A stretch of 64,000 nucleotides of DNA, taken from the NCBI GenBank assembly GCA_022376925.1, contig JAIOJX010000003.1, positions 32,994,874 to 33,058,873 on the forward strand. The letters are read 5' to 3'. Each line of letters starts with the position of its first letter. The first letter of the stretch is position 1. This stretch comes from Tragulus kanchil (lineage: Eukaryota > Chordata > Mammalia > Artiodactyla > Tragulidae). Of the stretch, positions 1-64,000 are shown piece by piece. Position numbers and translations under genes: made by a program. The notes under the pieces are model-generated. The model was not told the DNA's origin. It made no database searches and was given only the letters and a program-made list of their open reading frames with translations.

Positions 1-624
1 GAAAAGGATGGTTCTTTTAAAAACTAGCTTTTATTATCATTATGTTGGGATCATACTTTCAGGTAATAATAAACACATTTAAATCCTCTTTGATATTAAA
101 CATGAATGAGATCTTATTCCCATAACTGAGAATTCATTCTTTTTGTTTGTTTGTTTTTGTTTTGTATTGTTTTTTGAGAATTCATTCTTTTATGCACTCA
201 GCAAAAGCCATTGTGCAGACACTAGGGATGGGCATTAGGGCATCATATGGAGCTCCTGCCCTCATGGGCTTAATAACTGCTTTTATTTTAGACAGAGTAG
301 TGTTAGTGACTTTGTCCACAGAAGTACTTCAATCTGGTTGAAATTGATCCATTAATTTTATGCAGGCCCTGCAGATGCTAATGAGTTGAGACCACATAGG
401 GATTAAGTCCATTGAAAACTCAGAATTTAATTTATCCAGTACTAATCACCCACAGGCTTATCTCCTGGAAATCCAGCTGAAAGCAGGTACAGTTGAATGA
501 TTCAGGCCATGGATCTTGATAGAGGGCTGAAGGGTGACCAATGTCACCATCCAGCACATCATGTAATCTGTGACCTCAATCCAATGGATCACGCCAGGGG
601 AGGGGCTAGTGCTACCCCACCACG
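1..624. other. Unannotated AT-rich unique sequence
   Basis: No repeat family, exon or RNA gene is recognisable here. The open frames are short and lack any domain I know. A T/G-rich low-complexity run lies near 140-176. Confidence 0.5.
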
Positions 625-820
625 ACTTGTTGTTCAGTCACTCATTCGCGTCCAACTCACTGCAACCTCATGCACTGCAGCAGGCTTCCCTGTCCTTCCT
701 TGTCTCCTAGAGTTTACTCAAACTCATGTCTATTGAGTCAACGATGCCATCCAAACATGTCATCCTCTGTCACCCCCTTCTCCTCCTGCTCTGTCTTGCC
801 TAGCATTGGGGTCTTTGGCT
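625..820 (-). repeat. BovB LINE 3' end fragment
   Basis: Read on the minus strand this is the 3' terminal part of the BovB (RTE) LINE. The plus strand starts with the complement of the usual tail (ttgttgttcagtcactca) and runs through the ruminant segments gcttccctgtccttc, actcatgtctattgagtc and catcctctgtcaccccc. It is about 200 bp, truncated upstream, and has lost most CpG sites, so it is fairly old. Confidence 0.75.
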
Positions 821-1538
821 GAAGATGTACAAACCAGGCAGCTAGCCAGCCATATGATAGCCAAACAGCTTGGACCCCCAAAGGTTTGCTTCTGTAGCCA
901 CAGGTGGTTGGCTGATGAGCCAGGGCAGAGCTGGGTTTCCACTCATCATATTGCTGGCATGTGTCAGCCCGATCATGCCAGGTAAGAGCTGGTATTTCCC
1001 AGCCTCTCAGTCTCTTGGAGACTGATACTCAGATATCTGGCATTGCCAGGTAATGCTCCAGGGTGTAACAGTGGAAAAAGGGTAGTGTGGAAGGGCAAAT
1101 GTATTGTTGCTCCCATCTCAGAATTTCTCCTTAATAAACCCTGAACTGGCAGTCTTAGTAGATCTGCTTGGCTGTTGGCTAGATTTCTATTATGATCTAC
1201 CAACACTAACAGGCACAGAGAAGTCAACTCACAAGACTTGCCTGAAGAGCCGAGACCTTGGGAGATAATGAATCTAAGGAGTGTTAGAATAGACTAAAAG
1301 GAATCTTCTATAGGGCAGTGGAGGAGCCCAGGAAAGCATTCTACTGTGAAAACAGGGGCAGAGCAGTCCATCCACATTCAGTACAGTGGAATCAGCAGGT
1401 CCAACCCAACCCCATAGGTATATGGTTTGGAAAACTGCCAACACAGAATGAGTACAGATGTCACTGGTGCATTCTCATGGGGAAAAATGGCGAGGTAACT
1501 GTCGGCCAGATGACAGTAGGTAAGCAGCAGGGACACAA
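821..1538. other. Unannotated unique sequence
   Basis: I see no recognisable repeat or coding exon. The end of this stretch (1512-1540) is the flank from which the degraded junction sequence of duplication A appears to derive. Confidence 0.45.
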
Positions 1539-1780
1539 GGATAGAGAGAGACTGTGTTGTTAAGGAACTATGGCTGATGTAGTTAGACCAAGTCTAAAGT
1601 GAGAAATGGTGGGCTACATATACCATGCACTGGAGGCACAAAAGAAACGGCAAACTCTATTTGAGAAAAATCAGAAGGACTTCACAGAAAAGCTGTGCCT
1701 CAAAGGCAGGGTCTACAACCATTTGAGGCAATTTCACCCAGGACCCTACAAACTGTATTCAGTTAAGATATATCTGTTTG

Positions 1781-1976
1781 GGGGGACTTTCCTGGTGGTC
1801 CAGTGGTTTAGAATCCACCTTCCAATGCAAGGGGTGTTCTTTTGATCTGGTTGGAGAGCTAAGAGCCCACATGCCTCCTGGCCCAAAAACCCAAACCAAA
1901 AACAGAACAATATTGTAACTCACTCAATAAAAACCTTCAAAAAGTGGTCCACATCAAAAAAAAAAAAAAAAAAAAC
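1781..1976 (+). repeat. CHR-type tRNA-derived SINE (copy in A1)
   Basis: The element starts with a tRNA-derived head (gggggactttcctggtggt, then ccagtgg and ccaatgcaagggg) and passes through the typical ctaagagcccacatgcc segment. It ends in a long poly-A at 1956-1975. This is an artiodactyl tRNA-Glu-type SINE lacking the BovB-derived tail of Bov-tA. Confidence 0.8.
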
Positions 1977-2880
1977 CTTAAAAAAAGAAAAAACATAAAT
2001 CTGCCTCTAGTTGATGCACTGAGTTTTTCCTGGAGACCTGGGTGGGGTCTATATACTTTTGACATTTGTAGAGGAAACATTTTGAGATGTTCTAAAATCC
2101 TTGAATTCACAAATACTGATTAAGATATAGAGGATGAATAATCACTCAGGCTCACTCACTGGCCAAGTACTTGCTTCCACGTTTCAGCCATGTGGCTTAA
2201 AGGTTGAACACGCAACCATGAGCCCAGCATGCTTGAGAAGGATTTTCCAGGATCGTTTCAATGTTCCAGTGAGGAAGCAATGCTGGACAGAGAATGAGGG
2301 GCAATGACTCCAAGGAAGATGATGAAGGCACACTGGGTTACCTTGAAAACAGGAGAGGAGACACAGGAGGAGGGGTCAGCATCTGGCCTCATGTTACATG
2401 ACCTAATGAGTCACCATGGGCCCACATGCTTTCCTTTCAGCTGGAAAGAACGGAGCATGTATCATCTACTGGACACACTGCGTTCCTGGCACAGTGCTCA
2501 GAGCACCACGAACATGTTACTATTCACTTGTCACTGAAATCTTGTGAGCTGGAAATCAATAAAACTGAGCCTGGAGAAGTGAAAGGCATACAAACTGAGA
2601 AGAGACAGAATTGCACAGTAGGAAAAACAGCAAAAAAAGGATAGAGAGAGACTGTGTTGTTAAGGAACTATGGCTGATGTAGTTAGACCAAGTCTAAAGT
2701 GAGAAATGGTGGGCTACATATACCATGCACTGGAGGCACAAAAGAAACGGCAAACTCTATTTGAGAAAAATCAGAAGGACTTCACAGAAAAGCTGTGCCT
2801 CAAAGGCAGGGTCTACAACCATTTGAGGCAATTTCACCCAGGACCCTACAAACTGTATTCAGTTAAGATATATCTGTTTG

Positions 2881-3074
2881 GGGGGACTTTCCTGGTGGTC
2901 CAGTGGTTTAGAATCCACCTTCCAATGCAAGGGGTGTTCTTTTGATCTGGTTGGAGAGCTAAGAGCCCACATGCCTCCTGGCCCAAAAACCCAAACCAAA
3001 AACAGAACAATATTGTAACTCACTCAATAAAAACCTTCAAAAAGTGGTCCACATCAAAAAAAAAAAAAAAAAAA
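2881..3074 (+). repeat. CHR-type SINE (copy in A2)
   Basis: This is the duplicate of the SINE at 1781-1976, carried in the second copy of duplication A. It differs by one A in the poly-A tail. It should not be counted as an independent insertion. Confidence 0.8.
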
Positions 3075-4496
3075 CCTTAAAAAAAGAAAAAACATAAATC
3101 TGCCTCTAGTTGATGCACTGAGTTTTTCCTGGAGACCTGGGTGGGGTCTATATACTTTTGACATTTGTAGAGGAAACATTTTGAGATGTTCTAAAATCCT
3201 TGAATTCACAAATACTGATTAAGATATAGAGGATGAATAATCACTCAGGCTCACTCACTGGCCAAGTACTTGCTTCCACGTTTCAGCCATGTGGCTTAAA
3301 GGTTGAACACGCAACCATGAGCCCAGCATGCTTGAGAAGGATTTTCCAGGATCGTTTCAATGTTCCAGTGAGGAAGCAATGCTGGACAGAGAATGAGGGG
3401 CAATGACTCCAAGGAAGATGATGAAGGCACACTGGGTTACCTTGAAAACAGGAGAGGAGACACAGGAGGAGGGGTCAGCATCTGGCCTCATGTTACATGA
3501 CCTAATGAGTCACCATGGGCCCACATGCTTTCCTTTCAGCTGGAAAGAACGGAGCATGTATCATCTACTGGACACACTGCGTTCCTGGCACAGTGCTCAG
3601 AGCACCACGAACATGTTACTATTCACTTGTCACTGAAATCTTGTGAGCTGGAAATCAATAAAACTGAGCCTGGAGAAGTGAAAGGCATACAAACTGAGAA
3701 GAGACAGAACTGAGGATTAACCCAGGATTATTTATCACCAAAACCTTTTGCTCTGAACAGTTGGGCCCTTCTTCATTCTCAGTTAAAGACTGAGGACTGT
3801 TGGTGGAATTTGTGCAGAGATGAAAAAGGCTATTGATCTTAGGACCTAGAGGCCGACTGAGGACCCACACCTCTACCAGAGGACCATGTTTATCTCCCGA
3901 GCAGCCCAAGGAATTAAGACAGGGGCTTCCAGGCCAAGCATTGTCAGGAATCTGGTTTTTGTCTTTCTCCAGTTGATGTGGCCCATGACAGGAATTTTTC
4001 ATGCCAGAGCTGAATATATGTGACTAGAAATAGATTACTTCAGGAAGTCAGATTTATACAGTTCAAATAGAAGTAGAGGAAACTGGAAGTAAGACCAGCA
4101 GCTTAATCTGAGGTTGAATCATGCACCATAATTAAGCCTTCTCATTTCCTACTCTTTCCTTCTTCATTTTGCAAGTGTCTCCATCTGTGACTCATCTTTT
4201 TGCAGCAACACTACCCCCTCATATTTCTTTTTTCTTATCTTGCTATATTTTCCATCGACCCTGTCTTTTTAACTTTTCTAGGAAGATCCTATTGGTTTGT
4301 AAAATTATCAAAAAGAAAGATGGAGAAGACTGTTCTTGGAGACACATTAAAAATTCATATTAAATAAGTCAAGGTCCTCGATAAAGCCAGAGGTTATAAC
4401 TTTGTAACTGATGTTACTGAGAACATTGTATACATAAATTAGTATAGCATCCTATTTCCAGCGCTTAAGTTTTGCCTGGAATTCTTCTAGGTATTG

Positions 4497-4695
4497 GGGC
4501 TTCCCCGGTGTCTCAGGGGTAAAGAACCCACCTGCCAATGTAGGAGATGTGGGTTCAATCCCTGGGTGGGGAAGATCTCCTCGAGCAAACTACTCCAGGA
4601 TCCTTGCCTGGGGAAAGCCTATGGACAGAGAAACCTGGAAAGCTACAGTCTATGGGGTTACAAAGAGTTGGGCACGACTTAGCAACTAAACAACA
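4497..4695 (+). repeat. Bov-tA SINE (copy in B1)
   Basis: A full-length Bov-tA SINE. The tRNA-derived head is ggggcttccccggtgtctcag with a box-B-like gggttcaatccc. The BovB-derived tail includes ctccaggatccttgcctgg, atggacagag and gggcacgacttagcaact. Confidence 0.9.
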
Positions 4696-5626
4696 ACAAA
4701 TGACATTCTAGGGACTGGGGTAGAAGAAGACAGGAACTGAGAAAATGTTACTATTCACTTGTCACTGAAATCTTGTGAGCTGGAAATCAATAAAACTGAG
4801 CCTGAGAAGTGAAAGGCATACAAACTGAGAAGAGACAGAACTGAGGATTAACCCAGGATTATTTATCACCAAAACCTTTTGCTCTGAACAGTTGGGCCCT
4901 TCTTCATTCTCAGTTAAAGACTGAGGACTGTTGGTGGAATTTGTGCAGAGATGAAAAAGGCTATTGATCTTAGGACCTAGAGGCCGACTGAGGACCCACA
5001 CCTCTACCAGAGGACCATGTTTATCTCCCGAGCAGCCCAAGGAATTAAGACAGGGGCTTCCAGGCCAAGCATTGTCAGGAATCTGGTTTTTGTCTTTCTC
5101 CAGTTGATGTGGCCCATGACAGGAATTTTTCATGCCAGAGCTGAATATATGTGACTAGAAATAGATTACTTCAGGAAGTCAGATTTATACAGTTCAAATA
5201 GAAGTAGAGGAAACTGGAAGTAAGACCAGCAGCTTAATCTGAGGTTGAATCATGCACCATAATTAAGCCTTCTCATTTCCTACTCTTTCCTTCTTCATTT
5301 TGCAAGTGTCTCCATCTGTGACTCATCTTTTTGCAGCAACACTACCCCCTCATATTTCTTTTTTCTTATCTTGCTATATTTTCCATCGACCCTGTCTTTT
5401 TAACTTTTCTAGGAAGATCCTATTGGTTTGTAAAATTATCAAAAGAAAGATGGAGAAGACTGTTCTTGGAGACACATTAAAAATTCATATTAAATAAGTC
5501 AAGGTCCTCGATAAAGCCAGAGGTTATAACTTTGTAACTGATGTTACTGAGAACATTGTATACATAAATTAGTATAGCATCCTATTTCCAGCGCTTAAGT
5601 TTTGCCTGGAATTCTTCTAGGTATTG

Positions 5627-5825
5627 GGGCTTCCCTGGTGTCTCAGGGGTAAAGAACCCACCTGCCAATGTAGGAGATGTGGGTTCAATCCCTGGGTGGG
5701 GAAGATCTCCTCGAGCAAACTACTCCAGGATCCTTGCCTGGGGAAAGCCTATGGACAGAGAAACCTGGAAAGCTACAGTCTATGGGGTTACAAAGAGTTG
5801 GGCACGACTTAGCAACTAAACAACA
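5627..5825 (+). repeat. Bov-tA SINE (copy in B2)
   Basis: The duplicate of the Bov-tA at 4497-4695, with one substitution in the head. It is a by-product of duplication B, not a second insertion. Confidence 0.9.
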
Positions 5826-5888
5826 ACAAATGACATTCTAGGGACTGGGGATATGAAAATAAATCAGACTCAAAGATGTAAGGGTATT

Positions 5889-6210
5889 GTGTGGACTGAC
5901 TGTGTCATTCCCAAGTTTATATGTTGGAGATGAGGGTCTCTGAGTAGTAATTAGGTCATGATGTAGACCCCTCATGAATGGGATTAGTGTCTTTATAAGA
6001 AGAGCATGAAAGAGATGGTCTCCCTCTGCCAGATCAGGGTCTAAGAAGACAGTCATTTGCAAACTAGAAAGAGGGCTTTTATCAGGAACCTACTTGGCTG
6101 GCATCTTGACTTTGGACCTCCCAGACTCCAGAACTGTGAGAAATAAATTTCTGTTGTTTAAGTCAATCAGGCTATGGTAATTTGTCAAAGCAGCCTAAGT
6201 GAATACAATA
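5889..6210 (+). repeat. MLT1-like MaLR LTR remnant
   Basis: An old solo LTR of the mammalian ERVL-MaLR group. Recognisable blocks in order are tgtcattcccaagtttatatgttgg, ctttataagaagagc, ccagactccagaactgtgag and aaataaatttctgttgttta, followed by the terminal taagtgaatacaata. No internal viral genes accompany it. The subfamily (MLT1C/D-like) is a guess. Confidence 0.78.
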
Positions 6211-6242
6211 GATAAGACCAAGACATAAAAAGGTAATGTCAA

Positions 6243-6429
6243 GGGACTTCCCTGGTTGTCCACTGTATAGGACTTCATGCTCCCAAAGCAATGGGCCCAG
6301 GTTTGATCGCTGCTTGGGATAGTAGATCCCACATGCAGCAACTAAGAGTTTGCATGTCACAACTAAAGATCCCACACACTGCAAATGAGACTCCATGTAG
6401 CCAAGTAAATAAATAAATAAATATTTTCC
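6243..6429 (+). repeat. CHR-type SINE with target-site duplication
   Basis: The head is gggacttccctggttgtcc, the body has repeated agatcccaca units, and the tail is (aaat)n. It is flanked by a 16-bp direct repeat, aaaaaggtaatgtcaa at 6227-6242 and aaaaagataatgtcaa at 6430-6445 (one mismatch), as expected for L1-style retroposition. Confidence 0.88.
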
Positions 6430-6585
6430 AAAAAGATAATGTCAATTAAATATGATGTGTGTTATTGCAGAGATATGCACAAGTTGCTAGAAGAACCTTT
6501 CATCCAACCCATCTTTTTCTGAAGAAAAAGATGACATCTTACCTCATTTGTTAGGCATGAATTAGAATTAATCAGGGGCAGGTAG

Positions 6586-6790
6586 AGACTTTCCAGGTGG
6601 CACTAGTGGTGCCTGCCAATGCAGGAGACATAAGAGACTCAGGTTTGATTCCTGGGTTGGGAAGATGCCCTGTAGGAAAGGAAAGCAACTCACCCAAGTA
6701 CTCTTGTTTGGAGAATCCCATGGACAGAGAAGCCTTGGGAGGGCTACCGTTCAGAGGGTTGCAAAGAGTCACACATGACTCTTAGCACAG
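6586..6790 (+). repeat. Bov-tA SINE
   Basis: A diverged Bov-tA with a head like agactttccaggtggcacta and a promoter-like aggtttgattcctgg. The tail contains gagaatcccatggacagag and gcaaagagtcacacatgact. Confidence 0.87.
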
Positions 6791-6879
6791 CATAGCACAA
6801 GAGAAGTAAGGGATGGGGAAAAGGGTATTTCAAGCACAGACAACGCAATAGATAAGCAGAAGCACAAAAGAATGGAATC

Positions 6880-7235
6880 ATCTGCTATGTTTGGAGAATT
6901 ATATGGAGTGCAACATTACTAAAGGTCAAAGTTGCAGGTGGTGAGAGACAAGAGTAAGGCTGGGGAAATAGCCAATACTAGAGAGAGCTTTCAAAGGGCA
7001 TGCATTCCATCCCTAAGGTGATAGGGTAATGGAGTGGTCCAGAAGGATTTTAAGAAAGAGAATTGATATAATCACATAGTATTTGAGTGATCACCTGGAT
7101 GGTATAAAAAGGAGAGATATGAAGGATGAAACGCTAGAACCTGAGACTCCAGTCAAGAGGGGAGGGGATGGGACTTTGCAGTGGACCCTCGTGGTGTGAA
7201 TGGAGGAGACATAAAGCTGTCAACACTTGGGTAGA
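6880..7235 (+). repeat. L2 LINE remnant (partly in C1)
   Basis: The sequence resembles the 3' region of mammalian L2, with aaggattttaagaaagagaa, atgatataatcacat-like text and a late block of the form gagactccagtcaagagggg. Divergence is high, so the boundaries are approximate. Part is repeated at 8046-8330 by duplication C. Confidence 0.45.
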
Positions 7236-7539
7236 GGGACTCTATGAAGTGCAGGGAGGAATACAAATTTTTTCTAAGGCCCTTGATTTGCTGTTATGAA
7301 TAACAAAGGTGACCCTAATCAGAATGTCAAAACCCTACAGAGATCATTCTGCCATTCATCTTCACAGATCACATTAGATCCTAGTGTGGCTCTTTCTTCC
7401 TTTGCCTCAGGTCCAGGGATTCAATTGTTCTCCTTCAGAAACTCTAGAATTCTGTTGGTTCTTTGGAGGACTTTTTCCTCCAATCTAGATGTGGTATGGG
7501 TCCTCGTCTTCTTCTTCTCTCTCTCTTTTTTAGAAGTAT

Positions 7540-7729
7540 TTAGTTATGTATTTATCTATTTATCTATTTTGACTACACTGGGTCTTAGTTGCATTTTGCA
7601 AAATTTTTGTTGTGTCATGTGAGCTCCTTAGCTGTGGCATGTGGGATCCAGTTACCTGATCAGGAATCAAGCCGGGTCCCCCTGCATTGGGATCTTGGAG
7701 CCTTATCCACTGGAGCACTAGGGAAGTCC
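7540..7729 (-). repeat. CHR-type SINE (copy in C1)
   Basis: Minus-strand tRNA SINE. On the plus strand the A-tail appears as tatttatctatttatc at the left, the body contains gcatgtgggatccagtt, and the head complement is gcactagggaagtccc at the right end. Confidence 0.8.
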
Positions 7730-8628
7730 CTCAGGCTTCTTAAATGTCTTCTTTGCTTGCTATCCCCAAAGACAAATACGTTTTTCCTTCATAGAACTCA
7801 TTGTGTTTGCAATGAATGAATAATGCCAGGAGTGTTTATTTAATGTTTCCTCTCTACAAGTATTTATTCTTGGTGGCAACCGACAGACACCTATTCTGTT
7901 GAACTGGAGTATGAGAAGATATAGGAGCGAGGTTGATGATATGACTAAAAACTCAGGGAAAGAAAATTGGCAGGAAGCCCAAGACATAATGGCCAGGGAA
8001 TATTTCAAGGTGATAGGGTAATGGAGTTGGTCCAGAAAGGCATGTTAAGGCTGGGGAAATAGCCAATACTAGAGAGAGCTTTCAAAGGGCATGCATTCCA
8101 TCCCTAAGGTGATAGGGTAATGGAGTGGTCCAGAAGGATTTTAAGAAAGAGAATTGATATAATCACATAGTATTTGAGTGATCACCTGGATGGTATAAAA
8201 AGGAGAGATATGAAGGATGAAACGCTAGAACCTGAGACTCCAGTCAAGAGGGGAGGGGATGGGACTTTGCAGTGGACCCTCGTGGTGTGAATGGAGGAGA
8301 CATAAAGCTGTCAACACTTGGGTAGAGGGACTCTATGAAGTGCAGGGAGGAATACAAATTTTTTCTAAGGCCCTTGATTTGCTGTTATGAATAACAAAGG
8401 TGACCCTAATCAGAATGTCAAAACCCTACAGAGATCATTCTGCCATTCATCTTCACAGATCACATTAGATCCTAGTGTGGCTCTTTCTTCCTTTGCCTCA
8501 GGTCCAGGGATTCAATTGTTCTCCTTCAGAAACTCTAGAATTCTGTTGGTTCTTTGGAGGACTTTTTCCTCCAATCTAGATGTGGTATGGGTCCTCGTTC
8601 TTCTTCTCTCTCTCTTTTTTAGAAGTAT

Positions 8629-8819
8629 TTAGTTATGTATTTATCTATTTATCTATTTTGACTACACTGGGTCTTAGTTGCATTTTGCAAAATTTTTGTT
8701 GTGTCATGTGAGCTCCTTAGCTGTGGCATGTGGGATCCAGTTACCTGATCAGGAATCAAGCCGGGTCCCCCTGCATTGGGATCTTGGAGCCTTATCCACT
8801 GGAGCACTAGGGAAGTCCC
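8629..8819 (-). repeat. CHR-type SINE (copy in C2)
   Basis: The duplicate of 7540-7729 inside the second copy of duplication C. It is identical over the readable length and not an independent insertion. Confidence 0.8.
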
Positions 8820-9424
8820 TCAGGCTTCTTAAATGTCTTCTTTGCTTGCTATCCCCAAAGACAAATACGTTTTTCCTTCATAGAACTCATTGTGTTTGCA
8901 ATGAATGAATAATGCCAGGAGTGTTTATTTAATGTTTCCTCTCTACAAGTATTTATTCTTGGTGGCAACCGACAGACACCTATTCTGTTGAACTGGAGTA
9001 TGAGAAGATATAGGAGCGAGGTTGATGATATGACTAAAAACTCAGGGAAAGAAAATTGGCAGGAAGCCCAAGATTGGGCAGTTGAAAGGTGAGCCAGTTC
9101 ACACCTGGGTGACTGTCTCTTTAGAACTTAATCAGTGAGCCCACTGCTACACCACTGGACTCAGAACTCTGTTGGCATGACATTTCTGAAGAATGTCCAA
9201 GTTGTTTCTGAGCCGTTGTCATATGCCCTCAAAGCTGGCATTCCTAGAATAGTGTGTCTGGTTTGGATGTTGGGAGATAGGAAAGAAATGAAGGTTTTTT
9301 ATTAACTTCCTCAGTGGGAAAGTGGGAAGCAAGCTACCCTCTTCCCCTGATAACTCTCTAGGATGTCCTGCCCACACAAGGGCGAATTCAGAGTCGTATA
9401 TCTTCTCATCTCTATATTTAGAGA

Positions 9425-9459
9425 TACACACACACGTGCACACACACACACACACACAT
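9425..9459. repeat. (CA)n microsatellite (D1)
   Basis: A dinucleotide CA run with one interruption (cacacacacgtgcacacacaca). The second copy at 10501-10533 is shorter by two bases. Confidence 0.9.
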
Positions 9460-9663
9460 TATATATCTGGCAGACAGGAAGTTTCATGAAGATAGAATTT
9501 CATTCTCATTGACTGTCTTATCTCCCAGCGCCTGTTTATTCCAGACAAGGGTAGATCATAAATCCTCAGCAAATATTTCTTGGATGAATGGGAGAACAGA
9601 TGAATGAACCTGCCTTAAAAACCCGGCATTTTACTTCTAATCCCTGTAGCACTTTAATAAATG

Positions 9664-9886
9664 CTGAAGCTGAAGCTCCAATACTTTGGTCACCTGATGT
9701 GAAGAGCTGACTCATTAGAAAAAACCCAGATGCTGGGAAAGATGGAAGCCAAAAGGAGAAGGGGCTGACAGAGGATGACATGGTTGGATGGCATCACTGA
9801 CTCAATGGATATAAGTCTGAACAAATTCCAAGAGATAGTGAAGGACAGGAAAATGTGGAGTGCTGTGGTTCAGGAGGTCGAAAGAG
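9664..9886 (+). repeat. BovB LINE 3' end fragment (D1)
   Basis: Plus-strand BovB 3' region with the sequence gaagctccaatactttggtc, gctgactcattagaaaa, gatgctgggaaagatgg, aggatgacatggttggatgg and catcactgactcaatgga. It is cut at the duplication junction before its natural end. Confidence 0.85.
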
Positions 9887-10739
9887 AATGACTGTCCTCA
9901 GGCTTCTTAAATGTCTTCTTTGCTTGCTATCCCCAAAGACAAATACGTTTTTCCTTCATAGAACTCATTGTGTTTGCAATGAATGAATAATGCCAGGAGT
10001 GTTTATTTAATGTTTCCTCTCTACAAGTATTTATTCTTGGTGGCAACCGACAGACACCTATTCTGTTGAACTGGAGCATGAGAAGATATAGGAGCGAGGT
10101 TGATGATATGACTAAAAACTCAGGGAAAGAAAATTGGCAGGAAGCCCAAGATTGGGCAGTTGAAAGGTGAGCCAGTTCACACCTGGGTGACTGTCTCTTT
10201 AGAACTTAATCAGTGAGCCCACTGCTACACCACTGGACTCAGAACTCTGTTGGCATGACATTTCTGAAGAATGTCCAAGTTGTTTCTGAGCCGTTGTCAT
10301 ATGCCCTCAAAGCTGGCATTCCTAGAATAGTGTGTCTGGTTTGGATGTTGGGAGATAGGAAAGAAATGAAGGTTTTTTATTAACTTCCTCAGTGGGAAAG
10401 TGGGAAGCAAGCTACCCTCTTCCCCTGATAACTCTCTAGGATGTCCTGCCCACACAAGGGCGAATTCAGAGTCGTATATCTTCTCATCTCTATATTTAGA
10501 GATACACACACACGTGCACACACACACACACACATTATATATCTGGCAGACAGGAAGTTTCATGAAGATAGAATTTCATTCTCATTGACTGTCTTATCTC
10601 CCAGCGCCTGTTTATTCCAGACAAGGGTAGATCATAAATCCTCAGCAAATATTTCTTGGATGAATGGGAGAACAGATGAATGAACCTGCCTTAAAAACCC
10701 GGCATTTTACTTCTAATCCCTGTAGCACTTTAATAAATG

Positions 10740-10998
10740 CTGAAGCTGAAGCTCCAATACTTTGGTCACCTGATGTGAAGAGCTGACTCATTAGAAAAAA
10801 CCCAGATGCTGGGAAAGATGGAAGCCAAAAGGAGAAGGGGCTGACAGAGGATGACATGGTTGGATGGCATCACTGACTCAATGGATATAAGTCTGAACAA
10901 ATTCCAAGAGATAGTGAAGGACAGGAAAATGTGGAGTGCTGTGGTTCAGGAGGTCGAAAAGAGTTGCTCATGACTTAATGACTGAACAATAACAGCAA
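10740..10998 (+). repeat. BovB LINE 3' end fragment (D2, complete end)
   Basis: The same BovB fragment as at 9664-9886, here continuing through ggtcgaaaagagttgctcat and gacttaatgactgaacaata to its 3' terminus. It is 5'-truncated with no intact reading frame. Confidence 0.87.
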
Positions 10999-11163
10999 CA
11001 ATTCTCAGTGACTGTGTCATCTCCCAGTGCCAGGCACAGCTCATTCCAGACAAGGGTAGATAGTAAACCTGCAGCAGATATTTCTTGGATGAATGGATGA
11101 ATAAATACTCCTTAAAAAACAACAGGCATTTAACTTCTAATCACTGCAGCATTCTAATAAATC

Positions 11164-12338
11164 TCTACTGCTTGGTCCTCATCTATGGTTACTAAATCCC
11201 TTTGTGAGACAGAAACTGGAATTGCCCCTACCTTATGCTTGTTTCATGGGGTTTATCAGGTTCACCGTATCCCTAGTTCTGAACCTCAGACTTCAGCAAA
11301 GGTCCTGTATACCTCTTCATCCATGCTGCATCCTGACTGGAAACTGATCAAAGCAAATGCTATCAGCATTCCTAAAGACAGCTGAACTGTTTACTTCTAC
11401 TTGGATCTGCAGACTTGATAAGACTCAGCTCTGGAGACCACTGACTCAGGGTGAAAGCCTGCAGGCCATTTCCTTCTAGAAGGCTGGGAGGAAGAACAGC
11501 TCCTTGGCCTTGTTTAAATGTTAGTTGACATGGATATGGTTTAAGTTTAAAACCATCTGGGATTCAAACCAGTTGCTTTCTCAGAACCAACAGAAATATT
11601 AAAATCCTGGGGAAATACAACTGTGCTTTGACATAGATTATCTATTTTTGACTCTCTGATTGCCTTAAAAAAGTGAGCTCGTTAGTCAAAGCCATGTGAC
11701 AATGATATAAAAATATAACCCTTCTAGGACACTGTAAACTTAAAAATCATCATAAAATCTTATCTGAGACTCAAATGCCATCATTCAGTTGATGATACTG
11801 CAAGTTGGAAGATTTTTTTACCAACAGAAACTAAGTGATTTAGACGAACAATCCACCTTCAGAAATACCTCACCTTCTGGAGAATTTCTTAACCTAAAGG
11901 ATTTTGAAAGCACAGGCTTCAAAGATTCCATTATTGCCCTCAGTTTCTTGATTAATATTGTCTCAGAAGATGGGCTGGCTAAGTTTCACCACCTCAGCTT
12001 TATTTTAAATTTTTGTTAACTTTTGGTTATCGGCAGTTGCTTGCTTTAATGGGGGGATTCATAATTCTCCCTGCTGAGAATAAAATTTGTTGTCAGAATA
12101 AAGCACATTTGACTCTTTCTCAGCTGCCAAGATGTAAAGTCTTGTGGTTGGGTATTTTGGAAAACTGGCAGGTTTTGTTTACATATTGTGGTCTTTCTCC
12201 AAATTTATCCCACATCCCACACCCCACACCCCACAAGTCTAGGACCCCTTCCAATGTAATTGCTGTGGACAAGTGCGAGGCGAAAACGGCTTCCACAGTC
12301 ACCAAGGCGCTTTCCTTTCTGAATCACACACGGTAAAT
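11164..12338. other. Unannotated unique sequence
   Basis: About 1.2 kb with no recognised repeat or exon. A short C/A-rich run (cccacatcccacaccccaca) lies near 12210. The open frames are short and show no family resemblance. Confidence 0.45.
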
Positions 12339-12919
12339 AGCAGAAGAGCTTCCCGGGCCTTAAAAAAAAGAGAAATCGCTGACCTACAGAAATACCTGAT
12401 TCTAATTTGCTGTACAAATGGAAACCTTTTCTTCTCTAGATTGGATGCAGAGAACTTGTTTTTTTCAATGTTTATAACTTAACAAGTCCTTAGAGCCTTT
12501 CATCTGAAAGCAATTTATGCATGTTGAACCCAATTATCCTAACATGTTTTAAAACTTACCAGTATTTTTCCTCTTTCACCTTGGTGCATGAGTCCCATTG
12601 CACAGCAAATCTTCAATTTAATCATGGAATGGCTTTATGGATTAAAATGCTTAGAAAACCCTTATTGCCCTGGAAAGAATAATTCTGGAGAAAATGATCT
12701 ATTCTTCTAACAGAAATGGAAATTTTGGGTTTGGATCTGAATTCAGCCATGCCATGTACTCTTTAGTCAGAAGAGATGTTGAGTCATAAAGCCACACTCA
12801 CTGTCTGTTTCCTTCGTTTTGGGAGAAAGCCAGGTGGCAAATATGTTACCTTAATCTGGTGCCATCCATCAGTCTTGAGCCATCTGCTCTGCTCATTTGT
12901 TAGGGTGGTTTATTCAGTC

Positions 12920-13450
12920 AGTTCATTCAAGAAATATTTATTGAGTGCTTACTCTGTGCCAAGGACTATGCTAGAAACTGGAAAGAAAAGGGTGGAAAAG
13001 CAAGATGTAAGTGTGCCTGGGCGTTTGCACTTATGAGAGAGGTAATATGCACACAAATAGTTCATCGTAATACTGTGGGAAAAAAAATAAAAACACCTTG
13101 ATGAAAGAACTTGGCCCCAGATGACCAAGATCTTGATCCCATCACCCAGCCAAGATGGAGGACATGAGGTTATGGTTCCCAACGAAGTGAGAGCTAAGAT
13201 GAGGGAGGGATGGGTGTTAGATGAACAGAAGGGAGAAAGAATATTCTGGAAGAGGAAGTAGAGCCCGTTTGAGAGCCCAGAAGTCACATGATTGCAAAAT
13301 GGAAAAGTTTCACTCAGCTGCAGGATAGAGCATAGGGTTGCATGTTGTAAAAAAAAATCTTGCTGAGCAATAAGGAGAATCCAGTTCATTAGGACCCTGT
13401 AAACCCTAAGAAGGAATTCAGACATTTTCCTGAAGGACATGGGGATCCAC
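12920..13450 (+). repeat. L2 LINE remnant (E1)
   Basis: Old L2-like text: aagaaatatttattgagtgc, ttactctgtgccaaggacta and tgctagaaactggaaag. Much later come accctgtaaaccctaagaag and acattttcctgaag, in the order seen at L2 3' ends. The antisense 167-residue open frame across it is chance, with no recognisable domain. Confidence 0.55.
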
Positions 13451-14063
13451 AAGAGAACTTTATACAGAGGAATAAGTAGAAGTGAAAAAGCAGAAGAGCT
13501 TCCGGGCCTTAAAAAGAAATCGCTGACCTACAGAAATACCTGATTCTAATTTGCTGTACAAATGGAAACCTTTTCTTCTCTAGATTGGATGCAGAGAACT
13601 TGTTTTTTTCAATGTTTATAACTTAACAAGTCCTTAGAGCCTTTCATCTGAAAGCAATTTATGCATGTTGAACCCAATTATCCTAACATGTTTTAAAACT
13701 TACCAGTATTTTTCCTCTTTCACCTTGGTGCATGAGTCCCATTGCACAGCAAATCTTCAATTTAATCATGGAATGGCTTTATGGATTAAAATGCTTAGAA
13801 AACCCTTATTGCCCTGGAAAGAATAATTCTGGAGAAAATGATCTATTCTTCTAACAGAAATGGAAATTTTGGGTTTGGATCTGAATTCAGCCATGCCATG
13901 TACTCTTTAGTCAGAAGAGATGTTGAGTCATAAAGCCACACTCACTGTCTGTTTCCTTCGTTTTGGGAGAAAGCCAGGTGGCAAATATGTTACCTTAATC
14001 TGGTGCCATCCATCAGTCTTGAGCCATCTGCTCTGCTCATTTGTTAGGGTGGTTTATTCAGTC

Positions 14064-14595
14064 AGTTCATTCAAGAAATATTTATTGAGTGCTTACTCTG
14101 TGCCAAGGACTATGCTAGAAACTGGAAAGAAAAGGGTGGAAAAGCAAGATGTAAGTGTGCCTGGGCGTTTGCACTTATGAGAGAGGTAATATGCACACAA
14201 ATAGTTCATCGTAATACTGTGGGGAAGAAAAAAAAAAAAAAAAAACACCTTGATGAAAGAACTTGGCCCCAGATGACCAAGATCTTGATCCCATCACCCA
14301 GCCAAGATGGAGGACATGAGGTTATGGTTCCCAACGAAGTGAGAGCTAAGATGAGGGAGGGATGGGTGTTAGATGAACAGAAGGGAGAAAGAATATTCTG
14401 GAAGAGGAAGTAGAGCCCGTTTGAGAGCCCAGAAGTCACATGATTGCAAAATGGAAAAGTTTCACTCAGCTGCAGGATAGAGCATAGGGTTGCATGTTGT
14501 AAAAAAAAATCTTGCTGAGCAATAAGGAGAATCCAGTTCATTAGGACCCTGTAAACCCTAAGAAGGAATTCAGACATTTTCCTGAAGGACATGGG
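14064..14595 (+). repeat. L2 LINE remnant (E2)
   Basis: The duplicate of 12920-13450 in the second copy of duplication E, apart from a longer internal A-run. Confidence 0.55.
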
Positions 14596-14635
14596 GATCC
14601 ACAAGAGAACTTTATACAGAGGAATAAGTAGAAGT

Positions 14636-14779
14636 GAAAATCACTCAGTCTTGTCTGACTTTTTGTGACCGATGGAATTCTCCAGGCAAGAATACTAGAG
14701 TGGGTAGCCTTTTCCTTCTCCAGAAGATTTTCCCAACCCAGGGATTGAACCCAGGTCTCCCACATTGCAGGCAGATTCA
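14636..14779 (-). repeat. Bov-tA SINE, partial
   Basis: Minus-strand Bov-tA. The plus strand reads tcactcagtcttgtctgact, tctccaggcaagaatactag, then agggattgaacccaggtctc. The tRNA head is missing after ttgcaggcagattc. Confidence 0.85.
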
Positions 14780-15202
14780 ACTTCAGGTACAAACACAGAC
14801 TTTCAGGCTAGCACATGACAGAGCAGAGGTCTGAAGCAAGATCCACCATCTACGTTCATGTCATCACGTCAGGGTCTTCAAGCTGTCAGACTCTTAGGAT
14901 CCTGTGGAGGTATCTGGCCTGCACCCTGCACCCCACCCCTTCCAGCTCAAACTCACACTCCATCTCTGCTCCAATCACAGTATCTCAGGGTTTCCTGTTT
15001 TATGCAGTGGTAACAGAACTCATAGGGCAAAGTTTAAACATTACTACTCTATACTCCTGATTCTCTCAAACGTGAGAGTTACTAGCCACGGCAAGTCATC
15101 GCATCCCTTGATCTCCAGTCTTTCCATTCACAAAAGCACACTCTTCTCTACAGTGGGGAAGGTTATAGGCATGATCAGATGTGGTTCTTTTTGTTGTGTG
15201 CA
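14780..15202. other. Unannotated unique sequence
   Basis: About 420 bp between two Bov-tA elements with no recognised repeat or exon. The open frames are short and unrelated to known families. Confidence 0.4.
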
Positions 15203-15408
15203 TGCCTGCAAAGTCACTTCAGCCGTGTTCAATTTCTTGCGACCCCATGGACTGTAGCCCACAAGTCTCCTCCGTCCATGGGACTCTCCAGGCAAGAATA
15301 CTGGAGTGGGTTGCCGTACCCTTCTCCAGGGGATCTTCCTGATCCAGAGACCAAACCCACATCTCCTGGGTCTTCTGCATTGGGAGGCAGGTTCTTTACT
15401 ACTAGAAC
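15203..15408 (-). repeat. Bov-tA SINE
   Basis: Minus-strand Bov-tA with tcttgcgaccccatggactg, ccaggcaagaatactggagt, gggttgcc and the head complement near ggcaggttctttactact. Confidence 0.9.
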
Positions 15409-15424
15409 CTTTGTTGCAGTACAT

Positions 15425-15722
15425 GTGAAAAATTAACTTTATTGAGGTATAATTTATGTCCAATAAGATGAATCATGTACAGTATGGAGTTTGACCAGTT
15501 TTGACAGCACATATGTTACTGCCATGATCAAATTATACTCATTTGTGGTAACATTGCTTCATTTCTTTGTATTGCTGAGTAGTATTCCATACAGCCAACG
15601 GTATGGCTGTCAATTTTACCTCTTCGCTTGGTGAGGCACACTGAGGTTATCTGTTGTTTTTAGCTATTGTAATTATCCCTGCTATGAACATTCATGCACA
15701 AGTTTTTCCCTGGACTAAATGT
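15425..15722 (-). repeat. Old L1 LINE 3' region, internally deleted
   Basis: The complement of an L1M-type 3' end. Blocks include aactttattgaggtataatt, ttgctgagtagtattccata, ttatctgttgtttttagcta and gctatgaacattcatgcaca. Compared with a complete L1 end, several hundred bases between these blocks are missing. Confidence 0.7.
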
Positions 15723-15876
15723 ACTATTTAAACTGAAAGGCGGCATTTGATATAAACTTTTATTTTGATGTTAAAATAATTTTGGTTTTCATAAGGAGTG
15801 TCTGTCTCATGTAAGAGACATTTCATTTCTGTTTATTGAGTTCTTGGGAGCAAATAATGAGGATGATGCATATAGC

Positions 15877-18073
15877 ATTTCTCTGAAGGCTGTCAATCCA
15901 CAGCTTCATTTCAAAAACATCTGTAATACTTCTTATTATAGACATGTGAGAATAAAGATTATAATTTGAAATATAAAATTATAAAGTGATACAATTTTTT
16001 TAAAATGAGAGTCCTCCCTAAAAACATGTTTTGATTCAGTACATGTTTACACTCCAGGCTATGAGATTCCCTTGATGCACGCACTGAAGTCCCTTTGACT
16101 CCAGGGAATCTGTGTGTGCCTATAAACTGAAAAAAGAATATATACAGCCTATAAACTAAAAAAAGAATATATACAGCAATTGTGTTAATTACAATAGAAT
16201 TATTGTTCAGATCAAAATATCTCACTGAGGCCTCGTCTGAAGGGTGAGCATGTGCATCATATTTGCAGTTTGACGACTGAAATTAAAGGAACAGCCATTT
16301 GTTTCTGACTTTATATTTTAGAATCTTCCCAAGTTAAGTTGTACAGTTGCTCCACAAGAAGAAGATACGAGCTGAAATATACAGTTACTGATTTTCCAAG
16401 GGCCTAATGAATCTAATTCTCCCTTCCTTCTTGAAGCTCTTGCAGATTCCCAGGAAGAAGTACAATTTCAATCTCTTCCTTCCGTTATGTGAAAACAATG
16501 CTTTCCTTACTCAACAATCTTATGTGAAGTTCTCTGGAATGTATTTTTATATGCTATTCCAAAATCCTGGCTCTCACCTTCATCGGAAAAGCAGAGGATT
16601 TCCTTACAATGCTGAGAGCTACTCTCGGTCAGTAGTCCTCAAACTGTTCCTAGGAGCCTTTCATATGCTTAAAAAATGACTGAAAACTCCAAAGTTCTTT
16701 TGATTATGTGAGCTATATCTACCAATAGTTAACTCTTTAGAAACAGAAGCTGAGAAAAAATTTAGTCATTTATTAATTCATTAAAAAATAAATCTATTAT
16801 GTGTTCCAATCAATAATGTCTTTACAGGAAAATAATCCTATTTTCTAAAGCAACCTTGCAGTGAGAAAATGTATGGAGTGACATTTTTGAAAAATCTCTT
16901 TAATGTTGTGCGAATAGTTGACCTCTCATGTCTGTATGTGCACCCCATCTGCTGAATTGCACGTAGAAACTTGGTGACATATATTTCTCTGAAGGCTGTC
17001 AATCCACAGCTTCATTTCAAAAACATCTGTAATACTTCTTATTATAGACATGTGAGAATAAAGATTATAATTTGAAATATAAAATTATAAAGTGATACAA
17101 TTTTTTTAAAATGAGAGTCCTCCCTAAAAACATGTTTTGATTCAGTACATGTTTACACTCCAGGCTATGAGATTCCCTTGATGCACGCACTGAAGTCCCT
17201 TTGACTCCAGGGAATCTGTGTGTGCCTATAAACTGAAAAAAGAATATATACAGCCTATAAACTAAAAAAAGAATATATACAGCAATTGTGTTAATTACAA
17301 TAGAATTATTGTTCAGATCAAAATATCTCACTGAGGCCTCGTCTGAAGGGTGAGCATGTGCATCATATTTGCAGTTTGACGACTGAAATTAAAGGAACAG
17401 CCATTTGTTTCTGACTTTATATTTTAGAATCTTCCCAAGTTAAGTTGTACAGTTGCTCCACAAGAAGAAGATACGAGCTGAAATATACAGTTACTGATTT
17501 TCCAAGGGCCTAATGAATCTAATTCTCCCTTCCTTCTTGAAGCTCTTGCAGATTCCCAGGAAGAAGTACAATTTCAATCTCTTCCTTCCGTTATGTGAAA
17601 ACAATGCTTTCCTTACTCAACAATCTTATGTGAAGTTCTCTGGAATGTATTTTTATATGCTATTCCAAAATCCTGGCTCTCACCTTCATCGGAAAAGCAG
17701 AGGATTTCCTTACAATGCTGAGAGCTACTCTCGGTCAGTAGTCCTCAAACTGTTCCTAGGAGCCTTTCATATGCTTAAAAAATGACTGAAAACTCCAAAG
17801 TTCTTTTGATTATGTGAGCTATATCTACCAATAGTTAACTCTTTAGAAACAGAAGCTGAGAAAAAATTTAGTCATTTATTAATTCATTAAAAAATAAATC
17901 TATTATGTGTTCCAATCAATAATGTCTTTACAGGAAAATAATCCTATTTTCTAAAGCAACCTTGCAGTGAGAAAATGTATGGAGTGACATTTTTGAAAAA
18001 TCTCTTTAATGTTGTGCGAATAGTTGACCTCTCATGTCTGTATGTGCACCCCATCTGCTGAATTGCACGTAGA
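15877..18073. repeat. Tandem duplication F (two ~1.09 kb copies)
   Basis: Positions 15877-16967 recur at 16983-18073 at a constant offset of 1106, with no difference I can see. The 15-bp junction (aacttggtgacatat) resembles the flank before copy 1 (atgatgcatatagc) with errors. The segment is AT-rich and non-coding. Confidence 0.94.
16119..16176. repeat. 2 x 29-bp tandem repeat
   Basis: Two adjacent 29-bp units beginning cctataaact and ending atatatacag, differing at one base (tgaaaa versus taaaaa). The same pair is carried again at 17225-17282 by duplication F. Confidence 0.9.
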
Positions 18074-18159
18074 CTCTGGAAAACTTTTCTTAATGTTAAA
18101 GAGAGAAGGACAGTGAAAATTAGATAGTAAAAAAAAACTTAGTATAATCAATATTTAAA

Positions 18160-18325
18160 CAAAATGTTTATTTATTTATTTATGTGGGTACTCCAGGTCT
18201 TAGTTGCAACTAAAGGGATCTTTAGTGGCAGCAGGTAAACTCATTTGCAGCTTGTGGAACCACGGCCCCTTGCATTGAGAGTGTGGAAACTTAGCCAGTG
18301 GACCACCAGGAAACTCCTCAAGTCT
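18160..18325 (-). repeat. CHR-type SINE
   Basis: Minus-strand tRNA SINE. The tail complement tttatttatttatttatgt is at the left, ggtcttagttgcaactaaag is in the body, and the head complement gtggaccaccaggaaactcc is at the right. Confidence 0.75.
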
Positions 18326-18349
18326 TCGTAGAATTATGAAAATATTTTT

Positions 18350-18537
18350 GAAAGATTTTTAAATTTATTTTTAGTTGTACTGGGCCTTCACAGCTTTGTG
18401 CAGGCCTTCTCCAGTTGTGGCCAGTGGGGGCTACTCTTTGTTGTGATGCACAAGCTTCTCATAGCCGTGGTTTTGACCCTGTGTTCCTGGCATTGCAAGG
18501 TGTATTCTTAACCACTGGGCAACCAGGGAAGCCCCTG
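18350..18537 (-). repeat. CHR-type SINE
   Basis: A second minus-strand tRNA SINE directly after the previous one. It has tttagttgtactgggccttc, gggggctactctttgttgtg and gggcaaccagggaagcccct. Duplication G begins inside it (about 18459), so its 3' part (plus-strand order) reappears at 19591-19664. Confidence 0.8.
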
Positions 18538-18671
18538 AAAATAGTTCTGATCCTGCAAAACAGCTGAAATATATTGAGAGATTCCACTCTCCCCTCTGTC
18601 CCTGTGCCCAGAGAGTTTTGCGGATAAAATCTGAAAACTGCTAGTCATCGCTGCACTATGATGTATTAGCA

Positions 18672-18903
18672 ATTTGTTGTTGCTTAGTCACTAAGTCATG
18701 TCCGACTCTTTGCTACCCCATGGACAGTAGCCCGCCAATCTCCTCTGTCCACAGGATTTTCCAGGCAAGAATACTGGAATAGGTTGTCATTTCCTCTTCC
18801 AGGGGATCTTCCTGACCCAGGGATTGATCCTGCACCTCCAGCATCTTTTGTGTCTTCTGTGTTGGCAGGCAGATTCTTTGCCACTGAGCCACCAGGAAAG
18901 CCC
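18672..18903 (-). repeat. Bov-tA SINE (G1)
   Basis: Full-length minus-strand Bov-tA. It has ttgttgttgcttagtcacta, catgtccgactctttgctac, ttccaggcaagaatactgga and the head complement tgagccaccaggaaagcccc. Confidence 0.92.
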
Positions 18904-19037
18904 CCTTCCCTTAGAGACTGAGTCTCAAATGGCTGGCAGCTCATGATGAAATTATTGATGATTTGTGAATCTTTGACTTAGTGACATTTGATGCCAAATT
19001 ATTACAGAACTATCCACTGTTCCATGAACTCAGCAGG

Positions 19038-19180
19038 TTTTTTATTATTATTATTATTCTTTCTTCATTTATTCCTTCCTTCTTTCCTTTCTCTTTTCTT
19101 CCTTCCCTCCCTCATTCTCTTCCTCTTTCCTCTTCTCCCTCCCTTCCTTCCTTCCTCTCTTTCTTTCTTTCCTTCTTTAG
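19038..19180. repeat. Polypyrimidine (TTCC/TTCT)n tract (G1)
   Basis: About 140 bases that are almost pure C/T on the plus strand after a short (TTA)n run. They include repeated ttcc, ttct and ccct units. The serine/leucine-rich open frames here are a by-product of low complexity. Confidence 0.92.
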
Positions 19181-19796
19181 CTGTCTATTATTCTATCCTG
19201 TACTACTGGGTAGGAGTTTCAAGTCAGTCGTTCCATCTGTATAGTCCCTGAGATCTAGCCTCAGAAATGGGGTTTTCTAAAGCAAATCTCTCAAGGGCTC
19301 CATGCTTCTTCAACCTACTATTAGCACAGTACAGACTCTATGAAGTGCACCAGAACCAGTCCCATCCTTTCCTGGGTGTGCACTCCAAGCAGAGTCATAA
19401 GTGCATGGAATTTTCTGAACAACTCTCAAAGCCTTACAACAACTGCAGCCAAATGTTGAGCTGGGAGAGTTTCCCAGAACAATATGAGAATATCTATAGT
19501 ACAAACTGTTGCAGAGCACAAAATGCTCATTTTTATTAGTCACATGTCATCGTGACTACATTTGTTCCCCGTTGAATGATACGTCAAACTTCATAGCCGG
19601 GGACCCTGTGTTCCTGGCATTGCAAGGTGTATTCTTAACCACTGGGCAACCAGGAAGCCCCTGAAAATAGTTCTGATCCTGCAAAACAGCTGAAATATAT
19701 TGAGAGATTCCACTCTCCCTCTGTCCCTGTGCCCAGAGAGTTTTGGATAAAATCTGAAAACTGCTAGTCATCGCTGCACTATGATGTATTAGCAAT

Positions 19797-20026
19797 TTGT
19801 TGTTGCTTAGTCACTAAGTCATGTCCGACTCTTTGCTACCCCATGGACAGTAGCCCGCCAATCTCCTCTGTCCACAGGATTTTCCAGGCAAGAATACTGG
19901 AATAGGTTGTCATTTCCTCTTCCAGGGGATCTTCCTGACCCAGGGATTGATCCTGCACCTCCAGCATCTTTTGTGTCTTCTGTGTTGGCAGGCAGATTCT
20001 TTGCCACTGAGCCACCAGGAAAGCCC
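19797..20026 (-). repeat. Bov-tA SINE (G2)
   Basis: The duplicate of the Bov-tA at 18672-18903 in the second copy of G. It is not an independent insertion. Confidence 0.92.
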
Positions 20027-20160
20027 CCTTCCCTTAGAGACTGAGTCTCAAATGGCTGGCAGCTCATGATGAAATTATTGATGATTTGTGAATCTTTGAC
20101 TTAGTGACATTTGATGCCAAATTATTACAGAACTATCCACTGTTCCATGAACTCAGCAGG

Positions 20161-20302
20161 TTTTTTATTATTATTATTATTCTTTCTTCATTTATTCCTT
20201 CCTTCTTTCCTTTCTCTTTTCTTCCTTCCCTCCCTCATTCTCTTCCTCTTTCCTCTTCTCCCTCCCTTCCTTCCTTCCTCTCTTTCTTTCTTTCCTTCTT
20301 TA
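20161..20302. repeat. Polypyrimidine tract (G2)
   Basis: The duplicate of 19038-19180. The identity of such an unstable tract between copies argues that the copies are the same locus seen twice. Confidence 0.92.
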
Positions 20303-21149
20303 GCTGTCTATTATTCTATCCTGTACTACTGGGTAGGAGTTTCAAGTCAGTCGTTCCATCTGTATAGTCCCTGAGATCTAGCCTCAGAAATGGGGTTTTC
20401 TAAAGCAAATCTCTCAAGGGCTCCATGCTTCTTCAACCTACTATTAGCACAGTACAGACTCTATGAAGTGCACCAGAACCAGTCCCATCCTTTCCTGGGT
20501 GTGCACTCCAAGCAGAGTCATAAGTGCATGGAATTTTCTGAACAACTCTCAAAGCCTTACAACAACTGCAGCCAAATGTTGAGCTGGGAGAGTTTCCCAG
20601 AACAATATGAGAATATCTATAGTACAAACTGTTGCAGAGCACAAAATGCTCATTTTTATTAGTCACATGTCATCGTGACTACATTTGTTCCCCCCGTTGA
20701 ATGATACGTCAAACTTAAGTTCAAAATGAAAACACCACTTTCCCCCATGCACGTTCTGAGTTTCCACCTTCTAATTAATTTCAGCATCAGACTCCCAGTC
20801 ATAGAAGTGAGTTCATCTGATTCACTCCATGCTCACCCTTGTGTCCTCAGTAACAGTGGGTCCCACTTCTGCCCTCTTCTTTCCAAGGAAAGTCTTATCC
20901 CCTCCCACATGGACTATTGCAGTGCTATGAACCTCACTCAACTTCAGTTCTATGGAGCAGCAAATGCTTGCACCACTGCCAGGACAATCTTCCAGAGCAT
21001 ATTTCAGATTATGCTGTTGTCTTATTTTACAATGTTTTCATAGCTTTACATTATTTAAAGAACTAAATTCCAATCCTACAGCCTGACATCTGGTTTCAAT
21101 GGAACTTTTAATCTTTCTCTGGTAAAAGTTTTTGCTCTATCCATCTTCT

Positions 21150-21233
21150 CTAGGGAATCTTCTCAACCCAGGGGTGGACCGTAGGTCTTCCGCATTGCAG
21201 GCATCTGAACCATCTGAACCACGAGGGAAACCC
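21150..21233 (-). repeat. Bov-tA SINE head remnant (H1)
   Basis: Only the tRNA-derived part survives, as a minus-strand copy: gggaatcttctcaacccagg, gcattgcaggcatctgaacc, ccacgagggaaaccccc. It is repeated at 22252-22335. Confidence 0.7.
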
Positions 21234-21575
21234 CCATACCTTCTCCAGCCCTGCCCAATTCCCATTTTCTCTTTCTTCCAAATTAATAGAGTTTCATGAC
21301 ATGTGAATATCCAGTTAACTAGTATACCTCCAGCCTCCCTTGCAGCTACAAATGACCATCAGACTAGGTACTGGCCAATTTTTTGGTAACAGGATGGATG
21401 GATATCCTTCATGGATTTGCACTTAAAATAATTGGACGTGTGCTGCCCTAGGCTCTTCTCCCTTCATGGATCTGTGGGAAATGGTACAACTAGAATGCAG
21501 TCTGAGGTCTGCAAGTGGGGGCTTATAGAAGATGACTGAATACTGACCAACCTTAGGATAGTTCTTAACTCTAAA

Positions 21576-21715
21576 CCATGGCTCCCCAACCTCCAGAATC
21601 TAATGTTTGATAGTGTGAGCTGGAACTGTTGTCATAGTAATAAAGTGCACAATTAACTGTCATGTGCTTAAATCATCCCGAACCCCTCCCTCCCCCACCC
21701 CGGTACTGTGGAAAA
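21576..21715. mobile_element. hAT-like MITE, cut by the duplication junction (H1)
   Basis: The left part of the non-autonomous element that is complete at 22680-22868. It starts with ggctccccaacctccagaat and stops at ggtactgtggaaaa, where duplication H ends, losing its right terminal inverted repeat. Confidence 0.6.
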
Positions 21716-22679
21716 CCCAATGTTGTCTAAAATATCTATAGTACAAACTGTTGCACACTGTTTTGCACATGTCATCGTGACTACATTTGTTCCCCCCGTT
21801 GAATGATACGTCAAACTTAAGTTCAAAATGAAAACACCACTTTCCCCCATGCACGTTCTGAGTTTCCACCTTCTAATTAATTTCAGCATCAGACTCCCAG
21901 TCATAGAAGTGAGTTCATCTGATTCACTCCATGCTCACCCTTGTGTCCTCAGTAACAGTGGGTCCCACTTCTGCCCTCTTCTTTCCAAGGAAAGTCTTAT
22001 CCCCTCCCACATGGACTATTGCAGTGCTATGAACCTCACTCAACTTCAGTTCTATGGAGCAGCAAATGCTTGCACCACTGCCAGGACAATCTTCCAGAGC
22101 ATATTTCAGATTATGCTGTTGTCTTATTTTACAATGTTTTCATAGCTTTACATTATTTAAAGAACTAAATTCCAATCCTACAGCCTGACATCTGGTTTCA
22201 ATGGAACTTTTAATCTTTCTCTGGTAAAAGTTTTTGCTCTATCCATCTTCTCTAGGGAATCTTCTCAACCCAGGGGTGGACCGTAGGTCTTCCGCATTGC
22301 AGGCATCTGAACCATCTGAACCACGAGGGAAACCCCCATACCTTCTCCAGCCCTGCCCAATTCCCATTTTCTCTTTCTTCCAAATTAATAGAGTTTCATG
22401 ACATGTGAATATCCAGTTAACTAGTATACCTCCAGCCTCCCTTGCAGCTACAAATGACCATCAGACTAGGTACTGGCCAATTTTTTGGTAACAGGATGGA
22501 TGGATATCCTTCATGGATTTGCACTTAAAATAATTGGACGTGTGCTGCCCTAGGCTCTTCTCCCTTCATGGATCTGTGGGAAATGGTACAACTAGAATGC
22601 AGTCTGAGGTCTGCAAGTGGGGGCTTATAGAAGATGACTGAATACTGACCAACCTTAGGATAGTTCTTAACTCTAAACC

Positions 22680-22868
22680 ATGGCTCCCCAACCTCCAGAA
22701 TCTAATGTTTGATAGTGTGAGCTGGAACTGTTGTCATAGTAATAAAGTGCACAATTAACTGTCATGTGCTTAAATCATCCCGAACCCCTCCCTCCCCCAC
22801 CCCGGTACTGTGGAAAAACTGTCTTCTGCAAAATTGATTCCAGGTGCCTAAAAGGTTGGGGGCTGCTG
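22680..22868. mobile_element. hAT-like non-autonomous DNA transposon (H2)
   Basis: The ends form an imperfect inverted repeat, ggctccccaacct on the left and aggttgggggctg on the right, about 190 bp apart. Internal blocks (ccccggtactgtggaaaaac, tgtcttctgcaaaattgatt, ccaggtgcctaaaaggttgg) match a common mammalian MITE family. I assign hAT from memory of that family; the exact name is not certain. It has no coding capacity. Confidence 0.65.
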
Positions 22869-22931
22869 CTCCAGACTGTTAAACCACTATAGTTCAAAAG
22901 CTTTACATTATAGCTCCTGAGCCTGTACTCA

Positions 22932-23025
22932 ATTGTTGTTGTTATTCAGTCCCTAAGTCGTGTCTGACTCTTTGTGACCCCATGAACGGCAGCACACCAG
23001 GCTTCCCTATCCTTCAATATCTTTT
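22932..23025 (-). repeat. BovB/BovA 3' end fragment
   Basis: A short minus-strand tail with ttgttgttgttattcagtcc, cgtgtctgactctttgtgac, cccatgaacggcagcacacc and ggcttccctatccttcaat. It is 5'-truncated. Confidence 0.8.
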
Positions 23026-23624
23026 CTGTTACAAATATAGTAATACAAAGTTTAGAGACTCAATTTTATCCCAAGTTCTCCACAGCCTATCTGCACTTCT
23101 ATATGTTCATTAGACCTCATCCTGATCCTATGAAAAGTCAGCATATTGCCTGGAAAGAAAGTCTATCTGGAAGAAATTTCTTAGACTGGTCAGCTACAAT
23201 TAAAGTAAATACAACCCAAACTGGTAGATCTCAGAGACCCAGACCAGCCCTGCTGTGACTTTGAACTTGGCATTTCCACAACTGTAAAATGGTCATGACG
23301 ACAAATCTTGCTTCTTCCCACAAAGGTCTTAAATATCATGAGAAAATATTGACAAAGCATTTTGAATGTGTGGTTAAACATTCCTGGAACATCTCAGTGA
23401 ATGTAGAATTGGGAGTTTAAAGATCAAAGAAGGGAGTCTGATAAATGATGTACTTCAGTTTTTGGCCTCTTTCATTCAGCTTCCATGATTACTGGAATTA
23501 TTCTGCATATTCAGTTTTTCTTTTAAACTATTTTATGGTATTTTTCTTGAGAAGTAATATTTCTGGTCTCTTAAGTATCTTGTAAACTCTAATCTCTCTT
23601 CTGGTAAATCTGTCTTCAGTGGTG
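23026..23624. other. Unannotated unique sequence
   Basis: About 600 bp with no recognised element or exon. The composition is AT-rich and the open frames are short. Confidence 0.4.
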
Positions 23625-23836
23625 GTTGGATTAGATGGAGTCTCAGCCAGTAAAAAGTCTGCCCGCGATGCGGAAGACCTGGATTTGATCCCTGCATCTG
23701 GAAGTTTCCCTGGAGAAGGGAATGGCAACCCACTGCTGTATTCTTTCTTGGAGAACCCCCATGGACAGGGGAGCCTGGCAGGCTACAGTCCACGAGGTCA
23801 TAAAGAGTCGGACATGACTGAACAACTTTCACACTT
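23625..23836 (+). repeat. Bov-tA SINE
   Basis: A plus-strand Bov-tA with a diverged head (cagccagtaaaaagtctgcc) and a well kept tail (aagggaatggcaacccactg, catggacaggggagcctgg, gagtcggacatgactgaaca). It ends in actttcacacttt. Confidence 0.9.
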
Positions 23837-23845
23837 TACCAGCGG

Positions 23846-23963
23846 TGCTTACTAAGTCACTTAGGTTGTGTCCAACTCTTTGAGATGCTATGGACTGCAT
23901 CCTGCCAAGCTCCTCTGTCCAAGGAATTCTCCAGGAAAGAGTAATGGAGTGGGTTGCCTTCAG
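23846..23963 (-). repeat. BovA-type SINE tail, inverted next to Bov-tA
   Basis: A minus-strand tail with cttactaagtcacttaggtt, gtgtccaactctttgagatg and aattctccaggaaagagtaa. It is 5'-truncated. With the element ten bases upstream it forms an inverted SINE pair. Confidence 0.85.
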
Positions 23964-24597
23964 TGGTAGCAGAATGCATGACAGGAGAGTAAAACCTTCA
24001 TCATTGTGCAGCCAGGCCTTCTGCCGGGTACCACAACGCATCACTTCCGGAAACCTGATCTGCTCAGGGCACCCTTATCTAGCCTTCACCCTCCTCCACC
24101 TCATAGTACTGACATCCTGCCTGAAATATTCTTCTACCTGCCTTCTCTTATCTCATATTCTAGCCTCTGATTTGTCAACAATTTGCTCAACTCTCCCACC
24201 CAACAAAAGCAAACATCTGTCATTCTATGGTTTATAATACTTACCATGAGAAAAAATGAAATTAGAAACCTGAGTGAAATAGAAACTCAACACTTACTTG
24301 GCCATTGCAGTCTCAGTATAATACTGTAATATCTTAAAATTTAGGGGATCCGTGTATAATTTCTTCCATCTTAATAACCTTCAGGAAATAACATAAATGC
24401 TTTGTCATTTAGACAAAGCCGCTGCTCTCCAATAATGTTCAACCATTATTAAATGCCTAATAGATGTTTAAACATTGTTCTAGCCTAGTTGTTCCATGGA
24501 GAATAAGGCTTATGACCATGTGCAGAGGACAGCACAGGCCAGTGGAGGGGAGAAAACACGTCACATTACGTGAGCTTAGAGATATGAACACAGTCAA
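23964..24597. other. Unannotated unique sequence
   Basis: About 630 bp between SINEs with no recognised repeat or exon. Confidence 0.4.
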
Positions 24598-24730
24598 GTG
24601 GTTGTTATTTACTCACTAAGTCATGTCTGACTCTTTCGTGACTCCAAGGACTGTAGCCTTCCAGGCTACTCTGTCCATGGGATTCTCCAGGCACGAATAC
24701 TGGAATGGGTTACCATTCCCTTCTCCAGGT
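24598..24730 (-). repeat. BovA-type SINE tail
   Basis: Minus-strand fragment with actcactaagtcatgtctga, tctgtccatgggattctcca, ggcacgaatactggaatggg and ccattcccttctccagg. The tRNA head is absent. Confidence 0.87.
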
Positions 24731-25384
24731 GGGGTTGTACAGCCATTAAACCTGGAGTATGTGTGTATGTTTTGGGGTCAGGGGTGGGTTGAGAAAAGAT
24801 TCCCAAGATAGTTGACATTTGAAATAAGTTTCATTAGGTGAAAATGTTTTTGAGAAGCCAGGAGACTTGGGGCATAGATTGGTTCAGGCAGAACCCAGCA
24901 AATACATGGACTTTGAATACATCTATTGACTTTCAGGGAATAGTTTTGGACTGCAGTTGTTTCTGTTCTAGAGAAGGAAGGAAGAAGAAAAATTTAATTG
25001 CATTCTGACTGGCTTGTATACCTACTTGGGTTAAGGTATCTTCTCTTTCTCTACAGCAGAGCTAAGTCTGTCATTTCTGTGTAATATAATAATTTATATC
25101 TATATCATACTTTATATTTATTCAAGTGCTTTTGAAAAATTGCTAATGCCTGACCCTTACAACAAGCCCAGAAGTGAGGCAGAGATGGTATTATGTATCA
25201 CAGTCATTAACAGGATGGGCCCGGAGGCCAACAGGCCAGCTTCAGATTCTCCCAAGTTTGGGTCAATTAGCTCATTTCTCTGAGACACATTTTCTTTTAG
25301 CCTCTCACATGCCTGATGTCATGCTTCCCCTGACTGATCAGATTCTCTTATTGTGGCTGACATTCCACTTGACTGTAGGAAATC
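24731..25384. other. Unannotated unique sequence
   Basis: No confident call. Text near 25150-25190 (tgacccttacaacaagccca) is weakly MIR-like, but too diverged to claim. Confidence 0.35.
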
Positions 25385-25527
25385 CAATCATGGCGCTAGT
25401 GGTAAAGAATGGAGTAGAAAGTGGCAGCTCGCTTCAGTGTTCTTGCCTGGAGAACTCTGTGGACAGAAGAGTCTGGCCAGGCTACAGTCCAAGGGGCTGC
25501 AAAGGAGTTGGACCGAGCAAATGAGCA
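25385..25527 (+). repeat. Bov-tA SINE, degraded and internally deleted
   Basis: The head survives as atggcgctagtggtaaagaa and the tail as cagtgttcttgcctggagaa, ctctgtggacagaagagtct and aggctacagtccaaggggct. The box-B region between them is lost. Confidence 0.8.
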
Positions 25528-25914
25528 TACTGAATCCAACCACTGCCAGTTTTAGAAGCAGTAGAGAATGGAGATGCAGACAAAGAACCCTGGAGTCCTA
25601 TTGCCGAGGTTTAAATGGCAGCTCTGCTCCCCTCACATGGAAGAGCCACTGCTCCTCTCTGGAAGGTAGTATGTCACTGTCTGGAGAGCGAGTGTCCCTC
25701 ACGTCCCCTGCTCTTTTTCCATTTGGACTATTGGAAAAACTATAGCTTGACTACACGAACATTTGTCAGCAAAGCAATGTCTCTGTATTTAATACACTGT
25801 CTAGTTTGTCATGCCTTTCCTCCCAAGAATCAATTGTCTTTTAATTTTATGGCTGCCCTCACCGTTCACAGTGATTTTTCAGCCCAGGAAAGTAAAGTCT
25901 GTCACTGTTTCCAC

Positions 25915-26216
25915 TTTTTACTCATCTGTTTGCCATGAAGTGATGGGAACCAGAAACTTAAATGCCTTTTCTAATCCAGCTTGGACATCCGGAATTTCTT
26001 GGTTCACATACTGCTGAAGCCTAGCTTGAAGGATTTTGAGCATTAACTTGTGAGGATATGAAATGAGTGCAATTGTATGGTAGTTTGAACATTCTTTGGC
26101 ATTGCCTTTCCTTGATATTGGAATGAAAACTGATTTTTTTCCAGTCTTGTGGCCACTGCCGAGTTTTCCAAATTTGTTGACATACTGAGTACAGCACTTG
26201 CACAGCATCATCTTTT
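25915..26216 (-). pseudogene. BovB LINE ORF2 fragment with internal deletion
   Basis: The minus strand keeps a 97-residue open frame (25918-26211) that I recognise as part of the BovB reverse-transcriptase protein. It includes the conserved text KKSVFIPISRKGNAKECSNY, followed by HTIALIS, LKILQARLQQYVNQEIPDVQ and AG. It then jumps to VPITSWQTDE, which in the full-length protein lies far downstream. The catalytic palm, with the YADD-type motif, is therefore deleted. The protein would be non-functional and is best read as a retrotransposon pseudogene. Confidence 0.82.
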
Positions 26217-26225
26217 AAGGTTTTT

Positions 26226-26330
26226 TTTAATTGACATTTGTTATTTTTTTATTTGAAGGATAATTGCTTTACCGAGTTGTGATGCCTTCTGTCACACAGC
26301 AACATGAATCGGTCATAGGGATTTTATTTC
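26226..26330 (-). repeat. Artiodactyl L1 3' end fragment
   Basis: Minus-strand L1 3' UTR text, attatttgaaggataattgc-like, then tttaccgagttgtgatgcct and cagcaacatgaatcggtcat. It is related to the longer copy at 31250-31520. Confidence 0.55.
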
Positions 26331-27655
26331 AATAGACAAAATTTATTACTTTCTTACTAGGGATAGAGAAGAAAATAATATATTTTCTTATCTTCCTCCC
26401 CTTCCTTTCTTTCTCCTCCACCACCCAATTTTAATCCATTACATGTATTTTCTTTGTGTTTGCTTTTCTTTATTAGGTAGGATTATACTGCTATTACTTG
26501 TTTTGTCAGCTTTAAATAGTATTCTTTGAATCCTGAGTGACAGAGGTGAGAAATTAGTATTCTTCATCATTAGTTTTTTCCCCTCTTTCTCTCCATATTT
26601 TTATTAGTCATTCTACACACACACAAATTACTTTTCTTCCATTCCACCCTAATTGTTTATATTTTTGCTTCTTAGTTGTACAGATAAATATAATCAATTC
26701 TCAATACCATCATCAGGTCTCTTTTCATAGTCCTCTTTGGTCTTCTGGAGTTTCTACTAGATCTATGGTATTGCCTGAGTCATTGTATTGAGAAATACAA
26801 CTTGCAGCTTTATACTTGAATAGCAATTTAGCTGGATATAAAAGACTTATGTTGATTTTATTTTTCCTTAAAGACTTCTTGGTAGGGTTACTCTTATGTT
26901 GAATTAAGTAATGTGGGGAAGTCTGTATTCAGCCTTATTTTTCCCCTTTGTAAGTAACCTCTATTGTTTGCCTAGTATCCAGGAAAGTCTTTATATTCAA
27001 AATTTATTAATATATGACAATATGTCTCACTGTGGACAACACTGAGCAAATATTCCCTGGCATACAATGCATGCTTTCATATGTTAAATTCAAATATTTT
27101 TATATTTATGCTTATTCTATTGTATTGTTTTAATTTTACGCTTTGATGAAAGGACTCCAGTGTCTACATTGCATTTCTTTTTAATGTTTTTGCTGAGTTT
27201 AATCTCATTCCTATACTTGATATGACTACTGTATTTTTGGCAGTATTTTCCTCTGATTTCTATCCAGTATTGCATTTACTTTTGAGATATTTTCACTATC
27301 CATTTCCTAAACGATACCAGCTAATTTTTTAATTTCCTCATATCTCTACATTAATTCCCTTAGTTCTTGGATTTCTGCTTTGTGGCCTTGCTTCAGAGTG
27401 ACAAACTATCAAATTATTTTTTAAAAATCAAGGTAAATTTACATGTGTTTCATAGTATCATTTAAAAAAATTAGCATATATATTCAATTTATTCTGTCAT
27501 CATTACTCTTCTAAGTATTTTATAAATGCTAGTTCATTTAATCATCATACTATCCCTGTGCAGTATGTATTAACATAAACTCCATTTAGAAACTAAGGGA
27601 AATGAGGCACTAAGATACGAATTAACTTACTTCAGTGATTTGTAAGTACACAGTC
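26331..27655. other. AT-rich stretch, possibly ancient L1
   Basis: About 1.3 kb of T-rich sequence. Pieces such as ctggatataaaagacttatg, atatgacaatatgtctcact and gtggccttgcttcagagtg resemble the complement of old L1M 3' regions. The match is too weak for boundaries. The last 80 bp (27575-27655) also look MIR-like. Confidence 0.35.
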
Positions 27656-27659
27656 TGTT

Positions 27660-27806
27660 CCAGACCTGGGTTTGATCCCTGGGTTGGGAAGATCCCCTAG
27701 AAAGGGAAAGACTACTCACTCCAGTATTCTTGCATGGAGAATTCCATGGCTTGCCCATGAAACTCAAAGAACAGACACGACTGAATGACTTTCACTAACT
27801 AACTCC
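27660..27806 (+). repeat. Bov-tA SINE, 5'-truncated
   Basis: It starts within the tRNA part (cctgggtttgatccctgggt) and continues with tgggaagatcccctagaaag, cactccagtattcttgcatg and gacacgactgaatgactttc. Confidence 0.87.
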
Positions 27807-28929
27807 CAGACTCCACTATGTTATTGACGATGCTAGACTGCCTCCCAGGTGAGTATTCTTGGTTATTTATGTTTTATTATTTGTTTCTTTTTCTTGTTAT
27901 ATCTCATTTTTTGTTTTTGTTTTTGTGCCCATTGTTGAAAAAGGTGCATTTTTCTGGACCAACCATTGTAGGTATTCCAGATGTGGAGGAGAAACCAGAG
28001 CTAGGTTCCAGGTGGTAGCAATTCTGTACTGTTTCATGTAGTTTCTACTTCTCACCAATCCTTGGGTATAGGCAGTATAACACAGTGCAAAGATTACCTT
28101 GAACCCTGTTGTCACATGACAAACTCCTTCTGTATGCATATGGCAGTTTTTTGTATGATTTTATTTAGACTTCCCTCTTCTGCGTCTCAAAAATGAATGC
28201 AGGTGCAGTGTTGCTTCTTCTGCCCAATTCTGTGTTGCAAACAAGGATCTAGGCTTAACGACTCAACTGCACCCCTCACATCTGAGGGTTGGCATTTTGC
28301 TTCTTTCCGATCTGTGCAGAAGCTACCCGGTGGCCTGCTTGCGGCCAGAGAGTTCACTGTGCATTCCTCTCAACTTCCTCCCACTCGCCCCCTGCTCTGC
28401 CCTGCCTGGTCTCCACTGCTTTTGGCAGCCCTTACACCTCCTTTTGGGCCGTGGAGATTTGGGCTGTCTCTCACTTTTGCAGAAAACGAAGTTTGCATTT
28501 TTGTTTCCCATTCTCCTTGTTGCTTTTGGATGTTCTCCAGCAGGAAAGTGGGGGATACGCTAGCTGCGTGGAACACATTCAGACCATAAGTGCCCCTTTA
28601 CATTTCTATACTTCCATGCCTTCCACAGCCAAAGACCCTGAAACTAAAGTTACTAAATCTCTGACAAGAATGGCTAATAAGATGATTATAAAGTTTTTCA
28701 TGAATGATCTGTTATGACCGAGAGAATGGGAGCGAGGGTGAACACTGCTGGCCTCATTTGATTAGGCTTACGCCGCCAGACTCTATTGAAATCACTTTTT
28801 ACCCTATTCTCATTGATGAATGTTACTACTATGCTGTTTACTTCCTCAACCGGATTACAAATGAATGCAATTAAAATTCTAAAGTAAAAAAAACAAACCC
28901 TGTTGCCCTCATTTCATGCACACCTAAAG
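27807..28929. other. Unannotated sequence with a GC-richer patch
   Basis: I cannot name a repeat or exon here. 28196-28600 is visibly richer in G and C than its surroundings and holds overlapping open frames of 88 to 142 residues, none with a recognisable domain. It may be an unfamiliar retroelement fragment or unique DNA. Confidence 0.35.
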
Positions 28930-31145
28930 CGTCTAGATTCATACACGGTATCTATTCAATGTGTGCAATGATATAAAGTAAAAACGCTATTCAGCTTAAA
29001 GGTTCTTTTGTGGTTATGACTGAATTATTGAAGGAAAAGTATGGTTCTCCCATGTCATTTTAATAAAACATGCAACAAAATGGAAAATAGTAAAATAAAA
29101 TATGCTCCTGAGTAATAATCAGCTAAGCAAACATTTATTTTAAAAGTCATTCAATCCAGTCTCAAGATATTCTAGTAAACTGAGCTTTTAAAAAATTATG
29201 TCTTTACCATATGAATGCTTGGAATAAAGATCAGTGTCATTTTCTACTCCTGAGTTTAAAAACTATCTGTAGCGAAATGCTGTTGAGAGCAAAGATAGTT
29301 TCAGAAGCTTTCTTGCAGCACTCAGTCTGCAAAGAGGAAGAAAGAAATATGTGCATTTACTGTTCCCTTGACTTTCACACTTTAAGCCTTCCTTCTATTT
29401 TCCAGGTCAAAATACTGTCCATGTTTGCATATGAACATTATTTTAAAGTTTATATATGTTTTTTCCCATATTTAATCCCATTTGATTAATATATGTAAGT
29501 TTTAATATTCCATTTCCCTTTTCATTAAATATTGACTTCAGAAACGGAAAGAATTTGTTGCAGGAAAGAGCTAATTTTATCAATGTTAAATAAAATTGGT
29601 ATTTAAGCTAAAGCATGGTCTTCTTCTTCACCTCTCAATCCTCCATAATGCCTTTTATGCCCTAATTATGGTTTGTCGGGCCTATAATTTGGCTATAATT
29701 TGCTTCTCTGAGAAAAGTTTAAGAAATGAATCACTTGTTTTTAATCCTTATTAGTGAGATTTTTTTTCCTTCTTGATTTTCTCACCTTCTAATTTTCAAT
29801 ACAACTGATGAATCATGAAGTCACTGGGATTTTCCTAAGCACGTTTGGCATTTTCTTTGAATTTCTTGTCTGTAAAGAAGTCTAATTTAGGATTTTTATG
29901 ACAGGAAGACATCATTTATTGCCTGAATAAAATATGTGTTAGTGAAACAGATTAAGTGAGGAACTGCTATATGATGTAACTTGAAAACTTGATATTGTTA
30001 TACTATATTTTTTGAATAATACCTTATTATTCTATGTTGATATTTACTGCAGTAAACGTCTAGATTAAAAGGCTATTCAATGTGTGCAATGGTTTCTTTT
30101 TTGTGGTTATGACTGAATTATTGAAGGAAAAGTATGGTTCTCCCATGTCATTTTAATAAAACATGCAACAAAATGGAAAATAGTAAAATAAAATATGCTC
30201 CTGAGTAATAATCAGCTAAGCAAACATTTATTTTAAAAGTCATTCAATCCAGTCTCAAGATATTCTAGTAAACTGAGCTTTTAAAAAATTATGTCTTTAC
30301 CATATGAATGCTTGGAATAAAGATCAGTGTCATTTTCTACTCCTGAGTTTAAAAACTATCTGTAGCGAAATGCTGTTGAGAGCAAAGATAGTTTCAGAAG
30401 CTTTCTTGCAGCACTCAGTCTGCAAAGAGGAAGAAAGAAATATGTGCATTTACTGTTCCCTTGACTTTCACACTTTAAGCCTTCCTTCTATTTTCCAGGT
30501 CAAAATACTGTCCATGTTTGCATATGAACATTATTTTAAAGTTTATATATGTTTTTTCCCATATTTAATCCCATTTGATTAATATATGTAAGTTTTAATA
30601 TTCCATTTCCCTTTTCATTAAATATTGACTTCAGAAACGGAAAGAATTTGTTGCAGGAAAGAGCTAATTTTATCAATGTTAAATAAAATTGGTATTTAAG
30701 CTAAAGCATGGTCTTCTTCTTCACCTCTCAATCCTCCATAATGCCTTTTATGCCCTAATTATGGTTTGTCGGGCCTATAATTTGGCTATAATTTGCTTCT
30801 CTGAGAAAAGTTTAAGAAATGAATCACTTGTTTTTAATCCTTATTAGTGAGATTTTTTTTCCTTCTTGATTTTCTCACCTTCTAATTTTCAATACAACTG
30901 ATGAATCATGAAGTCACTGGGATTTTCCTAAGCACGTTTGGCATTTTCTTTGAATTTCTTGTCTGTAAAGAAGTCTAATTTAGGATTTTTATGACAGGAA
31001 GACATCATTTATTGCCTGAATAAAATATGTGTTAGTGAAACAGATTAAGTGAGGAACTGCTATATGATGTAACTTGAAAACTTGATATTGTTATACTATA
31101 TTTTTTGAATAATACCTTATTATTCTATGTTGATATTTACTGCAG
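28930..31145. repeat. Tandem duplication I (two ~1.1 kb copies)
   Basis: Positions 28930-30052 recur at 30057-31145. The start of copy 2 is compressed: cgtctagattaaaaggctattcaa stands for a longer version in copy 1, and about 34 bases are lost. After that the offset is a constant 1093. The segment is AT-rich and non-coding. A 92-residue open frame appears in both copies with no recognisable domain. Confidence 0.92.
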
Positions 31146-31249
31146 CCTGTTCATTTTAAAGTTGTCTAAATTATATTAATAAAGTAAAAGTAATGCCCTT
31201 TACAATTAAAGTTACATGTTATATGATCTTCAAATGTTAAAGATCATTA

Positions 31250-31520
31250 TAAGTGCTTTTTATAAAAATGGTGGTGGGGGGGGTAATTGCTTTACAATGT
31301 TATGTCAGTTTCTTCTGTACAATGAAGTAAATAAACCATGTATACATACATCCTGCCCTCTTGGACCTCCCATCCATCCCCATCCCACCCCCCTGGGTCA
31401 TCACAGAGCACTAAGCGGAGCTCCCTGTGCTATACAGCAGGTTTCCACGAGCTAGCTCACACATGGCAGTGCACACATGTCAATCAACATCTCCTAATGC
31501 ATCCACCCCTTCTTCCTCCA
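31250..31520 (-). repeat. Artiodactyl L1 3' UTR
   Basis: The complement of the L1 3' end: ggtaattgctttacaatgtt, atgtcagtttcttctgtaca, catcacagagcactaagcgg and agctccctgtgctatacagc. The matching plus-strand version is at 37637-37808. Confidence 0.72.
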
Positions 31521-31832
31521 GCCTCTACATCCACACATCTGTTCTTTACATATGTGTCTCGATTTCTGCTCTCTTCATTTTCATTGGAGACTTTGAGTGT
31601 TGGTTCAATGTTAGTAGATACTCAATGGTCAATGAACAGTTGGAGGAATGAGTGAATGAGGTCTAGTCAAGGTAGAGTGATCAGCTCATCCCAGTTTTCC
31701 CAGCATTGTCCTGCTTTTCAAACTGATAGTCACGTGTCCTGGGAAACTTTCAGTCCCTGGCAGCCTTAACTGTAGGTCACTACAGAAAAAGTAAGCTTAC
31801 TTCACATACCTTCTGCTTTGTTTCAGGACAGG
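31521..31832. other. Unannotated unique sequence
   Basis: About 310 bp with no recognised repeat. A MIR/L2-like fragment (gttggttcaatgttagtaga, then atgaacagttggaggaatga) is possible near 31598-31655. Confidence 0.35.
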
Positions 31833-32030
31833 GGTCAGCACACAAGGGCCCCTGGGCCAAAGCCAGCCTGCAGCTTGTTTTATAAATTAGTCAAAAGTCT
31901 GCTGGAATAGAGCAGTACCCATTCACTTATGTATTGTCTAGGGCTGCTTTCCCACTACAGTGATTAGTTGCAGGAAACTGTACGGTCTGCAAAGCTGAAA
32001 AGTTTACTATTTTCTTTATAAAAAATATTT
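31833..32030 (+). mobile_element. hAT-Charlie-like MITE remnant
   Basis: The start, caggggtcagcacacaaggg, is a decayed copy of the common ggggtcagcaaa-type terminal repeat. Internal text (ttcacttatgtattgtctag, ggctgctttcccactaca, acggtctgcaaagctgaaaa) follows the usual order. The right end is lost in an AT-rich junction. Confidence 0.68.
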
Positions 32031-32077
32031 CTGTAGCCATACATTCCATAATCTATTTATTATTGTAATTATTATTA

Positions 32078-32409
32078 TTATTATTTTTGGCTGAGCCAAG
32101 TCTGTGGTGCTGTGCGTGGGCTTTCTCTAGTGGCAGTGTGTGGGGGCGACTCTTTCATGCAGTGCATGGGCTTCTCATTATGATGCTGTCTCTTCTTGCT
32201 CAGCACAGGCTCCAGGTTTGCAGGCTTCAGAAGTTGCAGCAAGCTGGCTCAACAATTACAGCTGCCAGGCTCTGGAGCCCAGGCTCAGAAGTTGCAGTGC
32301 ATGGGCTTCATTGCTCTGAAGCATGTGGAATCTTCCCAGGCCAGAGATCAAACCTGTGCCCCTAGCAGTGGCAGGCAGATTTTTATCCACTGGGCTACCA
32401 GGGAAGTCC
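32078..32409 (-). repeat. CHR-type SINE, near full length
   Basis: A minus-strand tRNA SINE of about 330 bp. The plus strand shows a (tta)n/tttttggctg start, then ggctttctctagtggcagtg, gtgggggcgactctttcatg and aatcttcccaggccagagat. The end, gggctaccagggaagtcc, is the complement of the head. Confidence 0.88.
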
Positions 32410-33684
32410 TATTCTGTGTTTTATCCATTTTACACAATTACAAGAGCATCTCTTTAGAAAATAGCTTCTGAAAATGTGCGATGACATTAGAACAAAGATA
32501 TTATCTATGACTTGGAAGCAAAAGAAAATCTATTCACATATTTTAACCTCCCACTCTAGGTTAGCTACTGTGCTAAGCTTTAGAAATAAATGTGAAAAGA
32601 AAGAAGATGCTACCTGTTCCCTTGGGAAACTCATTCTATAGTCAAAGAAAGAAGCAGGCAATGTTGGTAAAATGTAAACAAAATATAAATGCATGCAGAT
32701 GCATTCAAATGAAATATTTTAGATCAGAGGGGATCACGCTTTAAGACAGCAGTCTTGTTTAAATTTTTGCTTTTTTATCCACTAAAACAGTTATCCTTTA
32801 TTCACCACCTCAGTGTTAGGATCAAGAAGAAAGTGGGGGGAAAGCAGGAACCTTGGCTCCTTAATTTCTTGATTGAAGATTGTGACATACACCTGTCACT
32901 TAACACTTCAGTGACTGCACTGTCAGATTAGAACTTTCTTCATCATTCTCATGGGCTTTTCAGTTAGAGCTAGCATAATAAAGATAGAACAAGCAGGACC
33001 ATTTATGGAGAAGTTGAGATTTAAACCAAACTTAAAAAAGATGACACTTCTGAGTCAGACTTGCTAAGATCTCACAGGGCATTCTTAGCAAAAATATGGA
33101 CTCAGAGGGAAAAAAAGAGATAAAATGTGGTAGAAAAAGTAAACCAATCCAGATTAGAGAAATACAGAAGAAAAAAAATTTTCAAGGAAAGTATAACAGG
33201 AGCTTATTAAACTCTTCTTATATGGTAGCTTTGTAATCCTGGATTCAGCTATGCCTGAATTCTATTCATATACATTTTAGCAATGGGAACCATTAAAATC
33301 CATTTTTCACTTATATTTGATTCAGTTGATATTTTTATCACTTGTAATTGGTAAAATCTCAACTAATGCATAGTGTTTCTTAAAAAGTTCCTCTGAAATG
33401 GCAGAGAAAAATTAAAATGAATCTGTGACAACTTGTAAGTGTAGCCCAGAGAAGTCTAGCACATATATACAACATTCTTCTTTCAGATTTCCCATTTTCT
33501 TTTAAAATTCACGCGGATTTTGTGTCATTCCTCATAATGTGGCTTTTTAAATAATAAAAAATGTATGCTTTAGACCGAAAGGAAAATAATTAAACTTACA
33601 CGTGCCTTGTCCTTGCCCAAGTGGTCTACATATCTCATTGCACAAAATGTCACACAAACATTACGCAAAAAATTTTTCTTCTTT
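32410..33684. other. Unannotated unique sequence
   Basis: About 1.3 kb of AT-rich DNA with no recognised repeat, exon or RNA gene. Confidence 0.45.
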
Positions 33685-33800
33685 ACATGTAAGAAACCTG
33701 AGGCTCAGTGAGATTAAGTAATTTACCAAGCTCACACAGCTATAGACTGAAATGTCAGTATTTAAATTCAGATCGAGTTTCATGCCAAATCTTAACTGTT
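33685..33800 (+). repeat. MIR SINE fragment
   Basis: It matches the MIR core and 3' side: gaaacctgaggctcagtgag, attaagtaatttaccaagct, cacacagctatagactga, then aaattcagatcgagttt. Confidence 0.8.
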
Positions 33801-34789
33801 GCCCTGAGACCCTATGATATTACGGAGTAGAAAGCATACAGAGCTGAGAGGCATCAGAATCAAGATGTACTTAGAGATGTGTCAGGTCACCTCATGGACA
33901 TGGAATACAGGTTTAGATATAAGAACAACAGCAGCAAAAATAGCCTTTTCAATGTATCTCATATGCGTCAGGCACTGTGAACTCGAAGACCTTGGAAGGA
34001 ACTACCAAGCTAGCCAAGTAATATGACCTTATGCAGGAAATTAAATTCAGCTGTGTGTAGTTTATACCCCCAAGAGGTCTTGACATTCCAGTAACCATTG
34101 TTGTGCCACTGAACTGATGTGACACAGAAACAATGTGGCAGAATCGGTAACACAAATGACCTGCCAAAGCTATAGTGTGCAATGGAGGGCGCCATCTTGG
34201 GAGAGTGGATCACCCTCCCCGTTCCTCCCCCTGGGCACAGGTGCGAACAGAACGTCAGTGCCGGAATGCCTGATGAGGAGAACTTTTTGTTCTATGTCAC
34301 TGCTGTTTCAATCTTGGTTAGTCTTTTATCCTGGAACCTGTGACTCACTGGCTGATGATAAGTAATAGCAATTACTAGGTATGTTTTTTTTTTTAACATA
34401 GCAATATATTTTAAAAACTACTTTGAAAAGCAATTTATGATATGAGCATGGCCTACAGATTTTAAGTTTCATCCAAGGTAACTTCATGTACTAATATATT
34501 ATGCCCATATACATATATGATGCCTTCTTGTAAACTGTATTTTTTTTAAGCAAAAAATACTTTGTGTGTCTACATACCAGAAAAACACATGACAAGCAAG
34601 TTACTACCCCGTTAATGATCCAGACTAATGAAGGCTAGAAAACTCACATCCTCAAGCAGACTATTTTTCACCCCTATTTTGTGAAGGGAGAAATTAGAAG
34701 CAGAATTTTATTTTTTCATTCATGTTACCACAGATATGTGCCTAGTGTGCCACAGTTTCTAAGACCCAAGTCATCCTAATTAATTCTCA
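33801..34789. other. Unannotated unique sequence
   Basis: About 990 bp with no confident repeat or exon. It includes a poly-T run near 34387 and a short GC-rich patch (34185-34250). Confidence 0.4.
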
Positions 34790-34930
34790 GAACAGCTCTT
34801 AAGGTAGATCACAGTCCTCTTAGAGAAAAGGAAATCATAATCCTGGAATGTAAATGATCTACCTGAGGTCACACTGTAGTAAAGACTGGAGTGACAACTC
34901 CGGTGTCTGGACCCAATCCTATTTCTTCCC
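34790..34930 (+). repeat. MIR-like fragment
   Basis: A weak MIR resemblance: tctcagaacagctcttaagg, gaaatcataatcctggaatg, ctacctgaggtcacactgta and ggtgtctggacccaatccta. Confidence 0.5.
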
Positions 34931-35289
34931 CAGCCCACCATCACTTCCCTTCACTTGCTACAGTGTAAGGTTGGCATGGAGAGAATTTCTAAATAAACAA
35001 ACAAACCCACAAAACCCAAAATGTTGCAATGAACTAGGAGTACAGGTATTTCTTTGAGGGCCTGAATTCAATCCTTTCAGATAAATACCAAGAAATGGAA
35101 TTACTGAATCATAGAGTAGGCCATTAAAAAAAAAAAAATTTAAACTGTTCTCTGTAGTGGCTGCATCATTTTACATTCCCACTAACAATGGAATAGTGTT
35201 CCAATTTGTCTATATCCTCACCAACACTTGTTATTATCACTTATTGTTGCTGTTGGTATTTTTGGTTGTTGTTATTTTTTTACAGTTTT

Positions 35290-35562
35290 TTTTTTTGGGG
35301 GGGGCCACTTCTATTGGTCTTTCATTTATTTATTTTCATCTATCTTTGTTCTTTTGGCCTGTGCAGGCCTCCCATCGCAGTGGCCTCTGTCATTGCAGAG
35401 CACCAGCTCTGGGCGCATGCGCTTCAGAACTCCGGCTCAGTAGTTGGACACTTCAGTCCAGCTGTTCTGCGACACATGGGATCTTCCCAGGCCAGGGATC
35501 GAACTGGCACCCTTTGCACTGCAAGGCAGTGTCCTTACCCACTGAACCACCAGGGAAGCCCG
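35290..35562 (-). repeat. CHR-type SINE with 3' extension, inside L1
   Basis: Minus-strand CHR SINE. The plus strand ends with accaccagggaagcccg (head complement) and includes gggcgcatgcgcttcagaac and cttcccaggccagggatcga. Beyond the usual aaataaat tail it carries the complement of accaatagaagtggccc, also present at 55198-55535. Confidence 0.88.
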
Positions 35563-35892
35563 TTGCTGTTGTTTTATAAGGACCATCCTAACAGGTGACC
35601 CTGCCTTGTGGCTTTGATGGGCGTATTCTTGATGATAGCATCCCTTCCTATGCATTTGGCTATTTGTAAGTCTTCTCTGAAGAAATGTTTATTAAGGCTG
35701 TTGCCCATTAAAAAAATTAGGTTATTTTTGTTGTTGTTGTTGTTATTGAGCTGTAGGAGATTTATGATATTTTGCATGCCCATGTCCATTGCAGCATTAT
35801 TTAAAATGGGCAGAACAATCCAAATATCACAGACAGATAAATGGATAAATAAAATGTAAGCTATAATAGATATAACTGATATTTGTATATGT

Positions 35893-36090
35893 ACATGGGC
35901 TTCCCAGGTGCCCACCTGCCAAGGAAGGAGATGTATGTGATGAGGGTTCAATCCCTGGTCGGTAAGATCCCCTGCAGGAGGAAATGTCAACCCACTCCAA
36001 TTTTCTTGCCTGGAAAACTCCATGAACAGAGGAGCCTGGAGGGCTGCAGTCTGTGGAGTTGCAACAAGTCAGACACGACTGGGCATCTGA
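35893..36090 (+). repeat. Bov-tA SINE, inside L1
   Basis: Plus-strand Bov-tA with a shortened head (atgggcttcccaggtgccca), gagggttcaatccctggtcg, caacccactccaattttctt and gtcagacacgactgggcatc. It interrupts the right arm of the inverted L1. Confidence 0.9.
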
Positions 36091-36490
36091 GCACATATAT
36101 GTGTGTGTATATATATACACACACACGTACAAAATATTATTAAGCCATAGAAAGAAATTCTGCCATATGCCACAACATGGATGAATCTAGAGGACAATAT
36201 TCTGAGCAAAATAAACCAGTCAGAGAAGGACACATACTGCACGATTCCACTTCTATGAGGTACCTAGACTTGTCAGTCTTATTGAAACACAAAGCAGAAG
36301 GCTGGTTGTCAGGGGCAGGGGGGAGGGGAAGTGGGAGTTGCCTGCGGTTCAAGGGGTCCAGAGTTTCACTCCTCAAAAGGTCTAGAAATTGGTTGTACAG
36401 CATAGCGTTTATGACAGTACCATACGCTTAAGAGTTTAAGAGGGTAGATCTCATGTTATGTGTTTTTTACCATCATACAAAAACCCTACC

Positions 36491-37636
36491 AAACATAACC
36501 AAGACGTGAAGGAAAACATGGGGGCCCTAAAACCTAAAAATCTATTCAACACAATCTATTTGTTGCTGCGTACAAATACACCGTGGATGACAGTCCAGGC
36601 CATCCCTCGGGACCCGTCTTTGTTCCCCTGATGGGCAGTTGGGGCAGTGACACTGAGAGGCCACCTGCTGAGAACTGGCCCCAAAAGTGACCAGAGGTGG
36701 GATACATCAATTAACCTTTGTCCCCCTCGCCATTCACCGCCACGGCGGAGCAGCTCAGGCTGGCCCTCTTCGTGTTCACCTCTCTTCACCCTCCCAGCAC
36801 AGCTGCCCTACATTCAGCCTCTCTGCTGAGGGGCGGGAAGGTGCGGACCCTCACATGCCGACCTTCTTGAAATGAGTTAAGAAGTACGCTCTCCTCCCTC
36901 ACCCCCCCCCCACCCCCACCCCGCCTCTTTTTCTTTGCTGGTTGACAGTCAAGGAGATCTCTGGTTTATAAGAGTAAACTCGGTTACATTTTTGGCTTCC
37001 AATGACTGGCTCTCTGAGGAACTACAGATGGACAGGACTTGGAGCCTGGAGAAATGTGGAAAATCTGATGAGGAAGGTGTGGGCCCGGCCAATGGAAAGC
37101 ATTTTGGTGGGTCTAATGATTTTGGGAAAATCTCTGCAAGGCTGGAACATTTTGCCACACATAAGTGGTTATTTCCTTAGCCTCTTCTGCATTCACTGAA
37201 GGCTCTGTGTAGCTGACGGGAGAGTAAGAAAACTGAAAAACAGCCTCAACGTGGATTTGTCGGGAGAGAGATTTCCATTGAAGCTTTTTCAAGGGTATTG
37301 CATGTAACAAAGCCTGTATTTCTTTTTCATTTCCAATGAAATCTGCCTCATTCTGGTTCATTTAACTCTTGGAAGCATAGTTTAATATGTTCCGAAAGCC
37401 CTTTGAGCCCTTTGAGGCAGGACTGTGAAGGCTTTCACCACCGCGCCCCTTCTGTCGAAGCAGGAAATCAAATTCTGCCAAATGCAAATGAGCTCAGACT
37501 CCAAAAGGCCAAGTTTCAAACTGCAGAATGCTGTGGGATTTCAGACAGCACGCCCCGCACACAGGATATTTTGGGGGTTGAAGAAACGACGGAAAGTCCT
37601 CACAACATGTTTAAGATTTGCAACTTAAGGAAAACC
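36491..37636. other. GC-richer unannotated sequence
   Basis: About 1.1 kb of unique DNA, richer in G and C than most of the window and nearly free of repeats, with a C-run at 36901-36925. The open frames overlap on both strands without recognisable domains, so I do not call exons. Conserved non-coding DNA is possible but cannot be shown here. Confidence 0.4.
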
Positions 37637-37808
37637 CGTCTTGTATAGCACAGGGAACTCAGCCCATGTTAGGTGGCAGTCTGAATGGGCGGGGCTTTCG
37701 GGGGAGACTGCATACATGTACTATGTGTGGCTGAGCCCCTTCGCTGTTCACCTGAAACTATCATGAGATTGTTAATTGGCCATATAAAATAAACAGTTTT
37801 AAAAAAAA
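37637..37808 (+). repeat. Artiodactyl L1 3' terminus
   Basis: Plus-strand L1 end with gtatagcacagggaactcag, ctgagccccttcgctgttca and cctgaaactatcatgagatt. It ends aaaataaacagttttaaaaa, including an AATAAA signal and poly-A. Confidence 0.72.
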
Positions 37809-38468
37809 ATCTGGATAGGACGTCTTAGATTTCCTTCAGTGAGTTAGAATACTTTTCCTTCCTTTTTAAGGTGACTTGAGAACCATTCCCCGGCCCGATC
37901 CTCAAGAGTTCTGTAGAAACCCCTGTTTCTACAGCTGTCTGCGTTCTCTTTGGGAAAAGAAAGGCCCCTCTTTGATCCCTCTGTCTATCCACACCGACTG
38001 CCTGCACAGTGGCCTTGGCGTTTGCTGGAAGCAAATAGAACCTGGGGCCCTTAAAGGCTCCTGCCCGTCCCTCAAAGGGTTAATGGAGTCCGTTCCAAAG
38101 GAGTTAGGCAACCACCGAAATAGGATAATAAATGTGACACTCTCAGACTATCAGTAGCAAATATTTGAGCTTATCAAATAACGGAGGAAGTCGTTTAGTT
38201 ACAAATAAACCAATCTCTCATAAAACAAGTTTTCACACAGGGTCATTTCATTGAGCTGGAGACAGCTAGAGGCCACTCTAGGCTGAACTCCCACTCTGCG
38301 GCCCCGGGTCCAGCCCCTGGTGATTAATGGACAGCCAGAGCGGGAGGCCGCCGCCCGCAGCTCTGCTGAGAAGCCCAGCCGGGCAGCCTATCAGCCATAA
38401 ACAGCATCTCAGGATTATTGGGAGGAAGTGACTCATCCTCCGGGAACATAGCTGGATTTGTGCTCTCT
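37809..38468. other. Repeat-poor sequence, possible regulatory DNA
   Basis: About 660 bp with no repeat I can name. The part at 38280-38460 is GC-rich and carries motif-like text such as ggtgattaatgg (homeodomain-type), agccataaacag (forkhead-type) and gtgactcatcc (AP-1-type). Short motifs occur by chance; no function is assigned. Confidence 0.35.
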
Positions 38469-40731
38469 CTCGCTCACCACCCGCCTTCTTTCCCTCCCTT
38501 TCCCCCTCCCTGTATAGCAGAGACCGTCGTGTCCTAGAAACTATAGTAGATGTCACTGCTTGGCACTTGCTGTGCAAAGAGAGGTCGAGTCTGGGGAGGT
38601 GAATGCTACTCTTAAAGGAACAGTGACTGTGCTGCCCAGGAGCTCTATGGAGGCTGTTGTTCTTCCGCCTTGGAGATTAGTTTGTGGAAGGCATATCATT
38701 TGGATTCCAGAAAAAGCATAGACGCTGTGTTCGGGTAGAGGGGGAAAGCAAATCAGAGCTCCTTGTTTCAAAGTTAAGCTCTCATTGAGAGTTGAGACAT
38801 AAAAAGTATCTTGGCGTGATTTGATTAATTTAGCAAGTAAGAAAGAAAAATACAGAAGGCTGCCAGAGCCTTAGGATGTGAATGTCACCTCTAACGAAAC
38901 AGAAACACGCCGTATGATATTTCTATATTATGATATCATAGGACGTTTGTTTTATTTCCCCCAGGATTGTAAAAATAAAACATGTAGATTATACGACCTA
39001 CAGAAATAGAACTATAAAGCTGGAAAAATTCAACCATGATACCACCATTTGAAGGCAACCATTATGAACATTTTGTGTATTTTCTTCCAGCATCTTTAAA
39101 AATAGATTGTTGAGACCTTAAGCATATGTAGCATTTTGTTTCTTACTATTTTCAGCCAACATTTTAGCATAATGATATCCCCCCCATCCTCTTATTCAAT
39201 CTTTCCTTATACATAATTTTAAAACTGTGAAAAACTTATTTTTGCAGCTTTAATTAACATGGGGCAGTTTTGGAATAGGCATAAGTTCTTGCTAAAAGCA
39301 ACATTTGCTCTATTTTTGAACTGTATTTATTAAAACTTTCACTTGATCTCTTTCTAATAAAAATGGAAGAGAAAATCCTATGCTGTTAGTCTCACGGTTA
39401 ACTCATTAACTTTTGTATTTAAAATGAATATGCTCACCATTAAATTTTCTACCGAACTAGAAGAGACTCGGTCTTGATCTCTTAGCTTATAATGTACTTA
39501 ACCTGCTGATGCCCTTTCCAAAAAGCACGAGCCCTAATTGACTCATCCCCTTTAGATGTCAAGATGAATTAAAAAGTGAAGGCATGACTTTCACGTTCTC
39601 CCTCGCTCACCACCCGCCTTCTTTCCTCCCTTTCCCCTCCCTGTATAGCAGAGACCGTCGTGTCCTAGAAACTATAGTAGATGTCACTGCTTGGCACTTG
39701 CTGTGCAAAGAGAGGTCGAGTCTGGGGAGGTGAATGCTACTCTTAAAGGAACAGTGACTGTGCTGCCCAGGAGCTCTATGGAGGCTGTTGTTCTTCCGCC
39801 TTGGAGATTAGTTTGTGGAAGGCATATCATTTGGATTCCAGAAAAAGCATAGACGCTGTGTTCGGGTAGAGGGAAAGCAAATCAGAGCTCCTTGTTTCAA
39901 AGTTAAGCTCTCATTGAGAGTTGAGACATAAAAAGTATCTTGGCGTGATTTGATTAATTTAGCAAGTAAGAAAGAAAAATACAGAAGGCTGCCAGAGCCT
40001 TAGGATGTGAATGTCACCTCTAACGAAACAGAAACACGCCGTATGATATTTCTATATTATGATATCATAGGACGTTTGTTTTATTTCCCCCAGGATTGTA
40101 AAAATAAAACATGTAGATTATACGACCTACAGAAATAGAACTATAAAGCTGGAAAAATTCAACCATGATACCACCATTTGAAGGCAACCATTATGAACAT
40201 TTTGTGTATTTTCTTCCAGCATCTTTAAAAATAGATTGTTGAGACCTTAAGCATATGTAGCATTTTGTTTCTTACTATTTTCAGCCAACATTTTAGCATA
40301 ATGATATCCCCCCCATCCTCTTATTCAATCTTTCCTTATACATAATTTTAAAACTGTGAAAAACTTATTTTTGCAGCTTTAATTAACATGGGGCAGTTTT
40401 GGAATAGGCATAAGTTCTTGCTAAAAGCAACATTTGCTCTATTTTTGAACTGTATTTATTAAAACTTTCACTTGATCTCTTTCTAATAAAAATGGAAGAG
40501 AAAATCCTATGCTGTTAGTCTCACGGTTAACTCATTAACTTTTGTATTTAAAATGAATATGCTCACCATTAAATTTTCTACCGAACTAGAAGAGACTCGG
40601 TCTTGATCTCTTAGCTTATAATGTACTTAACCTGCTGATGCCCTTTCCAAAAAGCACGAGCCCTAATTGACTCATCCCCTTTAGATGTCAAGATGAATTA
40701 AAAAGTGAAGGCATGACTTTCACGTTCTCCC
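38469..40731. repeat. Tandem duplication J (two ~1.13 kb copies)
   Basis: Positions 38469-39601 recur at 39602-40731. The start of copy 2 loses single bases in homopolymers (tttccctccctttccccctccc against tttcctccctttcccctccc), and agagggggaaagc becomes agagggaaagc, leaving an offset of 1129. The junction is direct within ctccctcgctcac. The segment is AT-rich and repeat-poor, and I see no exon in it. Confidence 0.93.
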
Positions 40732-41461
40732 CTCGTCACCCCCACTCCCTATAGTACCTGCATTGAGATGCATTTTGCTTATGTGGGACATCTGGAATTA
40801 CTTTTGATGACCATTATCTTTTCTGGGTCCAGAAACTGGACACATTTTCTTCCAATCAGCCCCGGAGCCATTATACATTCTGAACAGTAACTCTACTGTG
40901 TCTCACCAACAATGCCTCTGCCTTTCTCCTATTTAATCCAGAATAAAAGTTATGTTGTGTTTGTGTACAAATATGGCACTGAATTCACTTAAAATATTCA
41001 GCCTGTCTTCTGGTATAAGGTATGTCCTTTCCTTGTTGCTAGAACAATGCTCACTAAGGGTTAAAGCACTGTGGTCACCCCATCCGTGGGGGCGGAAGAG
41101 ACTACTGGCTGTTCCCAAAGTATGGGATTCAGCCTGTTTCCAAATAGGGTTCCTTCAAATTGACTTTAGTATTGATTCCTATGAGACATAAGTGAAAGGA
41201 CAGAAAATAGGTTCCTTTTAGAATAAAGTACAGTCCTACCTCGATTCTTGTCTTGCCCCAGAATAGATATCATTTAGAAGATAATTTTGAAAGCTGTTTC
41301 TCTTTGCAGAGTCCAATTGTCAATAGCCTTTCATTCAGTTCGTCAGAACTTACTGAGAAAGAAAATCCCAAATACTGAGGTATACCGTACTTGCAAAATG
41401 CAAAATTTTCTTTTTAAAGTTTTCTTGTCTCTCTCTTTTTAAAGTTTTCTTGTATGTATTT
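40732..41461. other. Unannotated unique sequence
   Basis: About 730 bp without a recognised repeat. Near 41409-41453 an 18- to 19-base string (ctttttaaagttttcttg) occurs twice, separated by a short ct-rich spacer. Confidence 0.4.
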
Positions 41462-41762
41462 AACTTTATTTATTTATTTCATTTTTGGCTGTGCTGGCTC
41501 TTTGTTGCTGTGTGGGCTTTCCTCTAGTTGGGGAGAGTGGAGGCTACTCTCTAGTTGCAGTGTGTGGACTAATTGTGACAGCTTCTCTGTGGCAGAGCAC
41601 TGGCTCTGGGCACATGCACTCCAGAGCTCTGGGCTTGGTAGTTGGACACATCGGTCCAGCAGCTATGTGGTACACGGAATCCTCCCAGGCCAGGGATCGA
41701 ACCAGCGCTCCCTATACTGCAAGGCAGTGTCCTTACCCACTGGACCACCAGGGAAGCCCCTG
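41462..41762 (-). repeat. CHR-type SINE
   Basis: Minus-strand SINE with ttatttatttatttcatttt at the tail end, gtgctggctctttgttgctg, ctcccaggccagggatcgaa and the head complement ggaccaccagggaagccc. Its tail lacks the extension described at 55198-55535. Confidence 0.9.
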
Positions 41763-42278
41763 AAGATGGAAATGAATGAAAATTTATTTAGCACGTACTA
41801 AATATGTTCCACATGTATGTTCCAAGATTTACGTACACTTAAATAATTTATCCCTATAAAAATTGGGGCGATAAGTATTGTTGTTATCCTCATTTTATCA
41901 AGTGACAAACCAAACACCTGTAATTAGTAAAGTGTGGAAGTTCAGTTATCTCAAATCTGACAGTTGCAAAGGAGAATTATTCTTTTTTTTTTTTAATAGA
42001 CAAAGATGCTTCAGTAGCATATCCTACAATATTGAAGCATAAAACTAGAAAGTAAAATCCAATCAGACAGATAATTCTAATAGAAATTCTAAAGATAAAC
42101 TTAGCTAAAGACATAATGTTGTTTCTTGAAAATTCAAAATTGGTATTTTTTAAGAACTACGAAAACGTTCTACCATTGAGTGAGCTAAGAAAGTCAAGCA
42201 ATTAGTGATGATATTATTTGAATACCATAATCTGAGGTTCCCATCAGCCCTCTTACTTTTCCTCTCCTAATGAATGAA
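41763..42278. other. Unannotated sequence with MIR-like remnant
   Basis: 41785-41945 resembles MIR on one strand (gttgttatcctcattttatc, then agtgacaaaccaaacac). The rest, with a poly-T near 41982, is unique. Confidence 0.4.
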
Positions 42279-42487
42279 TGGGCTTCCCTGGTGACTCAGC
42301 AGTAAAGAATCCGGCTGCCAATGCAGGAGACACAGGTGCAATATCTGGTCTTCCAAGATCCCCTGGAGAAGGTAATAGCAACCCACTCCAATATTCTTGC
42401 ATGGCAAATCTCATGGGCAGAGGAGCCTCGCTACAGTCCATGGTACTGCCAAAGAGTCAGCCATGACCAGAGACTGAACAGCAATGA
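42279..42487 (+). repeat. Bov-tA SINE
   Basis: Full-length plus-strand Bov-tA: gggcttccctggtgactcag, taaagaatccggctgccaat, cccctggagaaggtaatagc, caacccactccaatattctt and gactgaacagcaatga. Confidence 0.93.
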
Positions 42488-43249
42488 GGGAACATTCATT
42501 TTCCGGTTTCCCAAATTATAATTCCTACTCTTTCTGAGTTGTTTAACCCAGTCCTATTTCTGCATGGTCAGACCCCACTTCTGTTACCAGAGCAGAGGAA
42601 CTGAGGGGTCTTGGACAGTTGGTAAAAGAAGTGAGACCTGGGGCTCAGAGAAGACTGCACTGAGAGTCATCATTTACTGAAGACTTTCTCCATGGCTGAG
42701 TTTGTGTCAGGTGCGCTGCCTGTGATCCTACAGTTCTTGAGTTTGACTGACTCAACTTCAGTATATGCACATGTTTTAATTACAGGAGGAAAAACATTTT
42801 TGCAAATATTCAACCAATTCATTTCAATGGTTTCCCTTAAGTAACATTTCCTTTGTGTACTTTCAAGCCTCCTGCTTTAGGAAGGGAGGGAACAGGAGCC
42901 TGATCCTATGACAAAGTAATGGACTTCAGAGGTGGACTGTGGGAAAGTGCTTGGAATGGCTGAAATTCTACTCCAACTGATTCCTCATACAGTTCCCTTC
43001 CCTGCACACAAGTGTTTGAACATTTCAACAATGACACCAGGATGATCTCCATCACAGGGCCCTTCAGATTTGAAGAGAGTATGTCTGCATTTACTGCTGA
43101 GGCTTAGCCTAGAGGCTGGCATCTGGAAGGAGGGAAATAACATAAATGGGGAAAACCATCTTTTTCCATTCCAGTGGATTATGGTGAAAAACACAAGAAA
43201 ATCTTGAAAATACATTGGCAGTCCCTCATATTTTGGCTTAGCATACCAT
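42488..43249. other. Unannotated unique sequence
   Basis: About 760 bp with no recognised repeat or exon. Confidence 0.45.
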
Positions 43250-43460
43250 CCTTATTGGAAAGGACTCTGATGCTGGGAAAGATTGAGGACAGGAGGAGAA
43301 TGGGGCCACAGAGGATGAGGTGGTTGAATGGCATCCGACTCAATGGACGTGAGTTTGAGCAACCTCTGGGTTATGGTGAAGGACAGGGAAGCCTGGTGTG
43401 CAGCAGTTCATGCAGTCGCAAAGAGTCAGGTGTGACTTAGCGATTGAACAACAGCAACAA
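43250..43460 (+). repeat. BovB LINE 3' end fragment
   Basis: Plus-strand BovB end: ttggaaaggactctgatgct, gggaaagattgaggacagga, gaggatgaggtggttgaatg, aaggacagggaagcctggtg and gcaaagagtcaggtgtgact. It is 5'-truncated. Confidence 0.9.
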
Positions 43461-43685
43461 CCGTCCTCACTGCTGTAAATGTCTTCTTTGAGACAGCACC
43501 TAGAGCTGAGCTGGTACTGGTACATGGCATTAAAAATCACAATACGAAGAAAAGATAAACACATGGAAAGTCAGAACCAGTGCTCACCCAGCACTCCTAG
43601 ATTGCATTGCTTTTAAATTTGGAGAGTTTAGATTCTCTTGGGGAGTCCTAAAAATGAATAGTAGCAGGTAGTGAGATACCTCCAG
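43461..43685. other. Unannotated unique sequence
   Basis: About 225 bp before duplication K, with no recognised feature. Confidence 0.4.
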
Positions 43686-44175
43686 GAAATCTTAGGTTCA
43701 CTCTTTAATGCCCCGCCATCTAGAAAAAGTAAGTAAACCCCTGGAACTGTATTTACCTAGCTCATTTCCAGGGAGCTGGACCCTCCAATGAATTTGAGCC
43801 TCTTGACATAGCAGTGGTGCCCACTGGCTTGAATCAATGACTCCCATCTCTAACTGTGCAACTACCTGACCAGCTGTGGAAGCCACCTAAGCCCAGGCCC
43901 AAACTGAGACCCATGAAACCAGAATCTTCTGGGGCCCTGGCACCATTCCTTCAAAAAAATCTCTCCAGGTAATTATAACATGCAACCTGGGCCAAGGATG
44001 ACTTACCTGCAAATTACTATTATTCAACCATAGCATGCAATGTTCATTCATGACCTCCTCCTGAATCAGGTATACGTAATTTTATTTATGATCACTCACG
44101 AAGATTCTAAGCACAGAAGCCTTTTTCCTTTATGGCAGCATACAGTGTCCATTTATTTTACATTAAAGGAACAAG

Positions 44176-44374
44176 GGGCTTCCCAAGTAGCACTAGTGGT
44201 AAAGAACCCACCTGCCAATGCCGAAAATAATGCACCTCATAATGAGATGAGGGTTTCATCTCTGGATCGGGAAGATCCCCTGGAAAAGGAAAAGGCAACC
44301 CAATCCAGTATTCTTGCCTGGAAAATCCCATGCACTGAGGAGCCTGGTGGGCTACAGTCCATAGGGTCACAAGA
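44176..44374 (+). repeat. Bov-tA SINE (K1)
   Basis: Plus-strand Bov-tA with ggggcttcccaagtagcact, taaagaacccacctgccaat, gggaagatcccctggaaaag, ccaatccagtattcttgcct and ggtgggctacagtccatagg. It ends early at cacaagag. Confidence 0.9.
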
Positions 44375-44446
44375 GCACATAGTTAGGCAAAATAACCTCT
44401 ATTCTCAGTCAGCAGGCATGCTCTGATGTGCAAGGTGGGATTAAAA

Positions 44447-44620
44447 TGGAGCTCCCCAACTTGGGCACTGTTGATGCCTTGGGCCAGATAGTTCCTTATG
44501 TGGGGAGTAGATTTTCCTATACATTATAAGAGCTTTAGTGTTATTTCTGACTTTCACCCACTACATGCCTATAGCGCCTCCTCCCAATTGTGACAAATAA
44601 AAATGTTTCCAGACAAAAGA
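44447..44620. mobile_element. MER20-like hAT element (K1)
   Basis: A decayed DNA-element copy: ctccccaacttgggcactgt, tgatgccttgggccagatag, acccactacatgcctatagc, then caattgtgacaaataaaaat and gtttccagac. The order matches the MER20/hAT-Charlie family as I remember it; the family name is tentative. Confidence 0.65.
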
Positions 44621-45289
44621 ACAGTATCACAGAGCTCTAGACATTTGCTCCAAAGACAGGGAGGTAGGAAGAGGGGAAAGAAGGCAAACCCTGATCCTGG
44701 GGTTAATCCATTACAGTCCAAACCGCTGTCAAGATAAGTAAAATTTCCAGTCTAACCCAATACCCTCTTGATTTTTTTCCTTTGGGGTTAAAACCACTGA
44801 AATCTTAGGTTCACTCTTTAATGCCCCGCCATCTAGAAAAAGTAAGTAAACCCCTGGAACTGTATTTACCTAGCTCATTTCCAGGGAGCTGGACCCTCCA
44901 ATGAATTTGAGCCTCTTGACATAGCAGTGGTGCCCACTGGCTTGAATCAATGACTCCCATCTCTAACTGTGCAACTACCTGACCAGCTGTGGAAGCCACC
45001 TAAGCCCAGGCCCAAACTGAGACCCATGAAACCAGAATCTTCTGGGGCCCTGGCACCATTCCTTCAAAAAAATCTCTCCAGGTAATTATAACATGCAACC
45101 TGGGCCAAGGATGACTTACCTGCAAATTACTATTATTCAACCATAGCATGCAATGTTCATTCATGACCTCCTCCTGAATCAGGTATACGTAATTTTATTT
45201 ATGATCACTCACGAAGATTCTAAGCACAGAAGCCTTTTTCCTTTATGGCAGCATACAGTGTCCATTTATTTTACATTAAAGGAACAAGG

Positions 45290-45488
45290 GGCTTCCCAAG
45301 TAGCACTAGTGGTAAAGAACCCACCTGCCAATGCCGAAAATAATGCACCTCATAATGAGATGAGGGTTTCATCTCTGGATCGGGAAGATCCCCTGGAAAA
45401 GGAAAAGGCAACCCAATCCAGTATTCTTGCCTGGAAAATCCCATGCACTGAGGAGCCTGGTGGGCTACAGTCCATAGGGTCACAAGAG
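45290..45488 (+). repeat. Bov-tA SINE (K2)
   Basis: The duplicate of 44176-44374 in the second copy of duplication K. Confidence 0.9.
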
Positions 45489-45560
45489 CACATAGTTAGG
45501 CAAAATAACCTCTATTCTCAGTCAGCAGGCATGCTCTGATGTGCAAGGTGGGATTAAAAT

Positions 45561-45735
45561 GGAGCTCCCCAACTTGGGCACTGTTGATGCCTTGGGCCAG
45601 ATAGTTCCTTATGTGGGGAGTAGATTTTCCTATACATTATAAGAGCTTTAGTGTTATTTCTGACTTTCACCCACTACATGCCTATAGCGCTCTCCTCCCA
45701 ATTGTGACAAATAAAAATGTTTCCAGACAAAAGAA
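45561..45735. mobile_element. MER20-like hAT element (K2)
   Basis: The duplicate of 44447-44620, one base longer in a ct-rich run. Confidence 0.65.
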
Positions 45736-45871
45736 CAGTATCACAGAGCTCTAGACATTTGCTCCAAAGACAGGGAGGTAGGAAGAGGGGAAAGAAGGCA
45801 AACCCTGATCCTGGGGTTAATCCATTACAGTCCAAACCGCTGTCAAGATAAGTAAAATTTCCAGTCTAACC

Positions 45872-48067
45872 ATCCTTGACAGCTACTTCCTCTTGAGAAT
45901 CTTTTCTCTTTCATTGTGACAGTCCCTGGTCTTAAGGAATGCAACTGACTGAAACTCAAGAAAGAGTGGTGTCAACTGGGGGCTGTTTAGAACTTTAGGT
46001 ATGATCTGGAAAGAAGACTTTAAGATGCAGTGGATTAACAACAGCTTTTTGTTTTCCCACTTTCACATACCTTCATTTCTCCTTTCAACAAGCTCTCTTT
46101 TTAGATGACAAGCATGTACATAATTAAAACCAATCTGGTTCCAGTCAATTCTATGACTGCAAAACCTATTTCCACATTGGTAGTGTTAATATCAGTTAAG
46201 TTCAATTTATCTGAAATATATCAGAAGGATGATAGAAATCTTGTGATAAAAATTTATATGAATATGTTGCATGTGAAGGAAGATAAGCAATCCCTTTCTC
46301 TATCTTCTGATATTAAAATTCCAAATTGAAAATATAATGGGACAGTCTTCTAAAAAACACTCCATAGAGTAGCTGGCATGTAATATCACAAGGAAACACA
46401 GATGGCGGGTTAGGGAGACTAAGAGGTCAACTAATCCAAATTCCATTCAAACCAGACCTAAATAAAGGTTCATGATTCTCACTGTGATTTTCAAAATTGC
46501 TCTACTTTGCAAACATATGAGATGCCTTCTGTTGGCTGAAAAATCTCGAGTAAGCTTAGCAGCTATGTGAAAAGAAGAAATCATTAGTGTATAATGTGGT
46601 TTTGCATGTCCCAAAGCTTTAGGGATAAACAAGCCACCATCACCAGCAAAAATCTGCTCTTTTCCAGTAGCCGGGACAAATTTCCAGTCTTTCTCCAAGA
46701 GAAGAGTAGAGAGCTGTCCTACTTTGACAAATAAAATAAGTTTACTTTCCCACGTCTTGAGCCTACCTTTCTTCTTTCTTCAAGTGACACTGATATACTT
46801 CCACTTTTCTCTTTATATGTTCCTATTTCCTCCCAGCTCCAGAAAGACAGGCATCTACCCAGGCTGCAGATGAGCTATGAGACTATAAATTGGTTTATTT
46901 GGTATTTTAATACTGTGAGGCAAAGAATAGCCTAAGTTCCTCTTAAGGAAGAGGGCAAGATATCCCTTCTACCCTTTTATTTTGTCCTGACCTTTCAGGA
47001 CCCTTAGTTTAAGCAGGTATGTCCTGTGAATTTTTTTTTTTTTTCTTTCTAAATTCAAACATTTGCAGATGTTTGAACGTTATTGTTTTTCATGAGAAAC
47101 TTACATTTATCAGCTTATAGATTTGTTGCTTGTTGCTATTAAAAAGCACTGCATAAGTGTCCATTGTAACATTAGTCTAGAGCCTCAACATACAGCCATA
47201 AAATTACTGCATACAAGAAAACAATATGTTAACAAAGAAATTTGCCCTAATGCAATTCTATCATGTCTCCAAAATTAAACTCCACATATTTAGTCCTAGA
47301 GGAAACTTGGGTCTGATTTTTACATCACTTTTCTCTTTCTTAGTAGAACCCTTCAAATTTAAAACGAGTTAAAAAGATATGTACGTCTTAAAGCACGTGG
47401 GGTTTTTCACATACGAGGTTTTCCAAACGCTGAGTCTCGTATGTGGGTCTCATATGGAAGGAAGGAAATCCAGATACACAATGTTCAAAACTAATGGACT
47501 AATCAGATAAGCCTTAGTGAGAGTCTGGACATTCCTGGAATATGTCTGGAAACTATCTCAATTCCCAAGTTCCCAAGTACTGAAATGTTTGGGCATGCTT
47601 CTTCCTGGATTTCTGCTGACTCATATTTTTCTTCCCAGTAACACCTTTCTATGTGTTAACACCTTTCTTTGTATCTCCCTTCACATCCCAAGTGCAGCCT
47701 CCCTCCTGGCCTTCACCGAGTCGTGTCTCTGAGTTGATGGTTATCGTACAAAGAAAGAAGGTTTTATAGTAATGAGATCTGCGACATGAAAAAGCAGCTC
47801 CAAAGAAATGAGGTGAGGCTGCCCTGTCACTTGCTGAATCCTGACATTCCTGCCACAGCACAGGGCTCTGATGGCTGCAGAAAGATCTAAGTTATTGACA
47901 ACGATGGACTTTCAGTGTTGCTTGCAAAGAGTTAGGATTCTTTACTGTTAAATGTGTGAATATAAAGCAATTTCTGGGGAAAAAAATGTTTCAGAAGAGA
48001 GCCTTTCCTCTCTCTTTTCACTTTCTTCCTTTCGTCCCTCCCCTTTCCTTCTCAAATGGGGAGGCGA
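45872..48067. other. Unannotated unique sequence
   Basis: About 2.2 kb, the longest stretch with no recognised repeat. A poly-T run lies at 47032-47044. A minus-strand open frame of 83 residues (46447-46698) has no domain I can name, and no splice or promoter context supports it. Confidence 0.45.
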
Positions 48068-48285
48068 GATAGATGGTGGCTAAGAACATGGACTTTGGAA
48101 CCGTCTTGCTTCACAACTTACTCTACCACTTACCAGCTGTTTCATCTTTGGCAGCTTGTCTAATTTCTCTGTGACTGAGTTTGTTCATCTGTAAAACCTA
48201 TCTCTCAGAGGTTGTTGTAAGGATTAGATGAGTTAATATGTGCAAAACTAGCAGTATCGAGCACCTAGTAAGTACTCACTGAAAA
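48068..48285 (+). repeat. MIR SINE, near complete
   Basis: It follows the MIR consensus almost end to end: gtggctaagaacatggactt, ctaccacttaccagctgttt, tttgttcatctgtaaaacct, gaggttgttgtaaggattag, atgagttaatatgtgcaaaa and gcacctagtaagtactcact. Confidence 0.9.
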
Positions 48286-48451
48286 AAACAAAAAGAGTCC
48301 CTATTGTATAGCAGGTGGATCATGCAGGATATTCTGTGTATGTGGACATTACAATCCCCGCCTTATCTGATCCAAGTCCAAGCCCTACTAGAGATAGGTA
48401 TAGCACTTCTGATGCCTAGCCTCAATTTCACAGGACAGAAAATGTAATTGG

Positions 48452-48661
48452 GCCCAGTTTGGTGGCTCAGATGGTGAAGAATTCACCTGCAATGCAGAAG
48501 ACCCAGGTTTGACTCCTGGGTTGGCAAAATCCCTTGAAGAAAACAATGGCCACCTACTCCAGTATTCTTGCCTGGAAAATCCCATGGACAGAGGAGCCTG
48601 GAGGGCTACAGTCTTGGGGTTATAAGAGTTGGACATGATTGAGCAAGTAACACTTTCACTT
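48452..48661 (+). repeat. Bov-tA SINE
   Basis: Full-length plus-strand Bov-tA with gtttggtggctcagatggtg, acccaggtttgactcctggg, ctccagtattcttgcctgga and catggacagaggagcctgga. It ends in taacactttcacttt. Confidence 0.93.
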
Positions 48662-48820
48662 TATACTAGGAATTCCCTATAAGTCTGAGCCTCTGTAAAC
48701 ATGAGGCTATGATCATTTTGTACATATGTAGGTTTAGGGATCTACTCTGTTTAGAAAAAAATCTTAGCCAAAGGGGAGGCACGCATTGAACAAACTCTTC
48801 AAAAGTGCCTGTTGCATTGT

Positions 48821-49231
48821 TGTATCAGTTTTCTGGGGATCCCATAACAAAATAGTATAGACTGGGTGACTTAAACAATAGAAATCTATTTTCTCACAGC
48901 TGATAAGAACAGATACTACACTTGATCTTAGCCAAAAGGTCGAGAAGTGATCTTCTCACAGTCTGGAGGCTGGAAGACCAAGAAAAAAGTGCTGGTAGGG
49001 TAGACTTCTCCCAACATGCAGATAGCAACTTTCCTGCAGTGTCCTCAAATGGCCTCTTCTCTGAGCCTGAGCATCCCTGGGATCTCTTTCTCTTCTTACA
49101 AGGACACCAGTCCTATTGGATTAGGGCTTCACCTTTATTACTTCCTCATGTCCCATCTCTACATTTAGTCACACTGGTGATTGGGGTTTCAGCCTATGAA
49201 TTTTGGAGAGGATAAATTTCAGTCCATAACA
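48821..49231 (-). repeat. MLT1-like MaLR LTR
   Basis: A nearly complete old solo LTR in reverse. The plus strand reads tgtatcagttttctggggat, cccataacaaaatagtatag, actgggtgacttaaacaata, tctggaggctggaagaccaa, acaaggacaccagtcctatt and ggattagggcttcacc, and ends agtccataaca. It is interrupted at 48900-48952 by a U2 snRNA fragment. No viral coding sequence is attached. Confidence 0.85.
48900..48951 (-). pseudogene. Retroposed U2 snRNA 5' fragment
   Basis: On the minus strand this is the first 52 nucleotides of U2 spliceosomal RNA with two changes, at the CC of the ggcc segment and at the CpG near the 5' end. It stops at the position corresponding to ttatcag, so the Sm site and 3' stem-loops are missing and it cannot function as a snRNA gene. 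It is flanked by the direct repeat ttctcacag (48891-48899 and 48953-48961), inside the MLT1 LTR. No poly-A tail is present. Confidence 0.9.
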
Positions 49232-49289
49232 TTTATCTTACCCAACTTCTTTGAGATTCCTATCTTAGAAACTGGTGAAGAATAGGTTT
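49232..49289. other. Flank containing the left target-site repeat
   Basis: Short unique DNA ending in tgaagaataggttt (49276-49289), which is repeated exactly at 49383-49396 around the retroposed fragment. Confidence 0.8.
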
Positions 49290-49382
49290 TTTTTTTTTTT
49301 TTTTTTTTTAAACCTTTATTTTACTTTTAACTTTTACAGAGTTTTGTTGTTCACAGACATGTATTTTCTCAGATTAATCACA
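49290..49382 (-). pseudogene. Retroposed polyadenylated RNA fragment
   Basis: On the minus strand a roughly 70-base sequence ends aaaataaaggttt and then runs into poly-A (T-run 49287-49309). The AATAAA signal stands at a natural distance from the tail. An exact 14-bp target-site duplication flanks it. These are the marks of a 5'-truncated processed retrocopy of an mRNA or other polyadenylated transcript. I do not recognise the source gene. Confidence 0.8.
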
Positions 49383-49396
49383 TGAAGAATAGGTTT

Positions 49397-49635
49397 GTCA
49401 GTTTTCTAGTTAATCTTTGATCTTAAATCCTTAAAGGACTGAAATAGTAGGATGTGGTGGGGCAGTAGATAAAAATTCTTCTCTTCAAGCTCTTTATCAA
49501 TGATGACATGGAGTCTTGAGAGCACGGAGGACTTCTAATAGCTATGTCATAAAATTGTGGTTGAGGGCATACATATTGGGGATAGGGCATTGGTTGGTTA
49601 TTGCTTAAATATATACACGATTGAGAAGTAGAAGG
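49397..49635. other. Unannotated unique sequence
   Basis: About 240 bp with no recognised feature. Confidence 0.4.
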
Positions 49636-49772
49636 GTTAGTCACTCAGTTGTGTTCTACTCTTTGCAACCCCATGGGTTGTAGCCTACCAGGCTCCTCTG
49701 TCCATGGGATTTTCCAGGCAAGAATACTAGAGTGGGTTACCACTCCCTTCTCCAGGGGCTCTTCCTGGTACA
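49636..49772 (-). repeat. BovA-type SINE tail
   Basis: Minus-strand fragment: tcactcagttgtgttctact, ctttgcaaccccatgggttg, tccaggcaagaatactagag and ctccaggggctcttcctgg. The tRNA head is missing. Confidence 0.88.
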
Positions 49773-50232
49773 TGATTAAATCAATGACAAAAGTATATGT
49801 TTATGTATTTCATATGATTAATTTGTGGAAACCTAAAAATGTTTATGTGCTTTAGTTCTTAGAACCATAAATGCTTTGATCCAAGCTTATGAGGCAGACT
49901 CAATTACAGAAATGCATTCCACAAAGGTATATCCCTCTCCGAGGCTATTATCTTACTGCTTAACTGTCTTCTTATAATTTTTTATTCACTTGAAATAAAA
50001 TCCTATATGTCATTATTATGTTAGGAATGATGCTATTCTCCATTAACTAATTTAGGTAGAAAGTCATGCCAAAAAAGACCAAATAAGTCAATACTAAATC
50101 CCTATAAAAGTTCTCTCTAATTTGAAAATAATTTTTGTTTTTGTTCAAACCATAATTGATACGGTCTCCTTGGAAACAATCCTAAGAGACTAGCTGGATT
50201 ACAGGAAACCATGTGAGTGAGTGACTGAATGA

Positions 50233-50432
50233 AAGTCATTCAGTCAGGCCTGACTGCTTGCAACCCATGGACTGTAGCCTACCAGGCTCCACTGTCCATG
50301 GAATTCTCCATGCAAAAAGACTGGAGTGGGTTGCCATGCCCTTCTTTTGGGAATCTTCCCAACTCAGGGATCAAGCATGGGTCTCCTGCATTACCAGCAG
50401 ATTCTTTATCATCTGAGCCACCAGGGGCCCCA
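50233..50432 (-). repeat. Bov-tA SINE (L1)
   Basis: Minus-strand Bov-tA with gtcattcagtcaggcctgac, ccatggactgtagcctacca, agactggagtgggttgccat and the head complement ctgagccaccaggggcccc. Confidence 0.92.
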
Positions 50433-51329
50433 GAAACCATGAAATTTAAACCTAAATTATAGTAGTGTTGCCTCTTCCTATTAATGCCAGTCTTGCTAGT
50501 AAAAACAATCTGAATAACTCTCCATCATGCTATAGGCTAAATAGGATGGAAAAGTGCTCTATGTCAGAAGTGTGAGCTGAGAAGGGTGCATGCATATTTT
50601 CAGTGTGTAGTAATACCCTGACATTTTGATTTTACTCACTGGTTTCTTGGGCAAGATGAACATGGCTCTGTGCCCTTGAGACAAAGTCAGTGAGCCTGCA
50701 TTCAGGGACATTCATGTGGAATATTCAGTAATCTCACAGGGTGTGCTTTGTGGGCGGCGGTGGAAAAACCAACTCTTCTCCCACAAGACATGGGCAGCTA
50801 CTTAAAACAGAGTTAATAGCAACTTAGTTGAATTTAACAAGTACCTCCCTCTCCCATTATTTATAGTATATAAGGCACTGTCCTAGTAGTCAAAAATTAT
50901 GTGGTAGATAGAAAGGACATAGCTGCCTCAATTAAATGCATTCCAAAAGGTAGTTCTTAGAACCATAAATGCTTTGATCCAAGCTTATGAGGCAGACTCA
51001 ATTACAGAAATGCATTCCAAAAGGTATATCCCTCTCCGAGGCTATTATCTTACTGCTTAACTGTCTTCTTATAATTTTTTATTCACTTGAAATAAAATCC
51101 TATATGTCATTATTATGTTAGGAATGATGCTATTCTCCATTAACTAATTTAGGTAGAAAGTCATGCCAAAAAAGACCAAATAAGTCAATACTAAATCCCT
51201 ATAAAAGTTCTCTCTAATTTGAAAATAATTTTTGTTTTTGTTCAAACCATAATTGATACGGTCTCCTTGGAAACAATCCTAAGAGACTAGCTGGATTACA
51301 GGAAACCATGTGAGTGAGTGACTGAATGA

Positions 51330-51529
51330 AAGTCATTCAGTCAGGCCTGACTGCTTGCAACCCATGGACTGTAGCCTACCAGGCTCCACTGTCCATGGAA
51401 TTCTCCATGCAAAAAGACTGGAGTGGGTTGCCATGCCCTTCTTTTGGGAATCTTCCCAACTCAGGGATCAAGCATGGGTCTCCTGCATTACCAGCAGATT
51501 CTTTATCATCTGAGCCACCAGGGGCCCCA
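51330..51529 (-). repeat. Bov-tA SINE (L2)
   Basis: The duplicate of 50233-50432 in the second copy of duplication L. Confidence 0.92.
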
Positions 51530-51988
51530 GAAACCATGAAATTTAAACCTAAATTATAGTAGTGTTGCCTCTTCCTATTAATGCCAGTCTTGCTAGTAAA
51601 AACAATCTGAATAACTCTCCATCATGCTATAGGCTAAATAGGATGGAAAAGTGCTCTATGTCAGAAGTGTGAGCTGAGAAGGGTGCATGCATATTTTCAG
51701 TGTGTAGTAATACCCTGACATTTTGATTTTACTCACTGGTTTCTTGGGCAAGATGAACATGGCTCTGTGCCCTTGAGACAAAGTCAGTGAGCCTGCATTC
51801 AGGGACATTCATGTGGAATATTCAGTAATCTCACAGGGTGTGCTTTGTGGGCGGCGGTGGAAAAACCAACTCTTCTCCCACAAGACATGGGCAGCTACTT
51901 AAAACAGAGTTAATAGCAACTTAGTTGAATTTAACAAGTACCTCCCTCTCCCATTATTTATAGTATATAAGGCACTGTCCTAGTAGTC

Positions 51989-52376
51989 TTAGGGAGGAGA
52001 AAGTGACATAGACTTGGCCCTCAAGAAAGACACAGCTCAGTAAAGGGAATCCAATTGATTTCATGACCTAATGCGATACAACACAGTATACTGAAGACAC
52101 AGTTACGATCTGGGAGTGCAGAAGAAATGAACTTGCAGAGAAAGAGAGATGTGGGGGGATAGTACATCCATTGCTAGGTATCCACTGTGGGATGTCCATT
52201 GCTCTGCCCCAACACAGGAACTTTACCAGCAGGCGACAGAGCAGGTGACTGCACTGAAGCCCACGAGTGACTCTGAGACACTGAAGTGTGAGGAAGGGAG
52301 GAAAACATTCAACTATCTCTCCAAAAAATTGGTATTAACTGTGCTGTTAACAAAACTGTTAATTTATTTTTCATCT
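51989..52376. other. Unannotated unique sequence
   Basis: About 390 bp with no recognised repeat or exon. Confidence 0.4.
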
Positions 52377-52385
52377 TCTGCTACC

Positions 52386-52608
52386 TCATGGTGGTGGTGG
52401 TGGTGGTTCAGCTGCTAAGTCATGTCTGACTTGTGCGATCCTATGGACTGCAGCCCTTTAGGCTCCTCTGTCCATGGGATTTTCCAGGCAAGAATACTGG
52501 AGTGGTTGTCATATCCTTTTCCAGAGGATCTTCCTAACTCAGGGATCAAACCCAGGTTTCCTGCATTGCAGGCAGATTCCTTACCAACGGAGCCACCAGG
52601 GAAGTCCC
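52386..52608 (-). repeat. Bov-tA SINE with target-site duplication
   Basis: Minus-strand Bov-tA whose tail has expanded to a (tgg)n run (52389-52407). It continues with cagctgctaagtcatgtctg, ttccaggcaagaatactgga and gagccaccagggaagtccc. The repeat tctgctacc flanks it at 52377-52385 and 52609-52617. Confidence 0.93.
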
Positions 52609-52617
52609 TCTGCTACC

Positions 52618-53394
52618 CAGAGACCACTGCTCTCAGAGGCAAAGAGACTTGGCTTCCCTGTTCTGTTTTAGGGTAGGAGCTGGAACCCAATGGAATGTGA
52701 TAACACTCTGATCAACAACAGAATGCTTAGCAAATAAATCCCTGATGTTAAAGTAAATTTATGAAATGTGAGTTCCTCTATTTCTCAGGTAATTAAATCA
52801 CTTCTATGGTGAACAAGTTTATTTATAAGAGTATATTTACAATATCTTACTTTGTGTATAATTGAATATACACGGTTGCGTTGTTTTTTGGTGCAGCCAT
52901 TAGAAATTTGGAGTTTAGATGTTTCTTTTTCTACTCATGAAGCATATGCTTGCAGCTACTGTTGTCTATGGAGCATGCTTTATTTAATGTTGGCATTTAG
53001 ATATAAGTCTTCATCAATCTAATACGAACTTTCTTTTCTGGCAAGTACCTCTAACTTAGCAAATTCACTGGTCACTACAATTTGATTTGAGAACCTGGGA
53101 AGGAGAGATGACACCTTTCCAAAGTCATTGTAAGAGATTAACAGCTGGCTAAACCTGGCTCCTGTATTTCGTATTTCTAGAAATACGCTGAGGAGTTTAC
53201 AGTTGAAATAGCATGGGTGATGACAATTATTTACTCCAGGAATGTTTGGTGGTAGGACTGTCTGTGTTATATTTACTTAGGAACTAAAGGAAGATAGACC
53301 CAATGCTTAAGAGTCTTCAAATGACTGCTCCAACAACTTGAATCAGGCAGCATATAAAGAGGTGCTAAGACCCTCTTTTTAAAAATTGTCTACT
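52618..53394. other. Unannotated unique sequence
   Basis: About 780 bp of AT-rich sequence with no recognised repeat or exon. Confidence 0.45.
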
Positions 53395-53690
53395 TGGGGC
53401 TTCCCTGGTGGTCCAGTGGGTAAAGAATTCACCTTGCAGTGCAAGGGGCATGAGTTCGATCCCTGGCCTGGGAAGATCCCATGTGCCATGGAGCAGCTGG
53501 ACCAATGTGTCCAATTACGAGCCAGTGCTCTGGAGTGCATGCGCCCAGAGCCAATACTCTGCAAGGAGAGAGGCCACTGCAATGCAAGGTCCACACCAGC
53601 CAAGGAATAAAGATGGATGAAAATAAATAAATTTTTAAAAAATCAATAAAAGAGGTCAAAATTAAAAACAAAAAAAACAGTAATTTAAAA
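53395..53690 (+). repeat. CHR-type SINE with decayed 3' extension
   Basis: Plus-strand SINE: ggggcttccctggtggtcca, gggtaaagaattcaccttgc, gatccctggcctgggaagat, ggaccaatgtgtccaattac and agtgcatgcgcccagagcca. After the aaataaat tail, atcaataaaagaggtcaaaa looks like a decayed form of the extension in 55198-55535. The flanking repeat is aaaaattgtct (53381-53391 and about 53692-53702). Confidence 0.9.
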
Positions 53691-53702
53691 AAAAATTGTC
53701 TT

Positions 53703-54265
53703 CTTAATCTGTTCACTGAGATTTTGCTTCTCATCATCTTCAGGATAGACTTAGGGATTTGTTCTTTCATTTCCTTTCATTGTCATCTGGTCTTGGAGCA
53801 CATTTCTCTATCATCTTGGTTCCTTTGGTAATAATCCTACTTCTTTCCTACCCAACGCTGCTTTAGAACATGCCTCAGTTTGCCACAATACAAAGATAGC
53901 AAGCAAGAAACAAGCTACCATTGTTTAAAGTTACATTAACCTGCACAGCTTCTTAGTATGACAGCTTTTGAGCTTTCCAGTTTCTAACGCAATTTAGAAT
54001 AGTAAATTTGAAAACATAAACAGAGCTTTTCTGTGAGTAACTTTGTGCCATTAATAACCAAGTATGGTGAGGACACTGGGCCTATAAGTTGAAACCAGTA
54101 TCAAAATTTTCAAAACATTTAATATTTAAATATCTTTAAAATAGCTTTTACTGGAGTTTCAGGTATATATAGGATTTGGAATTGCAAGCATTTTCATTAA
54201 AAATAGTAAAGTACATGCTATTTTTCAATCACTTTCTAGTTCTGCCCATAGTTATGATAGAGGAT
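53703..54265. other. Unannotated unique sequence
   Basis: About 560 bp of AT-rich sequence with no recognised feature. Confidence 0.45.
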
Positions 54266-54395
54266 GAAGAAGGAAATGGTCACCCACTCTAGTATCCTTG
54301 CCTAGAAAATCCCCATGGACAGAGAAACCTGCTGGACTACAGTTCATAGGGTTCCAAAGACTCAGACACGACTGAAGTAGCTGAGCATGACAGAG
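54266..54395 (+). repeat. Bov-tA SINE tail, 5'-truncated
   Basis: Plus-strand tail with gaaggaaatggtcacccact, ctagtatccttgcctagaaa, ccatggacagagaaacctgc and ctcagacacgactgaagtag. Confidence 0.88.
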
Positions 54396-55181
54396 GAAGG
54401 AATTCAAAATGGGATGATGATGATATTCTAGTACCATGTAGGGATATAAAATCTCATATTAGTTAGGCAGATTCCATACAATGACTCAGACTAAAATATT
54501 TTGACTACTGTCAAAGGATTTCCTGGAATAGTCTATAAAGAAAAACTATCCAATTGTCTATGAATGTTAGCCATCTGCGACCCCCTATTGCTCTTCTGAA
54601 TTCTGATAGCACTTTAGTTGTACCTTGATTACCATACATATAGTTATTGGTATTTCTTAGCTCTCCCAGCTGCCTATAAACTCTATGAAGTCATGATATT
54701 GTCTAATTCATCTTCAAATGCTCTGTGACACCTATCCCAGAAGTCAACAAATGCTTATGGAATGAATGAGATTAACACATGATGTTATTTTTATAGCACC
54801 ATTTCATAATTAATATTGACAAATTCATATGGGCTCATGGGAGGTGAGAAGCATACGGCTCCTTCCTGAATGAAGGAAGGACAGTTGATGACTTGAAGGC
54901 CACCAGACAACCGTTTACTTTATCTGGAATCAAGGTCTCTGCCTGGATAAAAAGGTAAACAAAACCATCCTCCTTGGGGAAAACAAAGTTTTCTTAAAAC
55001 GGTGCTTTATTATCTAAGGCCCCTTTAATTTCTTGGGTTAAGTCTTATGAAAGCACTCTCCTTGATGTTTAATCATCCCAAATCCCGTAATAATCACTTT
55101 GGAGAAGATAAATGGCCACAGAAAACACAGAAGACAGTAGTAGAATTATACGTTTCACATTAGGATGATTTGACCTGGTTA
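54396..55181. other. Unannotated unique sequence
   Basis: About 790 bp with no confident repeat. A short L2/MIR-type text (agtcaacaaatgcttatgga, atgaatgaga) lies at 54742-54771. Confidence 0.4.
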
Positions 55182-55197
55182 TAAAAACTCATTCATG

Positions 55198-55535
55198 GGC
55201 TTCCCCTGGTGGTCCAGTGGGTAAGGACACCGCCTTGCAGTGCAGGGGGCGCCAGTTCGAGCCCTGGCCTGGGAGGATCCCACGTGCGGTGGAGCGGCTG
55301 GACTGATGTGTCCAATCACCGAGCCAGAGCTCTGGAGCGCATGCGCCCAGAGCCGGCACTCTGCAACGACAGACGCCACCGCGATGGGAGGCCCACAGGA
55401 GCCAAGGAACGAAGACGGATGAAAATGGAGAGGTGAAGGACCAATAGAAGTGGCCCGCCCACTCCCATCCCTCCCCAACCCGACCCCCGCCCAAAGTAAA
55501 ATAAAATAAATAAATCTTAAAAAAAAAAAAAAAAC
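55198..55535 (+). repeat. Young CHR-type SINE with 3' extension
   Basis: The most CpG-rich element in the window. The head is gggcttcccctggtggtcca, followed by gccagttcgagccctggcct, gagcgcatgcgcccagagcc and aggaacgaagacggatgaaa. It then carries an extra block, accaatagaagtggcccgcc, C-rich text, a (aaat)n run and poly-A. A direct repeat of about 16 bp ending actcattcatgg flanks it (about 55182-55197 and 55531-55546). Preserved CpGs and the clear target-site repeat indicate a recent insertion. Confidence 0.93.
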
Positions 55536-55546
55536 TCATTCATGGA

Positions 55547-56362
55547 AACATCGTGGCTAGAATTGGTGGGAAAAATGTCTTTACACGAAGCAATGGACAA
55601 CAACGATTTCCAAATTACTTAAATTTAATGTAGATGTACATGTGTATATATATGTGTACAGATATACATATTGATGTTGCAGTTGCTTTTATGCTTGTTT
55701 GAATGTTTGAGCTAAGAAAAGAAAAAGATATTGGAGGAAAGATAGACAAAATACTTTATATGTGCATTTCTTATGAAATTTGCAATACTGTTAAGGAGTG
55801 AATATGCTTAACAGTTGATCAATAAAATTGTTTCAGACTCTCTCATTACGATAACGGTAACTAACTCATTATGGTAGTGGGGATTGTGGTTTTCATGAAA
55901 AAGTAGGGTCTCTTTCTTTTTAAATGTCCATGTATCCACAAATGTAAAACTTTAGAATTTCAAAATATGATAAAAAAATTTGTTACTTTATAGGTTTTGA
56001 TTTAATTTATTTTAGAAACTTCACCATTCTTTTGATAGTAGCTGACAAATCCAATGCTGTTCCCATATGCTTCCTGCTATTTTAAAAGAAACAGTACACA
56101 ATTGCCTCAGTGAAGCACCATGTGTTTCTGAAGTGTGACTCTGAAAACCATCCATCTGGTCATGCTGGCATCTTTCTGAATTGTATGTGATTGAAAGAAA
56201 TGTATTCAACATTTTGCAACTCTTTGGCTAGATGAGGAAGCTAATCAGATAAAGGAGATTGTTTTCATTTCCATTTATTGAAAATCAACCCTTCACCTGG
56301 CATAGCCTGGCCAGCCTTCCACCTGGTTGACCCCATTATCCATCATGACCCAAATCTCATGT
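55547..56362. other. Unannotated unique sequence
   Basis: About 820 bp of AT-rich sequence, with a short TA/TG run near 55638-55668. No exon or repeat family was recognised. Confidence 0.45.
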
Positions 56363-58458
56363 CTTCTCTTTTGTGAATTCCTCTGTAACTCTAGCACTGT
56401 ATTGTTTTCACAACTCTATTCATACTGAATAGAAATGAAATGCTCATGAAAATGCTTAGCTGCTTTGACTAAAATCTTTTTTTTTTAACTATTGCTTCTC
56501 TTAGAATCTGTGAACTCCTAAAAAAGAAGGCAGATGGCCTTCAATGCAATTTATTGATAATTTGAAAAAATACATAAATATTCCAGATTCTAGTCTAGGA
56601 GCTACAATGCTGAATAAGCAGGGATCATTTTTCCCTATATAGATTACAATCTATCTTGGAAGAAAAAACTGAGTAACTAATTTTACTTAAAAGTGAAGCT
56701 CAGTGAGGAAATAACTGAAACCTCGTATAGACAAAGAATAAACAAGTTTAGTCTCCTTAAGGTTGATTCTAGTATTAATAACTTTTGTATGACACAAAAA
56801 TTAAATTGGTTTTCCAGACTAATAGAATCATTAGATAGATCAATAATACATGTATCTTGTAAAGGTCACAAAGAGTCTCTGAATTATGGGGCTAACCATA
56901 GTGCTAATTTTATAAACATATAATATTATGATGTATTTGTGAGCCCTCTATGCTAAAGTTACTCTACTTTTGTGAAACTTCAGTTAAATTACTCCTAAAC
57001 GTCAGAGTTTTTTCAAATTCTTTAAGAAACAGGTAGGTTGTATTGAACTATTATAGTTTCAAATATAAATATGTGATATTAAAATACGTCCTTATGTCAA
57101 TCAAAAAGCACAAATAATTCTATGGTAAGCTAAGACACTGAGACATCTTCCCACAAAACAGTAAGGATAGGATCTTTCTATATTTTGACCACATTGAAGT
57201 ACATAACTGGATCATTGGGTTATTAATGAAATAATCTGTTTCTGCCCTGAATGGGGACATCTTGATTATGGGTCCCATTAGAGACCAACTTTCTTAAGGG
57301 CAACCATCATCTCTACCTCTTTTGAATTTCATCACAGTCTCTGGACCAGAATTCTGCACCAAGTGAAATTTACTAAAGGTTGAATAAATCAACTTTGACC
57401 CTCTTCATGAAATTTGCTTCTCTTTGTGAATTCCTCTGTAACTCTAGCACTGTATTGTTTTCACAACTCTATTCATACTGAATAGAAATGAAATGCTCAT
57501 GAAAATGCTTAGCTGCTTTGACTAAAATCTTTTTTTAACTATTGCTTCTCTTAGAATCTGTGAACTCCTAAAAAAGAAGGCAGATGGCCTTCAATGCAAT
57601 TTATTGATAATTTGAAAAAATACATAAATATTCCAGATTCTAGTCTAGGAGCTACAATGCTGAATAAGCAGGGATCATTTTTCCCTATATAGATTACAAT
57701 CTATCTTGGAAGAAAAAACTGAGTAACTAATTTTACTTAAAAGTGAAGCTCAGTGAGGAAATAACTGAAACCTCGTATAGACAAAGAATAAACAAGTTTA
57801 GTCTCCTTAAGGTTGATTCTAGTATTAATAACTTTTGTATGACACAAAAATTAAATTGGTTTTCCAGACTAATAGAATCATTAGATAGATCAATAATACA
57901 TGTATCTTGTAAAGGTCACAAAGAGTCTCTGAATTATGGGGCTAACCATAGTGCTAATTTTATAAACATATAATATTATGATGTATTTGTGAGCCCTCTA
58001 TGCTAAAGTTACTCTACTTTTGTGAAACTTCAGTTAAATTACTCCTAAACGTCAGAGTTTTTTCAAATTCTTTAAGAAACAGGTAGGTTGTATTGAACTA
58101 TTATAGTTTCAAATATAAATATGTGATATTAAAATACGTCCTTATGTCAATCAAAAAGCACAAATAATTCTATGGTAAGCTAAGACACTGAGACATCTTC
58201 CCACAAAACAGTAAGGATAGGATCTTTCTATATTTTGACCACATTGAAGTACATAACTGGATCATTGGGTTATTAATGAAATAATCTGTTTCTGCCCTGA
58301 ATGGGGACATCTTGATTATGGGTCCCATTAGAGACCAACTTTCTTAAGGGCAACCATCATCTCTACCTCTTTTGAATTTCATCACAGTCTCTGGACCAGA
58401 ATTCTGCACCAAGTGAAATTTACTAAAGGTTGAATAAATCAACTTTGACCCTCTTCAT
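56363..58458. repeat. Tandem duplication M (two ~1.05 kb copies)
   Basis: Positions 56363-57408 recur at 57417-58458. A T-run is three bases shorter in copy 2, so the offset falls from 1053 to 1050. Everything after that is identical as far as I can see. The junction is about 8 bp (gaaatttg). No repeat element marks the ends. Confidence 0.94.
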
Positions 58459-58479
58459 ACAATTTAATATTACAATGCA

Positions 58480-58702
58480 GTATTCCCTGGTAGCTCAGCA
58501 GTAAAGAATTCAACTGCAATGCAGGGGACCTGGGTTCGATTCCTCAGTGAGGAAGATCCTCTGGTGGAGGGAGGGCATGGCAACCCACTCCAGTATTCTT
58601 GCCTGGAGAATCCCACAGACAGAGGAACCTGGTGGGCTACACTCCATAGGCTCATAAAGAGTCAGACAGGACTGAAGTGACTGAGCATGCACACACACAA
58701 GC
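58480..58702 (+). repeat. Bov-tA SINE with target-site duplication (N1)
   Basis: Plus-strand Bov-tA with tattccctggtagctcagca, ctgggttcgattcctcagtg, ccactccagtattcttgcct and gtcagacaggactgaagtga, ending in (ca)n. Flanking repeats are aatattacaatgca (58466-58479) and aatattaaaatgca (58703-58716), with one mismatch. Confidence 0.93.
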
Positions 58703-59620
58703 AATATTAAAATGCAATACATTTCATCAATACACATTGTTTTATCCACACAAGTATCCTCAGATCTCTGTACTCTTTCTTATCACAGAAGCTCTTTTGC
58801 TCTATGAACCCTGGAACTACATTGAAGTGCTAACACTTTAGAGTAGAAAAGTACTGACTAAAATGGGTTTCAGGCACACTTTGGAAAACTCCTGATATGT
58901 GCACTATTGGTAGGAAAAACTGCCTACTCATTGGCAGAGATAAGGGGGAAAAAAAGAAGTGCTGTTACAAGAGGAACATGGGAGAAGCAAAGAAGATGAT
59001 CTGGACAGGAGAGAAAAGAGAGTAGAATACCATCTAGGAGGCAATGATACTAAAAAAGTTAAGTTTTAACTCCTAGTGAAAGAAAGCATTCACTTTTCAT
59101 TTTTAAAAAGTTGTACATTAGAAATAAATTTCAAATTCAAATTATTGTCCAACAATACTGAGTACATTTACCTCTGTTCTGTTTTGAGAAAGCTCCACTG
59201 AAAGTTGTGTGATCTTAGTGTAATAAAGGAGAGAGAAAAACCTTGAAACTTATTTAAATTTATGTGATATTAAAATACGTCCTTATGTCAATCAAAAAGC
59301 ACAAATAATTCTATGGTAAGCTAAGACACTGAGACATCTTCCCACAAAACAGTAAGGATAGGATCTTTCTATATTTTGACCACATTGAAGTACATAACTG
59401 GATCATTGGGTTATTAATGAAATAATCTGTTTCTGCCCTGAATGGGGACATCTTGATTATGGGTCCCATTAGAGACCAACTTTCTTAAGGGCAACCATCA
59501 TCTCTACCTCTTTTGAATTTCATCACAGTCTCTGGACCAGAATTCTGCACCAAGTGAAATTTACTAAAGGTTGAATAAATCAACTTTGACCCTCTTCATA
59601 CAATTTAATATTACAATGCA

Positions 59621-59843
59621 GTATTCCCTGGTAGCTCAGCAGTAAAGAATTCAACTGCAATGCAGGGGACCTGGGTTCGATTCCTCAGTGAGGAAGATCC
59701 TCTGGTGGAGGGAGGGCATGGCAACCCACTCCAGTATTCTTGCCTGGAGAATCCCACAGACAGAGGAACCTGGTGGGCTACACTCCATAGGCTCATAAAG
59801 AGTCAGACAGGACTGAAGTGACTGAGCATGCACACACACAAGC
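59621..59843 (+). repeat. Bov-tA SINE (N2)
   Basis: The duplicate of 58480-58702 together with its target-site repeats. Carrying the same flanks shows the pair arose by duplication of the locus, not by a second insertion. Confidence 0.93.
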
Positions 59844-60393
59844 AATATTAAAATGCAATACATTTCATCAATACACATTGTTTTATCCACACAAGTATCC
59901 TCAGATCTCTGTACTCTTTCTTATCACAGAAGCTCTTTTGCTCTATGAACCCTGGAACTACATTGAAGTGCTAACACTTTAGAGTAGAAAAGTACTGACT
60001 AAAATGGGTTTCAGGCACACTTTGGAAAACTCCTGATATGTGCACTATTGGTAGGAAAAACTGCCTACTCATTGGCAGAGATAAGGGGGAAAAAAAGAAG
60101 TGCTGTTACAAGAGGAACATGGGAGAAGCAAAGAAGATGATCTGGACAGGAGAGAAAAGAGAGTAGAATACCATCTAGGAGGCAATGATACTAAAAAAGT
60201 TAAGTTTTAACTCCTAGTGAAAGAAAGCATTCACTTTTCATTTTTAAAAAGTTGTACATTAGAAATAAATTTCAAATTCAAATTATTGTCCAACAATACT
60301 GAGTACATTTACCTCTGTTCTGTTTTGAGAAAGCTCCACTGAAAGTTGTGTGATCTTAGTGTAATAAAGGAGAGAGAAAAAAAAAACCTTGAA

Positions 60394-61021
60394 TATCTCT
60401 CACTTTTTCATGACTGGGCTGAGAGCAGATGACTCACAGTGTGAATTCAAGTTAAATCATTTAACCTTTTTCTCTTACTCAACCCATCTGGGGAGCTGAA
60501 ATACAAGTGCTTCACCATGAAACAGATGGTGCACTAAGGCTAAATTTTCCTAGATTAAAAAAAGAAGAAGAAAAATGTGTTATAAGCGTGAAAAGAACCA
60601 AATGTGGAAAAAGACCAAGGATTAAAAGGAAAAGCACTATAAACTGGATCAAACCTTTTCCTCTGTAGAAAATAATGTAGTACTTAAAAAAAAAATAAGT
60701 CCTGTGAAATGATCTGGGGACAATGTGAAATGCTTCCTCAGCCCCGCATGTATAAAGGTGGTCATGATCAGTGCTATGTATGGAAGTAAAACACTATTGG
60801 CACAGAACTGTGTGTTCATCTACCTATCTGTCTCAGAGAACAGGTATGGTTACTTTAGAGTACTTTTATGTTATTTATCTGATATCTGTAAAGTTAAAAA
60901 CGAAGAACATTTCTTGAAAAAATATACGGGACTCATCTGATTATAGCTCTGATGAAATTAGCAGTAGCTGACAAGTTAAAATATTTCTAGTATGGTCTAG
61001 AATAATTATGTTTTCAAACTA
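60394..61021. other. Unannotated unique sequence
   Basis: About 630 bp of AT-rich sequence with no recognised repeat or exon. Confidence 0.45.
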
Positions 61022-61112
61022 TGTATATATATATATGTGTGTGTGTGTGTGTATGTGTGTGTGTGTGTATATATGCTTATATATGTATGTGTATACATAT
61101 GTATGTGTGTGT
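61022..61112. repeat. (TA)n/(TG)n microsatellite
   Basis: A compound dinucleotide run of tatata and tgtgtg units with interruptions, at the tail side of the adjacent minus-strand SINE. It is likely to be length-polymorphic. Confidence 0.93.
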
Positions 61113-61303
61113 TAGTTGCTCAGTTGTGTCTGACTCTTTGTGACCCCACAAACTGTAGCCCACCAGGCTCCTCTGTCCATAGGATTCTCCAGGCAAGAAT
61201 ACTGGAGTGGGTTGCCATTTTATTCTCCAGGGAATCTTCCCCACCCAGGATCAAACCCAGGTCTCCTGCATTGCAGGCAGATTCTTAACCATCTGAGGGA
61301 CTA
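61113..61303 (-). repeat. Bov-tA SINE
   Basis: Minus-strand Bov-tA: gttgctcagttgtgtctgac, tctttgtgaccccacaaact, ctccaggcaagaatactgga, gatcaaacccaggtctcctg and ttaaccatctgagggacta. Confidence 0.93.
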
Positions 61304-62624
61304 GGCACACACATATATACAATTCTAATTTGATTGTATATGACAGAGTATTAAGTTCAAATCCATCTATATGCCAGTATTTACATCTGTCATATTTTTA
61401 TGGAGGAAGACATGCACTATTAGAGTGAAACTAGATACACTGGTGAATAAACTAGAACCCAAGAGAAAGTGTCTGTACCTTCTTAGTTCCTGGCTGGTTG
61501 TGATAAACTTGGGAGAAGTTAGCTTACTATTTAAAAGACATAGCTCACAGACGAAGCTAAGTGTGAAACCCAGGAAATCCACATTGCGATGTTCACATGC
61601 CACAGTATAGACACCCAGATTGGACTTTATGGGAGACAGTTCCCAGTTCTGTCTCCAAGGGGAGGAGCCGCTGTTGACCGTATAAACCAATGCGGCCTTT
61701 GCTGAAGCCCTGGTTCTCCTAGAGGGTGCGTGTTGGTTTATCCCTCGTTCTCCCTAGACTCCCTTCTTATAATTTCCCTTCTAATCTGAATACTGAACAT
61801 AAATTCCTCTGTATCTAGTACTAAATTTTTCTCCCTTTTCCCCCTAAACTAATCCTGAAACATGACATGGTCTTTGGGTTCCACATACATTAAGAATCAT
61901 TTCTAATCTTTCACTGTGACCAGAAGTACGTCATGACCAACAGTGAGTAAGTAGTCATGCTCCCTTAAGAATCGTGCATTTACATTCCTATATTGATGGT
62001 CCATAATGGAGTTTGCTGAGTATAAACTCATACAAACACTTTAAAATCATTTCTACTCTCTCAATAAATCTAACATAAAGGCATCTGGTGCTGTGTCTAT
62101 AATTAATGTTAAAACTGACTAGTGCTGTTTTATAGAGTCATTGCTATCATTTCTTTCTGAGCATCAATTTGCTATATAAGCAAATTGCCAAAGCTATTCC
62201 CCTTCCTCATTGCATGGCAAGAACTGCAACCAAAACAATGAATGTAACTTGAACACATCACAAAATTCTAACTGGTGACTTCGAGTTTTATGTGCTCAAT
62301 AGTTGCATGAACCTTATAACTCTCAGAGGTTGGGAAGAGTCTCTAAATAGTTGAAAGATGGGAAACACGTTTCTTTAAAGGAAAATCCTCTAGATTATTA
62401 TGTAAGTTGACATTTTTATTTCAACTCTGCTATAGTATAGTGCATTTAAGCTACATTTTAGAATAGATAACCAAACTTATGGCTACTCAGATGACCAATG
62501 GTTCTATCAAATGGGAAAGTGTGACTCTTCAAGGTTGTTCAGGTAATTGTTTATAGCATACTCTTAGCACATCATGAAAAAAGAGAAAGGAAATGATTTT
62601 TGCATACCTTCTATTTCCTAGGCA
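61304..62624. other. Unannotated unique sequence
   Basis: About 1.3 kb with no recognised repeat or exon. The 107-residue minus-strand open frame (61367-61690) shows no domain I know. Confidence 0.45.
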
Positions 62625-62790
62625 CCATTTTAATGCCTTTTATTTTACCTTATTTAATCTTCCAAACTGTCTCTTGAGTAGATATGATTATACAAGTTTT
62701 ACAGATGAGTAAACTGAGGCACAATAAGTTTAAATCACCCCAACTCTAGACTTTCTGGATCCAAAGTGCAAGCTCTTCACTAAACTGTAT
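62625..62790 (+). repeat. MIR-like fragment
   Basis: MIR resemblance on the plus strand: ttacagatgagtaaactgag, gcacaataagtttaaatcac, then ttctggatccaaagtgcaag and ctcttcactaaactgtat. Confidence 0.6.
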
Positions 62791-62843
62791 CACTTGCCAC
62801 AAGGAGGAGAAACTCACATTTATGTTTTTAGACCTCTTAAACA

Positions 62844-63053
62844 GACTTCTCTGATGGCTCAGATGGTAAAGAATCTGCCCACAATGCCAGAGACGTGGGA
62901 TTTGATGCCTGGGTCAGGAAGATCGGAGAAGGGAATGGCAACCCACTCCAGTATTCCTGCCTGGAGAATTCCATCAACGGAGGAGCCTGGTAGGCATGGT
63001 TCATGGGGTTGCAAACAGTCAGACATGACTGAGTGACTAATACTTTCACTTTC
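62844..63053 (+). repeat. Bov-tA SINE with target-site duplication
   Basis: Plus-strand Bov-tA with acttctctgatggctcagat, ggtaaagaatctgcccacaa, ggcaacccactccagtattc and gtcagacatgactgagtgac. It ends ctttcactttc. The direct repeat agacctctta flanks it (62830-62839 and 63054-63063). Confidence 0.93.
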
Positions 63054-63097
63054 AGACCTCTTACAAGTATTTTTATCTTAACTTACATATGTCTCTG

Positions 63098-63180
63098 GGG
63101 CTTCCCAGGTGGCGTTAGTGGTAAAGAACCTGCCTGTCAATGTGGAGATGAGGAGTTGGACACGACTGAAGCAACCTGGT
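63098..63180 (+). repeat. Bov-tA SINE, internally deleted
   Basis: The head (ggggcttcccaggtggcgtt, gtggtaaagaacctgcctgt) runs directly into the extreme tail (gagttggacacgactgaagc). About 110 bp of the middle are missing, and a short (ca)n run follows. Confidence 0.85.
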
Positions 63181-63194
63181 ACACACACACATGC

Positions 63195-64000
63195 ATGCAC
63201 AAGCATCTCTACTGCTCCAGGATTTGAACAGTCCTTTACAATTCCATGTGGTTTGTTAGAAAGAGTTAAGATTCTCCAGAATGAGTGCTTGCAAATTCTG
63301 AATTTCCACTTGAGAGCATAGGGAAGAGCACAGGTTTCTTTCTTTTTCTTTCCTTTAACGCTCCTGAAACTTTTATCCTGCCCTGTGTTGATATTTTTAA
63401 CGTGTGTACTGATAATAACTTGAAATTTCTAATATCATTCTTAAAGCACTATCTTGCTTGGTATTTTGAGTGACTGTGATTACATTAACTCATAATCATT
63501 ATCTGTGAAAAGAATAAAGTATCCAGGTTCCCATCAACATTAACATGGCTCTTTTGGCTTCTGCTCTTTTAGCCTTTTCTCTTCTTGTAGCTTGCTTCCC
63601 CCCAAAGGTAAACAGTAAGAGGACTTTTAAGTTGTCTTCAATATTGCAACAAAATAGCTAAAAATGGTGCAGCATGATTTGTTTTCTTAGTATAGATTTC
63701 ATATATAATATCTCTCAGTATCAAGGTCAAATGAACAATTATGGAATCATACAAGGTGTAAATAGTCTGATGTGAACTAGATTTCTTTAGCTGCTGAACA
63801 CAGCCAAAAGACACATTAGAATAACAGCACCTCTGATGGCTTCCTCTCCAACAACTGAAATGTTTCATAGATAATTCATCTATCAACCATACTCAATAAT
63901 ATCATCCAGAGTTTTTTAATCTAATACATGAGCTGCTCAGTATAATAAAGCATTCTATGGACAAATACCTTCTAGGAAGTTTCTCAATACTTCCCTGACC
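63195..64000. other. Unannotated unique sequence
   Basis: About 800 bp to the window end with no recognised repeat, exon or RNA gene. Confidence 0.45.

Follow-up and report, generated by a model that had tools for sequence, protein, structure and literature searches.

Near-constant direct duplications of about 1.1 kb throughout a sampled Tragulus kanchil assembly, and their probable origin in unstitched consensus units

One of the closest described precedents for the duplications reported here is that of Kelley and Salzberg (2010), in whose cases, as given in the excerpted parts of the paper, the end overlap of adjacent assembly pieces is likewise retained twice and produces a false nearby duplication (PMC2864568). 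Those cases lie between separate contigs and are attributed to haplotype differences, with 98.1% identity to the region aligned and few above 99.5%; in contrast, the present pairs stand inside N-free stretches, with a median identity of 99.8% and a single narrow length class. The homotype false duplications of the VGP assemblies (Ko et al. 2022; PMC9516828), in the portion of that study consulted, are comparable in being ascribed to under-collapse from read errors without allelic differences. However, the copies described there are separated by gaps or read-depth gaps, whereas the present copies have no assembly gap between them, keep to one size near 1.1 kb, and make ~27% of the sampled assembly redundant.

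A further comparison is with the units built by wtdbg2/Redbean and wtpoa-cns, which have one node of fixed raw length in common. The overlap and the unit floor that we observe match the corresponding values of 1024 and 1792. In a working wtdbg2 run the common node is merged and no duplication is left, but here the duplicates remain.

Fourteen direct pairs in one window

The window is the whole stretch of DNA analyzed, 64,000 nucleotides of contig JAIOJX010000003.1 (assembly GCA_022376925.1). Self-BLAST of the window returned 17 direct matches, made up of 14 primary pairs and three second-order matches between chained neighbors. The primary pairs are as follows (window coordinates).

Pair A, 1537..3709, + strand: copies 1537-2610 and 2637-3709; join 26 bp; period 1100
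Pair B, 3613..5850, + strand: copies 3613-4720 and 4745-5850; join 24 bp; period 1132; 97 bp common with copy 2 of A
Pair C, 6955..9073, + strand: copies 6955-7984 and 8046-9073; join 61 bp; period 1091
Pair D, 8818..10959, + strand: copies 8818-9883 and 9896-10959; join 12 bp; period 1078; 256 bp common with copy 2 of C
Pair E, 12339..14640, + strand: copies 12339-13488 and 13489-14640; join 0 bp; period 1150
Pair F, 15877..18073, + strand: copies 15877-16967 and 16983-18073, identical; join 15 bp; period 1106
Pair G, 18475..20716, + strand: copies 18475-19591 and 19602-20716; join 10 bp; period 1127
Pair H, 20664..22817, + strand: copies 20664-21715 and 21766-22817, identical; join 50 bp; period 1102; 53 bp common with copy 2 of G
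Pair I, 29006..31145, + strand: copies 29006-30052 and 30099-31145, identical; join 46 bp; period 1093
Pair J, 38464..40731, + strand: copies 38464-39602 and 39597-40731; 6 bp common at the join; period 1133
Pair K, 43686..45871, + strand: copies 43686-44757 and 44799-45871; join 41 bp; period 1113
Pair L, 49853..51988, + strand: copies 49853-50891 and 50951-51988; join 59 bp; period 1098
Pair M, 56370..58458, + strand: copies 56370-57408 and 57423-58458; join 14 bp; period 1053
Pair N, 58120..60381, + strand: copies 58120-59240 and 59261-60381, identical; join 20 bp; period 1141; 339 bp common with copy 2 of M

The periods span 1053-1150 bp and the aligned copies 1030-1158 bp, at 98.7-100% identity. 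A first, sequence-only reading of the window had described 14 near-identical direct pairs with a near-constant period of ~1.1 kb, and self-BLAST recovers all of them; its estimate that ~24% of the window is redundant likewise agrees with the 24.2% computed from the 14 pairs. Contrary to that reading, the pairs are not independent, since neighbors chain by sharing sequence (A/B, C/D, G/H, and M/N, by the lengths listed). The description of direct tandem copies is right as to order and adjacency, but the joins are mostly not clean: In 12 of the 14 pairs, 10-61 additional bases separate the copies. Parts of the window look like ruminant SINEs.

Extent across the assembly

The assembly comprises 3.167 Gb in 32 contigs. 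Among the 26 contigs of the 32 for which sizes were obtained, 16 measure 73-297 Mb and together amount to ~3.15 Gb, suggestive of a haploid number of about 16.

We took one 10-kb stretch, at a round-number position, from each of 16 contigs, none of them the contig of the window. The window and the first 11 stretches form the first sample (38 whole, uninterrupted pairs), and the held-out stretches add 12 such pairs. All 16 stretches hold between one and four pairs each, so the phenomenon is not local to the window. Together, the window and the 16 stretches contain 55 pairs in 224 kb and are ~27% redundant; collapsing the duplicates would give an assembly of about 2.3 Gb. In the first 38 pairs the copies have a mean length of 1096 bp (SD = 40) and a median identity of 99.8%. 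We found no other duplication sizes in the first sample (matches of at least 200 bp and >95% identity, both strands), where all eight remaining self-matches are second-order, and the held-out stretches again show one length class only.

Coding and repeated sequences are caught in the pairs. Of 79 Wnt-family exon hits, 45 fall in 24 same-exon hit pairs lying 1008-1171 bp apart, several of them partial; normal mammals are not known to carry such exon duplications. Cytochrome b pseudogenes are present, with open stretches when read with the vertebrate mitochondrial code, and 10 of the 20 nuclear cytochrome b hits make five pairs, 1035-1151 bp apart. For a SINE-bearing query, 16 of the best 38 non-self hits constitute eight pairs (1060-1166 bp apart). 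The 14 pairs of the window are almost certainly an assembly artifact and not a real biological feature. The technical process suspected from the window is thus borne out by pairs that occur genome-wide in the sample, by coding exons that are cut, and by unit ends that are noisy.

Unit lengths, joins, and the proposed consensus failure

We infer long noisy reads, a wtdbg2/Redbean layout, and a consensus step that left units unjoined, and we consider this the probable source of the pairs. Under this proposal, the contig layout would be a series of units, each with its own consensus from long noisy reads, and any two neighbors would have a single anchor interval in common, its raw length fixed at ~1024 bp. 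The program would be meant to align this common interval and retain one copy; at many joins it would have failed, and the units would have been written consecutively. Each failed join would then leave two directly repeated copies of the common interval, in many cases separated by a few tens of noisy bases: the left unit's tail, where coverage is thin, followed by the head of the right unit. The candidate program is wtdbg2/Redbean with a node length of 1024 and a node overlap of up to 256, and the fault would lie in wtpoa-cns.

The defaults of wtdbg2 are a node length of 1024 and a node overlap of at most 256. If the overlap is one node, copies should measure at least 1024 raw bp with a narrow spread, and in all 50 whole, uninterrupted pairs (38 from the first sample and 12 held out) they measure 1030-1177 bp, none of these overlaps falling below the default 1024 bp. 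For two nodes of 1024 bp whose overlap does not exceed 256 bp, the unit floor is predicted to be at least 1792 bp. Successive joins in the first sample range from 1.8 to 9.5 kb apart, with a minimum of 1821 bp over all 30 distances; in 2000 runs of random placement, the largest minimum distance was only 667 bp. Among the eight held-out distances the smallest is 1928 bp with an N-interrupted pair counted as whole (1621 bp in the raw output), so that no unit is shorter than 1792 bp in either set. Node lengths in published wtdbg2 runs, in the passages available, are multiples of 256: 1536, 2048, 2304, and 2560 (PMC11087460, PMC11423352, PMC11931762).

The node-overlap limit itself fits only roughly. 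Of the 30 neighboring pairs in the first sample, 11 overlap one another, sharing 53-390 bp, and the other 19 have no contact; three of the 11 are spaced 693-753 bp, that is, less than 768. Four held-out overlapping neighbors share 111-238 bp at spacings of 840-997 (calculated by hand). Ragged ends could be the cause of those overlaps that exceed 256 bp.

Insertions and deletions between copies are distributed by position. Of the indels in the opening tenth of the interval, 18 lack the base in copy 2 and two lack it in copy 1; within the last tenth, the corresponding counts are zero and seven (P = 4e-5, Fisher's test, first sample). By halves, copy 2 and copy 1 lack the base in 26 vs. seven and then in six vs. 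13 indels (P = 0.001). Held-out indels are placed similarly, with three vs. zero in the first tenth and one vs. five in the last. This placement is what thin, deletion-prone unit ends would give. Of the 25 joins tested, 22 have bases whose resemblance to the flanks exceeds the null mean (P = 1.6e-4, sign test); three fall below that mean, and 16 are individually nonsignificant against random flanks. Substitutions between copies are few: 35 of the 38 pairs have zero to two (17 in all), 10 of the 38 are identical, and three differ by eight, 12, and 24.

Alternative origins

The sequence-only reading had named two technical routes, unmerged contig ends and gap filling with a fixed flank. The first, as unmerged overlapping ends, fits the data better. 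Under the second, a short-read or draft assembly would have been filled or merged with long-read sequence that retained its anchoring flanks, which would yield near-constant direct repeats without N; inflation of assembly size by long-read gap filling is reported in the excerpted text of PMC9635638. Such filling predicts that joins come two to a gap and are separated by two flanks or more (~2.2 kb), but the shortest observed unit is 1.82 kb, 11 of 30 neighboring pairs overlap, and a gap filler offers no reason for a copy floor of 1030 bp and a mean of 1096. We therefore regard this route as unlikely.

Slightly less likely again is a different assembler, polisher, or custom chunking with overlapping units of ~1 kb. 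The sequence indicates overlapping units and not the program that made them, and the parts consulted of two benchmarks show no such inflation with wtdbg2: One human benchmark, with a wtdbg2 HiFi assembly among its entries, put false duplications at 0.3-2.3% in most assemblies (PMC9668749), and duplicated BUSCO genes made up 2.4-2.6% of fish wtdbg2 assemblies (PMC9635638). Since wtdbg2 normally runs without such inflation, the proposed origin requires a faulty run or poor reads, and on account of these benchmarks we have weighted wtdbg2 slightly down and another program slightly up. However, fixed chunking would give one length or its multiples, whereas the join distances vary widely, and a node-based layout is indicated by two numbers jointly, the overlap (slightly more than 1024) and the floor (close to 1792).

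Unpurged haplotype overlaps, in which both alleles of adjacent pieces are retained (heterotype false duplication), seem very improbable. Heterozygosity is a classical source of false duplication in the excerpts of PMC2864568 and PMC9516828, and the three pairs with eight to 24 substitutions would be in keeping with it. Yet the heterozygous variants expected between copies are scarce in the other 35 pairs, 10 of them identical, and a single length is not expected of haplotype overlaps. Real tandem duplications made by a fixed-step mechanism peculiar to the species can be dismissed for practical purposes: The pairs do stand in the sequence itself, but real duplication should vary in length and age where we see one length class at the threshold used, would by extrapolation require ~760,000 events genome-wide, is hard to square with indels placed by copy end, and would imply a mammal in which tandem pairs, some of them partial, take in over half of the Wnt exon hits.

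Among the matches listed, no title or opening abstract describes wtdbg2 duplications of ~1.1 kb, and the excerpts of PMC10347838, PMC7367183, and PMC8290290 contain no description of a fixed-length duplication of that size. Perhaps, then, unstitched consensus units represent an undescribed class of assembly error, although we put this forward tentatively: fixed-length node duplication in gap-free sequence, with ~0.85 Gb of inflation in a chromosome-scale mammalian assembly, and with the assembler identifiable from a length fingerprint (overlap of at least 1024, unit of at least 1792).

The pairs carry no biological meaning. Users of the assembly would overestimate its size by more than one-third of the collapsed length, and they risk spurious tandem and exon duplications, lost or broken genes, and inflated repeat counts. 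A spike at 1.0-1.2 kb in a self-alignment histogram would reveal the fault here and in other affected assemblies; if the proposed origin is true, the length fingerprint would allow the error to be located and undone in other public genomes.

Distribution of the pairs in the window and the assembly

Self-alignment of the window yields 14 pairs (A-N), each a segment of ~1.1 kb present twice in direct order, with periods (offsets between the copies) of 1053-1150 bp and 98.7%-100% identity; the direct duplications noticed in the sequence-only reading are thereby borne out. There are, besides, three second-order matches between chained neighboring pairs. The redundant share of the window is 24.2%, and 12 of the 14 joins (the bases between the left copy 1 and the right copy 2) contain 10-61 extra bases. 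Pair G (18475-20716) includes a TTCC-type pyrimidine microsatellite, which is hence present twice (19057-19178 and 20180-20301). One match, probably a retropseudogene, lies outside all of the pairs:

48770-48951, minus strand: U2 spliceosomal RNA, full-length Rfam match (65.8 bits, model positions 1-192 of 192)

The assembly, in which the window occupies positions 32994874-33058873 of its contig, comprises 3,167,203,957 bases in 32 contigs. We sampled it in 10-kb stretches at round-number positions: 11 that form a first sample of 174 kb together with the window, and five on further contigs (50 kb) as a held-out test. The stretches cover 16 contigs other than that of the window, with 15 contigs outside the sample. 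Pairs of the window kind are found in all 16 stretches (one to four in each), giving 42 + 13 = 55 pairs in 224 kb. Redundant sequence makes up 27.0% of the first 174 kb and 27.3% of the total once the held-out stretches are added. Extrapolated from the first 174 kb, there are ~760,000 pairs genome-wide and a collapsed assembly size of 2.31 Gb (2.20-2.42 Gb by a rough bootstrap, with the window entered as six equal values). Other self-matches of at least 200 bp and >95% identity are absent from the 174 kb, apart from eight second-order matches between neighboring pairs, and from the 50-kb held-out sample. Among the 26 of 32 contigs of known size, 16 contigs of 73-297 Mb total ~3.15 of the 3.17 Gb, which suggests a haploid number near 16.

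Length regularity and errors at unit ends

In the first sample, 38 pairs are whole (four cut by a stretch end were left out), with copies of 1030-1177 bp (mean, 1096; SD = 40) and periods of 1053-1193 bp. For the 12 held-out pairs without interruption, copy lengths are 1066-1142 bp and periods 1069-1207 bp; the thirteenth, in stretch L024, has a run of N within one copy and measures ~1085 bp read across it. Successive joins in the first sample are 1821-9498 bp apart (30 distances); with joins placed at random in the same numbers (2000 trials), the minimum was 667 bp or less in every trial. All eight held-out distances are at least 1928 bp with the N-interrupted pair counted whole (one is 1621 bp in the raw output, since the N cuts that alignment).

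Indels between copies are distributed asymmetrically. Within the initial tenth of the interval, a base is missing from copy 2 in 18 cases and from copy 1 in two, and in the last tenth from copy 1 in seven and from copy 2 in none (P = 4e-5, Fisher's test). By halves, the counts for copy 2 and copy 1 are 26 vs. 7, then 6 vs. 13 (P = 0.001). The held-out pairs show three vs. zero at the start, and at the end five in copy 1 vs. one in copy 2. The poor, base-losing parts are therefore the starts of right-hand units and the ends of left-hand units, a unit being a separately called consensus stretch. The join bases are an error-bearing likeness of the sequence preceding copy 1 or following copy 2: likeness to the flanks is above the null mean in 22 of 25 tested joins (P = 1.6e-4), nine reaching a level found in at most 5 in 100 under the null and three falling below the mean. 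Thirteen whole pairs were omitted from this test, their joins being <10 bases or too close to a stretch end. Neither end-specific indels nor flank-like join bases are expected of real tandem duplication, which we reject as the source of the pairs.

Substitutions number 0-2 in 35 of 38 pairs (17 altogether). The other three pairs, within stretches L009-L019, have 8, 12, and 24, more than end noise alone accounts for; they possibly reflect units from different haplotypes, or thin coverage.

A probable unmerged anchor between consensus units

The sequence would have been written as a chain of consensus units, each called separately, with a fixed anchor common to neighbors; left unmerged, the shared anchor would be written twice. 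Such an anchor explains all the main facts. The default geometry of wtdbg2/Redbean has 256-bp bins, a node length of 1024, and a node overlap of 256. An anchor of just >1024 bp and a unit floor of just >1792 bp (two anchors minus 256) match these values, and failed stitching of the wtdbg2 type is the likely cause. Published wtdbg2 node length settings are multiples of 256 (PMC11087460, PMC11423352, PMC11931762). Copies >1024 bp and the bases missing at ends suggest deletion-prone reads, for example, nanopore. The fit is not perfect: neighbors overlap by up to 390 bp (111-238 bp in the four held-out cases), and spacings between nodes, the anchor intervals common to adjacent units, are 693-753 bp in three of 11, vs. 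768 expected.

A human benchmark including one wtdbg2 assembly gives false duplications of 0.3%-2.3% in most assemblies (PMC9668749), and wtdbg2 assemblies of a notothenioid fish have 2.4%-2.6% duplicated BUSCO genes (PMC9635638). On these figures wtdbg2 seldom inflates assemblies, and the present case calls for the assumption of a faulty run, odd settings, or poor reads. False duplications are well known as duplicated overlapping contigs (PMC2864568), and homotype and heterotype forms are described (PMC9516828). PMC2864568 holds that duplications within a single contig are seldom mis-assembled; the present pairs, of fixed length and within gap-free sequence, would be an exception. Among the matches listed in a literature search, no title or opening of an abstract announces fixed-length duplication in gap-free sequence, which is weak evidence that this class is undescribed so far.

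Doubled exons and dispersed sequences

A search of the whole assembly for the Wnt family returned 79 exon matches, with scores for 87 of 87 candidates. Grouped by position in the model and by strand, the matches include 28 same-exon pairs within 6 kb, and 24 of these pairs, taking in 45 of the 79 matches, are 1008-1171 bp apart. Some copies are partial or split between two matches, which places joins within exons. The same artefact doubles nuclear copies of mitochondrial cytochrome b (L025-L030), with 10 of 20 matches forming five pairs 1035-1151 bp apart. With a SINE-bearing query, 16 of the best 38 non-self matches form eight pairs 1060-1166 bp apart (18 of 44 are paired when all rows are counted).

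The technical process proposed in the sequence-only reading is supported by the genome-wide sample, the constancy of length, the patterns at unit ends, and the doubled exons. A technical origin of the pairs is near certain, and the 14 in the window are no real feature. It is well established that mammals normally lack such doubled or broken exons. If the pairs were real, developmental genes would have broken or doubled exons throughout, and the animal would have to tolerate them.
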